64,000 nt of DNA from positions 43,917 through 107,916 of the forward strand of contig JBAMJV010008504.1 of assembly GCA_037951105.1 (NCBI GenBank). Direction: 5' to 3'. Both the position numbers and the translations under genes were made by a program. Under the pieces are notes generated by a model. That model searched no databases and was not told where the DNA came from. It saw only the letters and a list, made by a program, of their open reading frames with translations. Below are positions 1 to 64,000 of the stretch, one piece after another (positions within the stretch are counted from its first letter, which is position 1; each line of letters begins with the position of its first letter). This DNA is from Echinarachnius parma. Taxonomy: Eukaryota; Echinodermata; Echinoidea; Clypeasteroida; Echinarachniidae.

Positions 1-1083
1 ATTTTATTGTAGTTGTTTCAATCATGAAAATCCAAATAAATAGAGGTCCAGTTTATATCTAAGCCGTCTCTATTTCTGTAAATACCATGTTGAGTTAGAA
101 GTTTGAACTGACAGGCCCTGTTGTGTAGCCTGAAGGATCCCGGGAAGGTGTGAAAACTCTATTGAGAACTATGGATTAAATTGAAGAACCGCTGAATAAA
201 TTAAAGAAACCATTGTCATTTAATGAGCTCATTACAAAAATGGGCGAAAGATATAAACTGGACCAGAGTCTAACAATAAGTAATATTTGGTGACGTTGGC
301 CATGCATGGTCAAATGTATACTCACATAACTGAACCCATCCCATTGAAAAAAAAGAGCAGATGAAATTCTCAGATTGAAATGAAATCTTGAGATATGTAT
401 AATGATAAGCTGTGATATTAAGCTGCTAAAGGCCCGTTTATTTTGTTCCTAAAAATAAATATTTTTCTTTTAAAGAAAATGGCAAAAAAAATAAATAAAA
501 TGAAAATATTTTGTGGCTAAAAGAAACTTAAATAATTTGAGTTAAAATGCTCAAATTGCTAGAAAATCACGCTTGTTTGTTTTTTCCAAAAGGATTGAGT
601 TTTGCTATATTTTTTTACCGGAAAGAGGCAAAAAATTAAGTTATTACCTTTTACATCAATTCAGATTTTAAATTGCTTAAATTCAAAATATAACAAACCT
701 TTCAAGAGAGATTTTCAAGCTATGGGGTATGGTCTAATAAAGTGAGTCCGCTGGCTTTCAGAGGAAAAGTTCCTCAAGAAATCTACCTAGGATATCTAAT
801 ATAGGTTCTATTCTTTCATTTAAACCAGGTTTCGTTAAAAGTTAGATGCCTTCTGATAGAAATAAATCACTTTTCCGACACGATGTCTAACATGTCTAAT
901 GGAATTACTATAGACGCTTGTTCGAGTTTTAGTTGCTCAACGCTAGCGGGCGGCAGACTCCATGTGCTAAAATACCGCTTCCGCTTCCGTTTCACCAGCG
1001 GCCGTGTAAAATCGGGAGAGTTGGGCATCTTATGTATGTAGGATCTTTGCTAATATAGGATAATTCACAACGTAACCACTGTA
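1..1083. other. AT-rich sequence without a gene
   Basis: No open frame of convincing length or composition and no recognisable repeat is seen here. The segment is A/T-rich with short A and T runs. It ends where the left arm of a foldback element begins. Confidence 0.6.
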
Positions 1084-2097
1084 AGCAAAGACACTACAAG
1101 GGGAAGACTGGACACTGCGCCGGTTTTGTACAGTGATCAATGAAACGCTGAATTTCGTACATGGGGAAGGGCGCCCCTAGCGTTGGGTAGGTAAACTTCT
1201 TGTTGTTTTCGCGCGTAGCCATTGAAAACACAATAGGGAACTGGTAGTGAAGTATCAAATTCCTTCTTATTTTTGCTTTTTTATCTCAAAATGTACACCA
1301 AATATTAAAAAGGAATTTGTTTCTAAGTTTGTCTGTTTACAGGTGTAAATTTCCAAGAAATCTTTAATAGTAGACATGCAGAATCAACATTCACGTACAA
1401 GTTTCTTAATTTACTTGCTGTTAAAAAAGAACTCGTGTACATCATCAGGATTGTTGCTGTTACCTGTGTCATGGTTTGAAATCAAAATAGTAACTTTTAT
1501 TTGAATACCTCTTTTCTCTTTATATGAAGAATTGTTGTTAACAAGAGTGTCACATCCGAAACACAAGCATTTTGTTAACTGCGGCGCAAAAAATCCAAGT
1601 CAAGTTAAAGTCATGCAGGAAATCTGGTTCCTCTTTTCACTTTCTTCTCCAAATTCGCAGATTAAAACATAATGTTCACTTCTCATTTTCTATGCAAAAA
1701 AATACAGAAAAAAAAAAAAAAAGATTCGAGGATTTGAAAATTTTCATCTTTGTTGACAAATTTGCTCAAAAAGCAGAAATATTAAAAAACAAGTGTGCCT
1801 TATGTCTGCATATATTTCAAGTTCATACTTCTAGTAATCTAAATCCTGATATTTCATTTCATTCACCATGGATACATAAATATGAAATATGAACTTTTAT
1901 GTGAAAATGTTATAAATCAAACTAGGGACAAAAACTTAATGAAATTAACTCCTGTCCATTGTGTTTTCAATGGCTACGCGCGAAAACAACAAGAAGTTTA
2001 CCTACCCAACGCTAGGGGGCGCACTTCCCCATGTACGAAATTCAGCGTTACACAAAATCCGCGAAGTGTCCAGTTTTCCCCTTGTAGTGTCTTTGCT
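1084..2097. mobile_element. 1-kb foldback (TIR) element, non-coding
   Basis: About 155 bp at the left end (roughly 1084-1245) reappear as reverse complement at 1948-2097. The shared parts include the stretch around the NcoI-like CCATGG-free core 'GCGCGTAGCCATTGAAAAC' at 1211-1229 and its mirror at 1963-1981. The arms start near GCAAAGACACTACAAGG. The loop has small open frames (1572-1892, 1882-2289) without protein-like composition. This looks like a MITE-type non-autonomous DNA transposon. The CACTA at the outer edge is suggestive of a CACTA family, but the arm similarity extends slightly beyond it, so the superfamily is not assigned. Confidence 0.75.
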
Positions 2098-3061
2098 GTA
2101 AGCTATACAAGCATAGAACACAGTCAGGGCAGAGCTTGCAGAGTTCTATTGCTCACACTATCTACTCACATTGCTGCCTCAACATCACCACTAACCAGTG
2201 GTGTAGCGACGGGGGGCAAGTGCCACTTCCAGTTAAACAATACTGATATTTACACAAAAATACACAACCTGTGCCCCCTCCCCAAATAATGTATACCCCC
2301 CCCCCCCCCCCCCCCCATCAGCTCTATACCACGTTACGCCACTGAACACCTGTTACGTGCCCGTTGGAAATTATGCATGATATGGTAAATAACAATCTGC
2401 CCCATGCATTTGATAATATTATTTTGCTAAAAAGTATTATAATTAGCTCCATTTGCGATATGTTGCGATGTTTGCCAAACGATCAAATTTCCAAGAATGT
2501 ATAATGTGTATAATTTGTTACGAACTGAATTGTGAATACATTGTACTAGTGAGTTGATTTATCGACGATATCGACGATATCGACGATATGCATTTCATTA
2601 TTATCATAAAACGACTTATATAAAAGAGTACTTGCGATCTTTTTAATTTGTCACCGGCTCTGGTGTTTGGCTTTGACGTCTGTCCAGCTGACCTTTATAA
2701 CTGTTTTTTGTTTTGTTTTAAAATCAAATTATTTTCCATTTTGTTCTATCGAAAACCATCTCAAAACGAACATGTTACCAGATTTTGTCGGATAATTTCG
2801 TATGATTTGTTTTTTAGGTACATTATATCACATGCAATCAAATCCGTTTTTTTAAAGAGTTTCATTGTCCTTAAAATTGCATAGGGGGGGGGGGGGGGGG
2901 GGGGGTCACACCTCCACGACCCCCATCTGCTGCTAGCCCAGTTGTTGTTGTTGAAGATGTTATTTATATAGTTGTTGATGATGGTGATGATGGTGTTGCT
3001 GTTGTTGTTGTTGTTGTTGTTGTTGATGTTACTGTTTCGTTTTTTGTGATCACTCAAATTG
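2098..3061. other. Gene-free stretch with homopolymers and simple repeats
   Basis: Contains a 21-bp C run (2296-2316), three copies of ATCGACGAT (2561-2588), a 22-bp G run (2884-2905) and a GTT-rich microsatellite (about 2941-3033). Sequence next to the C run, ending in a GCCACTGA-like tail, resembles the context of other homopolymers in this window (for example near 52155-52195). This suggests a degenerate repeat family carrying G/C tracts. Confidence 0.6.
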
Positions 3062-3456
3062 AATATTTAATTAGTAGTATAATATAATATTTTCGATTTA
3101 CATGTATATAGCGCGTATCACGATTGATAATCATCTCAATAAAGCGCTTTACAATTATATTATTACCCCGGTCATCGGATACATTCTGCAATAATTGTCA
3201 ATCCAGCACTCAGAGCACGTTTTCCACTCCCTAGGGAGCACTCCAGCCTGGCAACAATATAGGTGCACACAATGCTAATGAACTACGTTCCATCTTTCCG
3301 GGTACACATTTATACACCTGGACAGTGGAGAGAAGCAAAATGTGGATAAATTTTCTTGCTGAAGGAAAAACGCGATGGGCATGTACTCTGGGTTCGAACT
3401 CGGGACCTCACGATTGGAAGGCACACGCTCTACCAATCTTGCCACACCATGTTCAA
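3062..3456 (-). mobile_element. tRNA-derived SINE
   Basis: Read on the minus strand it starts with a tRNA-like head. An A-box-like TGGCAAGATTGGTAGAGCG lies at about 3433-3451 and a B-box-like GAGTTCGAACCC at about 3391-3402. A body follows, then a tail with AAGCGCTTTATTGAGATG and GCGCTATATA (3105-3145). The same tail style recurs at 51847-51925. The two RNA polymerase III boxes in the right order and spacing support a SINE rather than an intact tRNA gene. Confidence 0.75.
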
Positions 3457-5483
3457 ATCACAAGGATACCAAATCATATATAACCTTCTTTACAATATCC
3501 TTTTTAATTGATGCCTGTACATGACCCAAATCCGACCTAACGGTGCATCATTTAGACCAAAAAATCAGTTCATATTCCGAGGGTTCGTTCCACTCAGAGT
3601 CTGAGACGGTGTCTTGTACCATCATCATCTCCCACTTTCTTGTTCCATCTTCAGGTATACATATGACGTCATAATATTAAGAGAAACCCATACCGAGTTG
3701 GATTATGCCGACTATATATGCATCATTCTGATGGTTAAAAAAAAAAAAATCGATGATTCATCGAGTTTTGAAAACGGCCAAAGGCACTGCCTGCATATCG
3801 TGGCATATTCGGGCAACAGCAAGTCGCTTTCGGGCAATTCAATGTCATATTCGGGCAAAATCATGTCATATTCGGGTAAATCGGTGTCATATGCATGCCA
3901 TTTTCGAGCAAAACAACGACATTTGGGGTAAAACTCTTCTCATGTTCGGGAAAATCATTATTATCAAAAGCATAGTTTTGGGGCACTGATCTAGAAGCGG
4001 AGACTTTTTTTCTTTCTTTCTCTTTTCCTTGTCAGGTAAAATACCGAGTACCGAGTACTGAAGCTGTGACATCATAAAAATCTATTATATCTAAATCTAA
4101 TCATTATATTTCAATAGAAAATCACTGTTATTTTGCTCTGGTATATAGTAACGTTACGAAACATAACAAAATAACAATGATTTCCTATTGAAATGAATTC
4201 ATTAGGATGGTCAATAATTATATATCAGCCAATTCGATGGATTTTTCAAAATGTTGAAATTTTGTGTACGCTCTTTCGGAAAATGAAGATCAAATGTGGA
4301 AATTCTGAAAATAGGTTTTTGATGACATCACACTTGACCACTCTATGGGAAGGATAATTAATCAGGCAAAATACATCGGCCCCCTCCCCCCTCCCCCCTC
4401 CCCCTGTGAACGTTGTGCTCCTTTGACTTTAGGGAGTTTTCGATCGCTGATAGAACTTAGAACTGAGACCCCCGAGTCCCTGATCCGTTTGAGGTTAGTA
4501 TGACGTCACAGGGTCTACCAAAAAAATCTCTACCACTACTATACCAGCAAGACCAGCGCAGTGCAGTGATGAGGAAAAGTATCCAATCAAATCAATGCAT
4601 AACACACACATAACTGCACACACAGTGCACACACTTTCTCCGTGCATACCTTCTTCAGATTTCTTCGCACGCATCTTGGTATACTGTACAACGCACCATT
4701 GTGGTAAGAGGTATAACTTCTGTACACAAACATATTGATAAACATATAGCATAGGAGAGGTATAAATTTGGACATTCATGTCAAGAAATCATCTTTTTAG
4801 TGGACAAATGTAGCGATGTGATGGAGAGGAAATAAGTATCAATATCACTGCAGCTTCATCATGTTTCGAGAGAAGATGGTTTGGAGAAACTGCTAACATA
4901 GAAAACCTAGAATGTGAGTATATCGAATAGTTTGTACACTTTTTCATTTGGGGGTCAAAGTCGCGATGCATGATTGGATTTGAAAAACTGGAACTGGAAG
5001 ACTGCACTGGTATTTGGTATTACTATTAGTATGGTGATTCATGATGCTCCATACTAAATGCTGTGGCGTCCTGTTTGGTATGGTACATCGTCTAACATCT
5101 AAAATGTTGATTTATATTCATTTTGGTGAAATTTTAAAATGTAGTTTTCTGTGCTCCAACTGAGCTCTAAAAATGATATCAATTATACAAATGTTGTTAC
5201 ACTTATGTGATGTCATTATTTGCCCAACATGAGCCCTGATGCTGAAATGTGTGTCAAGATTGTTTGTATAAATGTATATACATGTAAGTTTAAGAAATTA
5301 AGAAGTATGTTGTACAGGTTGGGAATCCAGTGAGTTATTTTGTGAGAATATAATGCTGATATGTACAGTATGATTATCATCCATATTATATTAAATAAGA
5401 TAATGTGCAACAAGCTAAGTGATTGATTGATTGTATGCAGTCAAGATGTAGTTGCTTGATATATTTTCTATAACCATGATAAC
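3457..5483. other. Gene-free stretch with a degenerate short tandem repeat
   Basis: At about 3795-3960 a roughly 20-22-bp unit built around CATATTCGGGCAAAATCATG repeats seven or eight times with divergence. A CT-rich tract lies at 4380-4406. The remaining sequence has only small open frames without protein-like composition, and I see no gene. Confidence 0.5.
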
Positions 5484-5488
5484 CTTTT

Positions 5489-6017
5489 ATGGTAAGGGTG
5501 AGAAATACCTTGGAACAGGCGAGGCTGGGCCGAGGCGTTTACCTGCTCCGAGGCTGCATCCCTTCCATGGGTCGTCGAGCTGCTAGCTCGGGGCTTCCGT
5601 CGGCGGTGCCGTAGCCCGACGGTAGCGGCGTGCGAGGCGGTCCGCGACGGGGTATACCGAAGCTAGCTGGTCGGCTTCGGGGGTGCGACTCCTAGCGGAG
5701 GCGCAGGTGATGTTGTTGTACACGGTACAATACGGGTTATATTGGGTCGATCCACACGATACACACATGTGAATACAGATAGTTCGGTGGAGCCGATGTT
5801 GCACTGACTTGCGGGTATAAGTACGTCCGTTCATCAGTGCAGGTAAGGTCAACTCTGGCGATATCGGGCCCGTTCGTTCTGCTGACCCGGCCGTGCGCGA
5901 TGCAATAACCCCGCGCACGGTGTGTGCGTGATCCGCGCCCGTACATATACTATACATGCGAGGGAGTGCTAACTACGGTAGCCCTAAAGGGACCACTGTA
6001 AATCGGTCCCTACAACA
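5489..6017 (-). repeat. LTR, 3' copy in element orientation (529 bp)
   Basis: It is near-identical to 11709-12240. The one difference I see is CTGCTAGC here against CTGCTCCTAGC in the other copy. On the minus strand it runs from TGTTGTAGGG to TTACCA(T). A TATAGTATA stretch (5943-5951, minus) lies about 70 bp from the minus-strand start. A 124-codon open frame at 5583-5957 is identical in both LTRs but is probably incidental. Confidence 0.9.
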
Positions 6018-6034
6018 TATCTCCCTGTTCTATC
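6018..6034 (-). other. Polypurine-tract-like sequence next to the LTR
   Basis: On the minus strand AGAACAGGGAGATA directly precedes the LTR start TGTTGTAG. A purine-rich run at this position is what primes plus-strand synthesis in LTR elements, and it supports the minus orientation. Confidence 0.6.
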
Positions 6035-8667
6035 AGAGTCAGGGGCACATACTGACTCTCAATTAATAAACACTTGTATGAACCTATTTACTGTGGGTAG
6101 CCTATATAAAAAACAATACACTCCTTACTCTAGAGCAACCACGAATATCAAATATTATATCTTCCTAATACTTCCAAGCCATTCTGCTCTATACAACCAA
6201 TCCAAACCTAGTACATAAAATAAATTACTCCGAGCACCGGGTTCACCTGGATCCAGTATACAAATTAATCAATATAGACCAAAACCCACATATAAATTAT
6301 TATTTAACCCTCAAATAACCCAGCTGGGAGATCACTTATCTATCCAAAAAACAACCCAAGGGCAATACCACCAGAACAGACCAAACAACCATCCCAACAG
6401 CTAACCGGGGCTCTCATGGGCTGGCCAGTCTGGTACAAAGTCAAACAGGCCGACCCATTCCTGGTAGCTGCGGAGACATTCAATACAGCCACCAGCTCTT
6501 CTAGTGTGCCGTACAGACGAAGGGCGAGAGCCTACCGAAAGGTGGCAGCGCCATAAACCAACACACGTTACTAAGACCGAGATCTCCCGGAGAGATAACA
6601 ACTGTCAGACCGGGGTTCCCGATCTCAGTCCATGCAACCGATCATGTAGCATAAGCTCCGGAGGCAGAGTCGGCGCAATATATATACACGATTACTATGA
6701 CTAACTTTCCAAACTAGGCGTTCAGCTCTCGAGCTCCCGAACTTGTAATCTAGTTCTCCCCAACTAGCAAGCAGTTCAGCTACTAGCTCTCCTGATCAGC
6801 TAAGTTCTAATAGACTAGCCGTTCAGCTCATAGAGCTTCTGATCGTGCATGCTAATTGGTTTGGACTAGCAGTTCAGCTCTCCTGATCAGCCTGCTAATA
6901 ATTATAAACGAATAACGATCCCTCTACATTTAAACACACTCAAGAACGCCCCTGGATGCGTCGCATTAATAACCACTTACTTGCCTAAATTGAAAACCTA
7001 CTTCTATGAACATCGACTACAATACTGCGGACACGAGCACTTGCCGTCATAACCGCAAATTATAAATTCAATCACCATATATAAATCAATAATCGCCAAA
7101 CAAAGTAACGTTGGCGTGCATGTATGCATTAAATTTCCCAACCAAATATCAATGCATATTCCAACTAAATTCCATATTTATACAATAGGCAAAATATCAA
7201 TTGAGGCAAATGGTTGCGAGGAGCTTTCGCTTGCAATGTAAGTGCGCACCATACTAATTCATAGGCATACTGCACAATGCGCTCAGTCAATTTCAATACG
7301 CGCCGAAGCTTGTGTGAAGCATGCAAGGTCCAAAACAATCTAAGGGGAGACAACCAAGGGCATAGCTAGACTAATGAGGCAATCCCAAAGAAAAGTATAG
7401 TTACTAGCGAGACGGGGATCATCTGATCAACGGAGACCAGCCCCGTCTAGCGAGACGGGGATCATCTGATCAACGGTGACCAGCCCTGTCGAGCAAGACG
7501 GGGATCATCTGATCAACGGAGACCAGCCCTGTCTCTTCAGCCGGAAAGCCTAGACTCAAGAACTACTAGAGAGACGGGGAGAATCTGATCTATGGAGACC
7601 AGCCCTGTCTAGCGAGACGGGGATCATCTGATCAACGGTGACCAGCCCTGTCGAGCAAGACGGGGATCATCTGATCAACGGAGACCAGCCCTGTCTCTTC
7701 AGCCGGAAAGCATAGACTCCAAACTACTAGAGAGACGGGGAGAATCTGATCTATGGAGACCAGCCCTGTCTCTTCATAAGTAGCTCTAATTTAGACACAA
7801 ATAAATAAAAGTCATCTCACACATTTCCCTCCCCCTTTTATCAAAAAAGGAACAGTCACACATCCATAAACACACTTCGACACTAAGAGGTACCACCCCC
7901 GATGAGCTTACATTCCAAACACCACTAACAAGCATCCAAAATTTTACAAAAAGACGTACGCTTATACACAATACCTACTACTGGCATAAACAACACAAGC
8001 ACCCTAGTCTACTATAAAATAAACTACCAGCTCATCCAACTTCGAATAACAACTCAAAACCAGTCACCGCTATAATTAACAAGTTTCACCATCATTCAAC
8101 TACAAACTATTAACTTTAAATTCGTAGTCACGATCATGATGACAAACAGCAATCTAACATTTATAACCATAACTGCATACAATACATCCTGGTAAGATCA
8201 AGCAATCATACACTCATGCATACCTATGCTTATAATATAATTAGCTCACCCACAAAAGTAGAGGATGCTAACACCTTATAAACACAGCCATACACACGCA
8301 ATGATGAAGCCATCGAAATACATTTCAATTAATTTTCATTCAAACCCAAGCACCTACACACCTAGCTCAATAACCGTTCACTTACACTCAACAGGAATCA
8401 TCAGCCAGGTCATACACACAAACCACGGATCCACAACTGCTAAGATAGAAAGAAACAGCACACACCAGTCATGGTTACATACTTCAAAGAATCACCACTC
8501 ACTCACAATCGCAAGGATATCGCAATCACACTCAAACTCATAACTAGCCTTACAGTCTTTCACTCAGTCACAACCAAATCAAATGTATCCAAACATACAA
8601 TAGTGCTCAAATCTGGAGCTAGCCTTATAGTCCGTCATTCAAACAAACCTAACAAAATAAAATTGAA
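6035..8667. other. Non-coding interior of the LTR element
   Basis: No pol-like ORF exists on either strand. Apart from the hairpin array, the stretch 6715-6900 repeats degenerate pieces such as GCAGTTCAGCTCTCCTGATCAGC. The base composition is C/A-rich on the plus strand, unlike the flanking host DNA. Confidence 0.65.
7403..7775. repeat. Array of seven hairpin-forming units inside the LTR element
   Basis: Seven copies of a 38-42-bp unit begin AGACGGGGATCATCTGATC and end GACCAGCCCTGTCT (units near 7410, 7449, 7491, 7571, 7610, 7652 and 7731). Each unit's ends, GACGGGG and CCCCGTC or CCCTGTC, are complementary, so each can fold alone. Units 2-3-4 recur as 5-6-7 with the same spacer (CTTCAGCCGGAAAGC), giving a roughly 160-bp higher-order repeat. 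The array lies in the non-coding 3' half of the element. Confidence 0.85.
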
Positions 8668-8976
8668 CTAAACTGAACTAATAAATTCCCCAATAGTCTT
8701 GCCTCGATCGTGGACCATACGGAAAGGCCGATAATATGCTCGCAGCGATGGAGCCACTGCCAAACTCGCAAATCCTTCACCCCACATGTCCAAGAATTTG
8801 TGGTAGTCATTACAGACTTTGACATCCGTGGGTGTGACCGATTGGCCAAGTTTGGCAAGACTAATGGCTCCCGTGGCACTACTGGAGGATGCCGTAGCAC
8901 CCACCTCACCTACACTACTAGGCTCAAGTGCTGTGTTCAGCTCGCCGGCGCTGAATGCTGGGCCGATAGCTGCCAA
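8668..8976 (-). CDS. Short second frame overlapping the Gag-like ORF
   Basis: This 102-codon frame overlaps the 3' end of the long ORF by about 40 bp and sits in the -1 frame relative to it. That frame is also open upstream of 8976, to at least about 9030. It therefore has no need of its own start and could be reached by a -1 frameshift, as in Gag/Gag-Pol junctions. The predicted peptide starts Ala/Gly/Ser-rich, then becomes Tyr/Phe/Arg-containing and globular-looking (FLDMWGEGFASL). I do not recognise a family. It could also be a decayed exon or an incidental frame. Confidence 0.4.
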   Translation of the reverse strand: MAAIGPAFSAGELNTALEPSSVGEVGATASSSSATGAISLAKLGQSVTPTDVKVCNDYHKFLDMWGEGFASLAVAPSLRAYYRPFRMVHDRGKTIGEFISSV

Positions 8977-10238
8977 GGCTGGGATGCGGCCCTCGATCCC
9001 AACCCACGACAGTTTACCGGACCATGCTGCTTGACCGATGCAGATTCAATGTTCACTCCATCAGTAGGAGACTGCAGATCACACGGGGTTTCCCGCTGGC
9101 AATCGTGACGCGGGACAATTGAATTAATAAAAAATGGTTCCCTCTCCACTGCACTATGTTCATTTGTCTCCACCCTGACAGTGCTTGGATCAATTGGAAT
9201 AAAATGTGACTGAACACTAGTAAGGCTAAGATCCAGTGGGCTGTCATAAGCAGGTGGTTCATCTACCACCGCAAACCGCACATCAACGCCACCGCTAGTA
9301 GGAGAGGAAGATCCTGATGGACGGGACTGCTCGGTGATGAGGCACAGCCTGTCCAGGCCGTTTTCCAACGTCTCGATCTTCTCCTTCAAGGTCGAGTGGG
9401 TGTGGGTGACTGCTTCGCTGAGAGACACCAGTCTGCTTCCCAGGCCTGAGAGCTGGATTGCGGTTCTGTTTTCTGTAACCCCAGCTTTGATCTCGGATAA
9501 TTGCTCGCTTTGCGATAGCCGATGCTCCATTCCGTCTAGCCTTTTATCAAGCCTATCAAACCTGCAGTCAACCTTCTTGTCTAGTTGATTAACCAAAAGT
9601 AAAATACTGTTCATAGCCGACTCTAAACGACTGGCAGTGTCAATTTGATCTAGACAAGAAGTATGACCTTCGGTTTGTACGCCCTGTGAAGACACGCGCT
9701 TTGGCACATACTGCTGCTGCGGCTTCCCGGGGTTGTATCCCTGTGGTGCTGCGGGGTTGTTTCCCCGTGGCTCCACAGGGTGATATCCCTGTGGTGCCAC
9801 GGGGTTGTTTCCCTGTGGCTTCGCGGGGTGATGTCCCTGGGAAGCTAACGCGCGATTTTGCTGGGGTTCAGCCAGAGCTGGAGCATACGGCAGCTGCGGT
9901 TCCCCGGGGTAAGAGCCCTGGAGTGCTAAAGCGCGATTCAGCTCAGGTTCATATTGCTGCCGCTGTTCTACTGGATAGCAAGGATCATCAAAAACAAAGG
10001 ACCTAAGGCTAAAGTCTAGGGATCCCGTAATGAGATCTAGCTTACGCCGGTCGACCAGGGGCTCCAGAAATCTGACCAAAACGTTGGGGGTTATATCACC
10101 TTCAGTCTGCAGATTACGGTGATGAATAATGCTAGCTGCTAGCCTCTCACTTATCCGTAAACCCTCCATCAACTCCTGGGTCTCACAATAATTAATCCTC
10201 ACGTATTGATCCATCATGAACAAATCCCAATGAATCAA
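8937..10238 (-). CDS. Gag-like ORF with HhH-like N-terminus and coiled coil (433 codons)
   Basis: This is the only long frame of the element, lying about 1.46 kb inside the upstream LTR. Residues about 12-58 match the pattern of a helix-hairpin-helix module: Ile-Asn, then a Glu-Leu helix, Gly-Leu-Arg-Ile-Ser at the hairpin, Ala-Ala-Ser-Ile-Ile, a following Arg and a final Ile-Thr-Pro helix. Residues about 100-180 are a Pro/Gln/Gly low-complexity region of repeats such as NNPVAPQGYHPVEPRG. Residues about 200-300 are Leu/Glu/Arg-rich with heptad-like spacing, consistent with a coiled coil. No CCHC zinc knuckle is present. The protein is probably structural or nucleic-acid-binding, and Gag is inferred from position only. 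Met-8 or Met-9 (MMDQY) could also be the start. Confidence 0.7.
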   Translation of the reverse strand: MIHWDLFMMDQYVRINYCETQELMEGLRISERLAASIIHHRNLQTEGDITPNVLVRFLEPLVDRRKLDLITGSLDFSLRSFVFDDPCYPVEQRQQYEPELNRALALQGSYPGEPQLPYAPALAEPQQNRALASQGHHPAKPQGNNPVAPQGYHPVEPRGNNPAAPQGYNPGKPQQQYVPKRVSSQGVQTEGHTSCLDQIDTASRLESAMNSILLLVNQLDKKVDCRFDRLDKRLDGMEHRLSQSEQLSEIKAGVTENRTAIQLSGLGSRLVSLSEAVTHTHSTLKEKIETLENGLDRLCLITEQSRPSGSSSPTSGGVDVRFAVVDEPPAYDSPLDLSLTSVQSHFIPIDPSTVRVETNEHSAVEREPFFINSIVPRHDCQRETPCDLQSPTDGVNIESASVKQHGPVNCRGLGSRAASQPWQLSAQHSAPAS

Positions 10239-11695
10239 TTAAAGTCTATAAAAAACAATCCTTTCACTCCCCCTCTTCGTATCTTTTCTTTTAAAAGGGA
10301 AACAAGCTAATCTAATATTTAACACGTTTCAAAGAGCCTGCTTACCTGCAATGTCAACTGACTCACATGAAGCCAAGAAGGCACGCCGGAATAACTGCAA
10401 GCCACTGCTGGCAAAACCCCCCAGTCATAAGACTGAAGGCCGCCGTGGCACGCAGTAGCAACCTTTGGAAAAGTGAAAAAGAAAAGAATTAGAACGGGAA
10501 CTCGGAAGACCAATGAATTAAGATGATCAAGAGTAAAACAGTGATCCCCAATCTTATAATAGCTCAGGGATTTAAAAATCCTCAAACTATTTAATATTTA
10601 ATATAAATTTAACTACAAATACCTGTATCCAAGTGCTCCGGCTAAGGCTAAGAGTAGGCGACTATACGTGCCGACGTTTCCCGCCTGCTCAGTCACTCAT
10701 TAATAGTCTGAATATACCTGCTTATATTATTGGCAAAGCATGCATGCACAAATATGTAAGTTATTTCATGGAATACAATTTATAACAAGTACAAAATTAC
10801 AAGTACATACGCATGCACAAAGTTATATAATATCTACCGAGTCATGCACTACAACCGACATGTACATTGTAATATTATTAATGCAGGCATGCACAAATTT
10901 ATATTTGATATTGAATATTTGTGCGCTACAAACAACAGTACAAGTAGTACAAGTAATAGCATGCAAACGTACAAAGCAAAGAATTCAATAGTAATTTCAT
11001 GCACTCAACTTGTAGTTGTACCACACAATTTGAGTTATGTGTTGGGCACTGTAATTATTATTACAAGTAGAAGTTCACACAAAATGCAATATTCAGAATC
11101 TTTTAAAGTATTGAGTACAAATATTCAACAACACTGCAGTGAAAATACAAAGTAACTGCACTGTAGTGTAAGTGTCGCTACTAAGTATTATGATCATGAT
11201 TATTTAATTCAAAAATACTTCCAAGTCCATGCGTTAAGCAACTTTAAAAATATCGCTAACAAGGTAGGGAATAAACCCACAAAAATGTCAGCTACTAAGA
11301 CCGAGTGTAAATTATTAGCACTCACAGGTGGCTAGCAATGACATTCAACAAGTAATAAAAAGTTGAAGTTTTGAACAATGACATGCCAGAAATTTCAAAA
11401 TGGCTGCTTTGCTTGCCATGTGCTTTTTCTATAGGAATTTTACGAAAAAATGCAAAGCTATCCCACAGTTTAATATAATCACAAATTTTACACTCACTAC
11501 TTTCACTCCCTCGCTAAAATGTTTTTGCCGTGGCAGTCACACACTGCACAGCTAATGGTGCTGTACAGCGGTCCGTCGAAGACTGCGACAGCGGGAGAAA
11601 AAAAAACAAAAAACGCGAAGACGGCAATTTTTCCCGACCGATGTAGAGGTCAAAAAACGCCAAAAAATGTCAAAAACTCACGCGAGTTTCGGAGA
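10239..11695. other. Leader region of the LTR element
   Basis: On the minus strand this is the 1.46 kb between the primer binding site and the Gag-like ORF. It has short frames only. The part 10740-11130 is rich in ACAAGTAC-like words. The A-rich run at 11597-11612 is not placed where a polypurine tract would be for either orientation. Confidence 0.5.
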
Positions 11696-11706
11696 CGTCG
11701 TCGCCA
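11696..11706 (-). other. Primer binding site, tRNA-Ser-like
   Basis: The minus-strand sequence TGGCGACGACG begins two bases inside the LTR. From general knowledge of tRNA 3' ends it is close to the complement of a tRNA-Ser(GCU) acceptor (TGGCGACGAGG), with one difference. TGG at this position is the usual hallmark of a primer binding site. Confidence 0.65.
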
Positions 11707-11708
11707 AT

Positions 11709-12240
11709 ATGGTAAGGGTGAGAAATACCTTGGAACAGGCGAGGCTGGGCCGAGGCGTTTACCTGCTCCGAGGCTGCATCCCTTCCATGGGTCGTCGAGC
11801 TGCTCCTAGCTCGGGGCTTCCGTCGGCGGTGCCGTAGCCCGACGGTAGCGGCGTGCGAGGCGGTCCGCGACGGGGTATACCGAAGCTAGCTGGTCGGCTT
11901 CGGGGGTGCGACTCCTAGCGGAGGCGCAGGTGATGTTGTTGTACACGGTACAATACGGGTTATATTGGGTCGATCCACACGATACACACATGTGAATACA
12001 GATAGTTCGGTGGAGCCGATGTTGCACTGACTTGCGGGTATAAGTACGTCCGTTCATCAGTGCAGGTAAGGTCAACTCTGGCGATATCGGGCCCGTTCGT
12101 TCTGCTGACCCGGCCGTGCGCGATGCAATAACCCCGCGCACGGTGTGTGCGTGATCCGCGCCCGTACATATACTATACATGCGAGGGAGTGCTAACTACG
12201 GTAGCCCTAAAGGGACCACTGTAAATCGGTCCCTACAACA
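11709..12240 (-). repeat. LTR, 5' copy in element orientation (532 bp)
   Basis: Near-identical to 5489-6017. In the minus orientation this is the upstream LTR and would drive transcription of the element. It is followed outward by the target duplication CTTTT at 12241-12245. Confidence 0.9.
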
Positions 12241-12245
12241 CTTTT

Positions 12246-13643
12246 TTCTGAGTTTCTCTATACTAATTATGTTCAGTTCATTCCTTTTATTTGTAATTAT
12301 TTGTATGTTTGGTTGTACATATTGTTTTTAATGATTACAAGTCATTGTTTACACATATCAACCGGTTGTGGGTGGGAGGGGGGGGGGGGGGGCACCCTAG
12401 GGTCACTCTCATAGGCAGGCTGCAGTAAACAAATTTGTGAGACTGGCAAAAATCATAAAATCATTTCTAGCTAAAATCTCACCAATTAATCAAACTTAAC
12501 ATAACAGGGGGTTAGAATTGAATATAATTTAAAACTTACATGAGCTTTCCAATGTCAGAAGCACTTTAAATTCCAGTTTTTAAAATATTTGATCTATGAC
12601 TTGAAGCTCCAATCTGAGCCTGAGCTTTCTGACTGTGCAGCCCTCAACAACAGGTTTTAGAACAGTTGTTTACATGTTTAGGCTTGTCTGCCAGCCAGTA
12701 TTATCAAAAGGCTGAAGGGATTATTTCAGAGATTAGTGTCTGAATGACCTAACTGACAATGGGTTCTGCAAAGTACTCTGACTTGTACTATTTGCAGGGG
12801 TGCAGCATTTCAATAGGTGTCTGGACAAGACAATAGTCAATACATGTGGCTTTTGTATCGCTTTCCAAAGTATATAACAATGAATATAGGTCAATTTGTG
12901 ACTCTAAGGAATTCTTTACAACCAGCTTTGAACTACTTATAAGATTAACACAATGATTCAATGAAGGCATGCTATAATTGTTTGTTGAACAAAGGCCAAA
13001 GCAATTATGCAATTTATACAGACATACACAGCATCAAATTGACCAATAGTGTGAAAAACATCTAGTTTTAAGGCTAGGTAGACAGGGGAAATCCCCAGTG
13101 TTTACTTGGACAATGAAGGCAGCTGACTATCAGGCTTTTTTCAAGGCAATGGAGTAAGGGGTTAATGCAGCATGCTGTTAACCCCTTGTCTTGTAGGGGT
13201 GGGGGGGGGGGGGGGGGGGTGCATGCTGTGTGCACCCCAAATGACAAAAAAACAATCACAAAGCATTATTAGGGTAACAAACTAAACATTTCAGCATTCT
13301 CTTTGAAGATATATGCCCATGACTTGGTAGGCTAACTAATGCATGACTAAAAAAACTCATGTTCTATGCAATTTGTATATTAGCGCATGGGCTCTTTCAG
13401 TCATGCATGCCAAGTCGTGGGCACGTCTTTGAAGAAAATGCCCCACTTCCCTTTCTATCATTGATTGATTCTCTCTCATTGACTTTGCACCAGTCTCTCC
13501 ATTAGTACATGTACTTCAGCACTTTATCAAGGCTAAACAACATTATAGTCATGAGATAAAATCATATCCCAACTTTTCTCCTACGAAGTTCCGTACATAC
13601 TTAGTACTTGAAGAAAAAGACTGATTGACTGTTAGTTATATAT
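12246..13643. other. Gene-free stretch with G tracts
   Basis: Carries a 15-bp G run (12378-12392) and a 19-bp G run (13201-13219). No protein-like open frame is seen on either strand. Confidence 0.5.
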
Positions 13644-13647
13644 TTAA

Positions 13648-14182
13648 AGGTAACGTTGAGTATCGGTAATTTCCAAAGTGCCCCCCCAAAATTAATTGTA
13701 ACGGATTTGGTTGATTTCAATTCCATATGAAAGATCATCGAAAAAAAACATGGGAAATACATGTAATAATAATTCCCATTCAAATGCTCTAATTGTTGTG
13801 AAATTTGCTTTCAAAATATTTATAAAAGTGATTGACGTCCGGCCATCACTCTTTAGAGAACGCTAGCGCGAGGCGCACGCGTTCTAGGTCCTCCGATGCG
13901 AACGGCGCTTGCGATCTTGCGATACACATGAATATGCGCGGTAACTATTACCGCGCATTACAGTCTCGTATCAGGAGGACCTAGAACGCTAGCGCTTCTC
14001 TCTAAAGTTAATTTGACACTTGAGTTGTAACGGCTCTTTTTGAATGATAACAGGGGTTTTACTTTGTCGTTTGTAATTGTGTATACTTTTCGAGCATGAT
14101 GAAGTTATAACTATTAGTTTGTACCGTAATCGTGCAGGTTTTGGTTACTAAAGTTAAGTTTGACCAATACTCAACGTTACCT
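13648..14182. mobile_element. TTAA-flanked TIR element, family 1, copy 1 (535 bp)
   Basis: TTAA occurs at 13644-13647 and 14183-14186. The ends AGGTAACGTTGAGTATCGGT and its near-reverse-complement ACCAATACTCAACGTTACCT form terminal inverted repeats. An inner inverted pair (AGAACGCTAGCGCGAGG... and ...GACCTAGAACGCTAGCG) flanks the centre. A second copy is at 41448-42276. TTAA targets point to piggyBac- or Kolobok-type transposition. The AGG start, and a related-looking element with a THAP exon at 44.4 kb, favour Kolobok, but this is inference. Confidence 0.85.
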
Positions 14183-14485
14183 TTAATCTACAGGAAGTAC
14201 ATCAGTCTGATAATATATGTAGTAATAGCGATTCCTCTGGATGAACTGCTACCCAGGGGCCCGCACAGTGCACATTGTTATCCTTCTGTGTGTACATTAC
14301 ATACTGTACCAAGTATTCTCTATATACAGTAACTGTAATCGGCGCCGTACTACGCACGGCGCCTGGATAGGTTATCTCTATAGATACTTCTTTAGTAAAT
14401 TGATGTTGGGTTCAAAGAAAAGCAATCTACTCAAATGAAAGAATAGCAATAAATAAGACGTATTTTATTTCTTTTGTTGCAGAAA

Positions 14486-14518
14486 ATGGGAGCACATCAA
14501 AATCAAGTGAGTGATTGA
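14486..14518 (+). promoter_or_regulatory. Upstream ORF before the SMO start
   Basis: A polypyrimidine tract and TTGCAG at about 14465-14482 make a good splice acceptor, so the transcript probably enters at 14483. Four bases later an ATG opens a 10-codon frame ending in TGA at 14516-14518. That is 16 bp before the SMO ATG and in a different frame. Such a uORF could dampen translation. Confidence 0.45.
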
Positions 14519-14534
14519 TCCTGTCCTTCTGAAG

Positions 14535-15041
14535 ATGATGGGGATGCCTTCAGCACGAGCCGTAGCAGTGTCCTGGAGCCTTCTGCTTAGCTGTCTACTC
14601 GTTACATCACCAACTGATGCTCTGTCCCTAAACTTCTCAGTCGGTATCGGCGGGAGTGTGGATGGCGGGAGCGGGGGCGACTGCACGCACCCCGCTACCT
14701 GCATTCCACTCCCAGCAAACCTGTCCGACTGCCTCGGCACGCGGCTGAGCTTCGCGCACACGTCGCTGTCCCTCGCAAATGACTCCGCATCGTTGCTGGA
14801 AGTCGCGGAGAAGCTGATCATGTGGAGCGGGCTGCGCAACGTGCCCAAGTGCTGGGAGGTCGTGCAGCCGTTCATCTGTGCCGTATACATGCCAAAGTGT
14901 GAGGATGGCCGGGTGGAGGTGCCTAGTTATGACATGTGCTCCGTCGTGCAGTCGCCGTGTCGCATCGTGGAGGTCGAGCGAGGCTGGCCGGACTTCTTGC
15001 AGTGCAACCAGGAGACGATGCCAGAGCAGTGTGATGTGCCA
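14535..15041 (+). CDS. SMO: SMO coding exon 1: signal peptide and cysteine-rich domain
   Basis: Encodes residues 1-169. A hydrophobic leader is followed by a short Gly/Ser linker and the Frizzled-type cysteine-rich domain, which binds sterols in SMO proteins. It ends after CDVP with a GTGAGT donor, phase 0. The ATG at 14535 could be replaced by those at 14538 or 14544. The exon probably starts at 14483 with a short 5' UTR. Confidence 0.95.
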
Positions 15042-18000
15042 GTGAGTGACAACAAAACGTTTTTTGGAAGGAAAACCAAATTCAGCACCCTAAAAACTTG
15101 TTCTCAATAAATGTGAATATTATTGGAAATCTGTATTGACATACATACATACCTTTTCTTCAAATAATCACTTACTATACCATTGACAATATTACCAGTT
15201 TATCGCTTTTTAAAATTGACAAGCAGTGAGCTGACGACATTCAAGTAATTGCCAGAATTCATGCCACCATTGAAAAGCAGTCTGTGAATTGCAAAATTAC
15301 ACTGGGTTAACATGTCAAGGAGACTAAGCACTTCGGGTTTTCATTTTTCAAGACTGCAATCAAGCAGGTGTAGAAATGTATGAAACTTGTCATTATTTGT
15401 AATGCATTGTACCTAATCTTTCATGAGTCTTTGGGTCCGTGATAATGGAATAAAATATAAAATCTGATGAAATATTTGTGAAAGTTGTTCCTCACTCCCC
15501 TCCATTAATAATTACATGTAATTACCTTTCAATGAACTGCAGAATACATACAAAGATGTGACCTTTAACCTCACCGGTGAGTGTGAACCTCCTCTGGTTG
15601 CCACGGACAACGAGAAGAGTTGGTATGAGAACGTTGAGGGGTGTGGTATCCAGTGCACCAACCCCCTGTTCACTGCTGAGGACCACCACAGCGTACACAC
15701 ATTCATCGCAGTCTGTGCTGGTCTATGTGTGATCTGCACTCTCTTCACATTGGTAAGTCTAAAATCTCAACATTTAACCTGTTGCCGCGAAGTACTATAT
15801 TTTGGAATTCCCAGATATAGTTAATACAGGACCAAACGATTGATGCAGGCAATGGGTTTATTATTCCAACAAGACTCAACAATAGACTTGATACATGATC
15901 CAGGACCATATTTAGAAACTTATAATTATATCGTGCTAATAATACAAATTTCATAAAGCTCACTTTTAGTGGCATGATCAGACAGATAAACAACTAATCC
16001 CCATAAACCGATGTTAACTTTTTGTTATTATTGTAGCCCATTTGTGCAAGTAAAAGCAATATATATTTCTCAATCCGTGGTTGCCTCAAACCTGAATTGG
16101 GGGTCCCAAACAAAGAAAGACATGTTACAAACGGTTGTTCATTTTGTCAAATAAACTTGGTTAATTACAATTGTGTTGACTTGCTATTAATTTAAGTCGC
16201 CTCGAGCCAGAGGGAGTCTTAGTAGGGACAGTGCTATTAGTTTGAGTGCTGCCTTTACCATCTTTTCCGTTTGGCCAGTGCAATCACCAGTACAATGTTA
16301 TTTTGTTTGTCCTCCTCCTCCCCTCTGTATCAAATCAAACCAGTACACTGCTTTCACGCCTACTTGTTTGTTCTCTGTCTTGATAGGCTGCTTAAAGGGA
16401 ATGGGTAACTTCGTTGCCACTTTCAATATAAATATATTTTAAATGAAATGGATATTCAAAAACCCAAAACCTGTCCCATGCTTCTATCCAAGGCTTAATA
16501 CAAATGCAACAATGTACATGTATGTGAGAAGTTGAGAACCACTAGATTTGTAAGAAAGTTTAGTGGATTTGTAGGGACACTGATTTTCCGTTTCAAAAAA
16601 AGGCCATTTCCGTTTCAGAAAATCTGGAATTCCGTTTTTACCTGCCTGAAAAACGGAAATTCCGTTTTGCCATAGACTTTGTACATGTGAAAAACTGCAA
16701 ATTCCGTTTACATAGAACTCCATACAAAATTCAATGAGTAGGGTAAAATCATGATTTTCACCCACAAATCATCAAAATTTGGGGGGAATGTGTCATGCCT
16801 GATATCAGGAAGGACTTACCACAGGCCAGAGGCAGAGAGTAAATATCTTTAACATTTATTCATTAATGATTAAGGCTGAGTTGGTTCAGTCCGTCACACT
16901 GGTTCCCGACCGTCACCATCGGGTCCCGGTTTCGTTTTTTTCGGAACGGGCTCCGAAAAAGAAAAGAAAAAAAAAAAAAAAAAAAAAAAAAGATTTTCTT
17001 TTTTTTTCTTTCCGTTTTCCGTTTCAAATGGTCAATTCCGCGATCGCGGAAAATCCGTGTCTCTAGATTTGGACAATGTTACTAAGTAGATCTTTTCCAT
17101 TTAGTCAGTGCAATCACCAATACATGTTACTTTGTTTACATCATACCCCCCTCCTCTGTATCAAATCAAGTGACAACACTTCAAGTAGCAACCAGTACAC
17201 TGCTTTCACTCCTCCTTATTTGCACTCTGTCTTGATAGGCTGCTTAAAGGGATCTAGTAACATTGTCCGAATCGGATCCACAAATTTTACTTAGAACTTG
17301 TTAATTCTTAATATACCATGTTGTATTAATTTGGTATTACCAATACAGAAGCATGGAAGACTTGGAACAGGTTTTGGTTTTTCAAATTTCCCTTTAGTTA
17401 AAAATATATTTACAATCGAAGTGTACTGATGTTAAACTATCCACTGGATAGTCGTAACTGTGTACAAGGTCAGTGCTATGAGTTAGCGAATATCACTTTG
17501 CATTTTCGCTCATTACTCAACAATATGTATTCATTTAACAGGAAATGTTCACACATTACTTAGTGGACATATCAGACCACAAATATGTACACATGTTATC
17601 AACAAAGTTACTAGATCCATTTAAAGGGCATAGTGCGCAATCTGTTGGCACTTGCTAAAATTGATGTTGGGTGGGAAAATATATTAATCTGACCATCTGA
17701 CCCATCATTTCTTGGAGTGATGTTTGATGTTTTTTTGGGAGGAAATTAGTAATCACACAAACTGCCATTTTATGTTCTATTACTCCCTTTGCCATGGCAG
17801 TAGAAATATGGCTGAAGACATAATTATCATATAGTCGTACATTGTATTCAATTATGAATATCTAGGTAACGAAGAAAATTTTTAAAGTAGAAATTCAAAG
17901 GGAAAAGAATCAAGTTATTATGGTTTATTTTATGATAGAATGAGTTATTAAAGCAATTTGTGCAGTTAACAAGTCATGAAAGTGTTCAGTTTCATGTTTT

Positions 18001-20295
18001 ATGAAAATGAAATTTTAGTGAATTGACCCTCCCCTTTACCATGAAATCGGCACAGCAAAGTGGCTCTGTGCGTGACGTAAGAGCCGGGCTTTGCGCTCCC
18101 GACAGCTCTAGCTCGAACGGCGATCTACACGCAATTGTTCATAGAGTGGACGCAGTTCTACTCTCTCAAAACGATTGAATATTGCCTGAATAATCAATAT
18201 CTGACACACAGTTGTCCTCTCATGTCCTGAAACATATCCTAATGTCAATATTCATGTCATTATTGGCATTGAAAAAGTGTCAATCTCCGTAAAATAACTG
18301 TTTACAACTCAATCCATTTTGCCAAATTGTTGTTCATATACACACAGAGATAGTATGAAAAACAAATCTATTATAGCTGTGTTTCAAAAGAAAATTACCT
18401 AGTAGAATCATGTTCCGAGCTAGAATTGCCTTTGTTATAACAATATATAATAGTTCTTATCCATTTCAATATGTCAATAACTGGTAGAATAGTGTATTTC
18501 TCACCGTTTTGTTTTGGTTTTGTTTCGTTTCGTAAAAGTTTCGTCCATATCGAGAAATACATGCAAGCGCACGATCGTATACCCGGCCGTATACTATGCA
18601 TATGCCGTATACATATGCTAGCTAGCTAACACGTGCACTCGTTTGTTTTGATGCGCGCGCAGGAAATGTAAATCCGCCAGCGCTATCAGCCGTATAGGTA
18701 ATGTGGCTGCCAATGTTCAGAGAAATCGCGGATGAATCGTAACAACACAGGAGATCGCGAATCTAATTCACTCGACTTTTCAAGCTAAACCATGAAACTA
18801 GCCATGATAGATCGACTAAAGTAATAACTATTCTTCGTTTTTTTAAATTTCATTTGATTCATAATGATTATTAACTGTTTGTTTCCATAGTGGAAGTGGT
18901 AAATTCTCCGTCTGATATGTCAAAGTGAAACTACATGTTGGTAAAAAATCTGTGCAGGCCTCAGTACTTCACGACACAGTCGTATAGTTTCCCCTTCTTT
19001 TTTCACCTTTTTTCAACTTTTTTTGTCACAAACAATACATTTGTTGGAATATCATGATGAAAATATAAATGAGAAGCAAATTACAAACAATGTAGTATTA
19101 TAATTTATTCTTGGTAAGGGAAAAATAGCACATAAGTTGAAGCTTGTCTTTCCAGCCTGGTATGTTATACGCTTATCTACATACCACCGCGGCAGCCGCC
19201 TGGGCTTCAAGCCCGGTTCTTACGTCACAGCTAAAGGCCGTTTCGTGTAGCGATTGAGCGAATTTGTCCCTAGGAATAGGGTGATGTTTTCACCCTAATT
19301 TCGCTTGTATGGACGCGTTATATTGTTTGAATGTCAGTCAAGCTCATTACATGGCTTATAAGCTTTCTGTAGATATAAAAATCGTCATATTTAGGGGTTT
19401 TCTTTGATTTTCTCCTTTAAAGAAAAGGACATGTGTCATGCTTAAAGGGACTTAGTAACATTGTCGAAATCCTCAAAATAAGATTTTAATTCTAGCGGTT
19501 CCCTCATACCTTGTTGTATTCGTATAATTAACAATAAAATCATGGGACCGGTTTTGGTTTTTCAAATTTCCCTTTCGTTACAAAGATATGTACGATCAAA
19601 GTATTCAGATATGAAAAACTCCCCCAGAGTTTTGAAACCGTGTACAAAGTGAGTGCAGTGAGTTAGTGAAAATCACTTTGCATTTTCGCTCATTACTTGG
19701 CCATGCAATGTCCATTCGACTTTTTCACACAATACCCTGTGGACGGTAACAACAATATACATTGCATCAACCCTTCATCACTTTGTCAACAAAGTTACTT
19801 GATCCCTTTAATATCAAAAAAGGAAAATATTGATATTGATAGAACAATTAAAGCTACATGTACAAATGAAAATGTGAAATGAGTTTGGCCAATTTCTTCA
19901 AAGTTACTACATGTACTGTAGCTACCTTTAATTACTACTACTAGGCCAATGATTTATTTGTTTCCCCAGTTTGCATACCACACAGTAAGTGGCCCTCAAG
20001 AATCTGCTCAAACTGTATTCATTTGTTTGCTCATTGCACACACATCCCATTGAAATTATTGATTAAAAAGGAGGCTTGTCTCTTCCATGCGCAGACTGGT
20101 ATTGAGAAGAAATGTGTCAAACTTCTCATTTAAATGAAGTTATATGACATGGGACGATATACAATTTTGTTTGTTGTGATGAAAATCGCTATATGTAATG
20201 CTCCTAATATATAGTATCATGTTGGCTCTTTGAACATGAAAAGGCCATACTGTACATAACATGGACTATGTGACATAGTTTTATCAGACTTTTTT

Positions 20296-20326
<31 letters not shown>

Positions 20327-23300
20327 GACCTTGTGTATTTATTTTACAGAGATTTGTTATGTTTTGTATTGTTTTTAGCAAATTATTTGGGGTGCACATG
20401 CCCCCTGGCCTCCCTAGCTATGACACTAATGAGTACAATGTCCCATGCACACCTTCATGTGCATGGGTTTGTGAAACGGTCAGCAAATTTGACGACCAAA
20501 TTTCTTTTGTTTCAATGGCCCCTAAAATTGATTCAATAATATCCATACAATTCTGTCAAATTGTCTTCATAATTGTCTTTCATAATCATTTGGTAAACAC
20601 CTTCTTTAAGATTCTAAATTATTGAATTTGTCTAATAAGAGTATTGAAAATGAACTGTAAACATATATGGGTCAGATTTTTGAAAAGTGCACTTTAGCCA
20701 TTTCCAGACCTTGAGCGCTTCTATCATTAGCTGTGTCTCACCATTAACTCTGATATACCTGTTTTGGGTCTCATATTAAAGAGAATTATTAAGGCTTTCA
20801 GAAAATGTATAGTTACCCACGCCGATGAAATCGGCAGGGGGTTATGTAAAGGGTTCCGTATGTTTGTTTGTTTGTCTGTTTTTTTTTTTTTTTGTTTGTT
20901 TGTTTGTTTGTTTGTGTACAAGATAACTAGAGAACGGGTGAACGGATTTGCACCAAATTTTCAGGGAATGTTTGGATAGTGACATGGAAGAATCGATTAG
21001 ATTTTGGTGATGATTGGTTGACCCCTGCAAATTCTGTGGAACCTTGAAGTTTGAGTATGTATTTAATGCACGTGTGTGCCTAAATAATATCTGCACGTTA
21101 TAGGCGCGGTACGGTAACCTCGCTGAATCCAATCGAGCAGCAACTAACAAGTTTAGTCCAGGTGTGCATCGCGATCGCGCGCACGGTACCATATGTTATG
21201 GTACGGTACTTTCGATTCCGGGTTAATTAATACGGAACGGAATTGAATTGCAACACGCTGATCTGAACTTTGAAGCGCCAAGAAATTGGTAAGTTTCCGA
21301 AAAATACATTTATTTATTTAATAATTATTATTGACCCGACACTAATGTGAGATAAACATACAGTTCATACACTCGTTCTGTTCAACGGTTGATCACTATG
21401 TTTTTAGGATGCATCGGTAAGCAAAACAGGGTTGAGGCCGACGAAGGGGTAGAACAGGGCTAATGGGAGGCGTGGGTATGCTGACTTTGTCGGCCTTCTA
21501 GTTTTATATCATTTCAAACATTTGGTTTCATGCCACAGGACCTCAAATGTGAAAAAATAACATAAATTGGCATTTTCCACAAAATTATGATTTTTTTTAA
21601 CCTGATAAAAAAAATATTAATCAACTTTAAAGGCGTTAACGTCTATATTTTCTATCTTACATGTCTTGAGCATGTATCACATAAGAATTGGCGGTAGAGC
21701 GGCATTGATATTTCATGGTACATTTCAATAGGAAAGGTCATAATAAGTGAACGTCCGTGAACATACATTAAAATCCATACAACCAGAATTCTACTTAGTT
21801 GTCAAAACAAAAACTATTGCCAAAACTAAGGGTTGAACCCACTGAACACATTCTACAAAAATTGTTGGCTAACTACTCCTGCTCGCGGAGTAACATTTTT
21901 TTGTATGAAATTATACTGGATTTCGTCACGGACGTTCTGTCGTCTTGTATCATCACTGCTCAGCGAAGTGCATCCTAGTCATCAATTGCTGGGGTCAGTC
22001 TGATGAACTCACAGTAGGGCCACAGTATTTTGCCTATTTGAAAACTATCTATCAAATACAATGTTTGGTTTGGGCCGAAACTGATCTTCGTGAACGTCCG
22101 TGATGAAAACGAACGTCCGGCAAGAGTAGACCCAGTTACGAATCTGAGGCTGCTTATCTGCACGTAGACATCGGTACGGCAATTTTATTTGGCAAGCAGC
22201 TAACCAAAAACTTATATCAGGCATTTTCGAAGCCTTTTGACAACTATTTTGATACGGACGTTCGCTCGGACGTTCGTTCACGGACGTTCGATCATGAAAA
22301 TTGTTCTAATAATGTTACCATGTTAAACGCTCACATCAAGTTGATACCGTTTGATGTTGTTAGTACATTGTTATGTGTCTCATATCCCATATGGATTTAT
22401 TTCCTGCAAGTCATTTAACTGTAACAAACTTATGAAATGTTGTGCTCACGGACGTTCGTTCATCATTTATGGCCCCAAAAATCTTAGTAAAAGTTCAAGT
22501 ACTGGCACAATTTTTTGACAGCAGGTGCCCCTTGTGTGTGCCTTTCGACCCAGGACACTGCCAACCACACATGAATATGTTGATTTTTAGTCACCATCAC
22601 GGAGGTTCGTTTTACATTTGATCACCTTGCTTAGCTGTTTTGTAATACCCCTAGATATTATATTTACTTCTACCCGTGCAGCGTTGACATTATACTATAG
22701 GAAGGCAAACCCCAAGATTATGATTGTGCACAGTCGCAGGCCTACAAGCGAAAGAAAGCTGTTCAAAACATAATGGTAATAAGGGGGTATATGGCGCAAT
22801 AACAACATTTCAACCGAAGGTCTGAGTGGAAACTGTTGCCCCACCCTCTGCAAAACTTGAGACTGTCGGCTCCTCCTCTGCTGCAGGCTTTGAGACTGTT
22901 TTCTCATCTGCCTGTCGGATTTAAGTCCAACTAAATGGATGTATTAAGCCAGTTGTTTGAAAAGAAGAGGTACATCACAAAGGTCGTCAGCTACTTGCGA
23001 GAGGATAGCTACTTGCTTTACAATATTGACTGTATTACGAAAAAGCAACGAATACATGCATACCCCTCTTCCCCCCCCCCCCCCCCCGTCAAAAGAGAAA
23101 ATAAAGAAATAAAATAATAATAATGATAATAATGATAATACGATAATAAATACATAATTATATCATAATTTATGCCTGATGTGCAAAGCTGCAATATCCA
23201 GCCCGTAAGTATGCAGATCTAGAGACAAACGCATTTATTATTATGATGACGTATGAATGGGTTTTCAAAGCATCTCTGCTTCAATCTGTTAATAGTGCCA

Positions 23301-26300
23301 AATTATGTGGCATCGTTTGAAATTATATCTAGCAAGGGATTAGATTTGTTGGACTTCTTCCATTTAATAGAGATTGTAAGATTTATGCATTATTTTGATG
23401 ACTTCATCGTAATAATATATAATATTGGCTGTTTTGTTCTTTCTTGATATATCAAAAATATTGTTTTTGCTAGGATCATTATAATATTATACAACTAAAT
23501 TTCAGCTCGCGCAATATTTATAATAAACCATTCAAGGTCAACATTGTTCTTAATTCTAATTGAAACATTAAAACCGATTGGAGGTTAACAATTAGGAAAC
23601 GAGATGTGGGTCAGGAAACATCGGAATTAACTATCAACGTGATTATTTGAAAGATTTAACTTTGACATATTAATGTTATAAAACAATTTATAATCTCTGC
23701 AAATTAGATTTAAACAGTTAGGCTTTAAAATGATTGTTTTTATTATAATAATTATGCGATTGGTTTTACATTAAATTAAAATATTCTTTCTAAATATAAT
23801 AATAAAATGCGATAATAAACACATATAATATGTTTAGCGTATATATTTAGCGTAATATTTCTTTATACAAAACATATACATGTATGATCTAAAATGCAAT
23901 CTATATGTATTTATTTAAGAAATAAGTTATATGAGTATATTATTTACTTTGCTCATGGCTTTTGTTACCCTCAGTTTGTTTTATGTTTTGTGAAAATGCA
24001 TATTAGCAATTCAGCCATATAGCTGGAATAGATAAATATATGTATTTTCAATTAATAAACCATATACGAATTGAATCGAAATATATGTACAACATACAAA
24101 AACCAAAATAACAGTTTATATATTATGGGTCTCCCAAAGTCAAAATACATCTTAAAATACATCTTATGGCAAGGTTTGAAACGTGTGATGGGCAATTCCA
24201 CGGTTAGTAACGTTACATTTAGAGCATATTTTCATAACATATTCTACTATAACACCACCATCTATTCATTTCAAGTCACAATCATGTTACAACATGTTCA
24301 CCCACCCTAGGTCTATAATACAAACAAAAAATGAACACAATTGAAATAATATTCGCGTCGCCATGGCAACTTTTATTGTCGGTTAGTAACGTTACAAAAA
24401 AAGGACATGGGAAAAAAATCAATTTTTTTTCAAATGAGAAGTCTTCTAAAACCTTAGATAATTCCAACAAAGTGCCATATTCATTTTACTTCTAGTTAGT
24501 TGGCACATGTTTCAGCCAATAATTAAAGCATCTTGACTCATATTTTTTTCATTAGGCTCCAAAATCATGGTTAGTAACGTTACGGTTAGTAACGTTACAC
24601 TTTGTCCGTGCAAAGGTAAAAGTTACCAAACATCATTTTTTTACCCTCCCTTCGCCTCAAAATCACATTATCACAAGTAATACTTAGGAATTACAAGTAA
24701 ATCAACATAACTATCCATATTACTCTTAACTTTTAAATTCTTTAACTAGAAACTCACAACTTGAAACATGGAAACTGTTTGAAAACATATCTTATCCGAT
24801 ACATTCCATAGTTCACCAATGACCAAAGTTCATCAAGTGGTAGGTTAATAATGCATAATTTGTAATACCAGTTAACTGTTTATTTGCAAGCATTTAGATT
24901 CAATATTTGTAGTATTTTAGCAGGCAAATATTGAGTAGAGATCTATCAAACCAAATGGTCATTTGTTGACTTGTTCAATAATCCAATTAATGTTACATTC
25001 GGATTCTTACAAAAACTTTAAATAGTACTTTGTTCATAGTATCAAATTGAAATACATGTAGCTTTGTGTAAATAAAATAATTATGTGTGTTTTAATACAA
25101 AACTCATTGGAGAGATAGAATTCTAAAAAGAGATGTTTGTTTGTAGCTAGTGTCTTCTTGATTTGGAGCTGTTTTTGCACACATTTTGGTAGGGAATGTT
25201 CTTGCATCTTTTTCTCCTCCCAGCTCCTCTTCATGGTAACTGCTTTCTTATCTTTGTACTCCTTATACTTGCCAGTCCTCTTCCAGTTCACTATTGAATT
25301 TGCTTCATGACCTACATATAGAAAAATAAATAAAAACAAAATATAATGTATTCATGAACTAAAAGATAGGCAAGTAGTAATTAATTAAGATGAACATTTT
25401 CTGCATCATATTGCAGAGTAGAATACTTGAATGAGTGTTGGAAAGTTCCCACATGACACAAACAAATGAGATAAAACAATTGTTACAAATATAGTATACC
25501 TGTAAAAATATTTCAGTCACAAAATTGGTTTTAAGATTCTTGTTGTATCCCTTAGAAGTTTTCACTAAATTAAAATACTACTTTTTGCAAGTGCTTCATC
25601 ACTAAAGATGTTTTTTTTACATACTGTACAAGTTTCTATGGCAACCGACATGGCTAATCATAATGCACCCCTAAAAACACACAAACATAAACATCTCTGG
25701 ACAGTGTAATTACATTAAATATACACTTGTAAGTTTATGTAATCCATTACAATATATTTGTTTTATATCAATATATTAGTTTTCACTGTAAATACAATAT
25801 ATCATTATCATTAATCAGTGTAAACTGTACACAGTGTATTCAGTACAACGAAATACCTTGATATAGGGTATAAATGATAATTAAGATTATAATTACTACA
25901 ATAATTCAACTTACCAAAGACAGGTCGCTGCTCGTCAAGTAGAGTCAACTATATTTTCCAATGACTACTTTCCAGGAGAAAGATTTATGAGGAGTTTACA
26001 CTAAAATACTGCTCACGCTGAACATCAGATACTGCACATGTTCTTGCATAGAGCATAGATATGAGATGCTGCACACATGGGATGCTGCACATGGTTGAAA
26101 AAAATTGATCATCCATTGTTCTAAAGTGGCCTCTTTTGTCTTACTTTACATATCCTTTCACTCACTTTTGATTAGGGCCAGCTTATAAGTGTCTCTTTCA
26201 CTGTTGTTATGGTTAGTAACGTTACACTCTGTATCATAGACTGGTTAGTAACGTTACATGGTTAGTAACGTTACAGATTTTGACTGCTTATAATTAATAC

Positions 26301-29300
26301 ATCATATAATATTTGTAAAATTTGTTCCTTAATTTTCATAGAGCATTGCCTGGAAGAGAAAAATTTGAAGTAGGAATATTATAAGGCATTGCATTCTCTC
26401 TATAGAAAAATAAATCCATGTTTTGGTTAGTAACGTTACATGGCATACCAATGGTTTTTAATTTCACTCACTGTTGGCATAAACAACTCAGATTCTTAAT
26501 TTTGCATGATAAATCTATTAGAGCATTGTACTCACTAAATAAATATGATAAGTTTGTAAGGTCTTGTGTATTTTCATGCTCATAATGGCTTAATCAACTT
26601 TTTCTTAACTTACATTAGAAATAACACAGGAAAATATAACCAATATAAATTCGCTATTTTAACCCACTTTTACCACAGTCAAAGCAAAATAAATAACCTT
26701 TCCAGTAATTTTGATGTGTCTTTAATCATATACAACCAAAAAATGTAAGAAAAAGACACTTTTAAATTTTGGGGTCATGTCCACCTAATCATGGAATTGC
26801 CCTGATAGGCATATATATGTTTGCACTTACGTTATGTTTGCACTTACATTTATTTCTGTAATTAATTGACTCGAGATGGGACACTTGGGGACAACTATAG
26901 GCAATTCGAGAACGTCCGTGAAATTAATACGAACGTCCGTGACATTAAGACTCAAGTGAGAAACCGTATTCTGGTAACTGGAAAATGGCCTTTATTTTGA
27001 TTATACATGTTATTTATGTTTGCAGAAATGTTGTAAAATCATTTATTTACAGAAGTATAGTGGCATTTCTGTTATAGAGTGCCCAACCGGGGAAAGCCGG
27101 TGTAAAATTAGGGGTTACGATTTCCACAGGTCCACTAAGAGTGATAGTTAAGTAGCAGACATGTCATTATAATTAATTCAGATAGCTAAAATCATATCAA
27201 CTGATAAATTTATATGTTTTATATTGGTCTGGAGGAGATTCAAATAAATGTTGTCATCAATTTCTGTAAGACTGTTCAGGCAGAGAACGTCCGTGAAATT
27301 AATGCGAACGTCCGTGAAATTGTAATTAAAAACAATATAGTAAGAAAGAGGGACCAGGCGACTTGGAAATGCTACTTTTATATCTGACTAGGATGTATAC
27401 ATGGTCTCTAGCTTAAATATAATAGGAATAGATAAAGTATTATCATCATATTGTTATATAAGCATTAAATCAATAATAGGACTCGTTATAACGACCAGGT
27501 CCATGTAAAAACCAAACCATTTTTAATGGTTTATTGCAATGTTCAAGTTTGTTTCTATAATGACCCTGTTTTAAAGCCATTTACGAAGAATAGAAACTCT
27601 TTTTGATGAGATCAGATCATTCTGCCAACATTCTTGTTTCTGGCGAACGTCCGTGAGCGATATGGGAACGTCCGTGATGAAAACTATACTCTCTTTGGTC
27701 ATGTAATTATGTAATATATGATCTAGACAGCAATTGATCCTATTAACATGCACATTAAAATATGTGATACGGGAATACGAGCGTATATAGGTGCGTTCCT
27801 AAAAAATGCGGCTAAAGAAAAGCAAAGGTTCCGAATAATACATTATTTAAAAAGAAATATATCAATTCAGTCAAAGTTTGGACGTTTGTATTTTCTATTT
27901 GACAAATAAAACACAATCCACGTTTGGCATACAGAGAGAAGCAAGTCTTAGAAGTAAATTGTCCGAATATAAGCTGTATATGACAGAAAATAAATGAGAT
28001 ATATGGGTACTAAATCTATATCTACATAATCCCTCACGGACGTTCGCCTTTTGGAGATGGGTTACTTCAACAGTGAATAAAAACGGAACCACATGGAGTT
28101 TCCCAGTATAATGGGGTACGCCTGAAAGCTAGGATTGCATGCTTTCACATTAGATAGATGTCTTTAAATTAAAAAAAATAATTGAATTTTACCCTGTTTG
28201 GGCCGAAAAGTGCACTTTTCAAAATTCTGACCCATATACAATGTATGTTTCACGAATTAGCTGATCAATACTTAAGCTTTAAAGGGATCTACATGTAGTA
28301 ACTGAATCGTAATGTGCAGAAAGTGATAAATTGTTGGCAAAATGTGTAATTTTGTCATTTGATATGTCCTTTGCCTTTGAGTATTGAGTATTGTGTGAAC
28401 ATTTCATGTTAAATGGATGTTATATGGTCAAGGAATGAGGAAAAATGGAAAGTGATATTCTCAACTCATTGCACTGACTTTGTACACAGTTATGACTATC
28501 CAGTGGATAGTTAAAAACCCAAACACTCCAATCATGATAAACACTACATGTATGTTTCTAATTAAGTTTTGGGGATTTCAACAATGTTACTAGATCCCTT
28601 TAAAGAGACAAGGGGACAGACAAACTTGTTACAATTTGAAGCATTGTACAAGTACATACATATCATTTGATGTTTTCACTTTTGATCAAATAAAGGTACA
28701 TGTACAGATCTATCTTTGTCAGTTATAGCTGATAATAATCCCTCGATCCTTTCTCTTAAACTCTTTTATAATTCAAAGTAAGTAGTAACTTCAACTTGTC
28801 ATAACATTGTATTTATTGTTTGAATCTGTAAAAACAATTATGATTGATTATAATACTTATCAGACGAGAAAAGGAAATTTAGAGAAGAGAAAACAATTTG
28901 TAACAATTTTAGCTGCGGAAACATTATTAATTGTTCAATTCTTTTTATGTAGAATAAATGACATCTCTCTCATTGACTTTTACCCTTAAATATATAAAGA
29001 TCTCATGATTGATAAGAGGTATTGTCTGATACTGTAGATCTGTCAAAATTGTATAAATCAACTGACATATACGCGATGAAAGAAAACAAGGGCCTGACTG
29101 AAGAAAATTTAGCCACAGAACTACAGAAGCATTGTAAATTGTTTGCTACAATTCTTTGAAATGCTTCATTAAATGGTAGCTGTCTTATTGATAGTAACAT
29201 AGTAAATCCTCCTTTTATCTACTGGTAGCTTCAATTCACTGACCCATGACAACGTGTGCCTAAAGGCTTGTATGCCAATCTAGTCTTTAAAGCAGACCTA

Positions 29301-32300
29301 TTTAATTCATTTTGTGAGAAATTAGGGCTCTAAAGTTGATGATTGATTTGTATGGTTTGGATGTACTCTCAAGTTTAAGCTTTGGATACAAATATATGAT
29401 AGGAATATATTTTGTTATGTTGTCATATTTTATTTTGATAAGTTTTAGTGAGAGCAATAAATGAAAATTAGGGAAAACAGGCTTTTTGCACAAACTACAC
29501 ATTTGTATAGTCTATAGGACTAGTGGTTTCCCACTCCATTCACTTACTGTGTTTGTGGTCAAACACAATTGAAGGGTTTTGAGCGTATTTGTGAGCATCT
29601 TAACACTGTATCCAACTCATGTTTTGACCAGAAACTCCCTTGACATTTTATCAAACACACACACAAACCATCATTTTGCACCTAGACAGTTACTCTTTTG
29701 AACTTGTTAGCTAACACAGAACTTTAACAAATAATCAATTATTTATCCTTTATGCAAAGACAAGTAAATTATAAAGATTGTGTTAACAACGAAATACTCT
29801 CTCTCTCTACCCTATTCTGAACAGTAAATGATTAATGTTTTATCGGCTAGTATTTTTGGTTCCCCAAAATGACAAACATAAATTTTCCACACAAGAATTC
29901 CAGCAATTATCAGGCAGTGATTACTTTTTCTTCCTCAAATCATTTGTCATATATACTGATCCTTTCTGTAATCAACTCGTTAGCTCTTTCCACACAAAAA
30001 AATTATTCTTTTTCCCACCCAGTGCACATTTTTCACTGAATGGAAGAAATCTATCAAGTATTTTGTTTTCTTCAAAAATCAGAGAGAAACACCAGAAATA
30101 TATAATATGAATACAAAAAAAGTGTTTCCCCAGTATTTGAACCTTGATTTCCTTGTTTTACAAACCTTGTGTCATTATACTATCTTTTTCCCATCTAAAG
30201 TGTATGTTTTTTGCTTACTGGAAAGTTTTTTAGTAAATATCCAGCGGTTATCCTTTTCTTTCTCAATTTAGTATTCTTATTTTTCCTAATTTCTTTATTG
30301 AAGCTTGTTAAAACTCTTCTTTTTTTTATAAACTATGTTTCTATCTTTCTCCAACCAGTGCAACGTTTTTGCAGACTGAAAGAATTCCAGAAAGTAACCT
30401 GCAGTGATCCTCTTCCACATGACTGCCTGCTTCTTCACTGATAATGTGTTCATGTATCTGATGTTTAATTAATATATAGATTCTTTTACAAACTTTTTTC
30501 TCTTTTTTCTCCTTTTCTCCAACCTATCTGTAGTGCATCTTCTTTTCGGACTGGAATAATTCTAGTTATAAGTATCCTGCAGTGATCCTCTTCCACATGA
30601 CTGCCTGCTTCTTCTCTGATAATGTGTTCATGTATCTGATGTTTAATTATATATATAGATTCTTTTTTCTCTTTTTTTCTCCTTTTCTCCAACCTATCTG
30701 TAGTGCACCTTTTTTGCCGACTGGAAGAATTCCAGGAAGTATCCGGCGGTGATCCTTTTCTATATGAATGGCTGCTTGCTTCTTCCTTGATAATTTATTT
30801 ATGTATCTGATATCTAATTAATATATATAACTCCTTTTGCAATCTTCTTTACTTTTTCTCTCTTTCCAACCAGTGCACCTTTTTTGCGGACTGGAAGAAT
30901 TCCAGCAAGTATCCGGCGGTGATCCTGTTCTATATGAATGGCTGCTTCTTCCTGGGCAGCATTGGCTTCCTGGCCCAGTTCTCGGACGGGGCTAGAGAGG
31001 ACATCGTCTGTCGCAACGATGGCACCATGAGACTCGCCGAACCAAGGTGAGAACATCAATAACATCCTATTGATCAATGCTAGAAATGATCTTTTTAGCC
31101 TTGTGGCTTTCCGGGTCCTATTTCATAAGACTTTTGCAATTATTGTAAGTGTCCAATTATTGTAACTATTATGAGCATTGTAGCTGTTGCCATGGTAGTT
31201 ACAACAATTGCAAGCTTTATGAAATGGGGACCAGGGCCATAGTTCTCGAATGGTGCCAGAGAGGACATTGTCTGTCGCAATGATGGCATCACGAGACTCG
31301 CTGAACCAAGGTGAGAACAGCAAACAAAATTATTTTTATAGCCTGTATTCACTGCACTTTAATAATCGTTGCTAGAAATCAACTTTTTAGCCTTGCGGCT
31401 TTCTGGCCCAGTTCTCGGACGAGGCCAGACAGGATATCGTCTGTCGCAAAGATGGCATGGTTCATAATTATGCTGTCTTATGCATAGCATGTTTCACCCT
31501 TGGCTCTCTGAAAGTTTAAAACAAATAAAATAAAATTATTGATAGGAGCATTTTTGCACATTTATTTATTTTTTCTACAGTGAGGGTGAAAATCTGTTGT
31601 GCGTCATCGTGTTTGTGATCGTCTACTACTTCATCATCGCAGGCGTGTTCTGGTTTGTGATGCTGTCCTAGTCCTGGCATCTGTCATTCTGGGCTTTAGA
31701 AATTCGTTTAATTTAAACATTTCATTATATCTTTTCTTTTCAATAGTGAGGGTGAAAATCTGTCGTGCGTCATCGTGTTCGTGATCGTCTACTACTTCAT
31801 CATCGCAGGCGTGTTCTGGTTCGTGATGCTGTCCTACTCCTGGCATTTGTCCTTCAGGGCCCTGGGCACGCCCAAGGATGTTCTACAGGGCAAGACGGCT
31901 TACTTCCATCTCATATCCTGGACCATTCCATTCATCATGGTGGTCATTATACTCGCAGTCAATCAGGTAACAATGCATTTAAGTTGTAATAACATGGGGG
32001 TGTTTCACACAGATTTAAGTTGAGCTTAAACTTGAGTTGGACTTTAACAAATAAAAAAACAATTCTGTGTAGATTCCTGAAAAGGTTTTGAAATATAACT
32101 GCAAACTGTCAAGTCTTAATTATATTTCATTACGTTTAATGTTCTTGATGTAACAAATTCTTTCAAATATATACCCCCCAAAAAAAAGAATATTAGAATT
32201 TATATTTTGTAAAATTATTTTTTTATAATTATTTTTGTATATATACATTTTTCTCAGGTTGATGGTGACTCTGTGGATGGCATATATGCTGTGTGGGCTA

Positions 32301-35300
32301 TCAGAACCATTACTATAGGGCTGGCTTTGGGCTAGCTAATGTAGGCCTATCAAACAAGGTTGCATTTCATTTGTTTTAATAAACTTGTATGAATAAGTCG
32401 ACCAGAAAATTACCACTTACATTTTGTAAAATAAGTTTTTATATTATATATTTGTGTCAGGTTGATGGTGATTCTGTCGCAGGGATATGCTTTGTAGGCT
32501 ATCAGAACCACTACTACAGGGCTGGCTTTGTGCTAGCCCCTATAGGCCTGTCACTTATATGTGCTGGCTTCTATCTTATACAGGGTAAGTAAATGTATGA
32601 TGTTGACAATAATTTATACATAAATATAGTTGTATAACTTAAGAAAGTCGTGGTCGATGAATTATATAAAGTAAACAAAATGAAGCAAACAAGAAAATGT
32701 CATTAATCCATTGGTAAATCTCTTTTAATTAAATGACTTTTTACAGGTTTTGTTCAGAAAATAAGGGCAATCCTGATCTGAGTAACAATGTTTCTAACAT
32801 AATCATAATATATTTGTGGAATTACTCAATTTATCTAATAGTTACTTCATCAAATCAAATTATCATACCCCTGCCAAACAAAATATTAAAAAGGGGGGAT
32901 TTATATGAGTCGGCATTAATATATTAAAGGGATAGTATAAATGTGGTCTAGAGGGCTTTAAGAAATAATTAATTTTTGAGGTAATGGAAAACTAAGTGTA
33001 ATATTTAAAAAATTTATTTGATAAAAATTGGTTCAGAAAGAGCTGAAATATCAATAAATATATCTGATTGGAATAAATTCGGGTCACACAACAATTTAAG
33101 AAAATCAAGGCTTTATATACAGATCAATAGGGCCCCGTGGTTTAATGGTTAGAGCGCTGGTCTAACAATCGGGGAGGTCTCGGGTCCGAATCCCAGGAAA
33201 CCCTATTTTCTTTGTTCATTTTCATTAAACTCAATCATATTATTATTGTTACCCCACAGGTCTGATAACACTGTGTAGCCTTGATAAGGACAACCCAGGT
33301 CTACTCAGTGACAAGGCGTCTCAGAAGATCAAGGGAACCATCGCCAGGATAGGTGAGTAACATTTTGTATAAGGAGAAGGAAGGAATGTGCCAAGAATGG
33401 AAAGGTGTTTCTGTCTAGTGGTCAGAGCTCTGCTATTTGTGCATATCATCCACGCTCAAAACCTTGATGAGTGGTGGTGTTGGTGTGGTGGTATTGGTGG
33501 TGGTGGTGGTGGTGTTGGTGGATGTGGTGATGGTAGTGGTGATGGTAGTGGTGGTGGTGGTGGTGGATGTCGTGGTGGTGGTGATGGTAGTGGTGGTGGT
33601 GATGGTAGTGGTGGTGGTGATGGTAGTGGTGATGGTGGTGGTGGTGGTGGTGGTGGTGGTGGTGGTGATGGTAGTTATGGTGGTGGTGGTGGTGGTGTTG
33701 ATGGTAGTGGTGGTGGTGGGGGTGGTGATGGTGGTGGCGGCAGTGGCGGGGCCGGTGGCGACGACAGCGAAAATTATGAAGAAATCACTAGGCACAATAA
33801 TTAATGCTGGTTCAAAGGTACTCTGTTCTGCAACACGTGGCTATATTAATTGTTACAAACTATAAATATAATTTGTATTTTGCAGGTGTGTTTGCCTGCC
33901 TGGCATTTTGCTTTGTGTTCATCACGTTTGCCTGTCACCTGTATGACTTCACCAACCAGGCCCAGTGGGAGAAAGGTTTCCAGGACTACCTTGTGTGAGT
34001 ATACAATGCATATGTATGGTCAAACCTGTGTATAGTGACCACCTATAAAGATTATACTTTCCATAAGATTGTACAGTCAAACTTTGTATACTTTCTACCT
34101 ATTGCCTGTCACCTGTATGACTTCACCAACCAGGCCCAGTGGGAGAAAGGTTTTCAGGATTACCTTGTGTAAGTATACAATGCATATGTATGGTCAAACC
34201 TGTGTATAGTGACCACCTATAAAGGGAAACAAGAAAATTACTACTGTAAACATATGACCTCAATATAGACATGTTCCATAAGATGGTACGGTCAAACTAT
34301 GTATAGTGCCTACCTATTGCCTGTCACCTGTATGACTTCACCAACCAGGCTCAGTGGGAGAAAGGTTTCCAACATTACCTTGTGTGAGTATTCACATCAA
34401 ATAAAAGAAAACAACCCATTTAGAATGATTGATTTAATATGGTAGAATGTTCTACACATCAGCACCTGTTTTTGTCTGCAAGTTTTAATGTCATTCACTT
34501 TGTCTTAAACCTTACTCATACATGTAAATGTACGTGAAGAAAATAGTTTAGATACTGGTGGAATAAGTAGATAATATATGATTTCCATCTTACATTCGGG
34601 GGCATCTTCAATGGGAAACGTATTGTAAGCACAATCCTATATCAAACAATTTTCAAATAGGCATCAATCAATATACGTGAAATCCATACATATCTCATCA
34701 AGTGATAGATGGTCTGAACAGATTAAGAGTTGATTATGCCATCAAAAATTGTTGGCTTGTTTTAATGGATATCAACTTGTTGTCTTGTGTGATTTCCCTT
34801 GCAGCTGCGAGGCCAACGTGACGCTAGAAAGCCAGCTGGTCGAGGACGTGAGCACGCTGCCAACCTGTGCCCTCAAGACCAGGCCTAGTATATCTGTGGT
34901 CCTGATCCACCTGTTCTCCATGTTTGGGGCTGGAATTGCTATGAGCATGTGGGTCTGGACCCCTTCAACACTAGCTATATGGAAGAGGATCTGGAGAAAG
35001 TAAGTCATTTTTTTTGTTTAATAAAAAAAAACAATATGTATACAAGACCAGGCCCAGCCTAATTGTTATCCTAGTCCACCTGTTCTCAATGTTTGGGGCT
35101 ATCATTGCTATGAGCATGTGGGTCTGGACCCCATCAACACTAGGCATCTGGAAGAGGATCTGGAGAAAGTAAGTCCAACTCTTGTTTATGAAGTAATACA
35201 AACATTTAAATCATACATACATGTATCAAGATCAGGCCCAGCCTAATTGTGGTCCCGGTCCACATATCATCCACGATTTGGGCTGATTTTGCTAGGAGCG

Positions 35301-37998
35301 TGTACACCTCATTCATTTGTTGATGTTTTGTCCTTCAAAAAATGTATGTTTCCGAACAATTTACTTACTATTGTTTACTTGACGCTTTATCCATGTTTGC
35401 AATGTGTTGACAGGGTTACTAGGCAACCAATCAACGAGCCGTTGAAGCTGAAGAAGAGTAAGATGATCGCCAAGGCGTTCGCTAAGAAGAACAAGAAAGG
35501 GAAGGAGGACGATGAAGAGAGACTGTCGCTCAGCTTCGAGGAGGTCTCACATGATGATGCCATAGGTAACTAACACGAACAGTCCTTGAATGCCCCCAAA
35601 TGGCCAAAATTTGCCTCAAAGGAAGGAAAGTGCTGATAATTTCTTTAGGACAGCATTAAAGTTTGGCGAGAGGATTATGTCCCAAAAGAACAAGGGATGG
35701 AGAGAGTCTGTCACTCAGCTTTGACGAGGTCTCGCATGATGATGCCATAGGTAACTAACAGTTCCTTTAATTCTTGCCTCAAATGCCTCCAAATGGCCAA
35801 TATTTGTCTCAAAGGAAGGAAAGTGCTGATAATTTCTTTAAAATTGCATGTAACATGTAAGTTTGGCAAGATGATTTTGTCCCAAAAGAACAAAAAGGGA
35901 TGGAAAAGGTGATGATGAAGAGAGACTGTCGCTCACCTTTGAGGAGGTCTCGCATGATGATGCCATAGGTAACTAACAGTCCCTTGAATTCTTGCCTCGA
36001 ATGCCTTCAATTGGCCAAAATTTGCCTCAAAGGAAGGACAGTGCTGATAATTTCTTTAAAACAGCATAAAAGTTTGGCGAGAGGATTTTGTCCCAAAAGA
36101 ACAAGGGATGGAGAGAGACTGTCACTCGGCTTTGAGGAGGTCTCACATGATGATGCCATAGGTAACTAATAGTTCCTTGAATTCTTGCCTCAAATGCCCT
36201 CAAATGGCCACGATTCGCCTCAAAGGAAGGAAAGTACTGATAATTTCTTTAAAACATCATTAAAGTTTGGCAAGAGGATTTGAAACCCTTGAAAGCCTGT
36301 GAATGGCCAAATTCGCCCCGAGTTTATGCTGATAACTCCTTGAAATTAGCAGTAAAGTTGGGTGAGAGGATATTTGCCATAATTGCCACACAACAAGGTA
36401 CCAGCAAAGTGTGAATGCTAAGTGATTTTGCTTGAATTTGACAACGTTTATGGATCATCTTCCTTTGTTTCCTCTAGGTATGAAGCTCGACTTCAATCTG
36501 TATCCATAATTAGGGAGACATTTGAACAATCAAAACCGGTTACATCCTTATGTTGCCAAAAGCCACACAACAAGGTACCAGCTAGCGAAGTGCAAAAGTT
36601 AAGTAAGTGATTTTGCTTGAACTTGACAACATCAAGGGATCACTGTAAATTCTTCTTCATCTTTTCCTGCAGGCATGAAGCTTGACCTCCCCCCATCCAG
36701 TGTGGTCAGTGAAGACAACACATCATCCTCCTCCTGGGGCAACCAGGTCCCGGTCAGTTTACTGGCCCGCAGGGGGGCTGCGTATCCCGTAGCAACCATC
36801 GCCAACTCACCCAGATCAACTCCAGGTAACAAGTCAATTATTGAAATATTTAGTTGCCATTGACAACCAGACCAGGGTTCATTTCTAGCCTTGCCTAATG
36901 GTAGCTACATTTTTTGTAAGAAAGGATAAGTTATCATAACTATAACCTTATTAAGACCGGAAATGTGATTTTTCTTCTTTCCCTTATTTCGTAAAAGATA
37001 ATCATTTGTTTTGTATTGTTTTGATATTATTATTAACCATATCATAACTCGCACATTTATCATTAGCAGTAGTAATAGTACACTTATATTGGTACCAGTG
37101 TTAGGGATAATCATATGGCTATGATGTCATTCTTCATCACTGCATCATTGCATTATACATTATTTACCTAGATTCATCAGACGGTAGCAGACCTTCAACC
37201 CGCGGCAAAACCACAGTGAAGACAGAGGCCGTCATCGAACCACCACCACGGGGCATCAGCGATGACAACTACGCGCAGCACGGCGCGCAACTAATGGCGC
37301 TGCGACGTCCGATGAAGAAGATGTCTAAGCGTCAGCGCCGACTGCTAAACATGCGGGTGCCAAGCCGGCTGGAGACTCCTCTGGATAACGACCATGAGCT
37401 CTCAGACACTGAAGACTGCATAGAGCTACCGCAGCAGGGGCTCGACCTTGGTATACCACAAGGTCAGGGTCAAGGTCACCTGCAAGGTGAAGGTTATAAT
37501 CAAGGTCACATGCAGAGTGAAAGTAACGGTCAAGGTGACACACATGGTGAAGGTTCCAGTCAAAGTCACAGACAAGGTGGAGGTTATGGTCAAGGTCACA
37601 GGCAAGGGGAAGGATATGGTCAAGGTCACCAAGGTCAGAGCCAGCTATGGGGAAGACACCCTACCGGTGGGGTGCATTTCGAGGATGGCATCGGAGGAGG
37701 AAGTGGTGGAGGAGGTTATGGAAGGGAAAGAGGAGGAGGAGGAGGAGGAGAAGAAGGAGGAGGGAGAGGAGGAGGAGGAGGAGGATATGATGGAAGGGAT
37801 CAAAGAGGAGGAGGAAGAAGAAGAAGGGTTGTATCAGGCCCCACAGATGGAGCATGGGGTGCGGAGGATACTAGAGGCGGTGGTAGGTCCAAGGTCCCCA
37901 AGCTACCGGCCATCCAGTCCAAGCAACAGGGTTCCAGCAACCAGCAGGCCACCATGTTTGATATGCCGGGAGAGAGCAGCATTGAACATGTGCTCTAA
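14535..37998 (+). CDS. SMO: Smoothened (SMO), complete spliced gene, 11 coding exons, 920 aa
   Basis: Smoothened is the class F seven-transmembrane receptor that carries the Hedgehog signal to Gli factors, in the primary cilium of many animals. The exons sum to 2763 nt in one unbroken frame. Residues 1-29 look like a signal peptide. Residues about 50-166 are the cysteine-rich domain ([38 protein letters not shown]). Then come a linker ([12 protein letters not shown]), seven membrane segments (about 221-535), a basic IWKRIWRK juxtamembrane stretch like the ciliary motif, a Lys-rich [10 protein letters not shown] segment and a long C-tail. Trp528 aligns with the Trp that is mutated in oncogenic human SMO. 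The tail has a ten-residue Gln/Gly/His repeat and a Gly-rich run not known to me in vertebrate SMO. The ATG at 14535 is chosen because an in-frame TGA lies at 14508-14510. Confidence 0.95.
15543..15752 (+). CDS. SMO: SMO coding exon 2: linker domain and start of TM1
   Basis: Encodes residues 170-239. It is entered through an AACTGCAG acceptor and left at TTG|GTAAGT, phase 0 at both ends. It carries the SMO linker motif [18 protein letters not shown] with its conserved cysteines and most of transmembrane helix 1. No echo copy is seen beside this exon. Confidence 0.94.
16258..16397 (+). repeat. Segment duplicated within SMO intron 2, copy 1
   Basis: Shares an order of words with 17085-17250: TCTTTTCC, GTGCAATCACCA, CTCTGTATCAAATCAA, CAGTACACTGCTTTCAC and CTTGATAGGCTGCTTAAAGGG. 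The two copies are about 840 bp apart in direct orientation, a tandem-type duplication that has since diverged. Confidence 0.7.
16560..17062. repeat. CCGTTT-rich degenerate repeat with A tract
   Basis: The words AATTCCGTTT and TTTCCGTTTC recur many times at 16575-16720 and 17005-17062, around an A-rich tract of about 30 bases (16961-16992). An RNA- or transposon-derived origin is possible. No coding potential is seen. Confidence 0.45.
17085..17247 (+). repeat. Segment duplicated within SMO intron 2, copy 2
   Basis: Direct-repeat partner of 16258-16397. It ends at the TTAA (17244-17247) into which a family 2 MITE is inserted. The first copy carries only the flanking TTAAAGGGA at the same place. 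Confidence 0.7.
17248..17620. mobile_element. TTAA-flanked MITE, family 2, copy A (373 bp)
   Basis: TTAA lies on both sides (17244-17247, 17621-17624). Ends AGGGATCTAGTAACATTGT and ACAAAGTTACTAGATCCAT are inverted repeats. Related copies are at 19446-19807 and 28283-28599, with a left-end fragment near 52391. Confidence 0.82.
18073..19228. repeat. Possible TIR-bounded segment
   Basis: GTGACGTAAGAGCCGGGCTT at the left recurs as reverse complement (AAGCCCGGTTCTTACGTCAC) at the right with one or two mismatches. Sequence inside the arms soon stops matching and no target duplication is clear. It may be an old non-autonomous element or chance reuse of one repeat. Confidence 0.35.
19446..19807. mobile_element. 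TTAA-flanked MITE, family 2, copy B (362 bp)
   Basis: TTAA at 19442-19445 and 19808-19811. Ends AGGGACTTAGTAACATTGT and ACAAAGTTACTTGATCCCT mirror each other. The interior shares CGGTTTTGGTTTTTCAAATT with copy A. Confidence 0.82.
20793..21490 (+). repeat. Dispersed repeat with GTTT microsatellite core
   Basis: Starts CCGATGAAATCGGC, runs into a (GTTT)n/T-rich tract (20862-20918), then GAACGGGTGAACGGATTTG, TTTTCAGGGAATG and GATTAGATTTTGGTGATGA. It closes with GGAGGCGTGGGTATGCTGAC and GTCGGCCTTCTAG. I recognise this word order as a repeat seen in many marine animal genomes. The ends are partly inverted (ACCCACGCC and GGCGTGGGT). Confidence 0.55.
21749..22609. repeat. Left cluster of the GAACGTCCGTGA motif
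   Basis: Copies on the plus strand lie at 21749 and 22092 (with GAACGTCCGG at 22111). Reverse-strand copies (TCACGGACGTTC or variants) lie at 21926, 22254, 22266, 22278, 22446 and 22597 (variant GGAGGTTCG). Three lie within 37 bp at 22254-22290. The orientation is mixed, unlike the right cluster. Confidence 0.85.
24202..24598 (+). repeat. GGTTAGTAACGTTAC cluster, first group
   Basis: Perfect 15-bp copies start at 24202, 24381, 24569 and 24584, all on the plus strand, the last two head to tail without a gap. Each contains the perfect 10-bp palindrome GTAACGTTAC. Confidence 0.9.
26211..26439 (+). repeat. GGTTAGTAACGTTAC cluster, second group
   Basis: Perfect copies start at 26211, 26243, 26260 and 26425, again all on the plus strand. 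The surrounding sequence is not shared between copies, so this is not an ordinary tandem array. Confidence 0.9.
26909..28046. repeat. Right cluster of GAACGTCCGTGA, in spaced pairs
   Basis: Three pairs of plus-strand copies lie at 26909/26931, 27285/27306 and 27645/27666. Members of a pair are 21-22 bp apart (two helical turns) and the pairs are about 360-376 bp apart. A single inverted copy at 28034 closes the cluster. Confidence 0.9.
28283..28599. mobile_element. TTAA-flanked MITE, family 2, copy C (317 bp)
   Basis: TTAA at 28279-28282 and 28600-28603. Ends AGGGATCT...GTAAC and GTTACTAGATCCCT are inverted repeats. The interior shares GTACACAGTTATGACTATCC, in opposite orientation, with copy A. 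Confidence 0.8.
29851..30093 (+). pseudogene. SMO exon 3 echoes 5 and 6 (strongly decayed)
   Basis: At 30023 a CCCAG acceptor leads into TGCACATTTTTCACTGAATG and GAAGAAATCTATCAAGTATT, a degraded exon 3 start. A fainter trace, with ATTCCAGCAATTATC and GCAGTGAT, lies at 29892-29922. Both fit the roughly 170-bp ladder phase, but the earlier one is barely above noise. Confidence 0.55.
30201..30270 (+). pseudogene. SMO exon 3 echo 4
   Basis: After CATCTAAAG comes TGTATGTTTTTTGCTTACTG, then AGTAAATATCCAGCGGTTAT and CCTTTTC. This is the exon 3 start with many substitutions and a small insertion that breaks the frame. Confidence 0.7.
30359..30445 (+). pseudogene. SMO exon 3 echo 3
   Basis: CTCCAACCAG acceptor followed by TGCAACGTTTTTGCAGACTG, then AAGAATTCCAGAAAGTAACC. 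A stop-creating change and a frameshift are present. It shares CACATGACTGCCTGCTTCTTC with echo 2, so echoes 2 and 3 arose from one another after diverging from exon 3. Confidence 0.8.
30534..30620 (+). pseudogene. SMO exon 3 echo 2
   Basis: CTATCTGTAG acceptor followed by TGCATCTTCTTTTCGGACTG and AGTATCCTGCAGTGATCCTC. It ends in TTCTTCTCTGATAATGTGTT, where similarity to the exon stops. There is no donor, so it cannot act as an internal exon. Confidence 0.85.
30704..30795 (+). pseudogene. SMO exon 3 echo 1 (closest, best preserved)
   Basis: CTATCTGTAG acceptor followed by TGCACCTTTTTTGCCGACTG and AAGTATCCGGCGGTGATCC, nearly identical to the true exon 3 for about 85 bp. A GCTTGCTTCTTCC insertion relative to GCTTCTTCC then shifts the frame into TTGATAA. 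No donor follows. Confidence 0.9.
30874..31046 (+). CDS. SMO: SMO coding exon 3: end of TM1, TM2 and first extracellular loop
   Basis: Encodes residues 240-297, ending two bases into Ser298. Motifs [26 protein letters not shown], and [17 protein letters not shown] are typical of SMO. Acceptor CCAACCAG, donor AG|GTGAGA. This copy, not the echoes, is the functional exon: it alone has both splice sites and joins exons 2 and 4 in frame. Confidence 0.95.
31229..31320 (+). pseudogene. SMO exon 3 downstream echo A (3' part plus donor)
   Basis: AGTTCTCGAATGGTGCCAGA through CTGAACCAAG|GTGAGAACA repeats the last 75-80 bp of exon 3 with about a dozen differences, donor included and acceptor absent. Its donor is 264 bp after the true one. 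Confidence 0.85.
31384..31458 (+). pseudogene. SMO exon 3 downstream echo B
   Basis: GGCCCAGTTCTCGGACGAGG, GATATCGTCTGTCGCAAAGA and TGGCATGG resemble exon 3, but similarity ends before the donor. It is preceded, like echo A, by TTTTTAGCCTTG(C/T)GGCTTTC, which shows that intron sequence was duplicated too. Confidence 0.75.
31581..31698 (+). pseudogene. SMO exon 4 echo (acceptor plus 5' part, with stop)
   Basis: TTTTCTACAG acceptor followed by about 95 bp near-identical to exon 4. In the codon for Tyr of LSYSW the copy reads TAG where the real exon has TAC. It has no donor. The acceptor is 166 bp before the true one. Confidence 0.9.
31747..31966 (+). CDS. SMO: SMO coding exon 4: TM3-TM4
   Basis: Completes Ser298 and encodes residues to Gln371 ([48 protein letters not shown]). 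Acceptor TTTTCAATAG, donor CAG|GTAACA, ending in phase 0. Conserved SMO motifs support the exact junctions. Confidence 0.95.
32258..32352 (+). pseudogene. SMO exon 5 echo (acceptor plus 5' part)
   Basis: TTTCTCAG acceptor followed by GTTGATGGTGACTCTGTGGA and CTATCAGAACCATTACTATA GGGCTGGC in the order of exon 5. It carries deletions and in-frame stops (GGGCTAGCTAATG). Its acceptor is 203 bp before the true one. Confidence 0.85.
32461..32584 (+). CDS. SMO: SMO coding exon 5: second extracellular loop and TM5
   Basis: Encodes residues 372-412 plus one base ([38 protein letters not shown]). Acceptor GTGTCAG, donor CAGG|GTAAGT, phase 1. Matches the VDGDSV-GICFVGY hallmark of Smoothened. Confidence 0.95.
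33130..33204 (+). tRNA. tRNA-like pseudogene or SINE head in SMO intron 5
   Basis: TGGTTTAATGGTTAGAGCG resembles an A box and GGGTCCGAATCCC a B box, about 35 bp apart. The loop CTAACAA would give anticodon AAC (Val). The anticodon stem and acceptor stem do not pair properly, so this is more likely a pseudogene or SINE piece than a functional tRNA. Confidence 0.5.
33260..33352 (+). CDS. SMO: SMO coding exon 6: third cytoplasmic loop
   Basis: Encodes residues 413-443 plus one base ([30 protein letters not shown]). Acceptor CCCCACAG, donor ATAG|GTGAGT, phase 1 at both ends. No echo is visible beside it. Confidence 0.93.
33468..33752 (+). repeat. GGT/GAT microsatellite in SMO intron 6
   Basis: About 285 bp of GGTGGTGATGGTAGT-type repeats. 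Its regularity leaves long open frames on both strands (poly-Gly/Ser, poly-Val, poly-Thr) that are not genes. Confidence 0.95.
33886..33994 (+). CDS. SMO: SMO coding exon 7: TM6 and third extracellular loop
   Basis: Encodes residues 444-478 plus two bases ([35 protein letters not shown]). Acceptor TTTTGCAG, donor CTTGT|GTGAGT, phase 2. Two downstream echoes repeat its 3' half. Confidence 0.95.
34103..34168 (+). pseudogene. SMO exon 7 downstream echo 1
   Basis: TTGCCTGTCACCTGTATGAC to ACCTTGT|GTAAGTATACAA, with only three or so changes. It also repeats about 60 bp of the following intron (ATGCATATGTATGGTCAAAC). The donor is 174 bp after the true one. No acceptor is present. Confidence 0.9.
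34318..34383 (+). pseudogene. SMO exon 7 downstream echo 2
   Basis: CTGTCACCTGTATGACTTCA to ACCTTGT|GTGAGTATTC, with few changes (CCAACATTACC). It lies 215 bp after echo 1. The preceding intron text (ATAAGATGGTACGGTCAAAC) is shared with the stretch before echo 1. Confidence 0.88.
34805..34999 (+). CDS. SMO: SMO coding exon 8: TM7 and juxtamembrane basic motif
   Basis: Encodes residues 479-543 plus two bases ([44 protein letters not shown]). Acceptor CCTTGCAG, donor AAA|GTAAGT. The Trp of SMWVW corresponds to the Trp altered in activated human SMO, and the IWKRIWRK stretch to the ciliary targeting region. Confidence 0.95.
35043..35168 (+). pseudogene. SMO exon 8 downstream echo
   Basis: CAAGACCAGGCCCAGCCTAA through CTGGAGAAA|GTAAGTCC repeats the last 125 bp of exon 8 with about 15 changes. 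It retains the frame and donor but has no acceptor. The donor is 169 bp after the true one. A second, poor copy of its start lies at 35229-35300. Confidence 0.9.
35414..35565 (+). CDS. SMO: SMO coding exon 9: start of cytoplasmic tail
   Basis: Completes Lys544 and encodes to Ile594 plus one base ([50 protein letters not shown]). Acceptor GTTGACAG, donor ATAG|GTAACT. The [10 protein letters not shown] stretch is conserved in SMO tails. Ser/Glu-rich flanks could be kinase sites, which is inference. Confidence 0.93.
35651..35750 (+). pseudogene. SMO exon 9 downstream echo 1
   Basis: Ends GTCACTCAGCTTTGACGAGG, TCTCGCATGATGATGCCATAG|GTAACTAAC-like, with the donor 185 bp after the true one. The upstream part is shortened relative to the exon. 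Confidence 0.85.
35850..35968 (+). pseudogene. SMO exon 9 downstream echo 2
   Basis: Keeps more of the exon than echo 1 (GATGATGAAGAGAGACTGTC GCTCACC) and the donor CATAG|GTAACT, 218 bp after the donor of echo 1. The intervening intron text (TTGCCTCAAATGCC, GGCCAATATTTG) is shared by all copies. Confidence 0.87.
36050..36161 (+). pseudogene. SMO exon 9 downstream echo 3
   Basis: GAGAGACTGTCACTCGGCTT to GATGATGCCATAG|GTAACT, with the donor 193 bp after that of echo 2. A further partial copy of the intronic part of the unit (36170-36330) carries no exon end. Confidence 0.85.
36478..36520 (+). pseudogene. SMO exon 10 echo (acceptor plus 5' end)
   Basis: TTTCCTCTAG acceptor followed by GTATGAAGCTCGACTTCAAT, a decayed start of exon 10 (GCATGAAGCTTGACCTCC). 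The preceding 90 bp (CACACAACAAGGTACCAGC, GTGATTTTGCTTGAA) also recur 170-195 bp later, before the true exon. Confidence 0.8.
36673..36825 (+). CDS. SMO: SMO coding exon 10: cytoplasmic tail
   Basis: Encodes residues 595-645 plus one base ([50 protein letters not shown]). Acceptor TTCCTGCAG, donor CCAG|GTAACA, phase 1. The LARRGA motif matches the VARRGA segment of vertebrate SMO. Confidence 0.93.
37172..37998 (+). CDS. SMO: SMO coding exon 11: distal tail, repeats and stop
   Basis: Encodes residues 646-920. After a basic patch ([16 protein letters not shown]) and an acidic stretch come about five and a half copies of a 10-residue unit QGHxQGEGYG (37471-37640), then a Gly/Arg/Glu-rich segment (37690-37830). 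The conserved-looking end stops at TAA 37996-37998. The repeat DNA is built from CAAGGTCA words, so other frames stay open too. The tail is presumably disordered. Confidence 0.92.
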
Positions 37999-38575
37999 GT
38001 CTTCATTTCTTTTTGAGAATTGAAATGGTTTTTTAATACAATGATCTATTATGCTGATGGTTAGTGGCCCTTGAACTACATGTAGATATGCCATTGCTCC
38101 GAGTAATTCTGTCCATAAAAAGAGTTTTCATCCTGAAATGGATTTCTATTATGATATGCGGTTCTGTCATAAAAGTCTTCCCAAATGAGGATTATGGTGC
38201 CTTCAAAATTACAGTTTACCTTCCATTTTTATATGCAGATATACATGCTTCATTCAGAAGTCTTCCGAATTGTAAGAATATTCAATTATGCCTTAGAATA
38301 TACACTTGTGGGTAACTAAGGTTCAGAGTGCAGGCTGAAGGGTACAGGTAGAAACAAATATTGTAACATTTGCCAATTTAACTTTATCACAACTTTGTGA
38401 TATGCCAATGGAAGTATTGTACCACGTGTGCTGGTGTTTTGTATATAGAAAGGTGAATATCCCTTATATTGTAATTCATATTTCATAATTGTCAGTGTGT
38501 TAATGAAACTTTATTTTTATAAACCCAGTATTATCTATTCATATTGAATTTAATAAAGTACTTAGTTTTGATAGT
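37999..38575 (+). terminator. SMO: SMO 3' UTR with polyadenylation signal
   Basis: AATAAA at 38552-38557 is the first canonical signal in an AT-rich stretch after the stop, giving a 3' UTR of roughly 575 bp. Longer forms cannot be excluded. Confidence 0.5.
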
Positions 38576-39326
38576 GCCAATTAAGGTAAAATAAGAAAGT
38601 AACTTGTACCTGTTGAGTATTTTGATGCAAAAATACTGCTGAAAACTGCTTATCTACTATAATAATGCCAGTGTAGTAAAATGAGAGTCAATATAGGGCC
38701 TCAATTTTGAATCCTAGCAGAATCTTCTTCAGAGGCTGAATGACGATTATATGTGACATAATTATATATGTCGAGTATTTTATGAAATATAGGCCTATGA
38801 TACATAATTGTGTTACATTTTAAATGCCCCCGACACCTTGAAAATTATTGTTTGTTTTTACTATATTAAAACCTTTCCAATGAAGAATATGTTATCTTAT
38901 CTTATGAATACCAATACAGATGAACTTTCATACTAAGAATATGTTTAATATGACAAATGAAAGTTTAGTTTCAACAATTCATGTACAAAATTGAACAAAG
39001 TACTTTTGGATGTGCCAATCATGAAAGATATATGAAAGCAAAACAGTATCCAAGGAATATGAAATGAATTCATAACGTACAACTTTATGGTAATATATGT
39101 AGTGAATTCCTCATGGTAAATGTTTACCATTATATGTTTTAATGTGCCAAGAAAAATGGGGAAACAGTACCGAATGAATTTTAAAAGTATATATACAGAG
39201 TACTAGTATTTATACAAATCTATTATCATGTATTCTTCAAAAATTACATGTAACTAGTATAACACCTTGATAACTAAAAGTGTGCTTCAATATCATCCCA
39301 CTAAAAGGGTATTCAGTATTTTTTTA

Positions 39327-39841
39327 GGGTGGAATTCTCAAAAGGTTAAATTTAGCCCGGGTTAAATTTTTATGGAGCGCCACACTGCAAACAATGCGCA
39401 CTTATTTATAAATGCGCGCTTGTACTAGATATGCGCACTCATCCTTCATAAACGCAAACACAAAACCTATGAATAGACCATTGTGCCTGACGCTTATTTT
39501 TACGCTAAACTGGCAGGAAGAAAGTATGGAAAAAGTGTGTAGAAACTTGACAATAATCGTTTATTTTGCCAGATTTATTTGACTTTTCATATAAATAACA
39601 TGGACTCATCTTGCGGGGAAACCTCCAAACTTCCGCTGTCAAAATCGAGTGTAGAAAGCGCTAATTGAATGAAGAAAAAAAAATGAGATAAGTGCCAACG
39701 GAGACAATGGTGGCAAAGGAGTAACTACCTGGCTTTCCATAAAACAGTGGGTTAAACTTAACCTACTTCTGACGTAAAACGACGCGAAACGACGCGTTTT
39801 AGCACTGTGCTAAATTTAACCTTTTGATCAGAATTCCACCC
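39327..39841. mobile_element. TIR element with TTA flanks (515 bp)
   Basis: Ends GGGTGGAATTCTCAAAAGG then TTAAATTTAGC, and the reverse complement GCTAAATTTAACCTTTTGAT then CAGAATTCCACCC. TTA lies on both sides (39324-39326, 39842-39844). No protein frame is seen. Confidence 0.8.
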
Positions 39842-40666
39842 TTAGTGTTTAAATTGCCACAATTTGGACATTTTGGTACACTTATAACAGTATTCATATT
39901 ATCTCGTTTAAAGATAATTCATTATTTTGTGTTATATTGCCTTCAAAAGAAGAGCAATGAGAAGAGAGGTGTATGATGGTGTTAGGAATCTGCTCTTGAG
40001 CAGAATCACTAGAATAAGAAGTGTCTTAACCCTTTTACCACGCCATTTGATATACTGCTTCAATAGCTATATACGAGATTATTTTACAGACGGGTCAAGT
40101 TACCACATTGGGCGCGCACAAAAGAACCGATCGATATCTGCTTGACCATGGCGTTGTATTCACTTCTATTCAACCTAGCGTAAGTTCGCTGGTCAAGTAG
40201 TACACACAATAGAGGCGATCGATATGCATGGTATAGGCTTAGCGAAGTGAAAATCTGTCTACAAACTGTGAACAGGCTTGTATGTGTTTGTATACGAATA
40301 TCCTGAAAGTAGACTTGTGTATTACCATAATAAAATTGTAATAAAACAATAATTACGGGGACCGAGAATTCTCGGTTCCCGTAGTGATCGGGTTAATTAT
40401 TTAAGGTGCCTTAATTTGACATTTTGGTACAGGATATATCTGTATTCACATTTTGACATTTGCTGCAAATAATGGTGCTTGCATTTTGCATTTTTATAAA
40501 ATAAAACAATTGTGTATAGTCCAAGAGCATATTGGTCATGTCATCATGTACATGAGTACATGTTTTTTATTTTTTTTTATTTAGAATACAAAATAGATTG
40601 TATTTTAAGTTCTTTTTAAACAGAAAATCAGTAGATGCCTAGCTTTCAATCCTTTTTAAAAGCCCA
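39842..40666. other. Gene-free intergenic stretch
   Basis: A 72-codon frame at 39927-40145 has no supporting context. Nothing else is recognised. Confidence 0.4.
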
Positions 40667-40997
40667 GGGGGTGTTTCACAAAGATCCTAAGTTGATCTTA
40701 GCACTAAGATGGTCTTAAATATTATGGAAAGCCATTAGTGTCTTGAAACATTTTCATAAAAGTTATGTTGAAATGCATAAAATGTTGATTCAAATCATAT
40801 ATATTTTCTAATTATCAAAGAGATTTCGTGATTTGTATGTGAAGATCATGAAATCTCTGTGATAATTAGATTGAATCAACATTTTATGCATTTCAACATA
40901 ACTTTTACAAAACTGTTTCAAGACACTAATGGCTTTCCATAATATTTAAGACCATGTTAGTGCTAAGATCAACTTAGGATCTTTGTGAAACACCCCC
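40667..40997. mobile_element. Foldback MITE, GGGGGTGTTTCAC type, copy 1
   Basis: Almost the whole 331 bp is one hairpin. The left arm GGGGGTGTTTCACAAAGATC with CTAAGTTGATCTTAGC returns as reverse complement at the right, ending GTGAAACACCCCC. Relatives lie at 46549-46829 and, more loosely, 53087-53322. The word GGGTGTTTCACA also occurs at 32000 and 62590. Confidence 0.88.
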
Positions 40998-41040
40998 AGG
41001 CTTCCCATGTATTTAAACTTTTAACACCACAAACACTTAA

Positions 41041-41439
41041 AGGGTACCACCACCCAAAAATAATATTCTTGTTATAGAAAGGTAACATCTTTAGTATTCC
41101 ATTCCTTCAACAAGTTCACAAAAATATGTTTTCAGAACAAAATATATAATTGGGAAACGCATCGCCATTCTCAACCATGCGTTCATGCGGTCTGAATTGC
41201 GTAGACTATATGCGTGCGTAGCCAGAGCGCACTGTGCAGAGCGAACGAATCATCCGGGATTCTATTGACGTACGCGTTTAAGCATTGGCGCACTCGCAAA
41301 TGCTTGGCCCGTATGGAACCAGGAAATAGCAGTGGTTCCGTAAGCGGTGGAAATTAATTGCTTGTTGGGTATCTATTTGATATCACAAAATGGTGCCAAA
41401 ACATATAATAATGTGTTGTCCTTTGCCTGGTGGTCCCCT
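41041..41439. mobile_element. TTAA-flanked MITE, family 3 (399 bp)
   Basis: Ends AGGGTACCACCACCC and GGTGGTCCCCT are short inverted repeats. TTAA at 41037-41040 and 41440-41443. The next TTAA element starts directly after its target site, so two elements sit edge to edge. Confidence 0.72.
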
Positions 41440-41447
41440 TTAATTAA

Positions 41448-42276
41448 AGGCCAAGTTGAGTTTTGGTAATTTCCAAAGTGCCCCCCCAACATCGATTGTT
41501 ACGGATTTGGTTGATTTCAATTCCATATGAAAGATCATCGAAAAAAACATGGGAAATAATAATAATTTCCATTCAAATGCTCTAATTGTTGTGAAATTTG
41601 CTTTCAAAATATCATATAAAAGTGGTTGACGCCCGGGTATCACTTTTTAGAACCGCTAGTGCGAGGCACTAGCGTTCTATGTTCTCCTAATAAAAGACTG
41701 AAACCAAATATTTGTGTGCACGCTAATTGTGCTTAAAACTATACATATGATACGGTACTTACCAGCAATTTACTCTCCAATATGTGATCCAACTACCGGG
41801 TGGATTAAGATTATGATTTTTCCTTCCATTCCGCAAAAAATCCGTGATATATGCGCCTCATGGACCAGTCTCTCCGTGTGTTAGCGCGACTGTGAACGAA
41901 AGGCGAACGAATGCGAATGGGGCTTGCGAGTTGCGTCGACGGCAGTGTTGGAGTCATACTTCTATGGTTGCGATACATAATATACACGTACTACTGTATA
42001 GTATTACCGCACACAGTGACTGCACTACAGTCCCGTATTACTGCACACTGCACTATACAGTCCCGTATTAGGACCTACAACGCTAGTGCTTCGCGCCGAG
42101 TTAATTTGACACTTCGAGTTGTAACGGCTCTTTTTGAATGATAACAGGGGTTTTACTTTGTCGTTTGTAATTGTGTATACTTTTCGAGCATGGTGAAGTT
42201 ATAACTATTAGTTTGTATCGTAATCGTGCAGGTTTTGGTCACTAAAGTTAAGTTTGACCAATACTCAACTATCCCT
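41448..42276. mobile_element. TTAA-flanked TIR element, family 1, copy 2 (829 bp)
   Basis: Same ends and flanks as 13648-14182: left CAAGTTGAGTTTTGGTAATT, right GACCAATACTCAACTATCCCT. TTAA at 41444-41447 and 42277-42280. Its centre (about 41690-42065) is longer than and different from that of copy 1. Confidence 0.85.
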
Positions 42277-42280
42277 TTAA

Positions 42281-43267
42281 TATGTACATTGCACTTCATT
42301 ATTTTAAGGATAGGATCCCATGCTGGATATGATTATAATAATATTACAAACTCATTGTGTAGTTTGTATTTGCCTTTTAGAATTTGTGTTTTTTATACAG
42401 AATTATGTAATCATGTAAGAAGAACAACTTCCACTATTCTGTTTTGGATTGCCAATAATGAAATACATGAAATTTAAGGCATGTACATTTGTATATACAT
42501 GTACATTGTACATTATATTTTGTCCTTGCACAATGTGTTCATAAATTGTTTGTGAATGTGTTACCTTGTCAAATAATTTGTGTCTTAGCCTCTTTTAAAT
42601 ATATATTTTTTTAGATACAATGGCTGGAAAGACCTTTTATTGTTTGATAGTCCGGAGAGTATATGATTTAAACTGTTACAGAAGATTTATTAATTCAATT
42701 ATGAATTCATTTTCGCGCTGCCCATTTCTCTTTGTATTTTTTTTTTTTACAATTTCATTAATAAAACTTGTCTTCCCTTTTTTTAGCAATCAATTTTTTA
42801 AGTAGGCCGATATGCATACCTCATGTAAATATGCTGCCAAAATAACACAGCTTTCAGAAGCTTACTGTATCTTGAAATGCAAACATTTATTTTCATTCAT
42901 TGAGATATAAACAATAAGTGAAAAGAACAACATGATAAATCAAACGAGTGAAATATCCAGTTCCAGTTTACACATGACATTTGGGGCAAGTAAATTTCTG
43001 CTACAGGCCACCAAAATTGTAAAGAGTAAATTTGTGTACCCTTTGCTGAAAGTAATGTACATATATGATATGTAAATAAGTTGTGAATTATTGGACATTA
43101 TCAGTAGTGTACCATAATTGTGCTGTGCATTACATCATGTGGGATTCGAGCCAGTATTCATGACTGTACATTATATTTAGCAATGATTAATTATTGCTAT
43201 TAATTAGTTTGAAGGATTCTGAGTGCCTTCAGTTCAATAGCATTGTCAACTCCACATTATATCTTCA
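42281..43267. other. Gene-free AT-rich intergenic stretch
   Basis: Only small frames (for example 42620-42805) without protein-like composition. No repeat structure is noticed. Confidence 0.45.
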
Positions 43268-43487
43268 GCCCTCCGCACACAGATTCGAATCGACCTGATC
43301 CAACTGGTTTTCAGGAAGTTAAGCTCAGTATACATGTACGTTGCCTCAGGACTCCTGTTTTGCCAGTCAAGAGCCAGTCGGAGATCATTCGAGGCCGATT
43401 GAATCGGCTATGATTTGAGCGAAAGCGACTGTAGCCCGACTAAACACCAGTCGGATCAGGTCGAGTCGGCTCTGTGTGCGGAGTGCT
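43268..43487. mobile_element. Small TIR element (220 bp)
   Basis: CTCCGCACACAGATTCGAAT CGACCTGATCC at the left mirrors GGATCAGGTCGAGTCGGCTC and TGTGTGCGGAG at the right. The GC-rich hairpin is unlike its AT-rich surroundings. Confidence 0.72.
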
Positions 43488-43552
43488 CTTCAGTACAACT
43501 TGTATAGAAAGACCTCACAAGGGGGATAGAAAAGGTGGTCTTCTTTTTATAA

Positions 43553-44182
43553 AGCAGATGGTCATTATAGACAAGGTTTGTTTATGTGAAAACTGTTTAC
43601 TAGCTAGGAGTAGAGATTGTGGCCTTTGTTAGCAGGTGGTCATTATAGACAAGGTTTGTTTATGTGAAAACTGTTTACTAGCTAGGAGTAGAGATTGTGG
43701 CCTTTGTTAGCAGGTGGTCATTATAGACAAGGTTTGTTTATGTGAAAACTGTTTACTAGCTAGGAGTAGAGATTGTGGCCTTTGTTAGCAGGTGGTCATT
43801 ATAGACAAGGTTTGTTTATGTGAAAACTGTTTACTAGCTAGGAGTAGAGATTGTGGCCTTTGTTAGCAGGTGGTCATTATAGACAAGGTTTGTTTATGTG
43901 AAAACTGTTTACTAGCTAGGAGTAGAGATTGTGGCCTTTGTTAGCAGGTGGTCATTATAGACAAGGTTTGTTTATGTGAAAACTGTTTACTAGCTAGGAG
44001 TAGAGATTGTGGCCTTTGTTAGCAGGTGGTCTTTATAGACAAGGTTTGTTTATGTGAAAACTGTTTACTAGCTAGGAGTAGAGATTGTGGCCTTTGTTAG
44101 CAGGTGGTCTTTATAGACAAGGTTTGTTTATGTGAAAACTGTTTACTAGTGGAGTAGAGATTGTGGCCTTTGTTAGCAGGTG
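43553..44182 (+). repeat. 78-bp minisatellite, eight copies
   Basis: Units start with AGCAGGTGGTCATTATAGAC at 43553, 43631, 43709, 43787, 43865, 43943, 44021 and about 44099. They are almost identical, and later copies read CTTTATAGAC. Flanks such as CAGATTTGACTGTA (44200-44214) match ends of the MITE at 51577, so the array may be an expansion inside such an element. Confidence 0.93.
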
Positions 44183-44640
44183 GTCTTTATATACAGGTGG
44201 TCACTAGAGCAGATTTGACTGTATTATGATGACAAGTAATAAATATCATAAATGTATATTCATGTACACTGTATGTGTAGGCTCTAGCACTAGAATTCAA
44301 ACCAACATAACTCATTGTGTGCTATAAAGAAGAACTCTCTCTCTCTTTATGTGTAGTTTTTGTACATCAACGATGTACTGTAGTTAAAGGAGACGTCCGG
44401 ACGATTTGTAACAAATTCTACCATAATCTACATAAATCAAAGACCAAAACTACCTACTTTTAATAAAAAAACACCCTCCAAACCTGTCACAATCGAATTT
44501 TTAGTGTCACTAGTTTTGAATCGTAACTGTTCACTTTCTGTACGCTAGCGAGAAAGATCACGTGACGGCGTATCAGCCTCACTTTGCGCGCGCTACCGCA
44601 GTGAAGCGGCTGCTATATTTTGCTTCACTTACTTGCTAAA

Positions 44641-44844
44641 ATGCCGATGTGTCAAGCGTTTGGATGTTCAAATAAGCCAGGCAATGGCCAGAAAAGGAGT
44701 TTTTTCGCCATTCCCAACCCAGCAAATGAGAGGGAAAGGTGCGCTAGATGGCTCGCCAACATTGGAATTGACACATTTGACGTCAAAACTTACAAATATT
44801 GCAGGAATCGAGTCGTCTGTGAGGATCATTTCGAGCCGGAGTGA
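44641..44844 (+). CDS. THAP-type zinc-finger frame (67 aa, truncated or first exon)
   Basis: Starts MPMCQAFGCSNK. The C2CH ligands Cys4, Cys9, Cys60 and His63 are in place (CEDHF), along with the invariant Pro25 and Trp37. The fold binds DNA sequence-specifically. The usual C-terminal AVPTIF-like end is missing. The frame meets TGA right after HFEPE, but the sequence CCGGA|GTGAGC at 44836-44846 is a good splice donor, so the stop may be intronic and this the first exon of a transposase. No downstream exon could be identified. Confidence 0.72.
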   Translation: MPMCQAFGCSNKPGNGQKRSFFAIPNPANERERCARWLANIGIDTFDVKTYKYCRNRVVCEDHFEPE

Positions 44845-45093
44845 GCACTAGAAGGTCTGCCAGAGTTTCGGCAGGCCCCGCGCTGCGAGAGAGGTAGCTA
44901 GCTAGCGCGCCAACGGCCTTGTAAGTTACACTCTTAAAAAGTGCCGAAAAGGAACGAAAATGCAAGATTATCACGATCGCACCTATTCTAGACTATCTCT
45001 TATTTTACTTACATGTTTGCAAGGCTTTTAAAACAAATACGAGAACAATTACCTGCAAAAACGGCAAAAAAATGTGATAATCTCCCGATAATC

Positions 45094-45675
45094 CCGGGGG
45101 GGGGGGGGGGGGGGGCACTCATGTATAATGTAAGACGGGTATGTGCCGCTTAAAAGACTCCCTTTTTCACACTCAATCACAGCTCTAAAGATACCCGATT
45201 TTCAAAACTTTCCGCTCCATAGACCCTCAGAATGACTTGGCTAGGTAGTTGAGTAGCGACAATCCTTTATTCTTCTTCTAGTTTGGCTCCATAGACCCCC
45301 GGAATGACTTGGCTTTGTATTTGAGTAGCGCCAAATCATTATTCTTCTCCTAGTTCGGCTCCTTAGACCACAATTTGAGCCTTTTTGAGGGTTTCCGTAG
45401 GTATTTGGAATCTCCGAGTCTATGTATTTTGTAGTTTTAGTCTGCTCCTTAGACCCCTTAACTCCCCTTTCAGGGATTTTGTAGCTCTAAAGACCCTATA
45501 TTTTGTGCGTTTGAGGGATTTTGTAGCTCCAAAGACCCTATATTTTGTGCGTTTAAGGGATTTTGTAGCTCCAAAGACCCTATATTTTGTGCTTGTAGTT
45601 AGCTCTTCAGACCCCCATTTCAGAGTTCCGTGCGGCACACCCCCGTCAAAAAATAATTCGAGTGCCCCCCCCGGG
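45094..45675. mobile_element. G-tract foldback element nested in the THAP element
   Basis: Left CCGGGGG...GGGCACTC with GACGGGTATGTGCCGC (G run 45096-45115) mirrors right GTGCGGCACACCCCCGTC with CGAGTGCCCCCCCCGGG. Between them a 45-60-bp unit with TTTTGTAGCTCCAAAGACCC repeats at least three times (45474-45600), and a looser unit (CCATAGACCC, GAATGACTTGGCT) repeats at 45217-45330. This produces incidental open frames. Confidence 0.75.
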
Positions 45676-46548
45676 CCGATAATTTCCTAACTCGCTCGGA
45701 CCAGATGAACTGAACCTAGCGCTCTTTTGTTGCCAATTTGCGAATGGGGTAGACTACGTGTATGATACGCATACTACACGTTATATGATATCGCAGCCCA
45801 GAATTTGGCAACGTTCGCGAACGATCTGATTTTCTGCTATTTTCAATCGCTTAGTGAAAGTCTCGCTCGCGTAACAAGCGCTTGAATTTTGAATGTTTCA
45901 CTTCGGGAAAAGTAATATTTTGCTCAAAACTGAGGTAATTCTGAATGTTCTGTAACTATATTTCCGTAAATATTGTTACATAAATCCAGCACAGCATCGA
46001 TACTTGTCATTTTATTGCCGTATAAAAAGATGAATTTGAGCGCGAAACACTGCATTTTTGCAGACCGCTTTATGAGATTCGATCGGATAAAGCCGCCGCG
46101 CAGCAGCGGTTCAGCTGCCTGTGCTGCGCTGGCGGGCGGCCGGACGACCGCGGGCTGCAAATTTTGCGGCAGAGGGCTGATGAAAGTGAGGCTGCTACGT
46201 CATGCGCAATGCATCCTGGGACAGATTCTACTCGAGGCTGCTCGCGGCCGATTCGAACAAGAAGAATTACCTTATTTTTTCGAAAACTGATTGTGAATGA
46301 TTCTGATGGTCTTTTCTCATCGGGAAAAAGGTTATAGACTCCTAAAATATTGTACTTTCCCCTGGAAACTGCTGAAAATCGTCCGGACGTCCCCTTTAAT
46401 GTGTATTCATCCAGATAGAGATTAAAAACTGCCAATTGATTTTATAAAATGCTGTAAATATGTATATAGTTAGTCCTGTGTTTTTGATTTTCATTATAAA
46501 ATTCCCTTTCGTTGCACAAGTAACAGGTTTGAAATGTTCCTTTTTCCT

Positions 46549-46829
46549 GGGGGTGTTTAACAAAGATTTTAAGTTGAATAAGTTTAACCTACATGTAAGT
46601 ATTATGGAAAGCTGTTAGTTTCTTTGTAACAGTTTTTTTTAAGGTATACATTTTGATTGAAATCAGTAATATTTGTTAGTATCAAGGAGCGTTGAAGTTA
46701 TTGATATAATTGATAATTGATATAAATAATTGTATTTGCTTTGCTTTTGAATGTTTTTATTCAAGGCTGCAAATGGCTTTCCACGACTGTTAGGTCAAAC
46801 TTAGAGTTAAGTTCAATTGAAACTCCCCC
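46549..46829. mobile_element. Foldback MITE, GGGGGTGTTT type, copy 2
   Basis: GGGGGTGTTTAACAAAGATT at the left and AACTCCCCCT at the right, with mirrored inner words TATGGAAAGC and GGCTTTCCA. More decayed than 40667-40997. Confidence 0.65.
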
Positions 46830-47125
46830 TGGTTGTACAGTTTTGTGATATATATACCGTAGATCGTATACAAAAGCAACAGTGGATGGACTACATATGT
46901 TGTGCTGATTATGCAATTTTTAAACCTGATTTGTAGCCAGCACCAGTATTCATGAAGTGTATAGATCAAATGCTGTTCTAACAATTTTTTGAAAAGATAA
47001 GTAACATATGTTAATTTGTCGCGTAAATTAACTATCAACTTTGGGCCATCCAGTTTTAACAGCATTGTTTGTGCTACATGAGTATGTGTTTGTGTTATAA
47101 ATGAAAGAGAGCAAAGAAAATGGGA

Positions 47126-47194
47126 TTTCTCCGGGATTCAAACCGGAGACCTTCTAATCGCTAGACCGGCGCTCTTATCAACTGAGCTATAGAA
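47126..47194 (-). tRNA. tRNA-like pseudogene or SINE head
   Basis: On the minus strand, TAGCTCAGTTGATAAGAGC (A box) and GGTTTGAATCC (B box) are well placed, and TTTCT/AGAAA could pair as part of an acceptor stem. The anticodon loop CTAGCGA suggests AGC (Ala), but the anticodon stem is mismatched. Confidence 0.5.
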
Positions 47195-48319
47195 AAACCT
47201 AGGCTAGTGCGGTGCTCATCCCTATGACGCAACTCAAATCATGTCTTTTGGCCCTGGCAATGGGTAGCAGATGAACTTGCATCGTCAAATTTGATTGTCT
47301 TTTCTGGGTTAACTTTAAGTTAACTTGCGAGACAAAATTGGTCATCTCATAGCTGTATTTCATCTGCGATGAATAATAAATATGTCTTTTTTTATCATAT
47401 CACAACTCGTAGACGTGCCCACTAGATTTTTAGGGACTCCTTGGTGCATGACAGAAGTGTGTTAGTCAGTGTACTTTTACACAATTATTCAGTGCTCTGT
47501 AAGAAAATCACAAGTAAGAATTATTTACTGGGATTTCTTGTTTAAAAGTACTAACTTCAATCACATCATTACGTGGAAGCAAGTAATATATTTTGAGGAA
47601 ATACATTGTGATTGAGAGTATTATATAAGAAAAGAATGGCATTGGTTTGTATTCATTAAACATTCAGAATCGGATTAACCGAAGAATAAAGCCTTATCTA
47701 CTAAACATATTTCCTATTTTTCTATTTTCCATTGGCTAGAAATAAATATGAAATACAAAATTAATTCTTTATGAATTATCTATTGATATGATACAATGAA
47801 TTGTAAGCTTTGAGGGACATGCATGTACCCCATATTTCCTTTTACAATAAATGTGTCCTTTTTGCTTGGACTTTATTAAAATAAAAACAGTTTTACCTCA
47901 GAAATAAGATATTTGTCCATAGTATACTTTGTTTGAAATGTGTGTGTGTTTTCTTAATGATTTATGCCACAGTACTCTTCATTAACAACACAAGAAGAGA
48001 CATTTTAAGAGATGCATATTTTTTTAATTTCTTTTATAAGCATTTTCAGTAGTGAGCACATCATTCCATGCAGGTTAGAATTCACTTTGTTTTCCATTTT
48101 TTTTTTCAGTTTCCAGACCATTACAAAATGTGATATGATCAAAATGATATTCAAATCAAATCTGGATTAATTTTAAACACTGTCCCAAATTCTCTTAAGT
48201 GAGTTTTCTTTTGTGGCAGACCTAATTTCATGATGTTAGCAACTGTACCTCTTGGTACCCAGACAACAAATACACACACTATGACCCAAATACTCAGCAG
48301 TGGGTTAGATTTAAACCAT
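47195..48319. other. Gene-free AT-rich stretch
   Basis: No coding frame, repeat or RNA gene is recognised here. Confidence 0.45.
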
Positions 48320-48514
48320 GGCCCCATTTCATGGAGGGTCTTAGCCCAGACTGTTGTCTTATCTTATCAAAGAAGAGCGGAGCTCTGGTGCGTTCCGCAC
48401 AGAGCGTTGATAGCCGTTGGAAATTCAAAAGCTTTGTTTAGTAGTTACTACTAGCTCCGCGCCAGATAAGATGAGACAACGGTCTTAGCTAAGACCCTTT
48501 CATGCAATGGGGCC
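48320..48514. mobile_element. Small TIR element (195 bp)
   Basis: GGCCCCATTTCATGGAGGGT CTTAGC at the left mirrors GCTAAGACCCTTTCATGCAA TGGGGCC at the right. Inner arms AGACTGTTGTCTTATCTTATC and GATAAGATGAGACAACGGTC also pair. Confidence 0.82.
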
Positions 48515-49178
48515 CTGGATCATATTTCAGACTGATCCAAATACTCCAGAGAGAGTTCAACTTAGCCCAGGCCTAAACATGTCATTTTCATCCTTTTTAG
48601 CAGGTGGGTTGAATTTAAAATGATCTTGAGAATGTTGGTTGTAGAGTCAATTCAATTGATGGACTAAAAACAACCCAGGGTTAGATTAAACTTTTTGTTG
48701 CAATGTTGGGCCAGTTTGTCAATGGTACTAAGAGATCTCAAAGTGTTCACATTAATATAAATATATCAAGGTTTCATACATGTTGACAAAGTCACAAACA
48801 TTTCTGATTACAAAATAAAATGATCATGATTATAACTAATTAGCTAAATCATAATTGATAAATGAAATCATAACATAATTACAAATTATGATTATGACAC
48901 TAGAACCATGTATAATGTGCTGATCTAACAAAATGAAATAAACTATCACAAGTTATGACCCCTAGTTTGACGGATAAAAGTTATGTAGCTGATAAATAAT
49001 AACATTTGTATATATAATCATAAATAAGCTACCTAACCATTATGAGTTATAACCTCACCACTTGAGAATGCGACAATAGAAACACAAATAGTTGTATTTT
49101 TTTTTCTATTGGAGCTCTAGATTTGACATGACATGGGTAGAATGCATAATATCCCAACTACTGGTACATGTTCAGCTG

Positions 49179-49419
49179 TTAAAGGCCCGGTCACATATCA
49201 CCGGATAGCGTAAACGGATGCCCGACGGAGAGTCAAATTGTAATTCCGTTCGTATGCGTTTCTTGTCCGTTCCTTGTCAGGTGATGTACGTTGTTCTATC
49301 CGGGGGAATATTTTGTGCATGAAGCAATGGAGACGACAAGCTTCACTATTGGACAATATGATTTCCCAAATTAGTTGGGCATCCGTTTACGCTATCCCGT
49401 GATATGTGACCGGGCCTTT
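49179..49419. mobile_element. Small TIR element with AGCTG flanks (241 bp)
   Basis: AAAGGCCCGGTCACATATCA with CCGGATAGCGTAAACGGATG CCC mirrors the right end GGGCATCCGTTTACGC and ATATGTGACCGGGCCTTT. AGCTG at 49174-49178 and 49420-49424 looks like a target duplication. The arms of about 45 bp are nearly perfect. Confidence 0.85.
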
Positions 49420-49424
49420 AGCTG

Positions 49425-51576
49425 AATGATAGAACATGTAATCCTGTTGTTTAAATTTATACTAAGTAGGTAGGATAAATATTATAACAATATTAGAGAC
49501 CAAATAAATAGTAAATCAAACAGATGCAGCTTATTCTAATCCATAGGAGGGATGTGATATACGTATCATAAAGTACAATACACAACAGACCCTATCTAGA
49601 TGTAGCATACATGTACTTCTATGTATCCTGGGCTCAATAATAGTACTGGCGCATAAATAAAACTGATAAAACAGTCCGCTTCAAGCTAATCGTTATTGAT
49701 TTAAAATGCAAACTAAAAAGTGTGACCTTACAGACATTCATACAATTACTTAGGCATGCATGTTCAAAATATTCTAACAAGAGTTTTTGATGGAGTATAT
49801 TAACCTGTTTGCTCCTACATGTATATATTGTAATTCCTATATAATTATGCTGGAACTCACAATAGATTTACGTAAACTGTGCTTTGAACCATGGTTTAAC
49901 ACTATATAGTTTAATTTGTAAACTGCTGGAGAAAGAATATTAACAAGTTACTCTTTAAAGTGTTCCTAAAAGGAAGAAATTAGGATATGGTTAATAGTTT
50001 GGCAATAATGGGAAGGCAAGATTACGTCATAGTCCACTATGACAAAACGATGGGAAACAACATGCAAGTGTTGACATTCTAACACTACACATGTTACCAA
50101 CTAAAACGGTACCATCTGAAGTTACATATATTCTGTGTCTTGAGGACCTGAACGATTCAAAATTATTGGTAATTTCTGGGTAGTGAAAAGTGAAATAGCC
50201 TTTAACTTCCCCTAATTATCTCATCACCTCCTGAACATTTATGTGTGTTGAATATTTCTGCATAAATTATATCAAATAAAATAATGTATTTAGAGTTTTG
50301 TCATTGCCCAGAGTATTATGTGGAGACATTATAAACACACATAAATGTATCATCTATCCGCTGCAACCAAAAATATCTACTGGTATACTCAACCCATTAC
50401 AAAACTAACATTGCTCTTACATCAGTACCTCAATATCAAAAGCAAGGTTTAAAACAAAGAGTCCTGCGGCAATCATCCATATTGTACATACAAAATAAAA
50501 GTGAACAAGGTCATGAAAATAAAACGATAATTACAGATTATTACATAAAATGGTAGTTAAAACCATCAACCATGATTATGTACAATACAAAAGGTAAAAT
50601 CAAAATAATGCACCAAATCACATTAAAAAACACAAAGTTGAGTTGATTACACAGCAGTGAATAGCAATAAATATTTCACAATTGGAAGAAAATACAAGAG
50701 TGCTCATCATAACGTCACAGATTTTAAATCCTACTTAAAAAAATGTTACAACTACAAATTTGCTGCATAACACCTTTGTATGCAAAGATTACCTATGCAA
50801 GATTCATTGACTACAATGTCATATAGACTATTTCAAAACATGGGCTAATGTGAATATCATATGATTTCATATCAATATTTCAAACTTAAATGAAACGTTT
50901 TCTTACTTGTGATAATTTTCAATAGTGATTGTTTTCTATACTCGATCACCGATTGCGGAGTGGTTAAATTTTATATATATTTTTTTTAACAATTTATTTT
51001 ATAACAAATTGTTCATTATGATTTGCACTTTTGCATAATAGCAGACAACACCGTTAATACTCAAAACATCAACAGTCTAATCACTATACAGTTATCGACC
51101 TTCGTGTTTTGTTAGACTATGGTGCAAAAGGCAACATGATTTCAATATGGGTAACTGCTTAGAGTTTTTTCATATCTCAAGTGATTTGAAATACCGAAAT
51201 TGTTCCATTCAATTTCTCCACAGCTAAGAATTACAGAAACACAAAATACAATCACTCGCTTTTCATTATTTGCTTTAGGGGGAAAAAAGTACTTTAAAGT
51301 TTATAAAGTGCTTTACACAAACACAGCAGCACATCATCACATCAACAACTACATCATCGTGTAGTTTGCATCCACAAAACAGCATTGGCATTTAAGAACC
51401 ACGTGGCTACTCTATAACAAAAATATTGGACAAAGAAATCCTCCGTTATGCATGAGGTCAGAGCTTGTATATTGCAGAGTAAAAAAATACATCACAAACA
51501 GCATGCCACGGCATGGTTAAAACTCCCCAATTAATCACTTGATGATAATAATAAATAGACACTTTCAATACAGATA
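49425..51576. other. Gene-free AT-rich stretch
   Basis: Two kilobases of A/T-rich sequence with no protein-like frame and no repeat I can name. Confidence 0.45.
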
Positions 51577-51729
51577 CAGTCAAATCTGTCTTAATGGCCA
51601 CCTGTCTATAGCAGCCAATGTGCATATTGTAGCCACCAAAAGAGATCCCCCTGCAGTGAAAACACATTTTATGGAGCTTGCCTATAGAGGTCACTTGTCT
51701 ATAGCGGTCACTATAGACAGATTTGATTG
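51577..51729. mobile_element. Small TA-flanked MITE (153 bp)
   Basis: CAGTCAAATCTGTCTTAATG mirrors CTATAGACAGATTTGATTG. TA at both edges, and inner words TGTCTATAGCAG and TGTCTATAGCGG. This is a Tc1/mariner-like signature. Confidence 0.75.
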
Positions 51730-51846
51730 TATTGCTCAATGGATAGAAACTTCATCAGGCAGCAACACGCCCAATATCATCTCTTCAAACAACATTATCA
51801 GTCATAGCTCAACCACTCTCTACTTCTTATACTCTAATTTCCTTTT

Positions 51847-51925
51847 CTAAAGCGCTTAGAGGATTGTTTGCATTAAGCGCTATATAAATTCGTCATATTA
51901 TTATTATTTATTATTATTATTATAT
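51847..51925 (+). mobile_element. SINE 3' tail fragment
   Basis: AAAGCGCTTAGAGGATTG, TTAAGCGCTATATAAATTCG and a TATTATTATT end repeat the tail style of the SINE at 3062-3456. Confidence 0.6.
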
Positions 51926-51939
51926 CACATCCATAATCC

Positions 51940-52390
51940 TTGTCGCTGCATTTCCCATACTATACATACCGCACACTTTTATTGCTGCAGAGGAGTTGGG
52001 TTAGAATCAACTATAAGGCTGAACTTTACAGTGGGTTCGCATGGTCAGACTTATTTGGGGGCACATGTTTTTTTGTTTTTCCCCTAGAATTGTCAACTTA
52101 TGTTTTTAATTTTGTTTTCTTCTCCAAAATCATGTGCTCTCCCCCCCCCCCCCCAATAGCTACCAGTACTGATAGCTACGCCACTGTACTGAGCTGAGGT
52201 CTATGGGGACACTCATTACTGTATGTAAGTTGCATAGGGCACACCTGCATTAACACGGCACATTGACATGCATGCATAAACATAGGTATAATAATGGCTG
52301 CACCAAACATGGTGCCACCCTGTAAGTTGTATGAAATTGTAAAGCGCCCTTGAAGACCATATTGGAGTGACTTTAACATCCACATATTGA
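51940..52390. other. Gene-free stretch with a C tract
   Basis: A 14-bp C run (52141-52154) is followed by GATAGCTACGCCACTGTACT, a context like that of other homopolymers in the window. Nothing else is recognised. Confidence 0.4.
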
Positions 52391-52470
52391 AGGGATCTAG
52401 TAACATTGTCCAAAGCCACAAAACTTTCTTAGAACTCTAGTGGTACTCGCATACCTTGTTACTAAAAGAA
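52391..52470 (+). mobile_element. Fragment of TTAA MITE family 2
   Basis: AAGGGATCTAGTAACATTGT and CTAGTGGTACTCGCATACC match the left half of the family seen at 17248 and 19446. No matching right end follows. Confidence 0.6.
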
Positions 52471-52818
52471 GCAGTGACGTTAACATCCACATATTAAAAA
52501 CACATCTACATTGCATGTACAAGTGTCTTAATATGGAGCAGCTAGGATACACAAAACTTACTGCAATGCAAGAGGGCCTTGTTGGATCCAGTCATTAACA
52601 TCAGTGAGTCACAATAAATAAGCTCTATATATAATATAATGTGCATGCATAAAAACCCTGGGGGACCAGGCCACAATGTTTTTAATTTTCTTTATTAAAA
52701 ACATTGCCAATTGTTGTAATTTCTCAATTCTTTCAAACTTCTCTACTAAAAATCCTGTATGCAAGGTGCGTATACTTTGCTGTATCTTATACACAGTGTT
52801 TAACATGATTGTGTATTA

Positions 52819-52997
52819 CAGTGGAACCTTGTTATAAAGAGCTCTGATATAACAAAACCCTCTTACAACAAGGTAATTTTGCTGGTCCCAGCTCTTTATA
52901 TTTCTTTGTTTTTTTTACCCTGATATAATGAGAAACCTGTAATATAACAAGGTAATTTTCATGGTCCTAAGGACCTCGTTATAACGAGGTTCCACTG
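52819..52997. mobile_element. Small TA-flanked element, Tigger/pogo-like ends (179 bp)
   Basis: CAGTGGAACCTTGTTATAAA mirrors CGTTATAACGAGGTTCCACTG. TA at both edges. Ends of this type are known from pogo/Tigger MITEs. Confidence 0.82.
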
Positions 52998-53086
52998 TAT
53001 ACATCATATCAGAATAGAAACAAGAAAATAAATCTATTCAACTGGACTTACTATTTTGGGAGTAGAACAGTTTCACAACCTATCCG

Positions 53087-53322
53087 GGAGGGTGTTTCAC
53101 AAAGCAATATTTTGTCATCATGACAAATTTGTCATAATGACAATTTTTATGGTGGCATTACAGGGACCTTTGCCCAAAATTTTGGCCAAAATTTAGCCAA
53201 ATTATATGAATTTGGCTAAAATTTGGCAAAGTTTTGGCAAAATTTAGGCCAAAATGTCCTTATAATGCCACCATAAAAATCTGTCCGTATGACAAATTTG
53301 TCATGACAAAATATTGCTTTGT
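53087..53322. mobile_element. Foldback MITE with GGTGTTTCAC end
   Basis: CAAAGCAATATTTTGTCATC at the left mirrors GACAAAATATTGCTTTG at the right. Inner arms ATTTTTATGGTGGCATTA and TAATGCCACCATAAAAAT pair, leaving a short loop of TTTGGC words. Confidence 0.8.
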
Positions 53323-53366
53323 CAGCTAAACTGGCTTGGGTCGAGAACATTACTGGTGAAAGCTGA

Positions 53367-53372
53367 TTTATT
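53367..53372 (-). terminator. Possible PFK polyadenylation signal
   Basis: AATAAA on the minus strand, about 250 bp beyond the PFK stop. It lies between the stop and the foldback MITE, so it is plausible, but other signals further on exist. Confidence 0.35.
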
Positions 53373-53620
53373 TTTGTTTCTACGAACTCTTTCCTGAATG
53401 AATCCAAATCGACATCATCGTATCATATAATATAAATTTGACCGAACATGGAGGCCATATCTTTTACACAGAATTGTATCATACATTGTACATATAGTAC
53501 TACAGGGTAAAGAAGGCAACAGCAAACATTTAAATGCTTATTGACTGTTTCTATAGGTCTTAGCAATAATTGAGAATTGCAACAATTGGATTAGGTTTCA
53601 AGAAACGGGGCCCAGGTTTT

Positions 53621-53738
53621 CTATTCCACCGGATTGGCAACATCCTCTGTCTCGGCTTCGTAGACCTCTATGTGCTTGGCAAGGATACGAAGTAGAGGGC
53701 GCAATTTCATCCACCACTGTTTCTTGGGGATGCGGTGC
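53621..53738 (-). CDS. PFK: PFK last exon with stop codon
   Basis: Encodes [20 protein letters not shown] and the tail [18 protein letters not shown], then TAG (53621-53623). Acceptor TTTAACAG. The RIPK-QWWLKLRP motif is typical of the PFK C-terminus. No echo copy. Confidence 0.93.
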
Positions 53739-56700
53739 CTGTTAAAGAAAAGAACAAAATGCAAATCATACAAATATGTTTAAATATACATCACTTTCTA
53801 GTGTATTTTCAAAATGTAAATAAATCAAATCAGTGAAGGAATATACACATACATTTCTCACAATTTTGTAGAGCAATGCAAGACTGAAAATCTTTTTTTT
53901 TGCCATTTGTTTCTTGGTCCTCTGATCTATATTGAAATTTGTTGTACTTTAAAGGGCAATGAAACCCACGCAAAATGTTGCTTTCATAGTCTTGAAGAGA
54001 TTAAGAAGAATAATCTCTGAAAGTTAGAGCATAATCGGGTAAGAAACAAGAAAACTACGGCTCTTTAAAGATGTCCATTTATTACTATGGGGAACTCAAA
54101 TTGGCAACGCACTCTGATAAGTGTGTGGACAACTCCCCATATGTTTTGTAAACAAATGTTCCCATTTTTACAGTTTTCCTCATAGTCACATTTTTCCATT
54201 CCCCCAACTCATAATCTGTTATGTATAGAAGCATTCTACAAAACATATGTTGAACTCGAACGAAGGGTAAACATACATGTACATTTTGAGAAAATTGAAC
54301 AAAACTGAAATTTTGTGTACAAAATGTATGGGGAGTTGTCCACAACTTTGCCAGAGTGCGTTGCCAATTTGAGTCACTCGAAGAAATACATGGCTCTTTT
54401 CAAAGAGCCATAGTTTTCTTATTTCTTGACCGATTGTGCTCAAATTTGCAGAGACTATTCATTATATTTAGTGTATTATAGTGCATACAACAATTTGTCT
54501 GGATTTCATTGTCCTTTAATATCTGTTATTTTATATCCCGCACCAATTTTGAGAAATGGGAGGTAACATTGAACAATAGTAGACTTTATTCTTATACCAA
54601 TATGAGTAATGAACAATGAAGTGTGAAATTTTCATAGAAAAAAAGATACTGATTACCTTGTGAAAAAAGCAAAAATAGATGTCTTCTTTTATCACTTACT
54701 GCCCATTGATTTGGACTTAAACTGAAAAGCATTCCAGAACACTTTTCATTCGATCATACTATTAGGGAAACATAAAAAAAAAAATTTAAAAATATTTATT
54801 CTTCTCTTACCATTAGCCAAGCAACAAGGAACAAGATAAATGTGAAATTTCCATATGTTTTGTACACAAATCACGAAAATGAGCTATTTTCGGGCTGACA
54901 TGCCAAGACAAAAGGTCACGTGACTTTGTAACGGTTGTTTTAAAAGATGCGCAAGACTCAAAAGAAAAAAGTCACCAAGCGGCGGGGCGTCATCTTTACG
55001 CGTTCCCGAGCAATCGGACCCCCCCCCCCCCCCCCCCCCCCCCCCCGGCCTTATTAGGGTTAAGATATGAACCTCATTCCAACTTACTCAAAGTCTGTGT
55101 ATTTCTCCAGATCCTTGACCGGAGTGAAGCCCACAACTCTCCTCATAATACCAAGCAGGCAGGCCGTGTCATCTGTGTCACAATTCACAGTACCTATAGA
55201 GACAGGACCAAAACAAAACAGACATTCAATCATCTATAATAATCCTCATCACTTTGCATGACAATAGTAATTCTGTGTCTGTGATGTATAAACCTGCCCA
55301 ATTGACTAAACACATTCACAGGAGTAATTCCTACAACTCTCCTTATAATAATTACATTCAGTAATGCATGCCGTGTCATCCGTGTCACAATTACACCCGT
55401 TCAGGGCCGATTGATTTTGCTTTATTAACATGTATTCTCCATAGACCCTAGCCCGAGTATTTTCAGGACCAGTCCTGAATGGGTTTAATAAAGAACCTAG
55501 AGTGAGACAACAAAGAAGACATTTGTTATGATGATAATAATATAAATGTGACCTTACACCACAAAACGACCAATAAGTCGGGAAAAATGATTGTGATGAT
55601 TTTCGCATGACATTAAAGTAGAAGTCATTACCTTTACAATGGTATATCATTTGTCAAATTTGGACTTGGCTAACCCTCTAAAATTGAGTGCCAAACATTT
55701 GGAATGTGGCTGAAACAATTTTAAAGTTACAGAGAAAACGGGCTGCTTTAAAGATCAGTGTCCATTCAAGCGCTGTAATATGATCATTTTTATTTGGAGA
55801 AAAATCATATTTACACACGATTTATGACGCTCAAAATTTCACAGAAGTTAGATTAAGATACCCTCATTCAGGAAATATCAAAATCCTGAATATCATATTT
55901 TTAAACAAATTTGACAATTTTAGCTAATTACAGACAAACTACTGTACCATGGCGACATAACGGTCGTTTTGTGGTGTAAGGTCACAAATGATGATAATAA
56001 CGCAATTATTTAATACTGGATCCTTTACTGGTGTAAATCCAACAACCCTCCTTATTATACACATTATGATACAAAGCAGGCAAGCAGTGTCATCTGTGTC
56101 GCAATTCACAGAACCTAGAGATGGAAACAAAGCAGAAATCTTATAAGTAATGGTGCTGCCGCTGTACTGCTACTGATGGTGATGCAAAAGGCATGGGTGT
56201 CAACCCTTTTCATCAGGGGGGCCAAGAGAATAGATAATGTAATCCCACCAGAAGGTGGAGATTACCTGTTGTAATAATTACCACCTACAGCTGAATATGA
56301 TGATGATTGATGATGACGATAACAACGACAATGATGGTTTTAACATAATTAATTTTCCAACTCGTAATATCTTATGTTCTCTGGGTAACTTTAATTTCTT
56401 TCAATCTAAATCTTGATCAAATAAACTAAAAGCAATTAAATTGCTCACACCAAAAACTACTTTTTTTTTCAAGAGGGCCATTTTGAAAATTATGAGGGAG
56501 AAAAACGCCCTCGTGAAATTATTCACGAGGGCTATTTTGGGGCTCACAGGGGCTTTTATTTTTGTTTACATCATTTACACTGCTCACGGGTCTAATAAAT
56601 GATTATCAATATTAATCATGTTGTGATCTATTCGATTATGCCATGTTTGGTACGTTTCTGGCGCTTTCCGATCATGCAGAAAGATTTTTGTTGCCCCCAT

Positions 56701-59700
56701 GCCGTGGCTCACGGGGGCGATTTCAAAGGTTTCAGGGGCGAATCGCACGTCGCCCCCGTGTATTTTTTTGGTTGGCTCACATACTTATCAAGTCCTCTAT
56801 AAATAATCAAATATCTCACCGTCCTCTCTGGTGTGTGCCTTGATCGTCTCCTGCATATAGTTAGAAGCCTTCACTCCCAGCTTGGTGCCCATGTTACGAT
56901 CAAACACCGTCGGACTCCCACCCTGAAACAAAGATCATAATATAGTTAGAAGCCTTCACTCCCAGCTTGGTGCCCATGTTACTATCAAACACCGTCGGAC
57001 TCCCACCCTGAAACAAAGATCATAATATAGTTAGAAGCCTTCACTCCCAGCTTGGTGCCCATGTTACGATCAAACACCGTCGGACTCCCACCCTGAAACA
57101 AAGATCATAATATATACTCCGCAAAAAAAGAAACTGGACACTTGTATAAGTTGAAATATTTCATATTAATGTATGATAAAGTGTACATTATCATATATCA
57201 AATTAAAGGGATTTTAGTCCTCTACATGCAGGGTATACATTAAAGGTGTAATCGTTCATGCATGAAATGCTATGGTCAATTAACAATAGCAAGGTCTGTT
57301 TTCGAAAATAGCAAAAACAATGGAGGACCACACCATGCGACTGAAATGATAGTAAGCGTTTCACTTAAAAGAAGATGTGCGGGGCAAGTAAATTATGACA
57401 TTATTCAACTTTAATATTGCTATGAACAAACTCTGAAAATTCTAATTTGTCAATAAAACAGGGCCAGGTTATGAGAGCATCATCATACTGGTCTGTATTA
57501 GAGGCATGAAGCTTGTCTGTTTCATGTGTCCTCTGTAATTTTAACCATATTTAGCTCGGGAAATGTCATGTTAAAGACTGCCCAACTGTTTGACCAAGGG
57601 TGACATCAGGTTTTGAAGATCTTTGGACTACGGTAGAATTCTTGAGAATAATTTATACCATTTTTCATGCTGAAATAAGATCACAAACTGTGGTTTCGAC
57701 TAATAAACCTTTGCCATAGAATTCCCCATTTTGTTACTTTTGGATGAAAATAAAACCTATAACGTTCACAATTTGTCTTCATTTATACTTTTTATTGAGA
57801 TGAAGATAGAAAAGGTCAAATTTGCAATGAAACATTAAGCCATGTCATGAATATAGCGTTTTAGATTATGCTTATCAACATTTATATGGTTGAGTGGATG
57901 TTCCATTTTTGCTATTTTTGAAAACAGACCTTGGTGTGGTTAATTGACTGTGACAAGTCATGCATGAATGATTTCATCTGAATTTCATGCCAATATTGAA
58001 GAGGGTCATTTTATCTTTAATATGATATACAATATCATATATTTTATCGTTAATGAATATGAAATATTTGGTCTCATACAAGTGTCCAGTTTCTTTTTTT
58101 GCGGAGTATAGTTAGAAGCCTTCACTCCCAGCTTGGTGCCCATGTTACGATCAAACACCGTCGGACTCCCACCCTGAAACAAAGATCATAATATAGTTAG
58201 AAGCCTTCACTCCCAGCTTGGTGCCCATGTTACGATCAAACACCGTCGGACTCCCACCCTGAAACAAAGATCATAATATAGTTAGAAGCCTTCACTCCCA
58301 GCTTGGTGCCCATGTTACGATCAAACACCGTCGGACTCCCACCCTGAAACAAAGATCATAATATAGTTAGAAGCCTTCACTCCCAGCTTGGTGCCCATGT
58401 TACGATCAAACACCGTCGGACTCCCACCCTGAAACAAAGATCATAATATAGTTAGAAGCCTTCACTCCCAGCTTGGTGCCCATGTTCCGATCAAACACCG
58501 TCGGACTCCCACCCTGAAACAAAGATCATAATATAGTTAGAAGCCTTCATTCCCAGCTTGGTGCCCATGTTACGATCAAACACCGTCGGACTCCCACCCT
58601 GAAACAAAGATCATAATATAGTTAGAAGCCTTCACTCCCAGCTTGGTGCCCATGTTACGATCAAACACCGTCGGACTCCCACCCTGAAACAAAGATCATA
58701 ATATAGTTAGAAGCCTTCACTCCCAGCTTGGTGCCCATGTTACGATCAAACACCGTCGGACTCCCACCCTGAAACAAATATCATAATATAGTTAGAAGCC
58801 TTCACTCCCAGCTTGGTGCCCATGTTACGATCAAACACCGTCGGACTCCCACCCTGAAACAAAGATCATAATATAGTTAGAAGCCTTCACTCCCAGCTTG
58901 GTGCCCATGTTACGATCAAACACCGTCGGACTCCCACCCTGAAACAAAGATCATAATATAGTTAGAAGCCTTCACTCCCAGCTTGGTGCCCACACTAGCA
59001 CACACTAGACCTAACAGTGGCGGCCTCCAGCGTTGGCGTTAATAGTGGTCTACCCGATAGTGTTTACACATATTTCTTCCAAAGCAGAAATCTGAGTTGG
59101 GGTAATGTTATGCGAAATAAACAAGCATATTACGATGTATAAAGTAGGATAAACTCTATTCTAGAGCTGCATTGGTCTTGAATTGATTAATTTAATAAGC
59201 CATGAAGACATTTCTTTTTGTTTGATTATCATGTTTCTCAATATTGTTTTTGTTCATTGATAATGTTTGTATTATGTATATTTGTAATGTTGATACTGAA
59301 TATGTAGAAATAATTTAATGTCAAAGTCTTATTTGGGAAATTTATAACAAATTATATTTGCTATATGAATGAAAATTATCATTGTTTTATTAACTAGCAG
59401 TATAACCAAAGAAAGGAAATTACCTGTTGCATGTGACCCAGTACGTTCATCCTGGTTGTGAATAGATGCTTGCCCTCCTCAGCATACAGCTTCTGGAGAA
59501 ACTCTGTCGTGAAGTTTGTGCTCGCATTCTCATTCCTGAAAGTGACAAAGAAGTAAAATGCATTTAGACTTTGATTTTTAGACTTTTTAGACTATGGGTA
59601 AGAACCGGAAAGCATCTACATGTACTTTGATGGTATTAAAATCTTAAGTGAAGCAAAAATATGCTTGCCCTCTTCTGCATATAGAGCTCCTGCAGAAACT

Positions 59701-62700
59701 CGGTGGTAAAGTTTGTGCTCGCATTCTCATTTCTGTTCACAAACAAAACAAATAAGTCATAAAGTTTACCGTATTTGTCGGTGTATTACCCGCTCCAATG
59801 TATTAACCGCACCCCCAACTTTGGCCATTTTTCCATGAAAAAAAAAAAAATTTGATAGTATAATTCTTGATTTTTAGTCTTTAGATGGTCAGCATTTTCT
59901 TAGGAAAGGTACCAAAAATAGCTTATCTATCAGAGAAGTTTTGCCTATGAATTTTGTTTTATTTACTGAAGCCTCCGAAGTAAATAAAGAAAATTATCAG
60001 GCCTTCTTCACAGCAGAAGAATCTATAAGTCTGTTGAATTTGCCACACGGATCACTACACATGGGACTACATAAAACGTTAGACAACAAAACAAAGATTT
60101 CACCAATAAAACAATCAGAACGGAGATTTAAAAAAAACTGTACCTTAATGTTATTCCTTCTTTCTAGTTCAAATTATGTTGAATCTACTCTTGAAAACTG
60201 TTTCAGGGGATAAGAAATTACGATCGTTACTTGCGAGTGCATTGTACTGATATATACGTTCACGATGTTGTCATGTCAGCTCACATGTTTTGAAGGGTGG
60301 ATTATTATTTGAGTATTAGCACTCAATAGTTTAGCATAATTTTGATGACATATCGAGTGCTACAGTGTACAACGTACCAATTTCTTATTTAGCACATGCG
60401 GAAATCGCACACGTGTGTGCATATTCAGCGGCGTGGCCTTTCACCTGAACGAGGGCCTGTGCTACCCGCAGCGCTAGCATGCACACCGCCAGCGCGCACC
60501 GGCGCGGGGCCGGGCGGCGGCTTGGGGTACGGTCGCGTCGGGAAAGAGAATTCCCGCCTGAGCTGAGCTAGCTGCTCGGCCAGTCGCGCGGGTGCATGTT
60601 AGGATTCGTACTAAGATCGTGAATCTTCCAAGCCGCTTTCGCAGCAACAACGAGCAATATTTAGGAAGAGGTAAAAGAGAAACAAAAGACACTGCATGAC
60701 TTGTTTTGGGGGGAATATGCTTGTATTTTCCGTGCATCGTATGAGTATGAATGCCTTGCTGAGGTGGACTTTGGTCACTTGTGAATCTTATCTCCGTGTA
60801 TTAACCGCATCGTAATTAAGGCCCGGCGCTGGCTAGGCAATTTGCGTGTACAATTTTCCTATCTCCGTGTATTGACCGCTCCCCCCATTTTGGAGCTTTT
60901 TTTTGGAGAAAAAAGGTGCGGTTAATACACCGACAAATACGGTAGGCTTCGGTCAGGACACCTGCATTAATTGTTCAAATACATTATCAAGGAATACAAG
61001 GAAAAATTGAGTAACAAGTGACTTGTGTCAGATCTGTAGGCCAGAGAAAACAAAGAAGGGATTGTGGCAATTTAATCCCCAAAGATATCTGTTCATACAA
61101 GAGCCAGTTCCGTGCAAAAAAATGCAAAACAAGTATTTCACATTCCCCTCTCAATGAGGGTACATGTGAACAGAAAAACAAATATTTTGATGTAGACGTG
61201 CAGATCTACACACTTTATGTTGTGTGACAATGTTTAATTTGTTGGTTTTATTGACATAATTTGTCTTCTTTACTACACCCTACCTGAGAATGAGTCCTCT
61301 CTGCACATTGTGGGAGATCTTGGCTGCCAGGTGAGTGACATCACGCTGTCAAGAATTGAGACAGAATAAACAAATTAAGAGATAGTCTCAAATATAAATT
61401 TTAGGCTACACCATGACAAACACAGCAGAACAATGTTATAAGCTTTCTCAACTTATTGCCTACATAAACCAAATGTATCATGTATTTATTTTATGGAAAA
61501 TGCTATGAATATTTATCTCATTTACATGTATCTCATAATTGTAATATTATATAAAAGTAAAATATTACTAAAAATTGAACATTGAATATCAAACAAACAA
61601 TTAAGAATAGCTAGCATTTTCACCTTGTTATCGAGCATTCATAATATCACAGCTTCATACTACTATCATTAACATTAATTGTTTGTCAACCCATAACGGA
61701 AGTTGACAGGGGGCTTGGGGGTCACTTGCCCCCTCACATTTTCTGTGCCTTCCCCCCTCCCTCACCAAATACTCATGCTTGTGGGAAAAGGGGGGGATAA
61801 GAAATTGGCAAAATCAAATCATATGTTTGGGGGCCTAAAATGGTATTTTTGGGGTCGTTGCTGGTTGGGTAAAAACCTGTGCCCCCTCTTAAAAATGCAA
61901 GGCCTCCATGGTGTCCCCACATCCTCCTACCCTCATACTAGTGAAATCCTAGCTACGGTAGACCGTAATGTATTTTGAGGTATATAATTGTGCCCGGTTA
62001 TAGCAATACCCTGCACTTGTCGGTAAACATCAAAATGCAGATTTTCATACCATTAGAAAGGCCTCATCACAAGCTTTCATTTGATGCTTTTTTCTAACAA
62101 ATTGGTAAATAATTGACGAAGATATGATTGTTTGAATTTTACAATCATAAGTCTTTTACACACATTACATGTATGTGAACTTAAAATGCCCATTTCTTCA
62201 AAACATGAATTACCGACAAGTGCAGCGTTTTGCTATAGCCGGTCACAATTATTCAGACTTTAGATTATGGTCATGATCATATAACTGGTAAAATAAGAAA
62301 AAGAGAGAAATAAGTCAAAGATGCGTGTCACACCTCTAGATCTCTGATTGTGAAGTTCTCCTCAAAGATGTAGGCTGCATCAGCACCGCCCGCAAGCCCG
62401 CTCATGGTTGCTAGGTAACCACAGTAGCCTCCCATCGTCTCCACGATGAACACACGACGCTTGGAACCGCTCGCCGACTGCTTGATGCGATCACAGATCT
62501 AGGAGAATCAATGAATGAATCGTACGTTTAATGAATAGATCAATAATCTTCTGTTACATTGACAGCATAAAAATACAGAATTTAAGGCCACAGGGATGTT
62601 TCACAAAAAAATTACGTTTAACTTAAACAAATTAATTAGAAGTTAGATTTTCAAAATAGAATTTAAAACATTACAAGAAATGTCAAGTTCTTGATATAAA

Positions 62701-63016
62701 CTTTCTTAAAAGTCTCAAATATTGCATATTTGCTGTCTTATCAATTGTATTCATGGCTACAAAAGGCCTACCATAATTTTAGTCCACAATATTATGACAA
62801 AGATTGTGGTAGGATCAAAAACTTGAGCCCCTATATACTTAAACTCTTTAAAATATAACTTACATCAGCGATTGAATTGAGGGCTGTGTCGCACCCCAGA
62901 CTGAAGTCTGTTCCTGGGACGTTGTTGCTAACGGTAGCAGGGATGACCACCATAGGGATGCACAGCTCAGGGTGGTCCTTACGGGCTGCAATCATCTGCA
63001 ACACACTCATGTAGGC
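53621..63016 (-). CDS. PFK: Phosphofructokinase (PFK), 3' part, last seven exons, 272 aa
   Basis: ATP-dependent 6-phosphofructokinase converts fructose 6-phosphate to fructose 1,6-bisphosphate in cytosolic glycolysis. The seven exons add up to 273 codons with stop and correspond to most of the C-terminal (allosteric) half of the eukaryotic enzyme. Hallmarks are [74 protein letters not shown] and a [13 protein letters not shown] segment. The N-terminal half lies beyond the right edge of the window. The gene is convergent with SMO. Four of the seven exons carry upstream echo copies, and junction phases (0, 0, 2, 0, 1, 2) agree throughout. Confidence 0.94.
53953..54515. mobile_element. TTAA-flanked TIR element, family 4 (563 bp)
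   Basis: TTAA at 53949-53952 and 54516-54519. Ends AGGGCAATGAAACCC and GGATTTCATTGTCCT are inverted repeats. Inner inverted pairs include TTGGCAACGCACTCTG with CAGAGTGCGTTGCCAA, and GGACAACTCCCCATA with TATGGGGAGTTGTCC. It sits in the last PFK intron. Confidence 0.83.
55019..55046 (+). repeat. 28-bp C homopolymer
   Basis: Longest of nine G/C runs of 14 bp or more in the window. On the PFK sense strand it is a G run, about 30 bp downstream of the donor of the neighbouring exon. Confidence 0.95.
55088..55193 (-). CDS. PFK: PFK penultimate exon
   Basis: Encodes (G)[19 protein letters not shown] and [16 protein letters not shown]. Acceptor CTATAG, donor TTTGA|GTAAGT, entered in phase 1 and left in phase 2. 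Matches the SGC-LGM-KRA and L-D-TDFEHR region of animal PFKs. Confidence 0.92.
55321..55395 (-). pseudogene. PFK penultimate-exon echo 1 (decayed)
   Basis: On the minus strand AATTGTGACACGGATGACAC, GGCATGCATTACTGAATG and AGGAGAGTTGTAGG follow the exon order with indels. The acceptor is lost, replaced by CGGGTGT. Confidence 0.75.
55548..55985. mobile_element. TIR MITE with AAAT flanks (438 bp)
   Basis: GTGACCTTACACCACAAAAC GACC mirrors GGTCGTTTTGTGGTGTAAGG TCAC. AAAT at 55544-55547 and 55986-55989. It separates the two echoes of the penultimate PFK exon, so it probably arrived after the duplication. Confidence 0.85.
56027..56114 (-). pseudogene. PFK penultimate-exon echo 2 (acceptor plus 5' part)
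   Basis: Minus strand CATCTCTAG|GTTCTGTGAATTGC, ACACAGATGACACTGCTTGC and AGGAGGGTTGTTGG. The exon is kept with an acceptor and several changes, ending near the KDP codons with no donor. Confidence 0.85.
56820..56922 (-). CDS. PFK: PFK exon encoding [10 protein letters not shown] (true copy of the 85-bp array)
   Basis: Encodes [19 protein letters not shown] and [15 protein letters not shown] plus one base. Acceptor TTTCAG, donor GGACG|GTGAGA, phase 0 to 1. Its first 63 bp and the 22 bp before it are the unit that is amplified upstream. Only this copy continues into TATATGCAGGAGAC and has a donor. Confidence 0.94.
56945..57114 (-). repeat. 85-bp exon-echo array, two copies next to the true exon
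   Basis: Copies begin at 56945 and 57030 (plus-strand word GTTAGAAGCC). Each is 22 bp of intron ending in TTTCAG plus the first 63 bp (21 codons) of the exon. The copy at 56945 has one base change (TTACTATC for TTACGATC). Confidence 0.95.
57115..58108. mobile_element. TA-flanked mariner-like MITE (994 bp) inside the echo array
   Basis: TACTCCGCAAAAAAAGAAAC at the left mirrors GTTTCTTTTTTTGCGGAGTA at the right. Pairing continues through CTGGACACTTGTAT and, further in, TGGTCAATTAAC and GTTAATTGAC, so much of the element folds back. TA at 57113-57114 and 58109-58110. It interrupts one TATA between two 85-bp units. No transposase frame is seen. Confidence 0.9.
58111..58993 (-). repeat. 85-bp exon-echo array, ten full copies and one partial
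   Basis: Units start at 58111, 58196, 58281, 58366, 58451, 58536, 58621, 58706, 58791 and 58876, and a truncated one at 58961-58992. Only single-base differences are seen (58451 copy TTCCGATC, 58536 copy CATTCCC, 58706 copy AAATATC). Each keeps a full acceptor and 21 exon codons and lacks a donor. Identity implies a recent expansion or ongoing homogenisation. Confidence 0.96.
58994..59423. other. PFK: PFK intron, nothing further seen
   Basis: AT-rich intron sequence between the array and the next exon. No repeat is recognised. Confidence 0.5.
59424..59535 (-). CDS. PFK: PFK exon encoding [17 protein letters not shown]
   Basis: Encodes (R)[18 protein letters not shown] and [19 protein letters not shown]. 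Acceptor CTTTCAG, donor CAACAG|GTAATT, entered in phase 2 and left in phase 0. The EEGK and [10 protein letters not shown] motifs are diagnostic for PFK. Confidence 0.95.
59661..59732 (-). pseudogene. PFK NENAST exon echo (acceptor plus 5' part)
   Basis: Minus strand GTGAACAG|AAATGAGAATGCGAGC, CACCGAGTTTCTGCAGGAGC and AGAAGAGGGCAAGCAT, with an indel near TATATGCAG. It stops before the donor. The acceptor is 197 bp before the true one. Confidence 0.85.
59767..60944. mobile_element. TIR element with TACCGTATTTGTCGG ends (1.18 kb)
   Basis: TACCGTATTTGTCGGTGTAT with TA and CGC mirrors GCGGTTAATACACCGACA AATACGGTA. The ends start and finish with TA. The interior has one GC-rich patch (60430-60600) unlike its surroundings and a 90-codon frame at 59941-60213 of doubtful meaning. 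Non-autonomous as far as can be seen. Confidence 0.85.
61284..61345 (-). CDS. PFK: PFK short exon ([21 protein letters not shown])
   Basis: 62 bp between CTTGACAG and CTCAG|GTAGGG, phase 0 to 2. Encodes the helix before the RNE motif. No echo copy is seen. Confidence 0.9.
61346..62333. other. PFK: PFK intron with G-rich repeat
   Basis: The stretch 61690-61980 (GGGGGCTTGGGGGTCACTTG CCCCCTC, later CCTAGCTACGGTAGAC) resembles other 'CCCC ... CTAGCTACG' repeats in the window. A 91-codon frame there is not protein-like. At 61990-62250 the words GCCGGTCACAATTAT and TTGTGCCCGGTTATAGC with CTGCACTTGTCGGTAA and ACCGACAAGTGCAGCG form another inverted repeat, probably a MITE (about 61987-62251). Confidence 0.6.
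62334..62498 (-). CDS. PFK: PFK exon encoding [11 protein letters not shown]
   Basis: Encodes [38 protein letters not shown] and [17 protein letters not shown]. Acceptor CTCCTAG, donor GAG|GTGTGA, phase 0 at both ends. In the C-terminal half this corresponds to the sugar-phosphate effector site. No echo is seen. Confidence 0.95.
62864..63016 (-). CDS. PFK: PFK exon encoding [14 protein letters not shown] (most upstream in window)
   Basis: Encodes [37 protein letters not shown] and [14 protein letters not shown]. Acceptor CCTCCAG, donor GAT|GTAAGT, phase 0. Two upstream echoes follow on the plus-strand right side. Confidence 0.95.
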
Positions 63017-63170
63017 CTGGAGGAAAATTATTAATATCAAACTTATCTTCCTCATCGTGTCTGTAGTTGCATTCTTTAAGAATTATCATGACCATTAACG
63101 TTGTCATCATCATCATCACCACAACCACCACCATTATCATCTTTATCATTATAATCTTGTTACATCATAG

Positions 63171-63287
63171 ACTGAAGTCTGTTCCTGGGACGTTGTTGCT
63201 AACGGTAGCAGGGATGACCACCATAGGGATGCACAGCTCAGGGTGGTCCTTACGGACTGCAATCATCTGCAACACACTCATGTAGGC
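63171..63287 (-). pseudogene. PFK PATVSNN exon echo 1
   Basis: Nearly identical to the first 117 bp of the exon (one change seen, GCAGTCCG for GCAGCCCG), with acceptor CCCCCAG. It lacks the last 36 bp and the donor. Acceptor spacing to the true exon is 271 bp. The intron word TCTGTAGTTGCATTC is repeated beside each copy. Confidence 0.92.
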
Positions 63288-63427
63288 CTGGGGGCAAAGG
63301 AGTATATTTTTTGCATATAATCTGTTTATCATTGTTACCATATTCATACTTCTAATAAATCATGTCTGTAGTTGCATTCATTAACACGACCATAATTGTA
63401 ATCAACCATCAGCATAGTCACCATCAT

Positions 63428-63515
63428 CTGACACAATCATCATCATCATCATCATCCATCATCCATCATCCATCATCATCATCATCATCATCATCTTCAT
63501 CTTCAACATCATCAC

Positions 63516-63548
<33 letters not shown>

Positions 63549-63560
63549 TGCCATCATTTT
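63428..63560 (+). repeat. ATC/CAT microsatellite
   Basis: (ATC)n-type repeats with interruptions, in the PFK intron between echo 1 and echo 2. A shorter relative lies at 63103-63150. Confidence 0.95.
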
Positions 63561-63571
63561 TATCGCCATGG

Positions 63572-63637
63572 GGATGCACAGCTCAGAATGGTCCTTAGTG
63601 CTGCAATCTTAGTCTTCTGCAACACACTTATGTAGGC
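63572..63637 (-). pseudogene. PFK PATVSNN exon echo 2 (decayed)
   Basis: Minus strand GCCTACATAAGTGTGTTGCA, GACTAAGATTGCAGCAC and GAGCTGTGCATCCCCATG keep the exon order with a small insertion. Acceptor is TTCTAG. It ends in the simple repeat. Confidence 0.85.
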
Positions 63638-64000
63638 CTAGAAGAAAAGTACATTTATCATTCTATTTCATTATCACATTCACCTTCCTCATCATGTGTG
63701 TAGTTGCATACATTCACAACTTTCATGATTATTGTCATCAACCTTAGCAACCATCATCAACACCACTACCAGCAATGCCAATAACATCATATCTACATGT
63801 ATCTTTGTCATTACAAGCATAATCATCACATATCATTACTATATTTGAAGTTATCATCTTCTTCTGTTTGGGTACAGTCGACCAGCGTTGTGTATTTTGG
63901 TACCATTGGGTGCTGTGCCTACATGTATCTATATGTAGTATGGTGCTATGCATTCATGCTAATTACGTGCAAGTAAACATCTTGTTTGCTCTAATTCAGT
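63638..64000. other. PFK: PFK intron to window edge
   Basis: Begins with a third copy of the intron word TGTGTAGTTGCATACATTC (63699-63717), so the duplicated unit reaches this far. No further exon is recognised before the edge. Confidence 0.5.

Follow-up and report, generated by a model that had tools for sequence, protein, structure and literature searches.

Why do fragments of exons lie beside so many exons of two neighbouring genes? The window, a stretch of 64,000 nucleotides, carries on its plus strand the SMO coding region (14535..37998), whose 11 intact exons, joined without any copy, give a single open reading frame of 920 aa. On the minus strand it carries part of the gene for ATP-dependent 6-phosphofructokinase (PFK; 56820..63016), in which exons A-E, belonging to the C-terminal half, likewise join into one open frame. 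An intact exon is thus kept beside the copies in both genes. The SMO protein is 81% similar to that of Diadema, 78% to that of Strongylocentrotus and 51% to that of the lancelet Branchiostoma, and this similarity places the host genome with the sea urchins; an origin of the window from a lancelet, to which the literature on such repeats had pointed, is thereby rejected. A preliminary description of the locus had reported partial copies beside 11 of 18 exons in two unrelated genes of opposite orientation. The genes are as described and the copies are real; the count was slightly high, as we find copies at 10 of 16 exons.

The self-alignment proposed in that description, carried out as a comparison blind to exons, returned 49 local repeat pairs scoring at least 60, compared to an expectation of 0.16 based on distant pairs. 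Exon-anchored alignment, with the threshold set by shuffled flanks, was then applied to the 16 exons identified for scoring (SMO 1-11 and PFK A-E). It yielded 32 partial copies at nine exons (SMO 3, 4, 5, 7, 8 and 9 as well as PFK A, D and E), and none at SMO 1, 2, 6, 10 or 11 or at PFK B or C. The copy at SMO exon 10 was recognised in the self-comparison, mainly via its intron portion, and completes the total of ten. All seven SMO exons named earlier (3, 4, 5, 7, 8, 9 and 10) therefore carry copies, while only three of the four PFK exons claimed were recovered.

The units are arranged head to tail and span an exon-intron boundary. They measure 85 to about 350 bp, the range given before, and the majority fall between 160 and 220 bp. 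Both 5' and 3' boundaries are affected: in the exon-anchored alignment six exons have acceptor-side and four have donor-side copies, SMO exon 3 having both, and the exon 10 copy from the self-comparison is again acceptor-side. Upstream copies mostly start at exon base 1 (19/23) and never extend to the exon end (0/23); downstream copies mostly terminate at the last exon base (7/9) and never extend to the exon start (0/9). Every acceptor copy (7/7) and every donor copy (7/7) that reaches the junction retains the splice dinucleotide, as do 12/12 copies in the PFK exon E array. A frameshift or stop occurs in 17 of 41 copies. Exon copies that adjoin one another are also the hallmark of tandem exon duplication and mutually exclusive exons, and exon-like sequence does adjoin the real exons in tandem here. 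However, the copies here are incomplete, with one of the two splice sites missing; many are disabled, several of them by frameshift or stop, and none of the 32 includes an entire exon flanked by both splice sites. Coding alternative exons are ruled out by this truncation, and we give mutually exclusive or cassette exons a negligible chance.

The SMO copies all lie on the plus strand. An acceptor-side array at exon 3 (29872..31046) comprises about seven units of approximately 160-175 bp if the one with the intact exon (30874-31046) is counted. In each copy the intron end precedes as much as the initial ~78 nt of the exon, and AG is visible in five of six; divergence is greatest in the distal units, of which those at 29872, 30030 and 30201 were positioned partly by eye. 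Downstream, the 3' part of the same exon recurs twice (31241..31457), once with (31241-31310) and once without (31397-31457) the donor GT. Upstream of exon 4 (intact at 31747-31966) its first 114 nt are repeated (31581..31694), and upstream of exon 5 (32461-32584) its first 93 nt, frameshifted (32258..32352). Exon 7 (33886-33994) is followed by two copies of its last 67 nt with donor (34102..34383), and exon 8 (34805-34999) by two copies of its 3' part (35043..35303), the first reaching the donor (35043-35168) and the second, more diverged, stopping short of it (35226-35303). Downstream of exon 9 (35414-35565) lie three copies of its 3' part with donors (35696..36161). The exon 10 copy (36374..36494), upstream of the intact exon at 36673-36825, holds the intron end and the first exon bases.

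In PFK, on the minus strand, exon E (56820-56922) is preceded by an array (56940..58992) of an 85-bp unit composed of 19 nt of intron end with AG and the first 66 nt of the exon, giving 12 decoy acceptors and, in addition, one truncated copy. Exon D (59424-59535) has one frameshifted upstream copy of its 5' part (59661..59731), and exon A (62864-63016) has two such copies (63169..63637), one 99% identical (63169-63287) and one with frame-shifting indels (63566-63637).

The preliminary description knew of no comparable system. Such repeats have been described as "mirages", minisatellites at intron-exon boundaries of lancelet genes, and those found here appear, judged from their sequence, to be of this kind, in an echinoderm. 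In the literature that we found, mirages are reported from lancelets alone. They are described in the globins Gb6 and Gb9, with units of 150-160 bp and, in Gb6, six versus three units on different haplotypes; the same paper states that correct splicing despite mirages was checked in the lancelet work (PMC3087553). Units of 60 and 108 bp are given for PGBD5, and TnC is mentioned (PMC3902484). For Adh3, units of 10-72 bp are reported. Somatic instability has reportedly been noted for the Adh3 mirages. The two systems share head-to-tail units over one splice junction on the acceptor or donor side, a similar unit length (10-160 bp in lancelets), imperfect copies, an authentic exon that is retained, and unit numbers that vary between haplotypes (here in 4/10 families, on contigs that we take to be haplotypes). 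Here, by contrast, the repeats occur in an echinoid and affect 10 of 16 exons of two neighbouring genes as well as exons of kinesin genes, and units reach about 350 bp, larger than in the lancelet cases. A further parallel is intron gain by tandem genomic duplication of AGGT segments, as outlined in a review (PMC3443670). There too the tandem duplication contains a splice site, but it lies within an exon and makes a new intron, whereas the unit here joins intron and exon.

The simplest cause remains the high rate of tandem duplication already proposed. Most probably, short tandem duplications are frequent in this genome, and the surviving products are those that leave one intact exon. Stretches of 85-350 bp would often be duplicated head to tail, by replication slippage or end joining as presumable triggers. 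Where a unit covers exactly one splice junction, the complete exon would stay, the truncated extra would land in the intron, and the gene would survive with splicing presumably ignoring the copy. Duplication of a whole exon, or within an exon, would alter the protein and probably be removed by selection. Existing units would then multiply, shrink and be partly homogenised through unequal exchange among them.

Does random duplication followed by selection account for the distribution of the copies? Twenty-two repeat families were compiled by hand; simple repeats, units below 30 bp and a 36-bp row within SMO exon 11 were excluded. Tandem arrays away from exons exist as well, for example at 43553-44195. 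Eleven of the 22 families cross a splice junction compared to 1.2 expected, a number reached in 0 of 20,000 placements, and 9/16 exons but only 12/250 other segments have copies. With exon letters masked, 5/6 families in the gene parts still favour junctions (1.5 expected, P = 0.004). This bias exceeds random placement and speaks against plain random duplication. It would suit a process targeted to exons, in which pausing, R-loops, nucleosome-sized breaks or pre-mRNA-templated repair preferentially duplicates exon edges; many units are close in length to a nucleosome.

Kinesin genes of the same genome bear on both questions. Such copies lie within 700 bp of 14/41 exon matches, and 20/22 copies obey the same direction rule (binomial P = 1.2e-4), scored by the midpoint of the aligned piece and counted by eye. 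Positions of HMM matches alone were insensitive for such echoes: inspection by eye gave 5 pairs in 134 kinesin matches and a single pair in 82 myosin matches. The occurrence of copies in kinesin genes shows that the phenomenon is genomic. Exon preference in this sample is unclear and depends on the range searched: within 2.5 kb, 23/46 exon matches have copies compared to 40/160 other segments, which favours exon targeting, but at a range of 700 bp, on one haplotype, the two do not differ significantly (11/32 versus 54/225, P = 0.28). The exon specificity implied earlier is hence strong in the window and range-dependent beyond it. In addition, exons, whose intact copy is conserved, are easier to detect, unrecognised exons may be present in the control segments, and the arrays away from exons also count against targeting. 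We therefore consider an exon-targeted process distinctly unlikely.

A second, collinear contig, which its collinearity suggests to be the other haplotype, has copies at all nine exons scored there, the same exons as in the window. The detected unit number differs in 4/10 families; exon 7, for instance, has one copy there and exon 9 two. Together with the kinesin genes, this contig bears out the earlier view that the cause is a property of the genome. A false tandem joining of overlapping haplotype pieces might be suspected in a fragmented assembly of 14,790 contigs in which both haplotypes are apparently present, and copies differing largely by synonymous changes would fit it. However, the same exons carrying copies on another contig, with differing unit number, make an artefact very unlikely. 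Frameshifts and stops in the copies, among them a TAG stop in the exon 4 copy on both contigs, the graded divergence across the exon 3 units and the kinesin loci obeying the same rule further oppose it. Given the second contig and the disabled copies we regard it as ruled out, with scarcely any probability left to it.

How the copies diverged fits duplication less smoothly. Between copy and exon, the frequency of differences at fourfold-degenerate sites is 3.6 times that at nondegenerate ones (95% CI 2.76-4.66), and the frameshifted or stopped copies alone still give 3.2. Copies dead since birth should reach at most about 2; the synonymous-rich divergence observed goes beyond this and sits badly with such copies. 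Moreover, the exon portion is more alike than the attached intron in 16/17 copy-to-exon pairs, PFK E being equal. Several sources of the excess were considered and rejected. It persists without CpG sites, which excludes CpG decay; an A/T bias at third positions is unsupported, as both directions have similar per-site rates when worked out by hand. By reasoning, plain gene conversion should give a ratio of about 2, to which allele exchange adds little, leaving 3.6 unreached, and selection via deleterious array contraction seemed too weak with so few changes in unit number.

The ratio, the greater likeness of exon parts and the splice dinucleotides kept at every junction reached would all speak for copies that are or once were functional, for instance if they were regulated decoy splice sites or sequence maintained by selection. 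Yet 17/41 copies are frameshifted or stopped, and these retain the high ratio. Between the contigs, the changes in copies follow no codon pattern (6:10:7 for the 14 of 19 copies that pair cleanly; 16:15:29 for the full 19), in contrast to the intact exons (5:0:24). Their divergence (65/1455 sites, by position map) is no less than that of introns, and their unit number varies. Where copy number changes, the between-contig indel scan lacked resolution, and it served for overall identity and support only. Function of the copies is accordingly highly improbable.

With mirages seen in an echinoderm, at about one third of the sampled kinesin exon matches and on two contigs carrying the SMO and PFK genes, they become a measurable class of mutation. 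Time and again they furnish genes with extra splice sites next to real exons, which has been proposed as a way in which new introns arise. In genomes of this sort they also endanger the annotation of genes and assembly from short reads. More speculatively, and rather doubtfully, boundary duplication may still be acting as a major force on the structure of genes in deuterostome genomes of high polymorphism, common to echinoids and lancelets. Echo exons would then not simply decay. Over the long term they would stay more similar to the exon than the introns flanking them do, kept so by selection or by exchange with the intact exon, and would form a lasting reserve from which new introns and splice sites can arise.

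The PFK exon E array is itself interrupted by an element of ~993 bp with terminal inverted repeats (~57115..58107, strand unassigned), and at the corresponding place the second contig carries a different element of ~433 bp.

An exon-blind self-comparison of the window yielded 49 local repeat pairs with a score of at least 60, where 0.16 were expected from distant pairs. When each of the 16 exons of SMO and 6-phosphofructokinase (PFK) was aligned to its own flanks, 32 partial copies were found at nine of them; SMO exon 10 has one further copy, visible mainly via its intron part, which this exon-to-flank alignment did not pick up. The copies noted in the preliminary description are real, but its count of 11 of 18 exons was high: we found them at ten of the 16, including three PFK exons where four had been claimed. 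The 11 intact coding exons of SMO (14535-37998, + strand), once joined, give a single 920-residue frame, and the five PFK exons (- strand) form one open frame matching residues ~500-695 in PFK chains of muscle and platelet type whose structures are solved. According to protein comparison and alignment, the nearest relatives of the SMO protein are those of sea urchins, with sea stars next (similarity to Diadema antillarum 81%, Strongylocentrotus purpuratus 78%, sea stars 67 and 61%, Branchiostoma 51%).

The copies share a simple geometry. Upstream of the intact exon, 19 of 23 begin at exon base 1 and none extends to the exon 3' end; downstream, 7 of 9 run up to the final base of the exon, and its 5' start is present in none. 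A whole exon is contained in none of the 32. This is the expected remnant of a head-to-tail duplication whose unit crosses exactly one splice junction; a few copies have lost still more. Every copy that reaches the junction retains its splice dinucleotide (7/7 acceptor and 7/7 donor copies, PFK E excluded). The array at PFK exon E consists of 12 near-identical 85-bp units, all with the AG, and one truncated unit. In the SMO exon 3 array, where unit placement was partly by eye, divergence is greatest in the farthest units, the very farthest having no AG at the expected position.

The assembly totals 1.2 Gb, and its contig C8489 contains the window. We interpret a second contig, C8828, as the other haplotype: it is collinear with the window, and the chained alignment, 35 kb long, averages 94.3% identity. 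All nine window exons with aligned copies also have copies on C8828, and the stop in the SMO exon 4 copy is found on both contigs, which makes an assembly artefact very unlikely. Four of the ten families have a different number of detected units on the two contigs, namely those at the acceptor side of exon 3, at exons 7 and 9, and at PFK E. SMO exon 11 (37460-37998), which encodes a long, repetitive Gly/Gln-rich tail largely missing in the two sea urchin relatives, aligns between the contigs with 57 gap positions.

Inside the window, the bias towards junctions is strong: copies occur at 9/16 exons versus 12/250 segments, 11 of 22 hand-compiled repeat families cross a junction (1.2 expected), and 5 of 6 families in the gene parts still lie at junctions once the exon letters are masked (1.5 expected, P=0.004). 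Tandem duplication is also frequent in the sampled parts of the genome, namely 20 stretches around kinesin motor-domain exons (46 of 134 hits). Here, a copy lay within 2.5 kb of 23/46 hits versus 40/160 non-exon segments. Within 700 bp the figures were 14/41 hits, omitting five that are copies themselves, versus 59/300 other segments, and 11/32 versus 54/225 (P=0.28) after five presumed second-haplotype loci were dropped. Exons may be preferred sites; copies beside them are easier to detect, as the intact copy is conserved, and control segments may include unrecognised exons. The direction rule, by which upstream copies carry the exon 5' part and downstream copies the 3' part, was obeyed by 20 of 22 kinesin copies.

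Copies differ from their exons at 121/476 fourfold-degenerate and 147/2075 nondegenerate sites, a ratio of 3.59 over 41 copies without PFK E (family bootstrap 2.76-4.66; window 4.02, kinesin 3.30; disabled copies only 3.22). By our reasoning, a copy dead since birth should give at most about 2. The exon part is closer than the attached intron part in 16 of 17 copy-to-exon pairs, with PFK E equal, as measured with fixed intron lengths that may run beyond the unit end; conservation of the intact exon is expected to produce part of this likeness. Between copies the order can reverse, as in exon 3 units u5 and u6 (exon 81%, intron 95%). Changes between the contigs show no codon pattern in 14 cleanly paired copies (6:10:7; 23/1129 sites). 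All 19 copies, including five excluded because their partner is another unit, give 16:15:29; intact exons give 5:0:24. Contig divergence is similar at intact fourfold sites (15/399), in introns (275/7966) and in array introns (91/2666), and copies compared by position map, an imperfect pairing, diverge at 65/1455 sites; these figures argue against constraint at present. Some of the pattern, but not all, is explained by exchange limited to the exon part and occurring in part between alleles.

Most likely, tandem duplications arise frequently via replication slippage or end joining, and products crossing one junction would survive. The differences in unit number suggest later unequal exchange between units. 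Decoy splice sites in the copies are probably ignored, since a lone acceptor or donor without a partner does not define an exon. Tandem repeats at intron-exon boundaries are called mirages in lancelets. Those of lancelet globins are reported to have units of 150-160 bp with 81-100% identity, to occur at both boundaries and to number 6 versus 3 units between haplotypes, with RT-PCR suggesting regular splicing (PMC3087553); for lancelet PGBD5, units of 60 and 108 bp are reported, and TnC is also mentioned (PMC3902484). Our literature search recognised no mirage-like case outside lancelets among the matches listed, judged by titles and abstract openings; as it covered few subscription papers, this absence is weak evidence.

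Within the PFK E array, each contig carries a different transposon-like element at the corresponding place (57115-58107, ~993 bp, in the window; ~433 bp on C8828); their terminal repeats differ, and shared matches are short and chance-like. The exon part of each 85-bp unit (56855-58992) ends near TTCTAAC, ~24 nt ahead of the next AG. This motif matches a branch point well, and copied exon sequence may now act as one. An inverted-end element with a TA target-site pattern occupies 59770-60943, within the intron that separates PFK exons C and D, and is absent from C8828. A non-exon array of ~8 units of 78 bp lies at 43553-44195; C8828 aligns to part of it only, so array length appears to differ. 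Finally, two 533-bp direct repeats (5488-6017 and 11708-12240; 99.4% identical, 6.2 kb apart) fall in a ~6.7 kb stretch missing from C8828 and, together with their interior, look like a terminal-repeat element.
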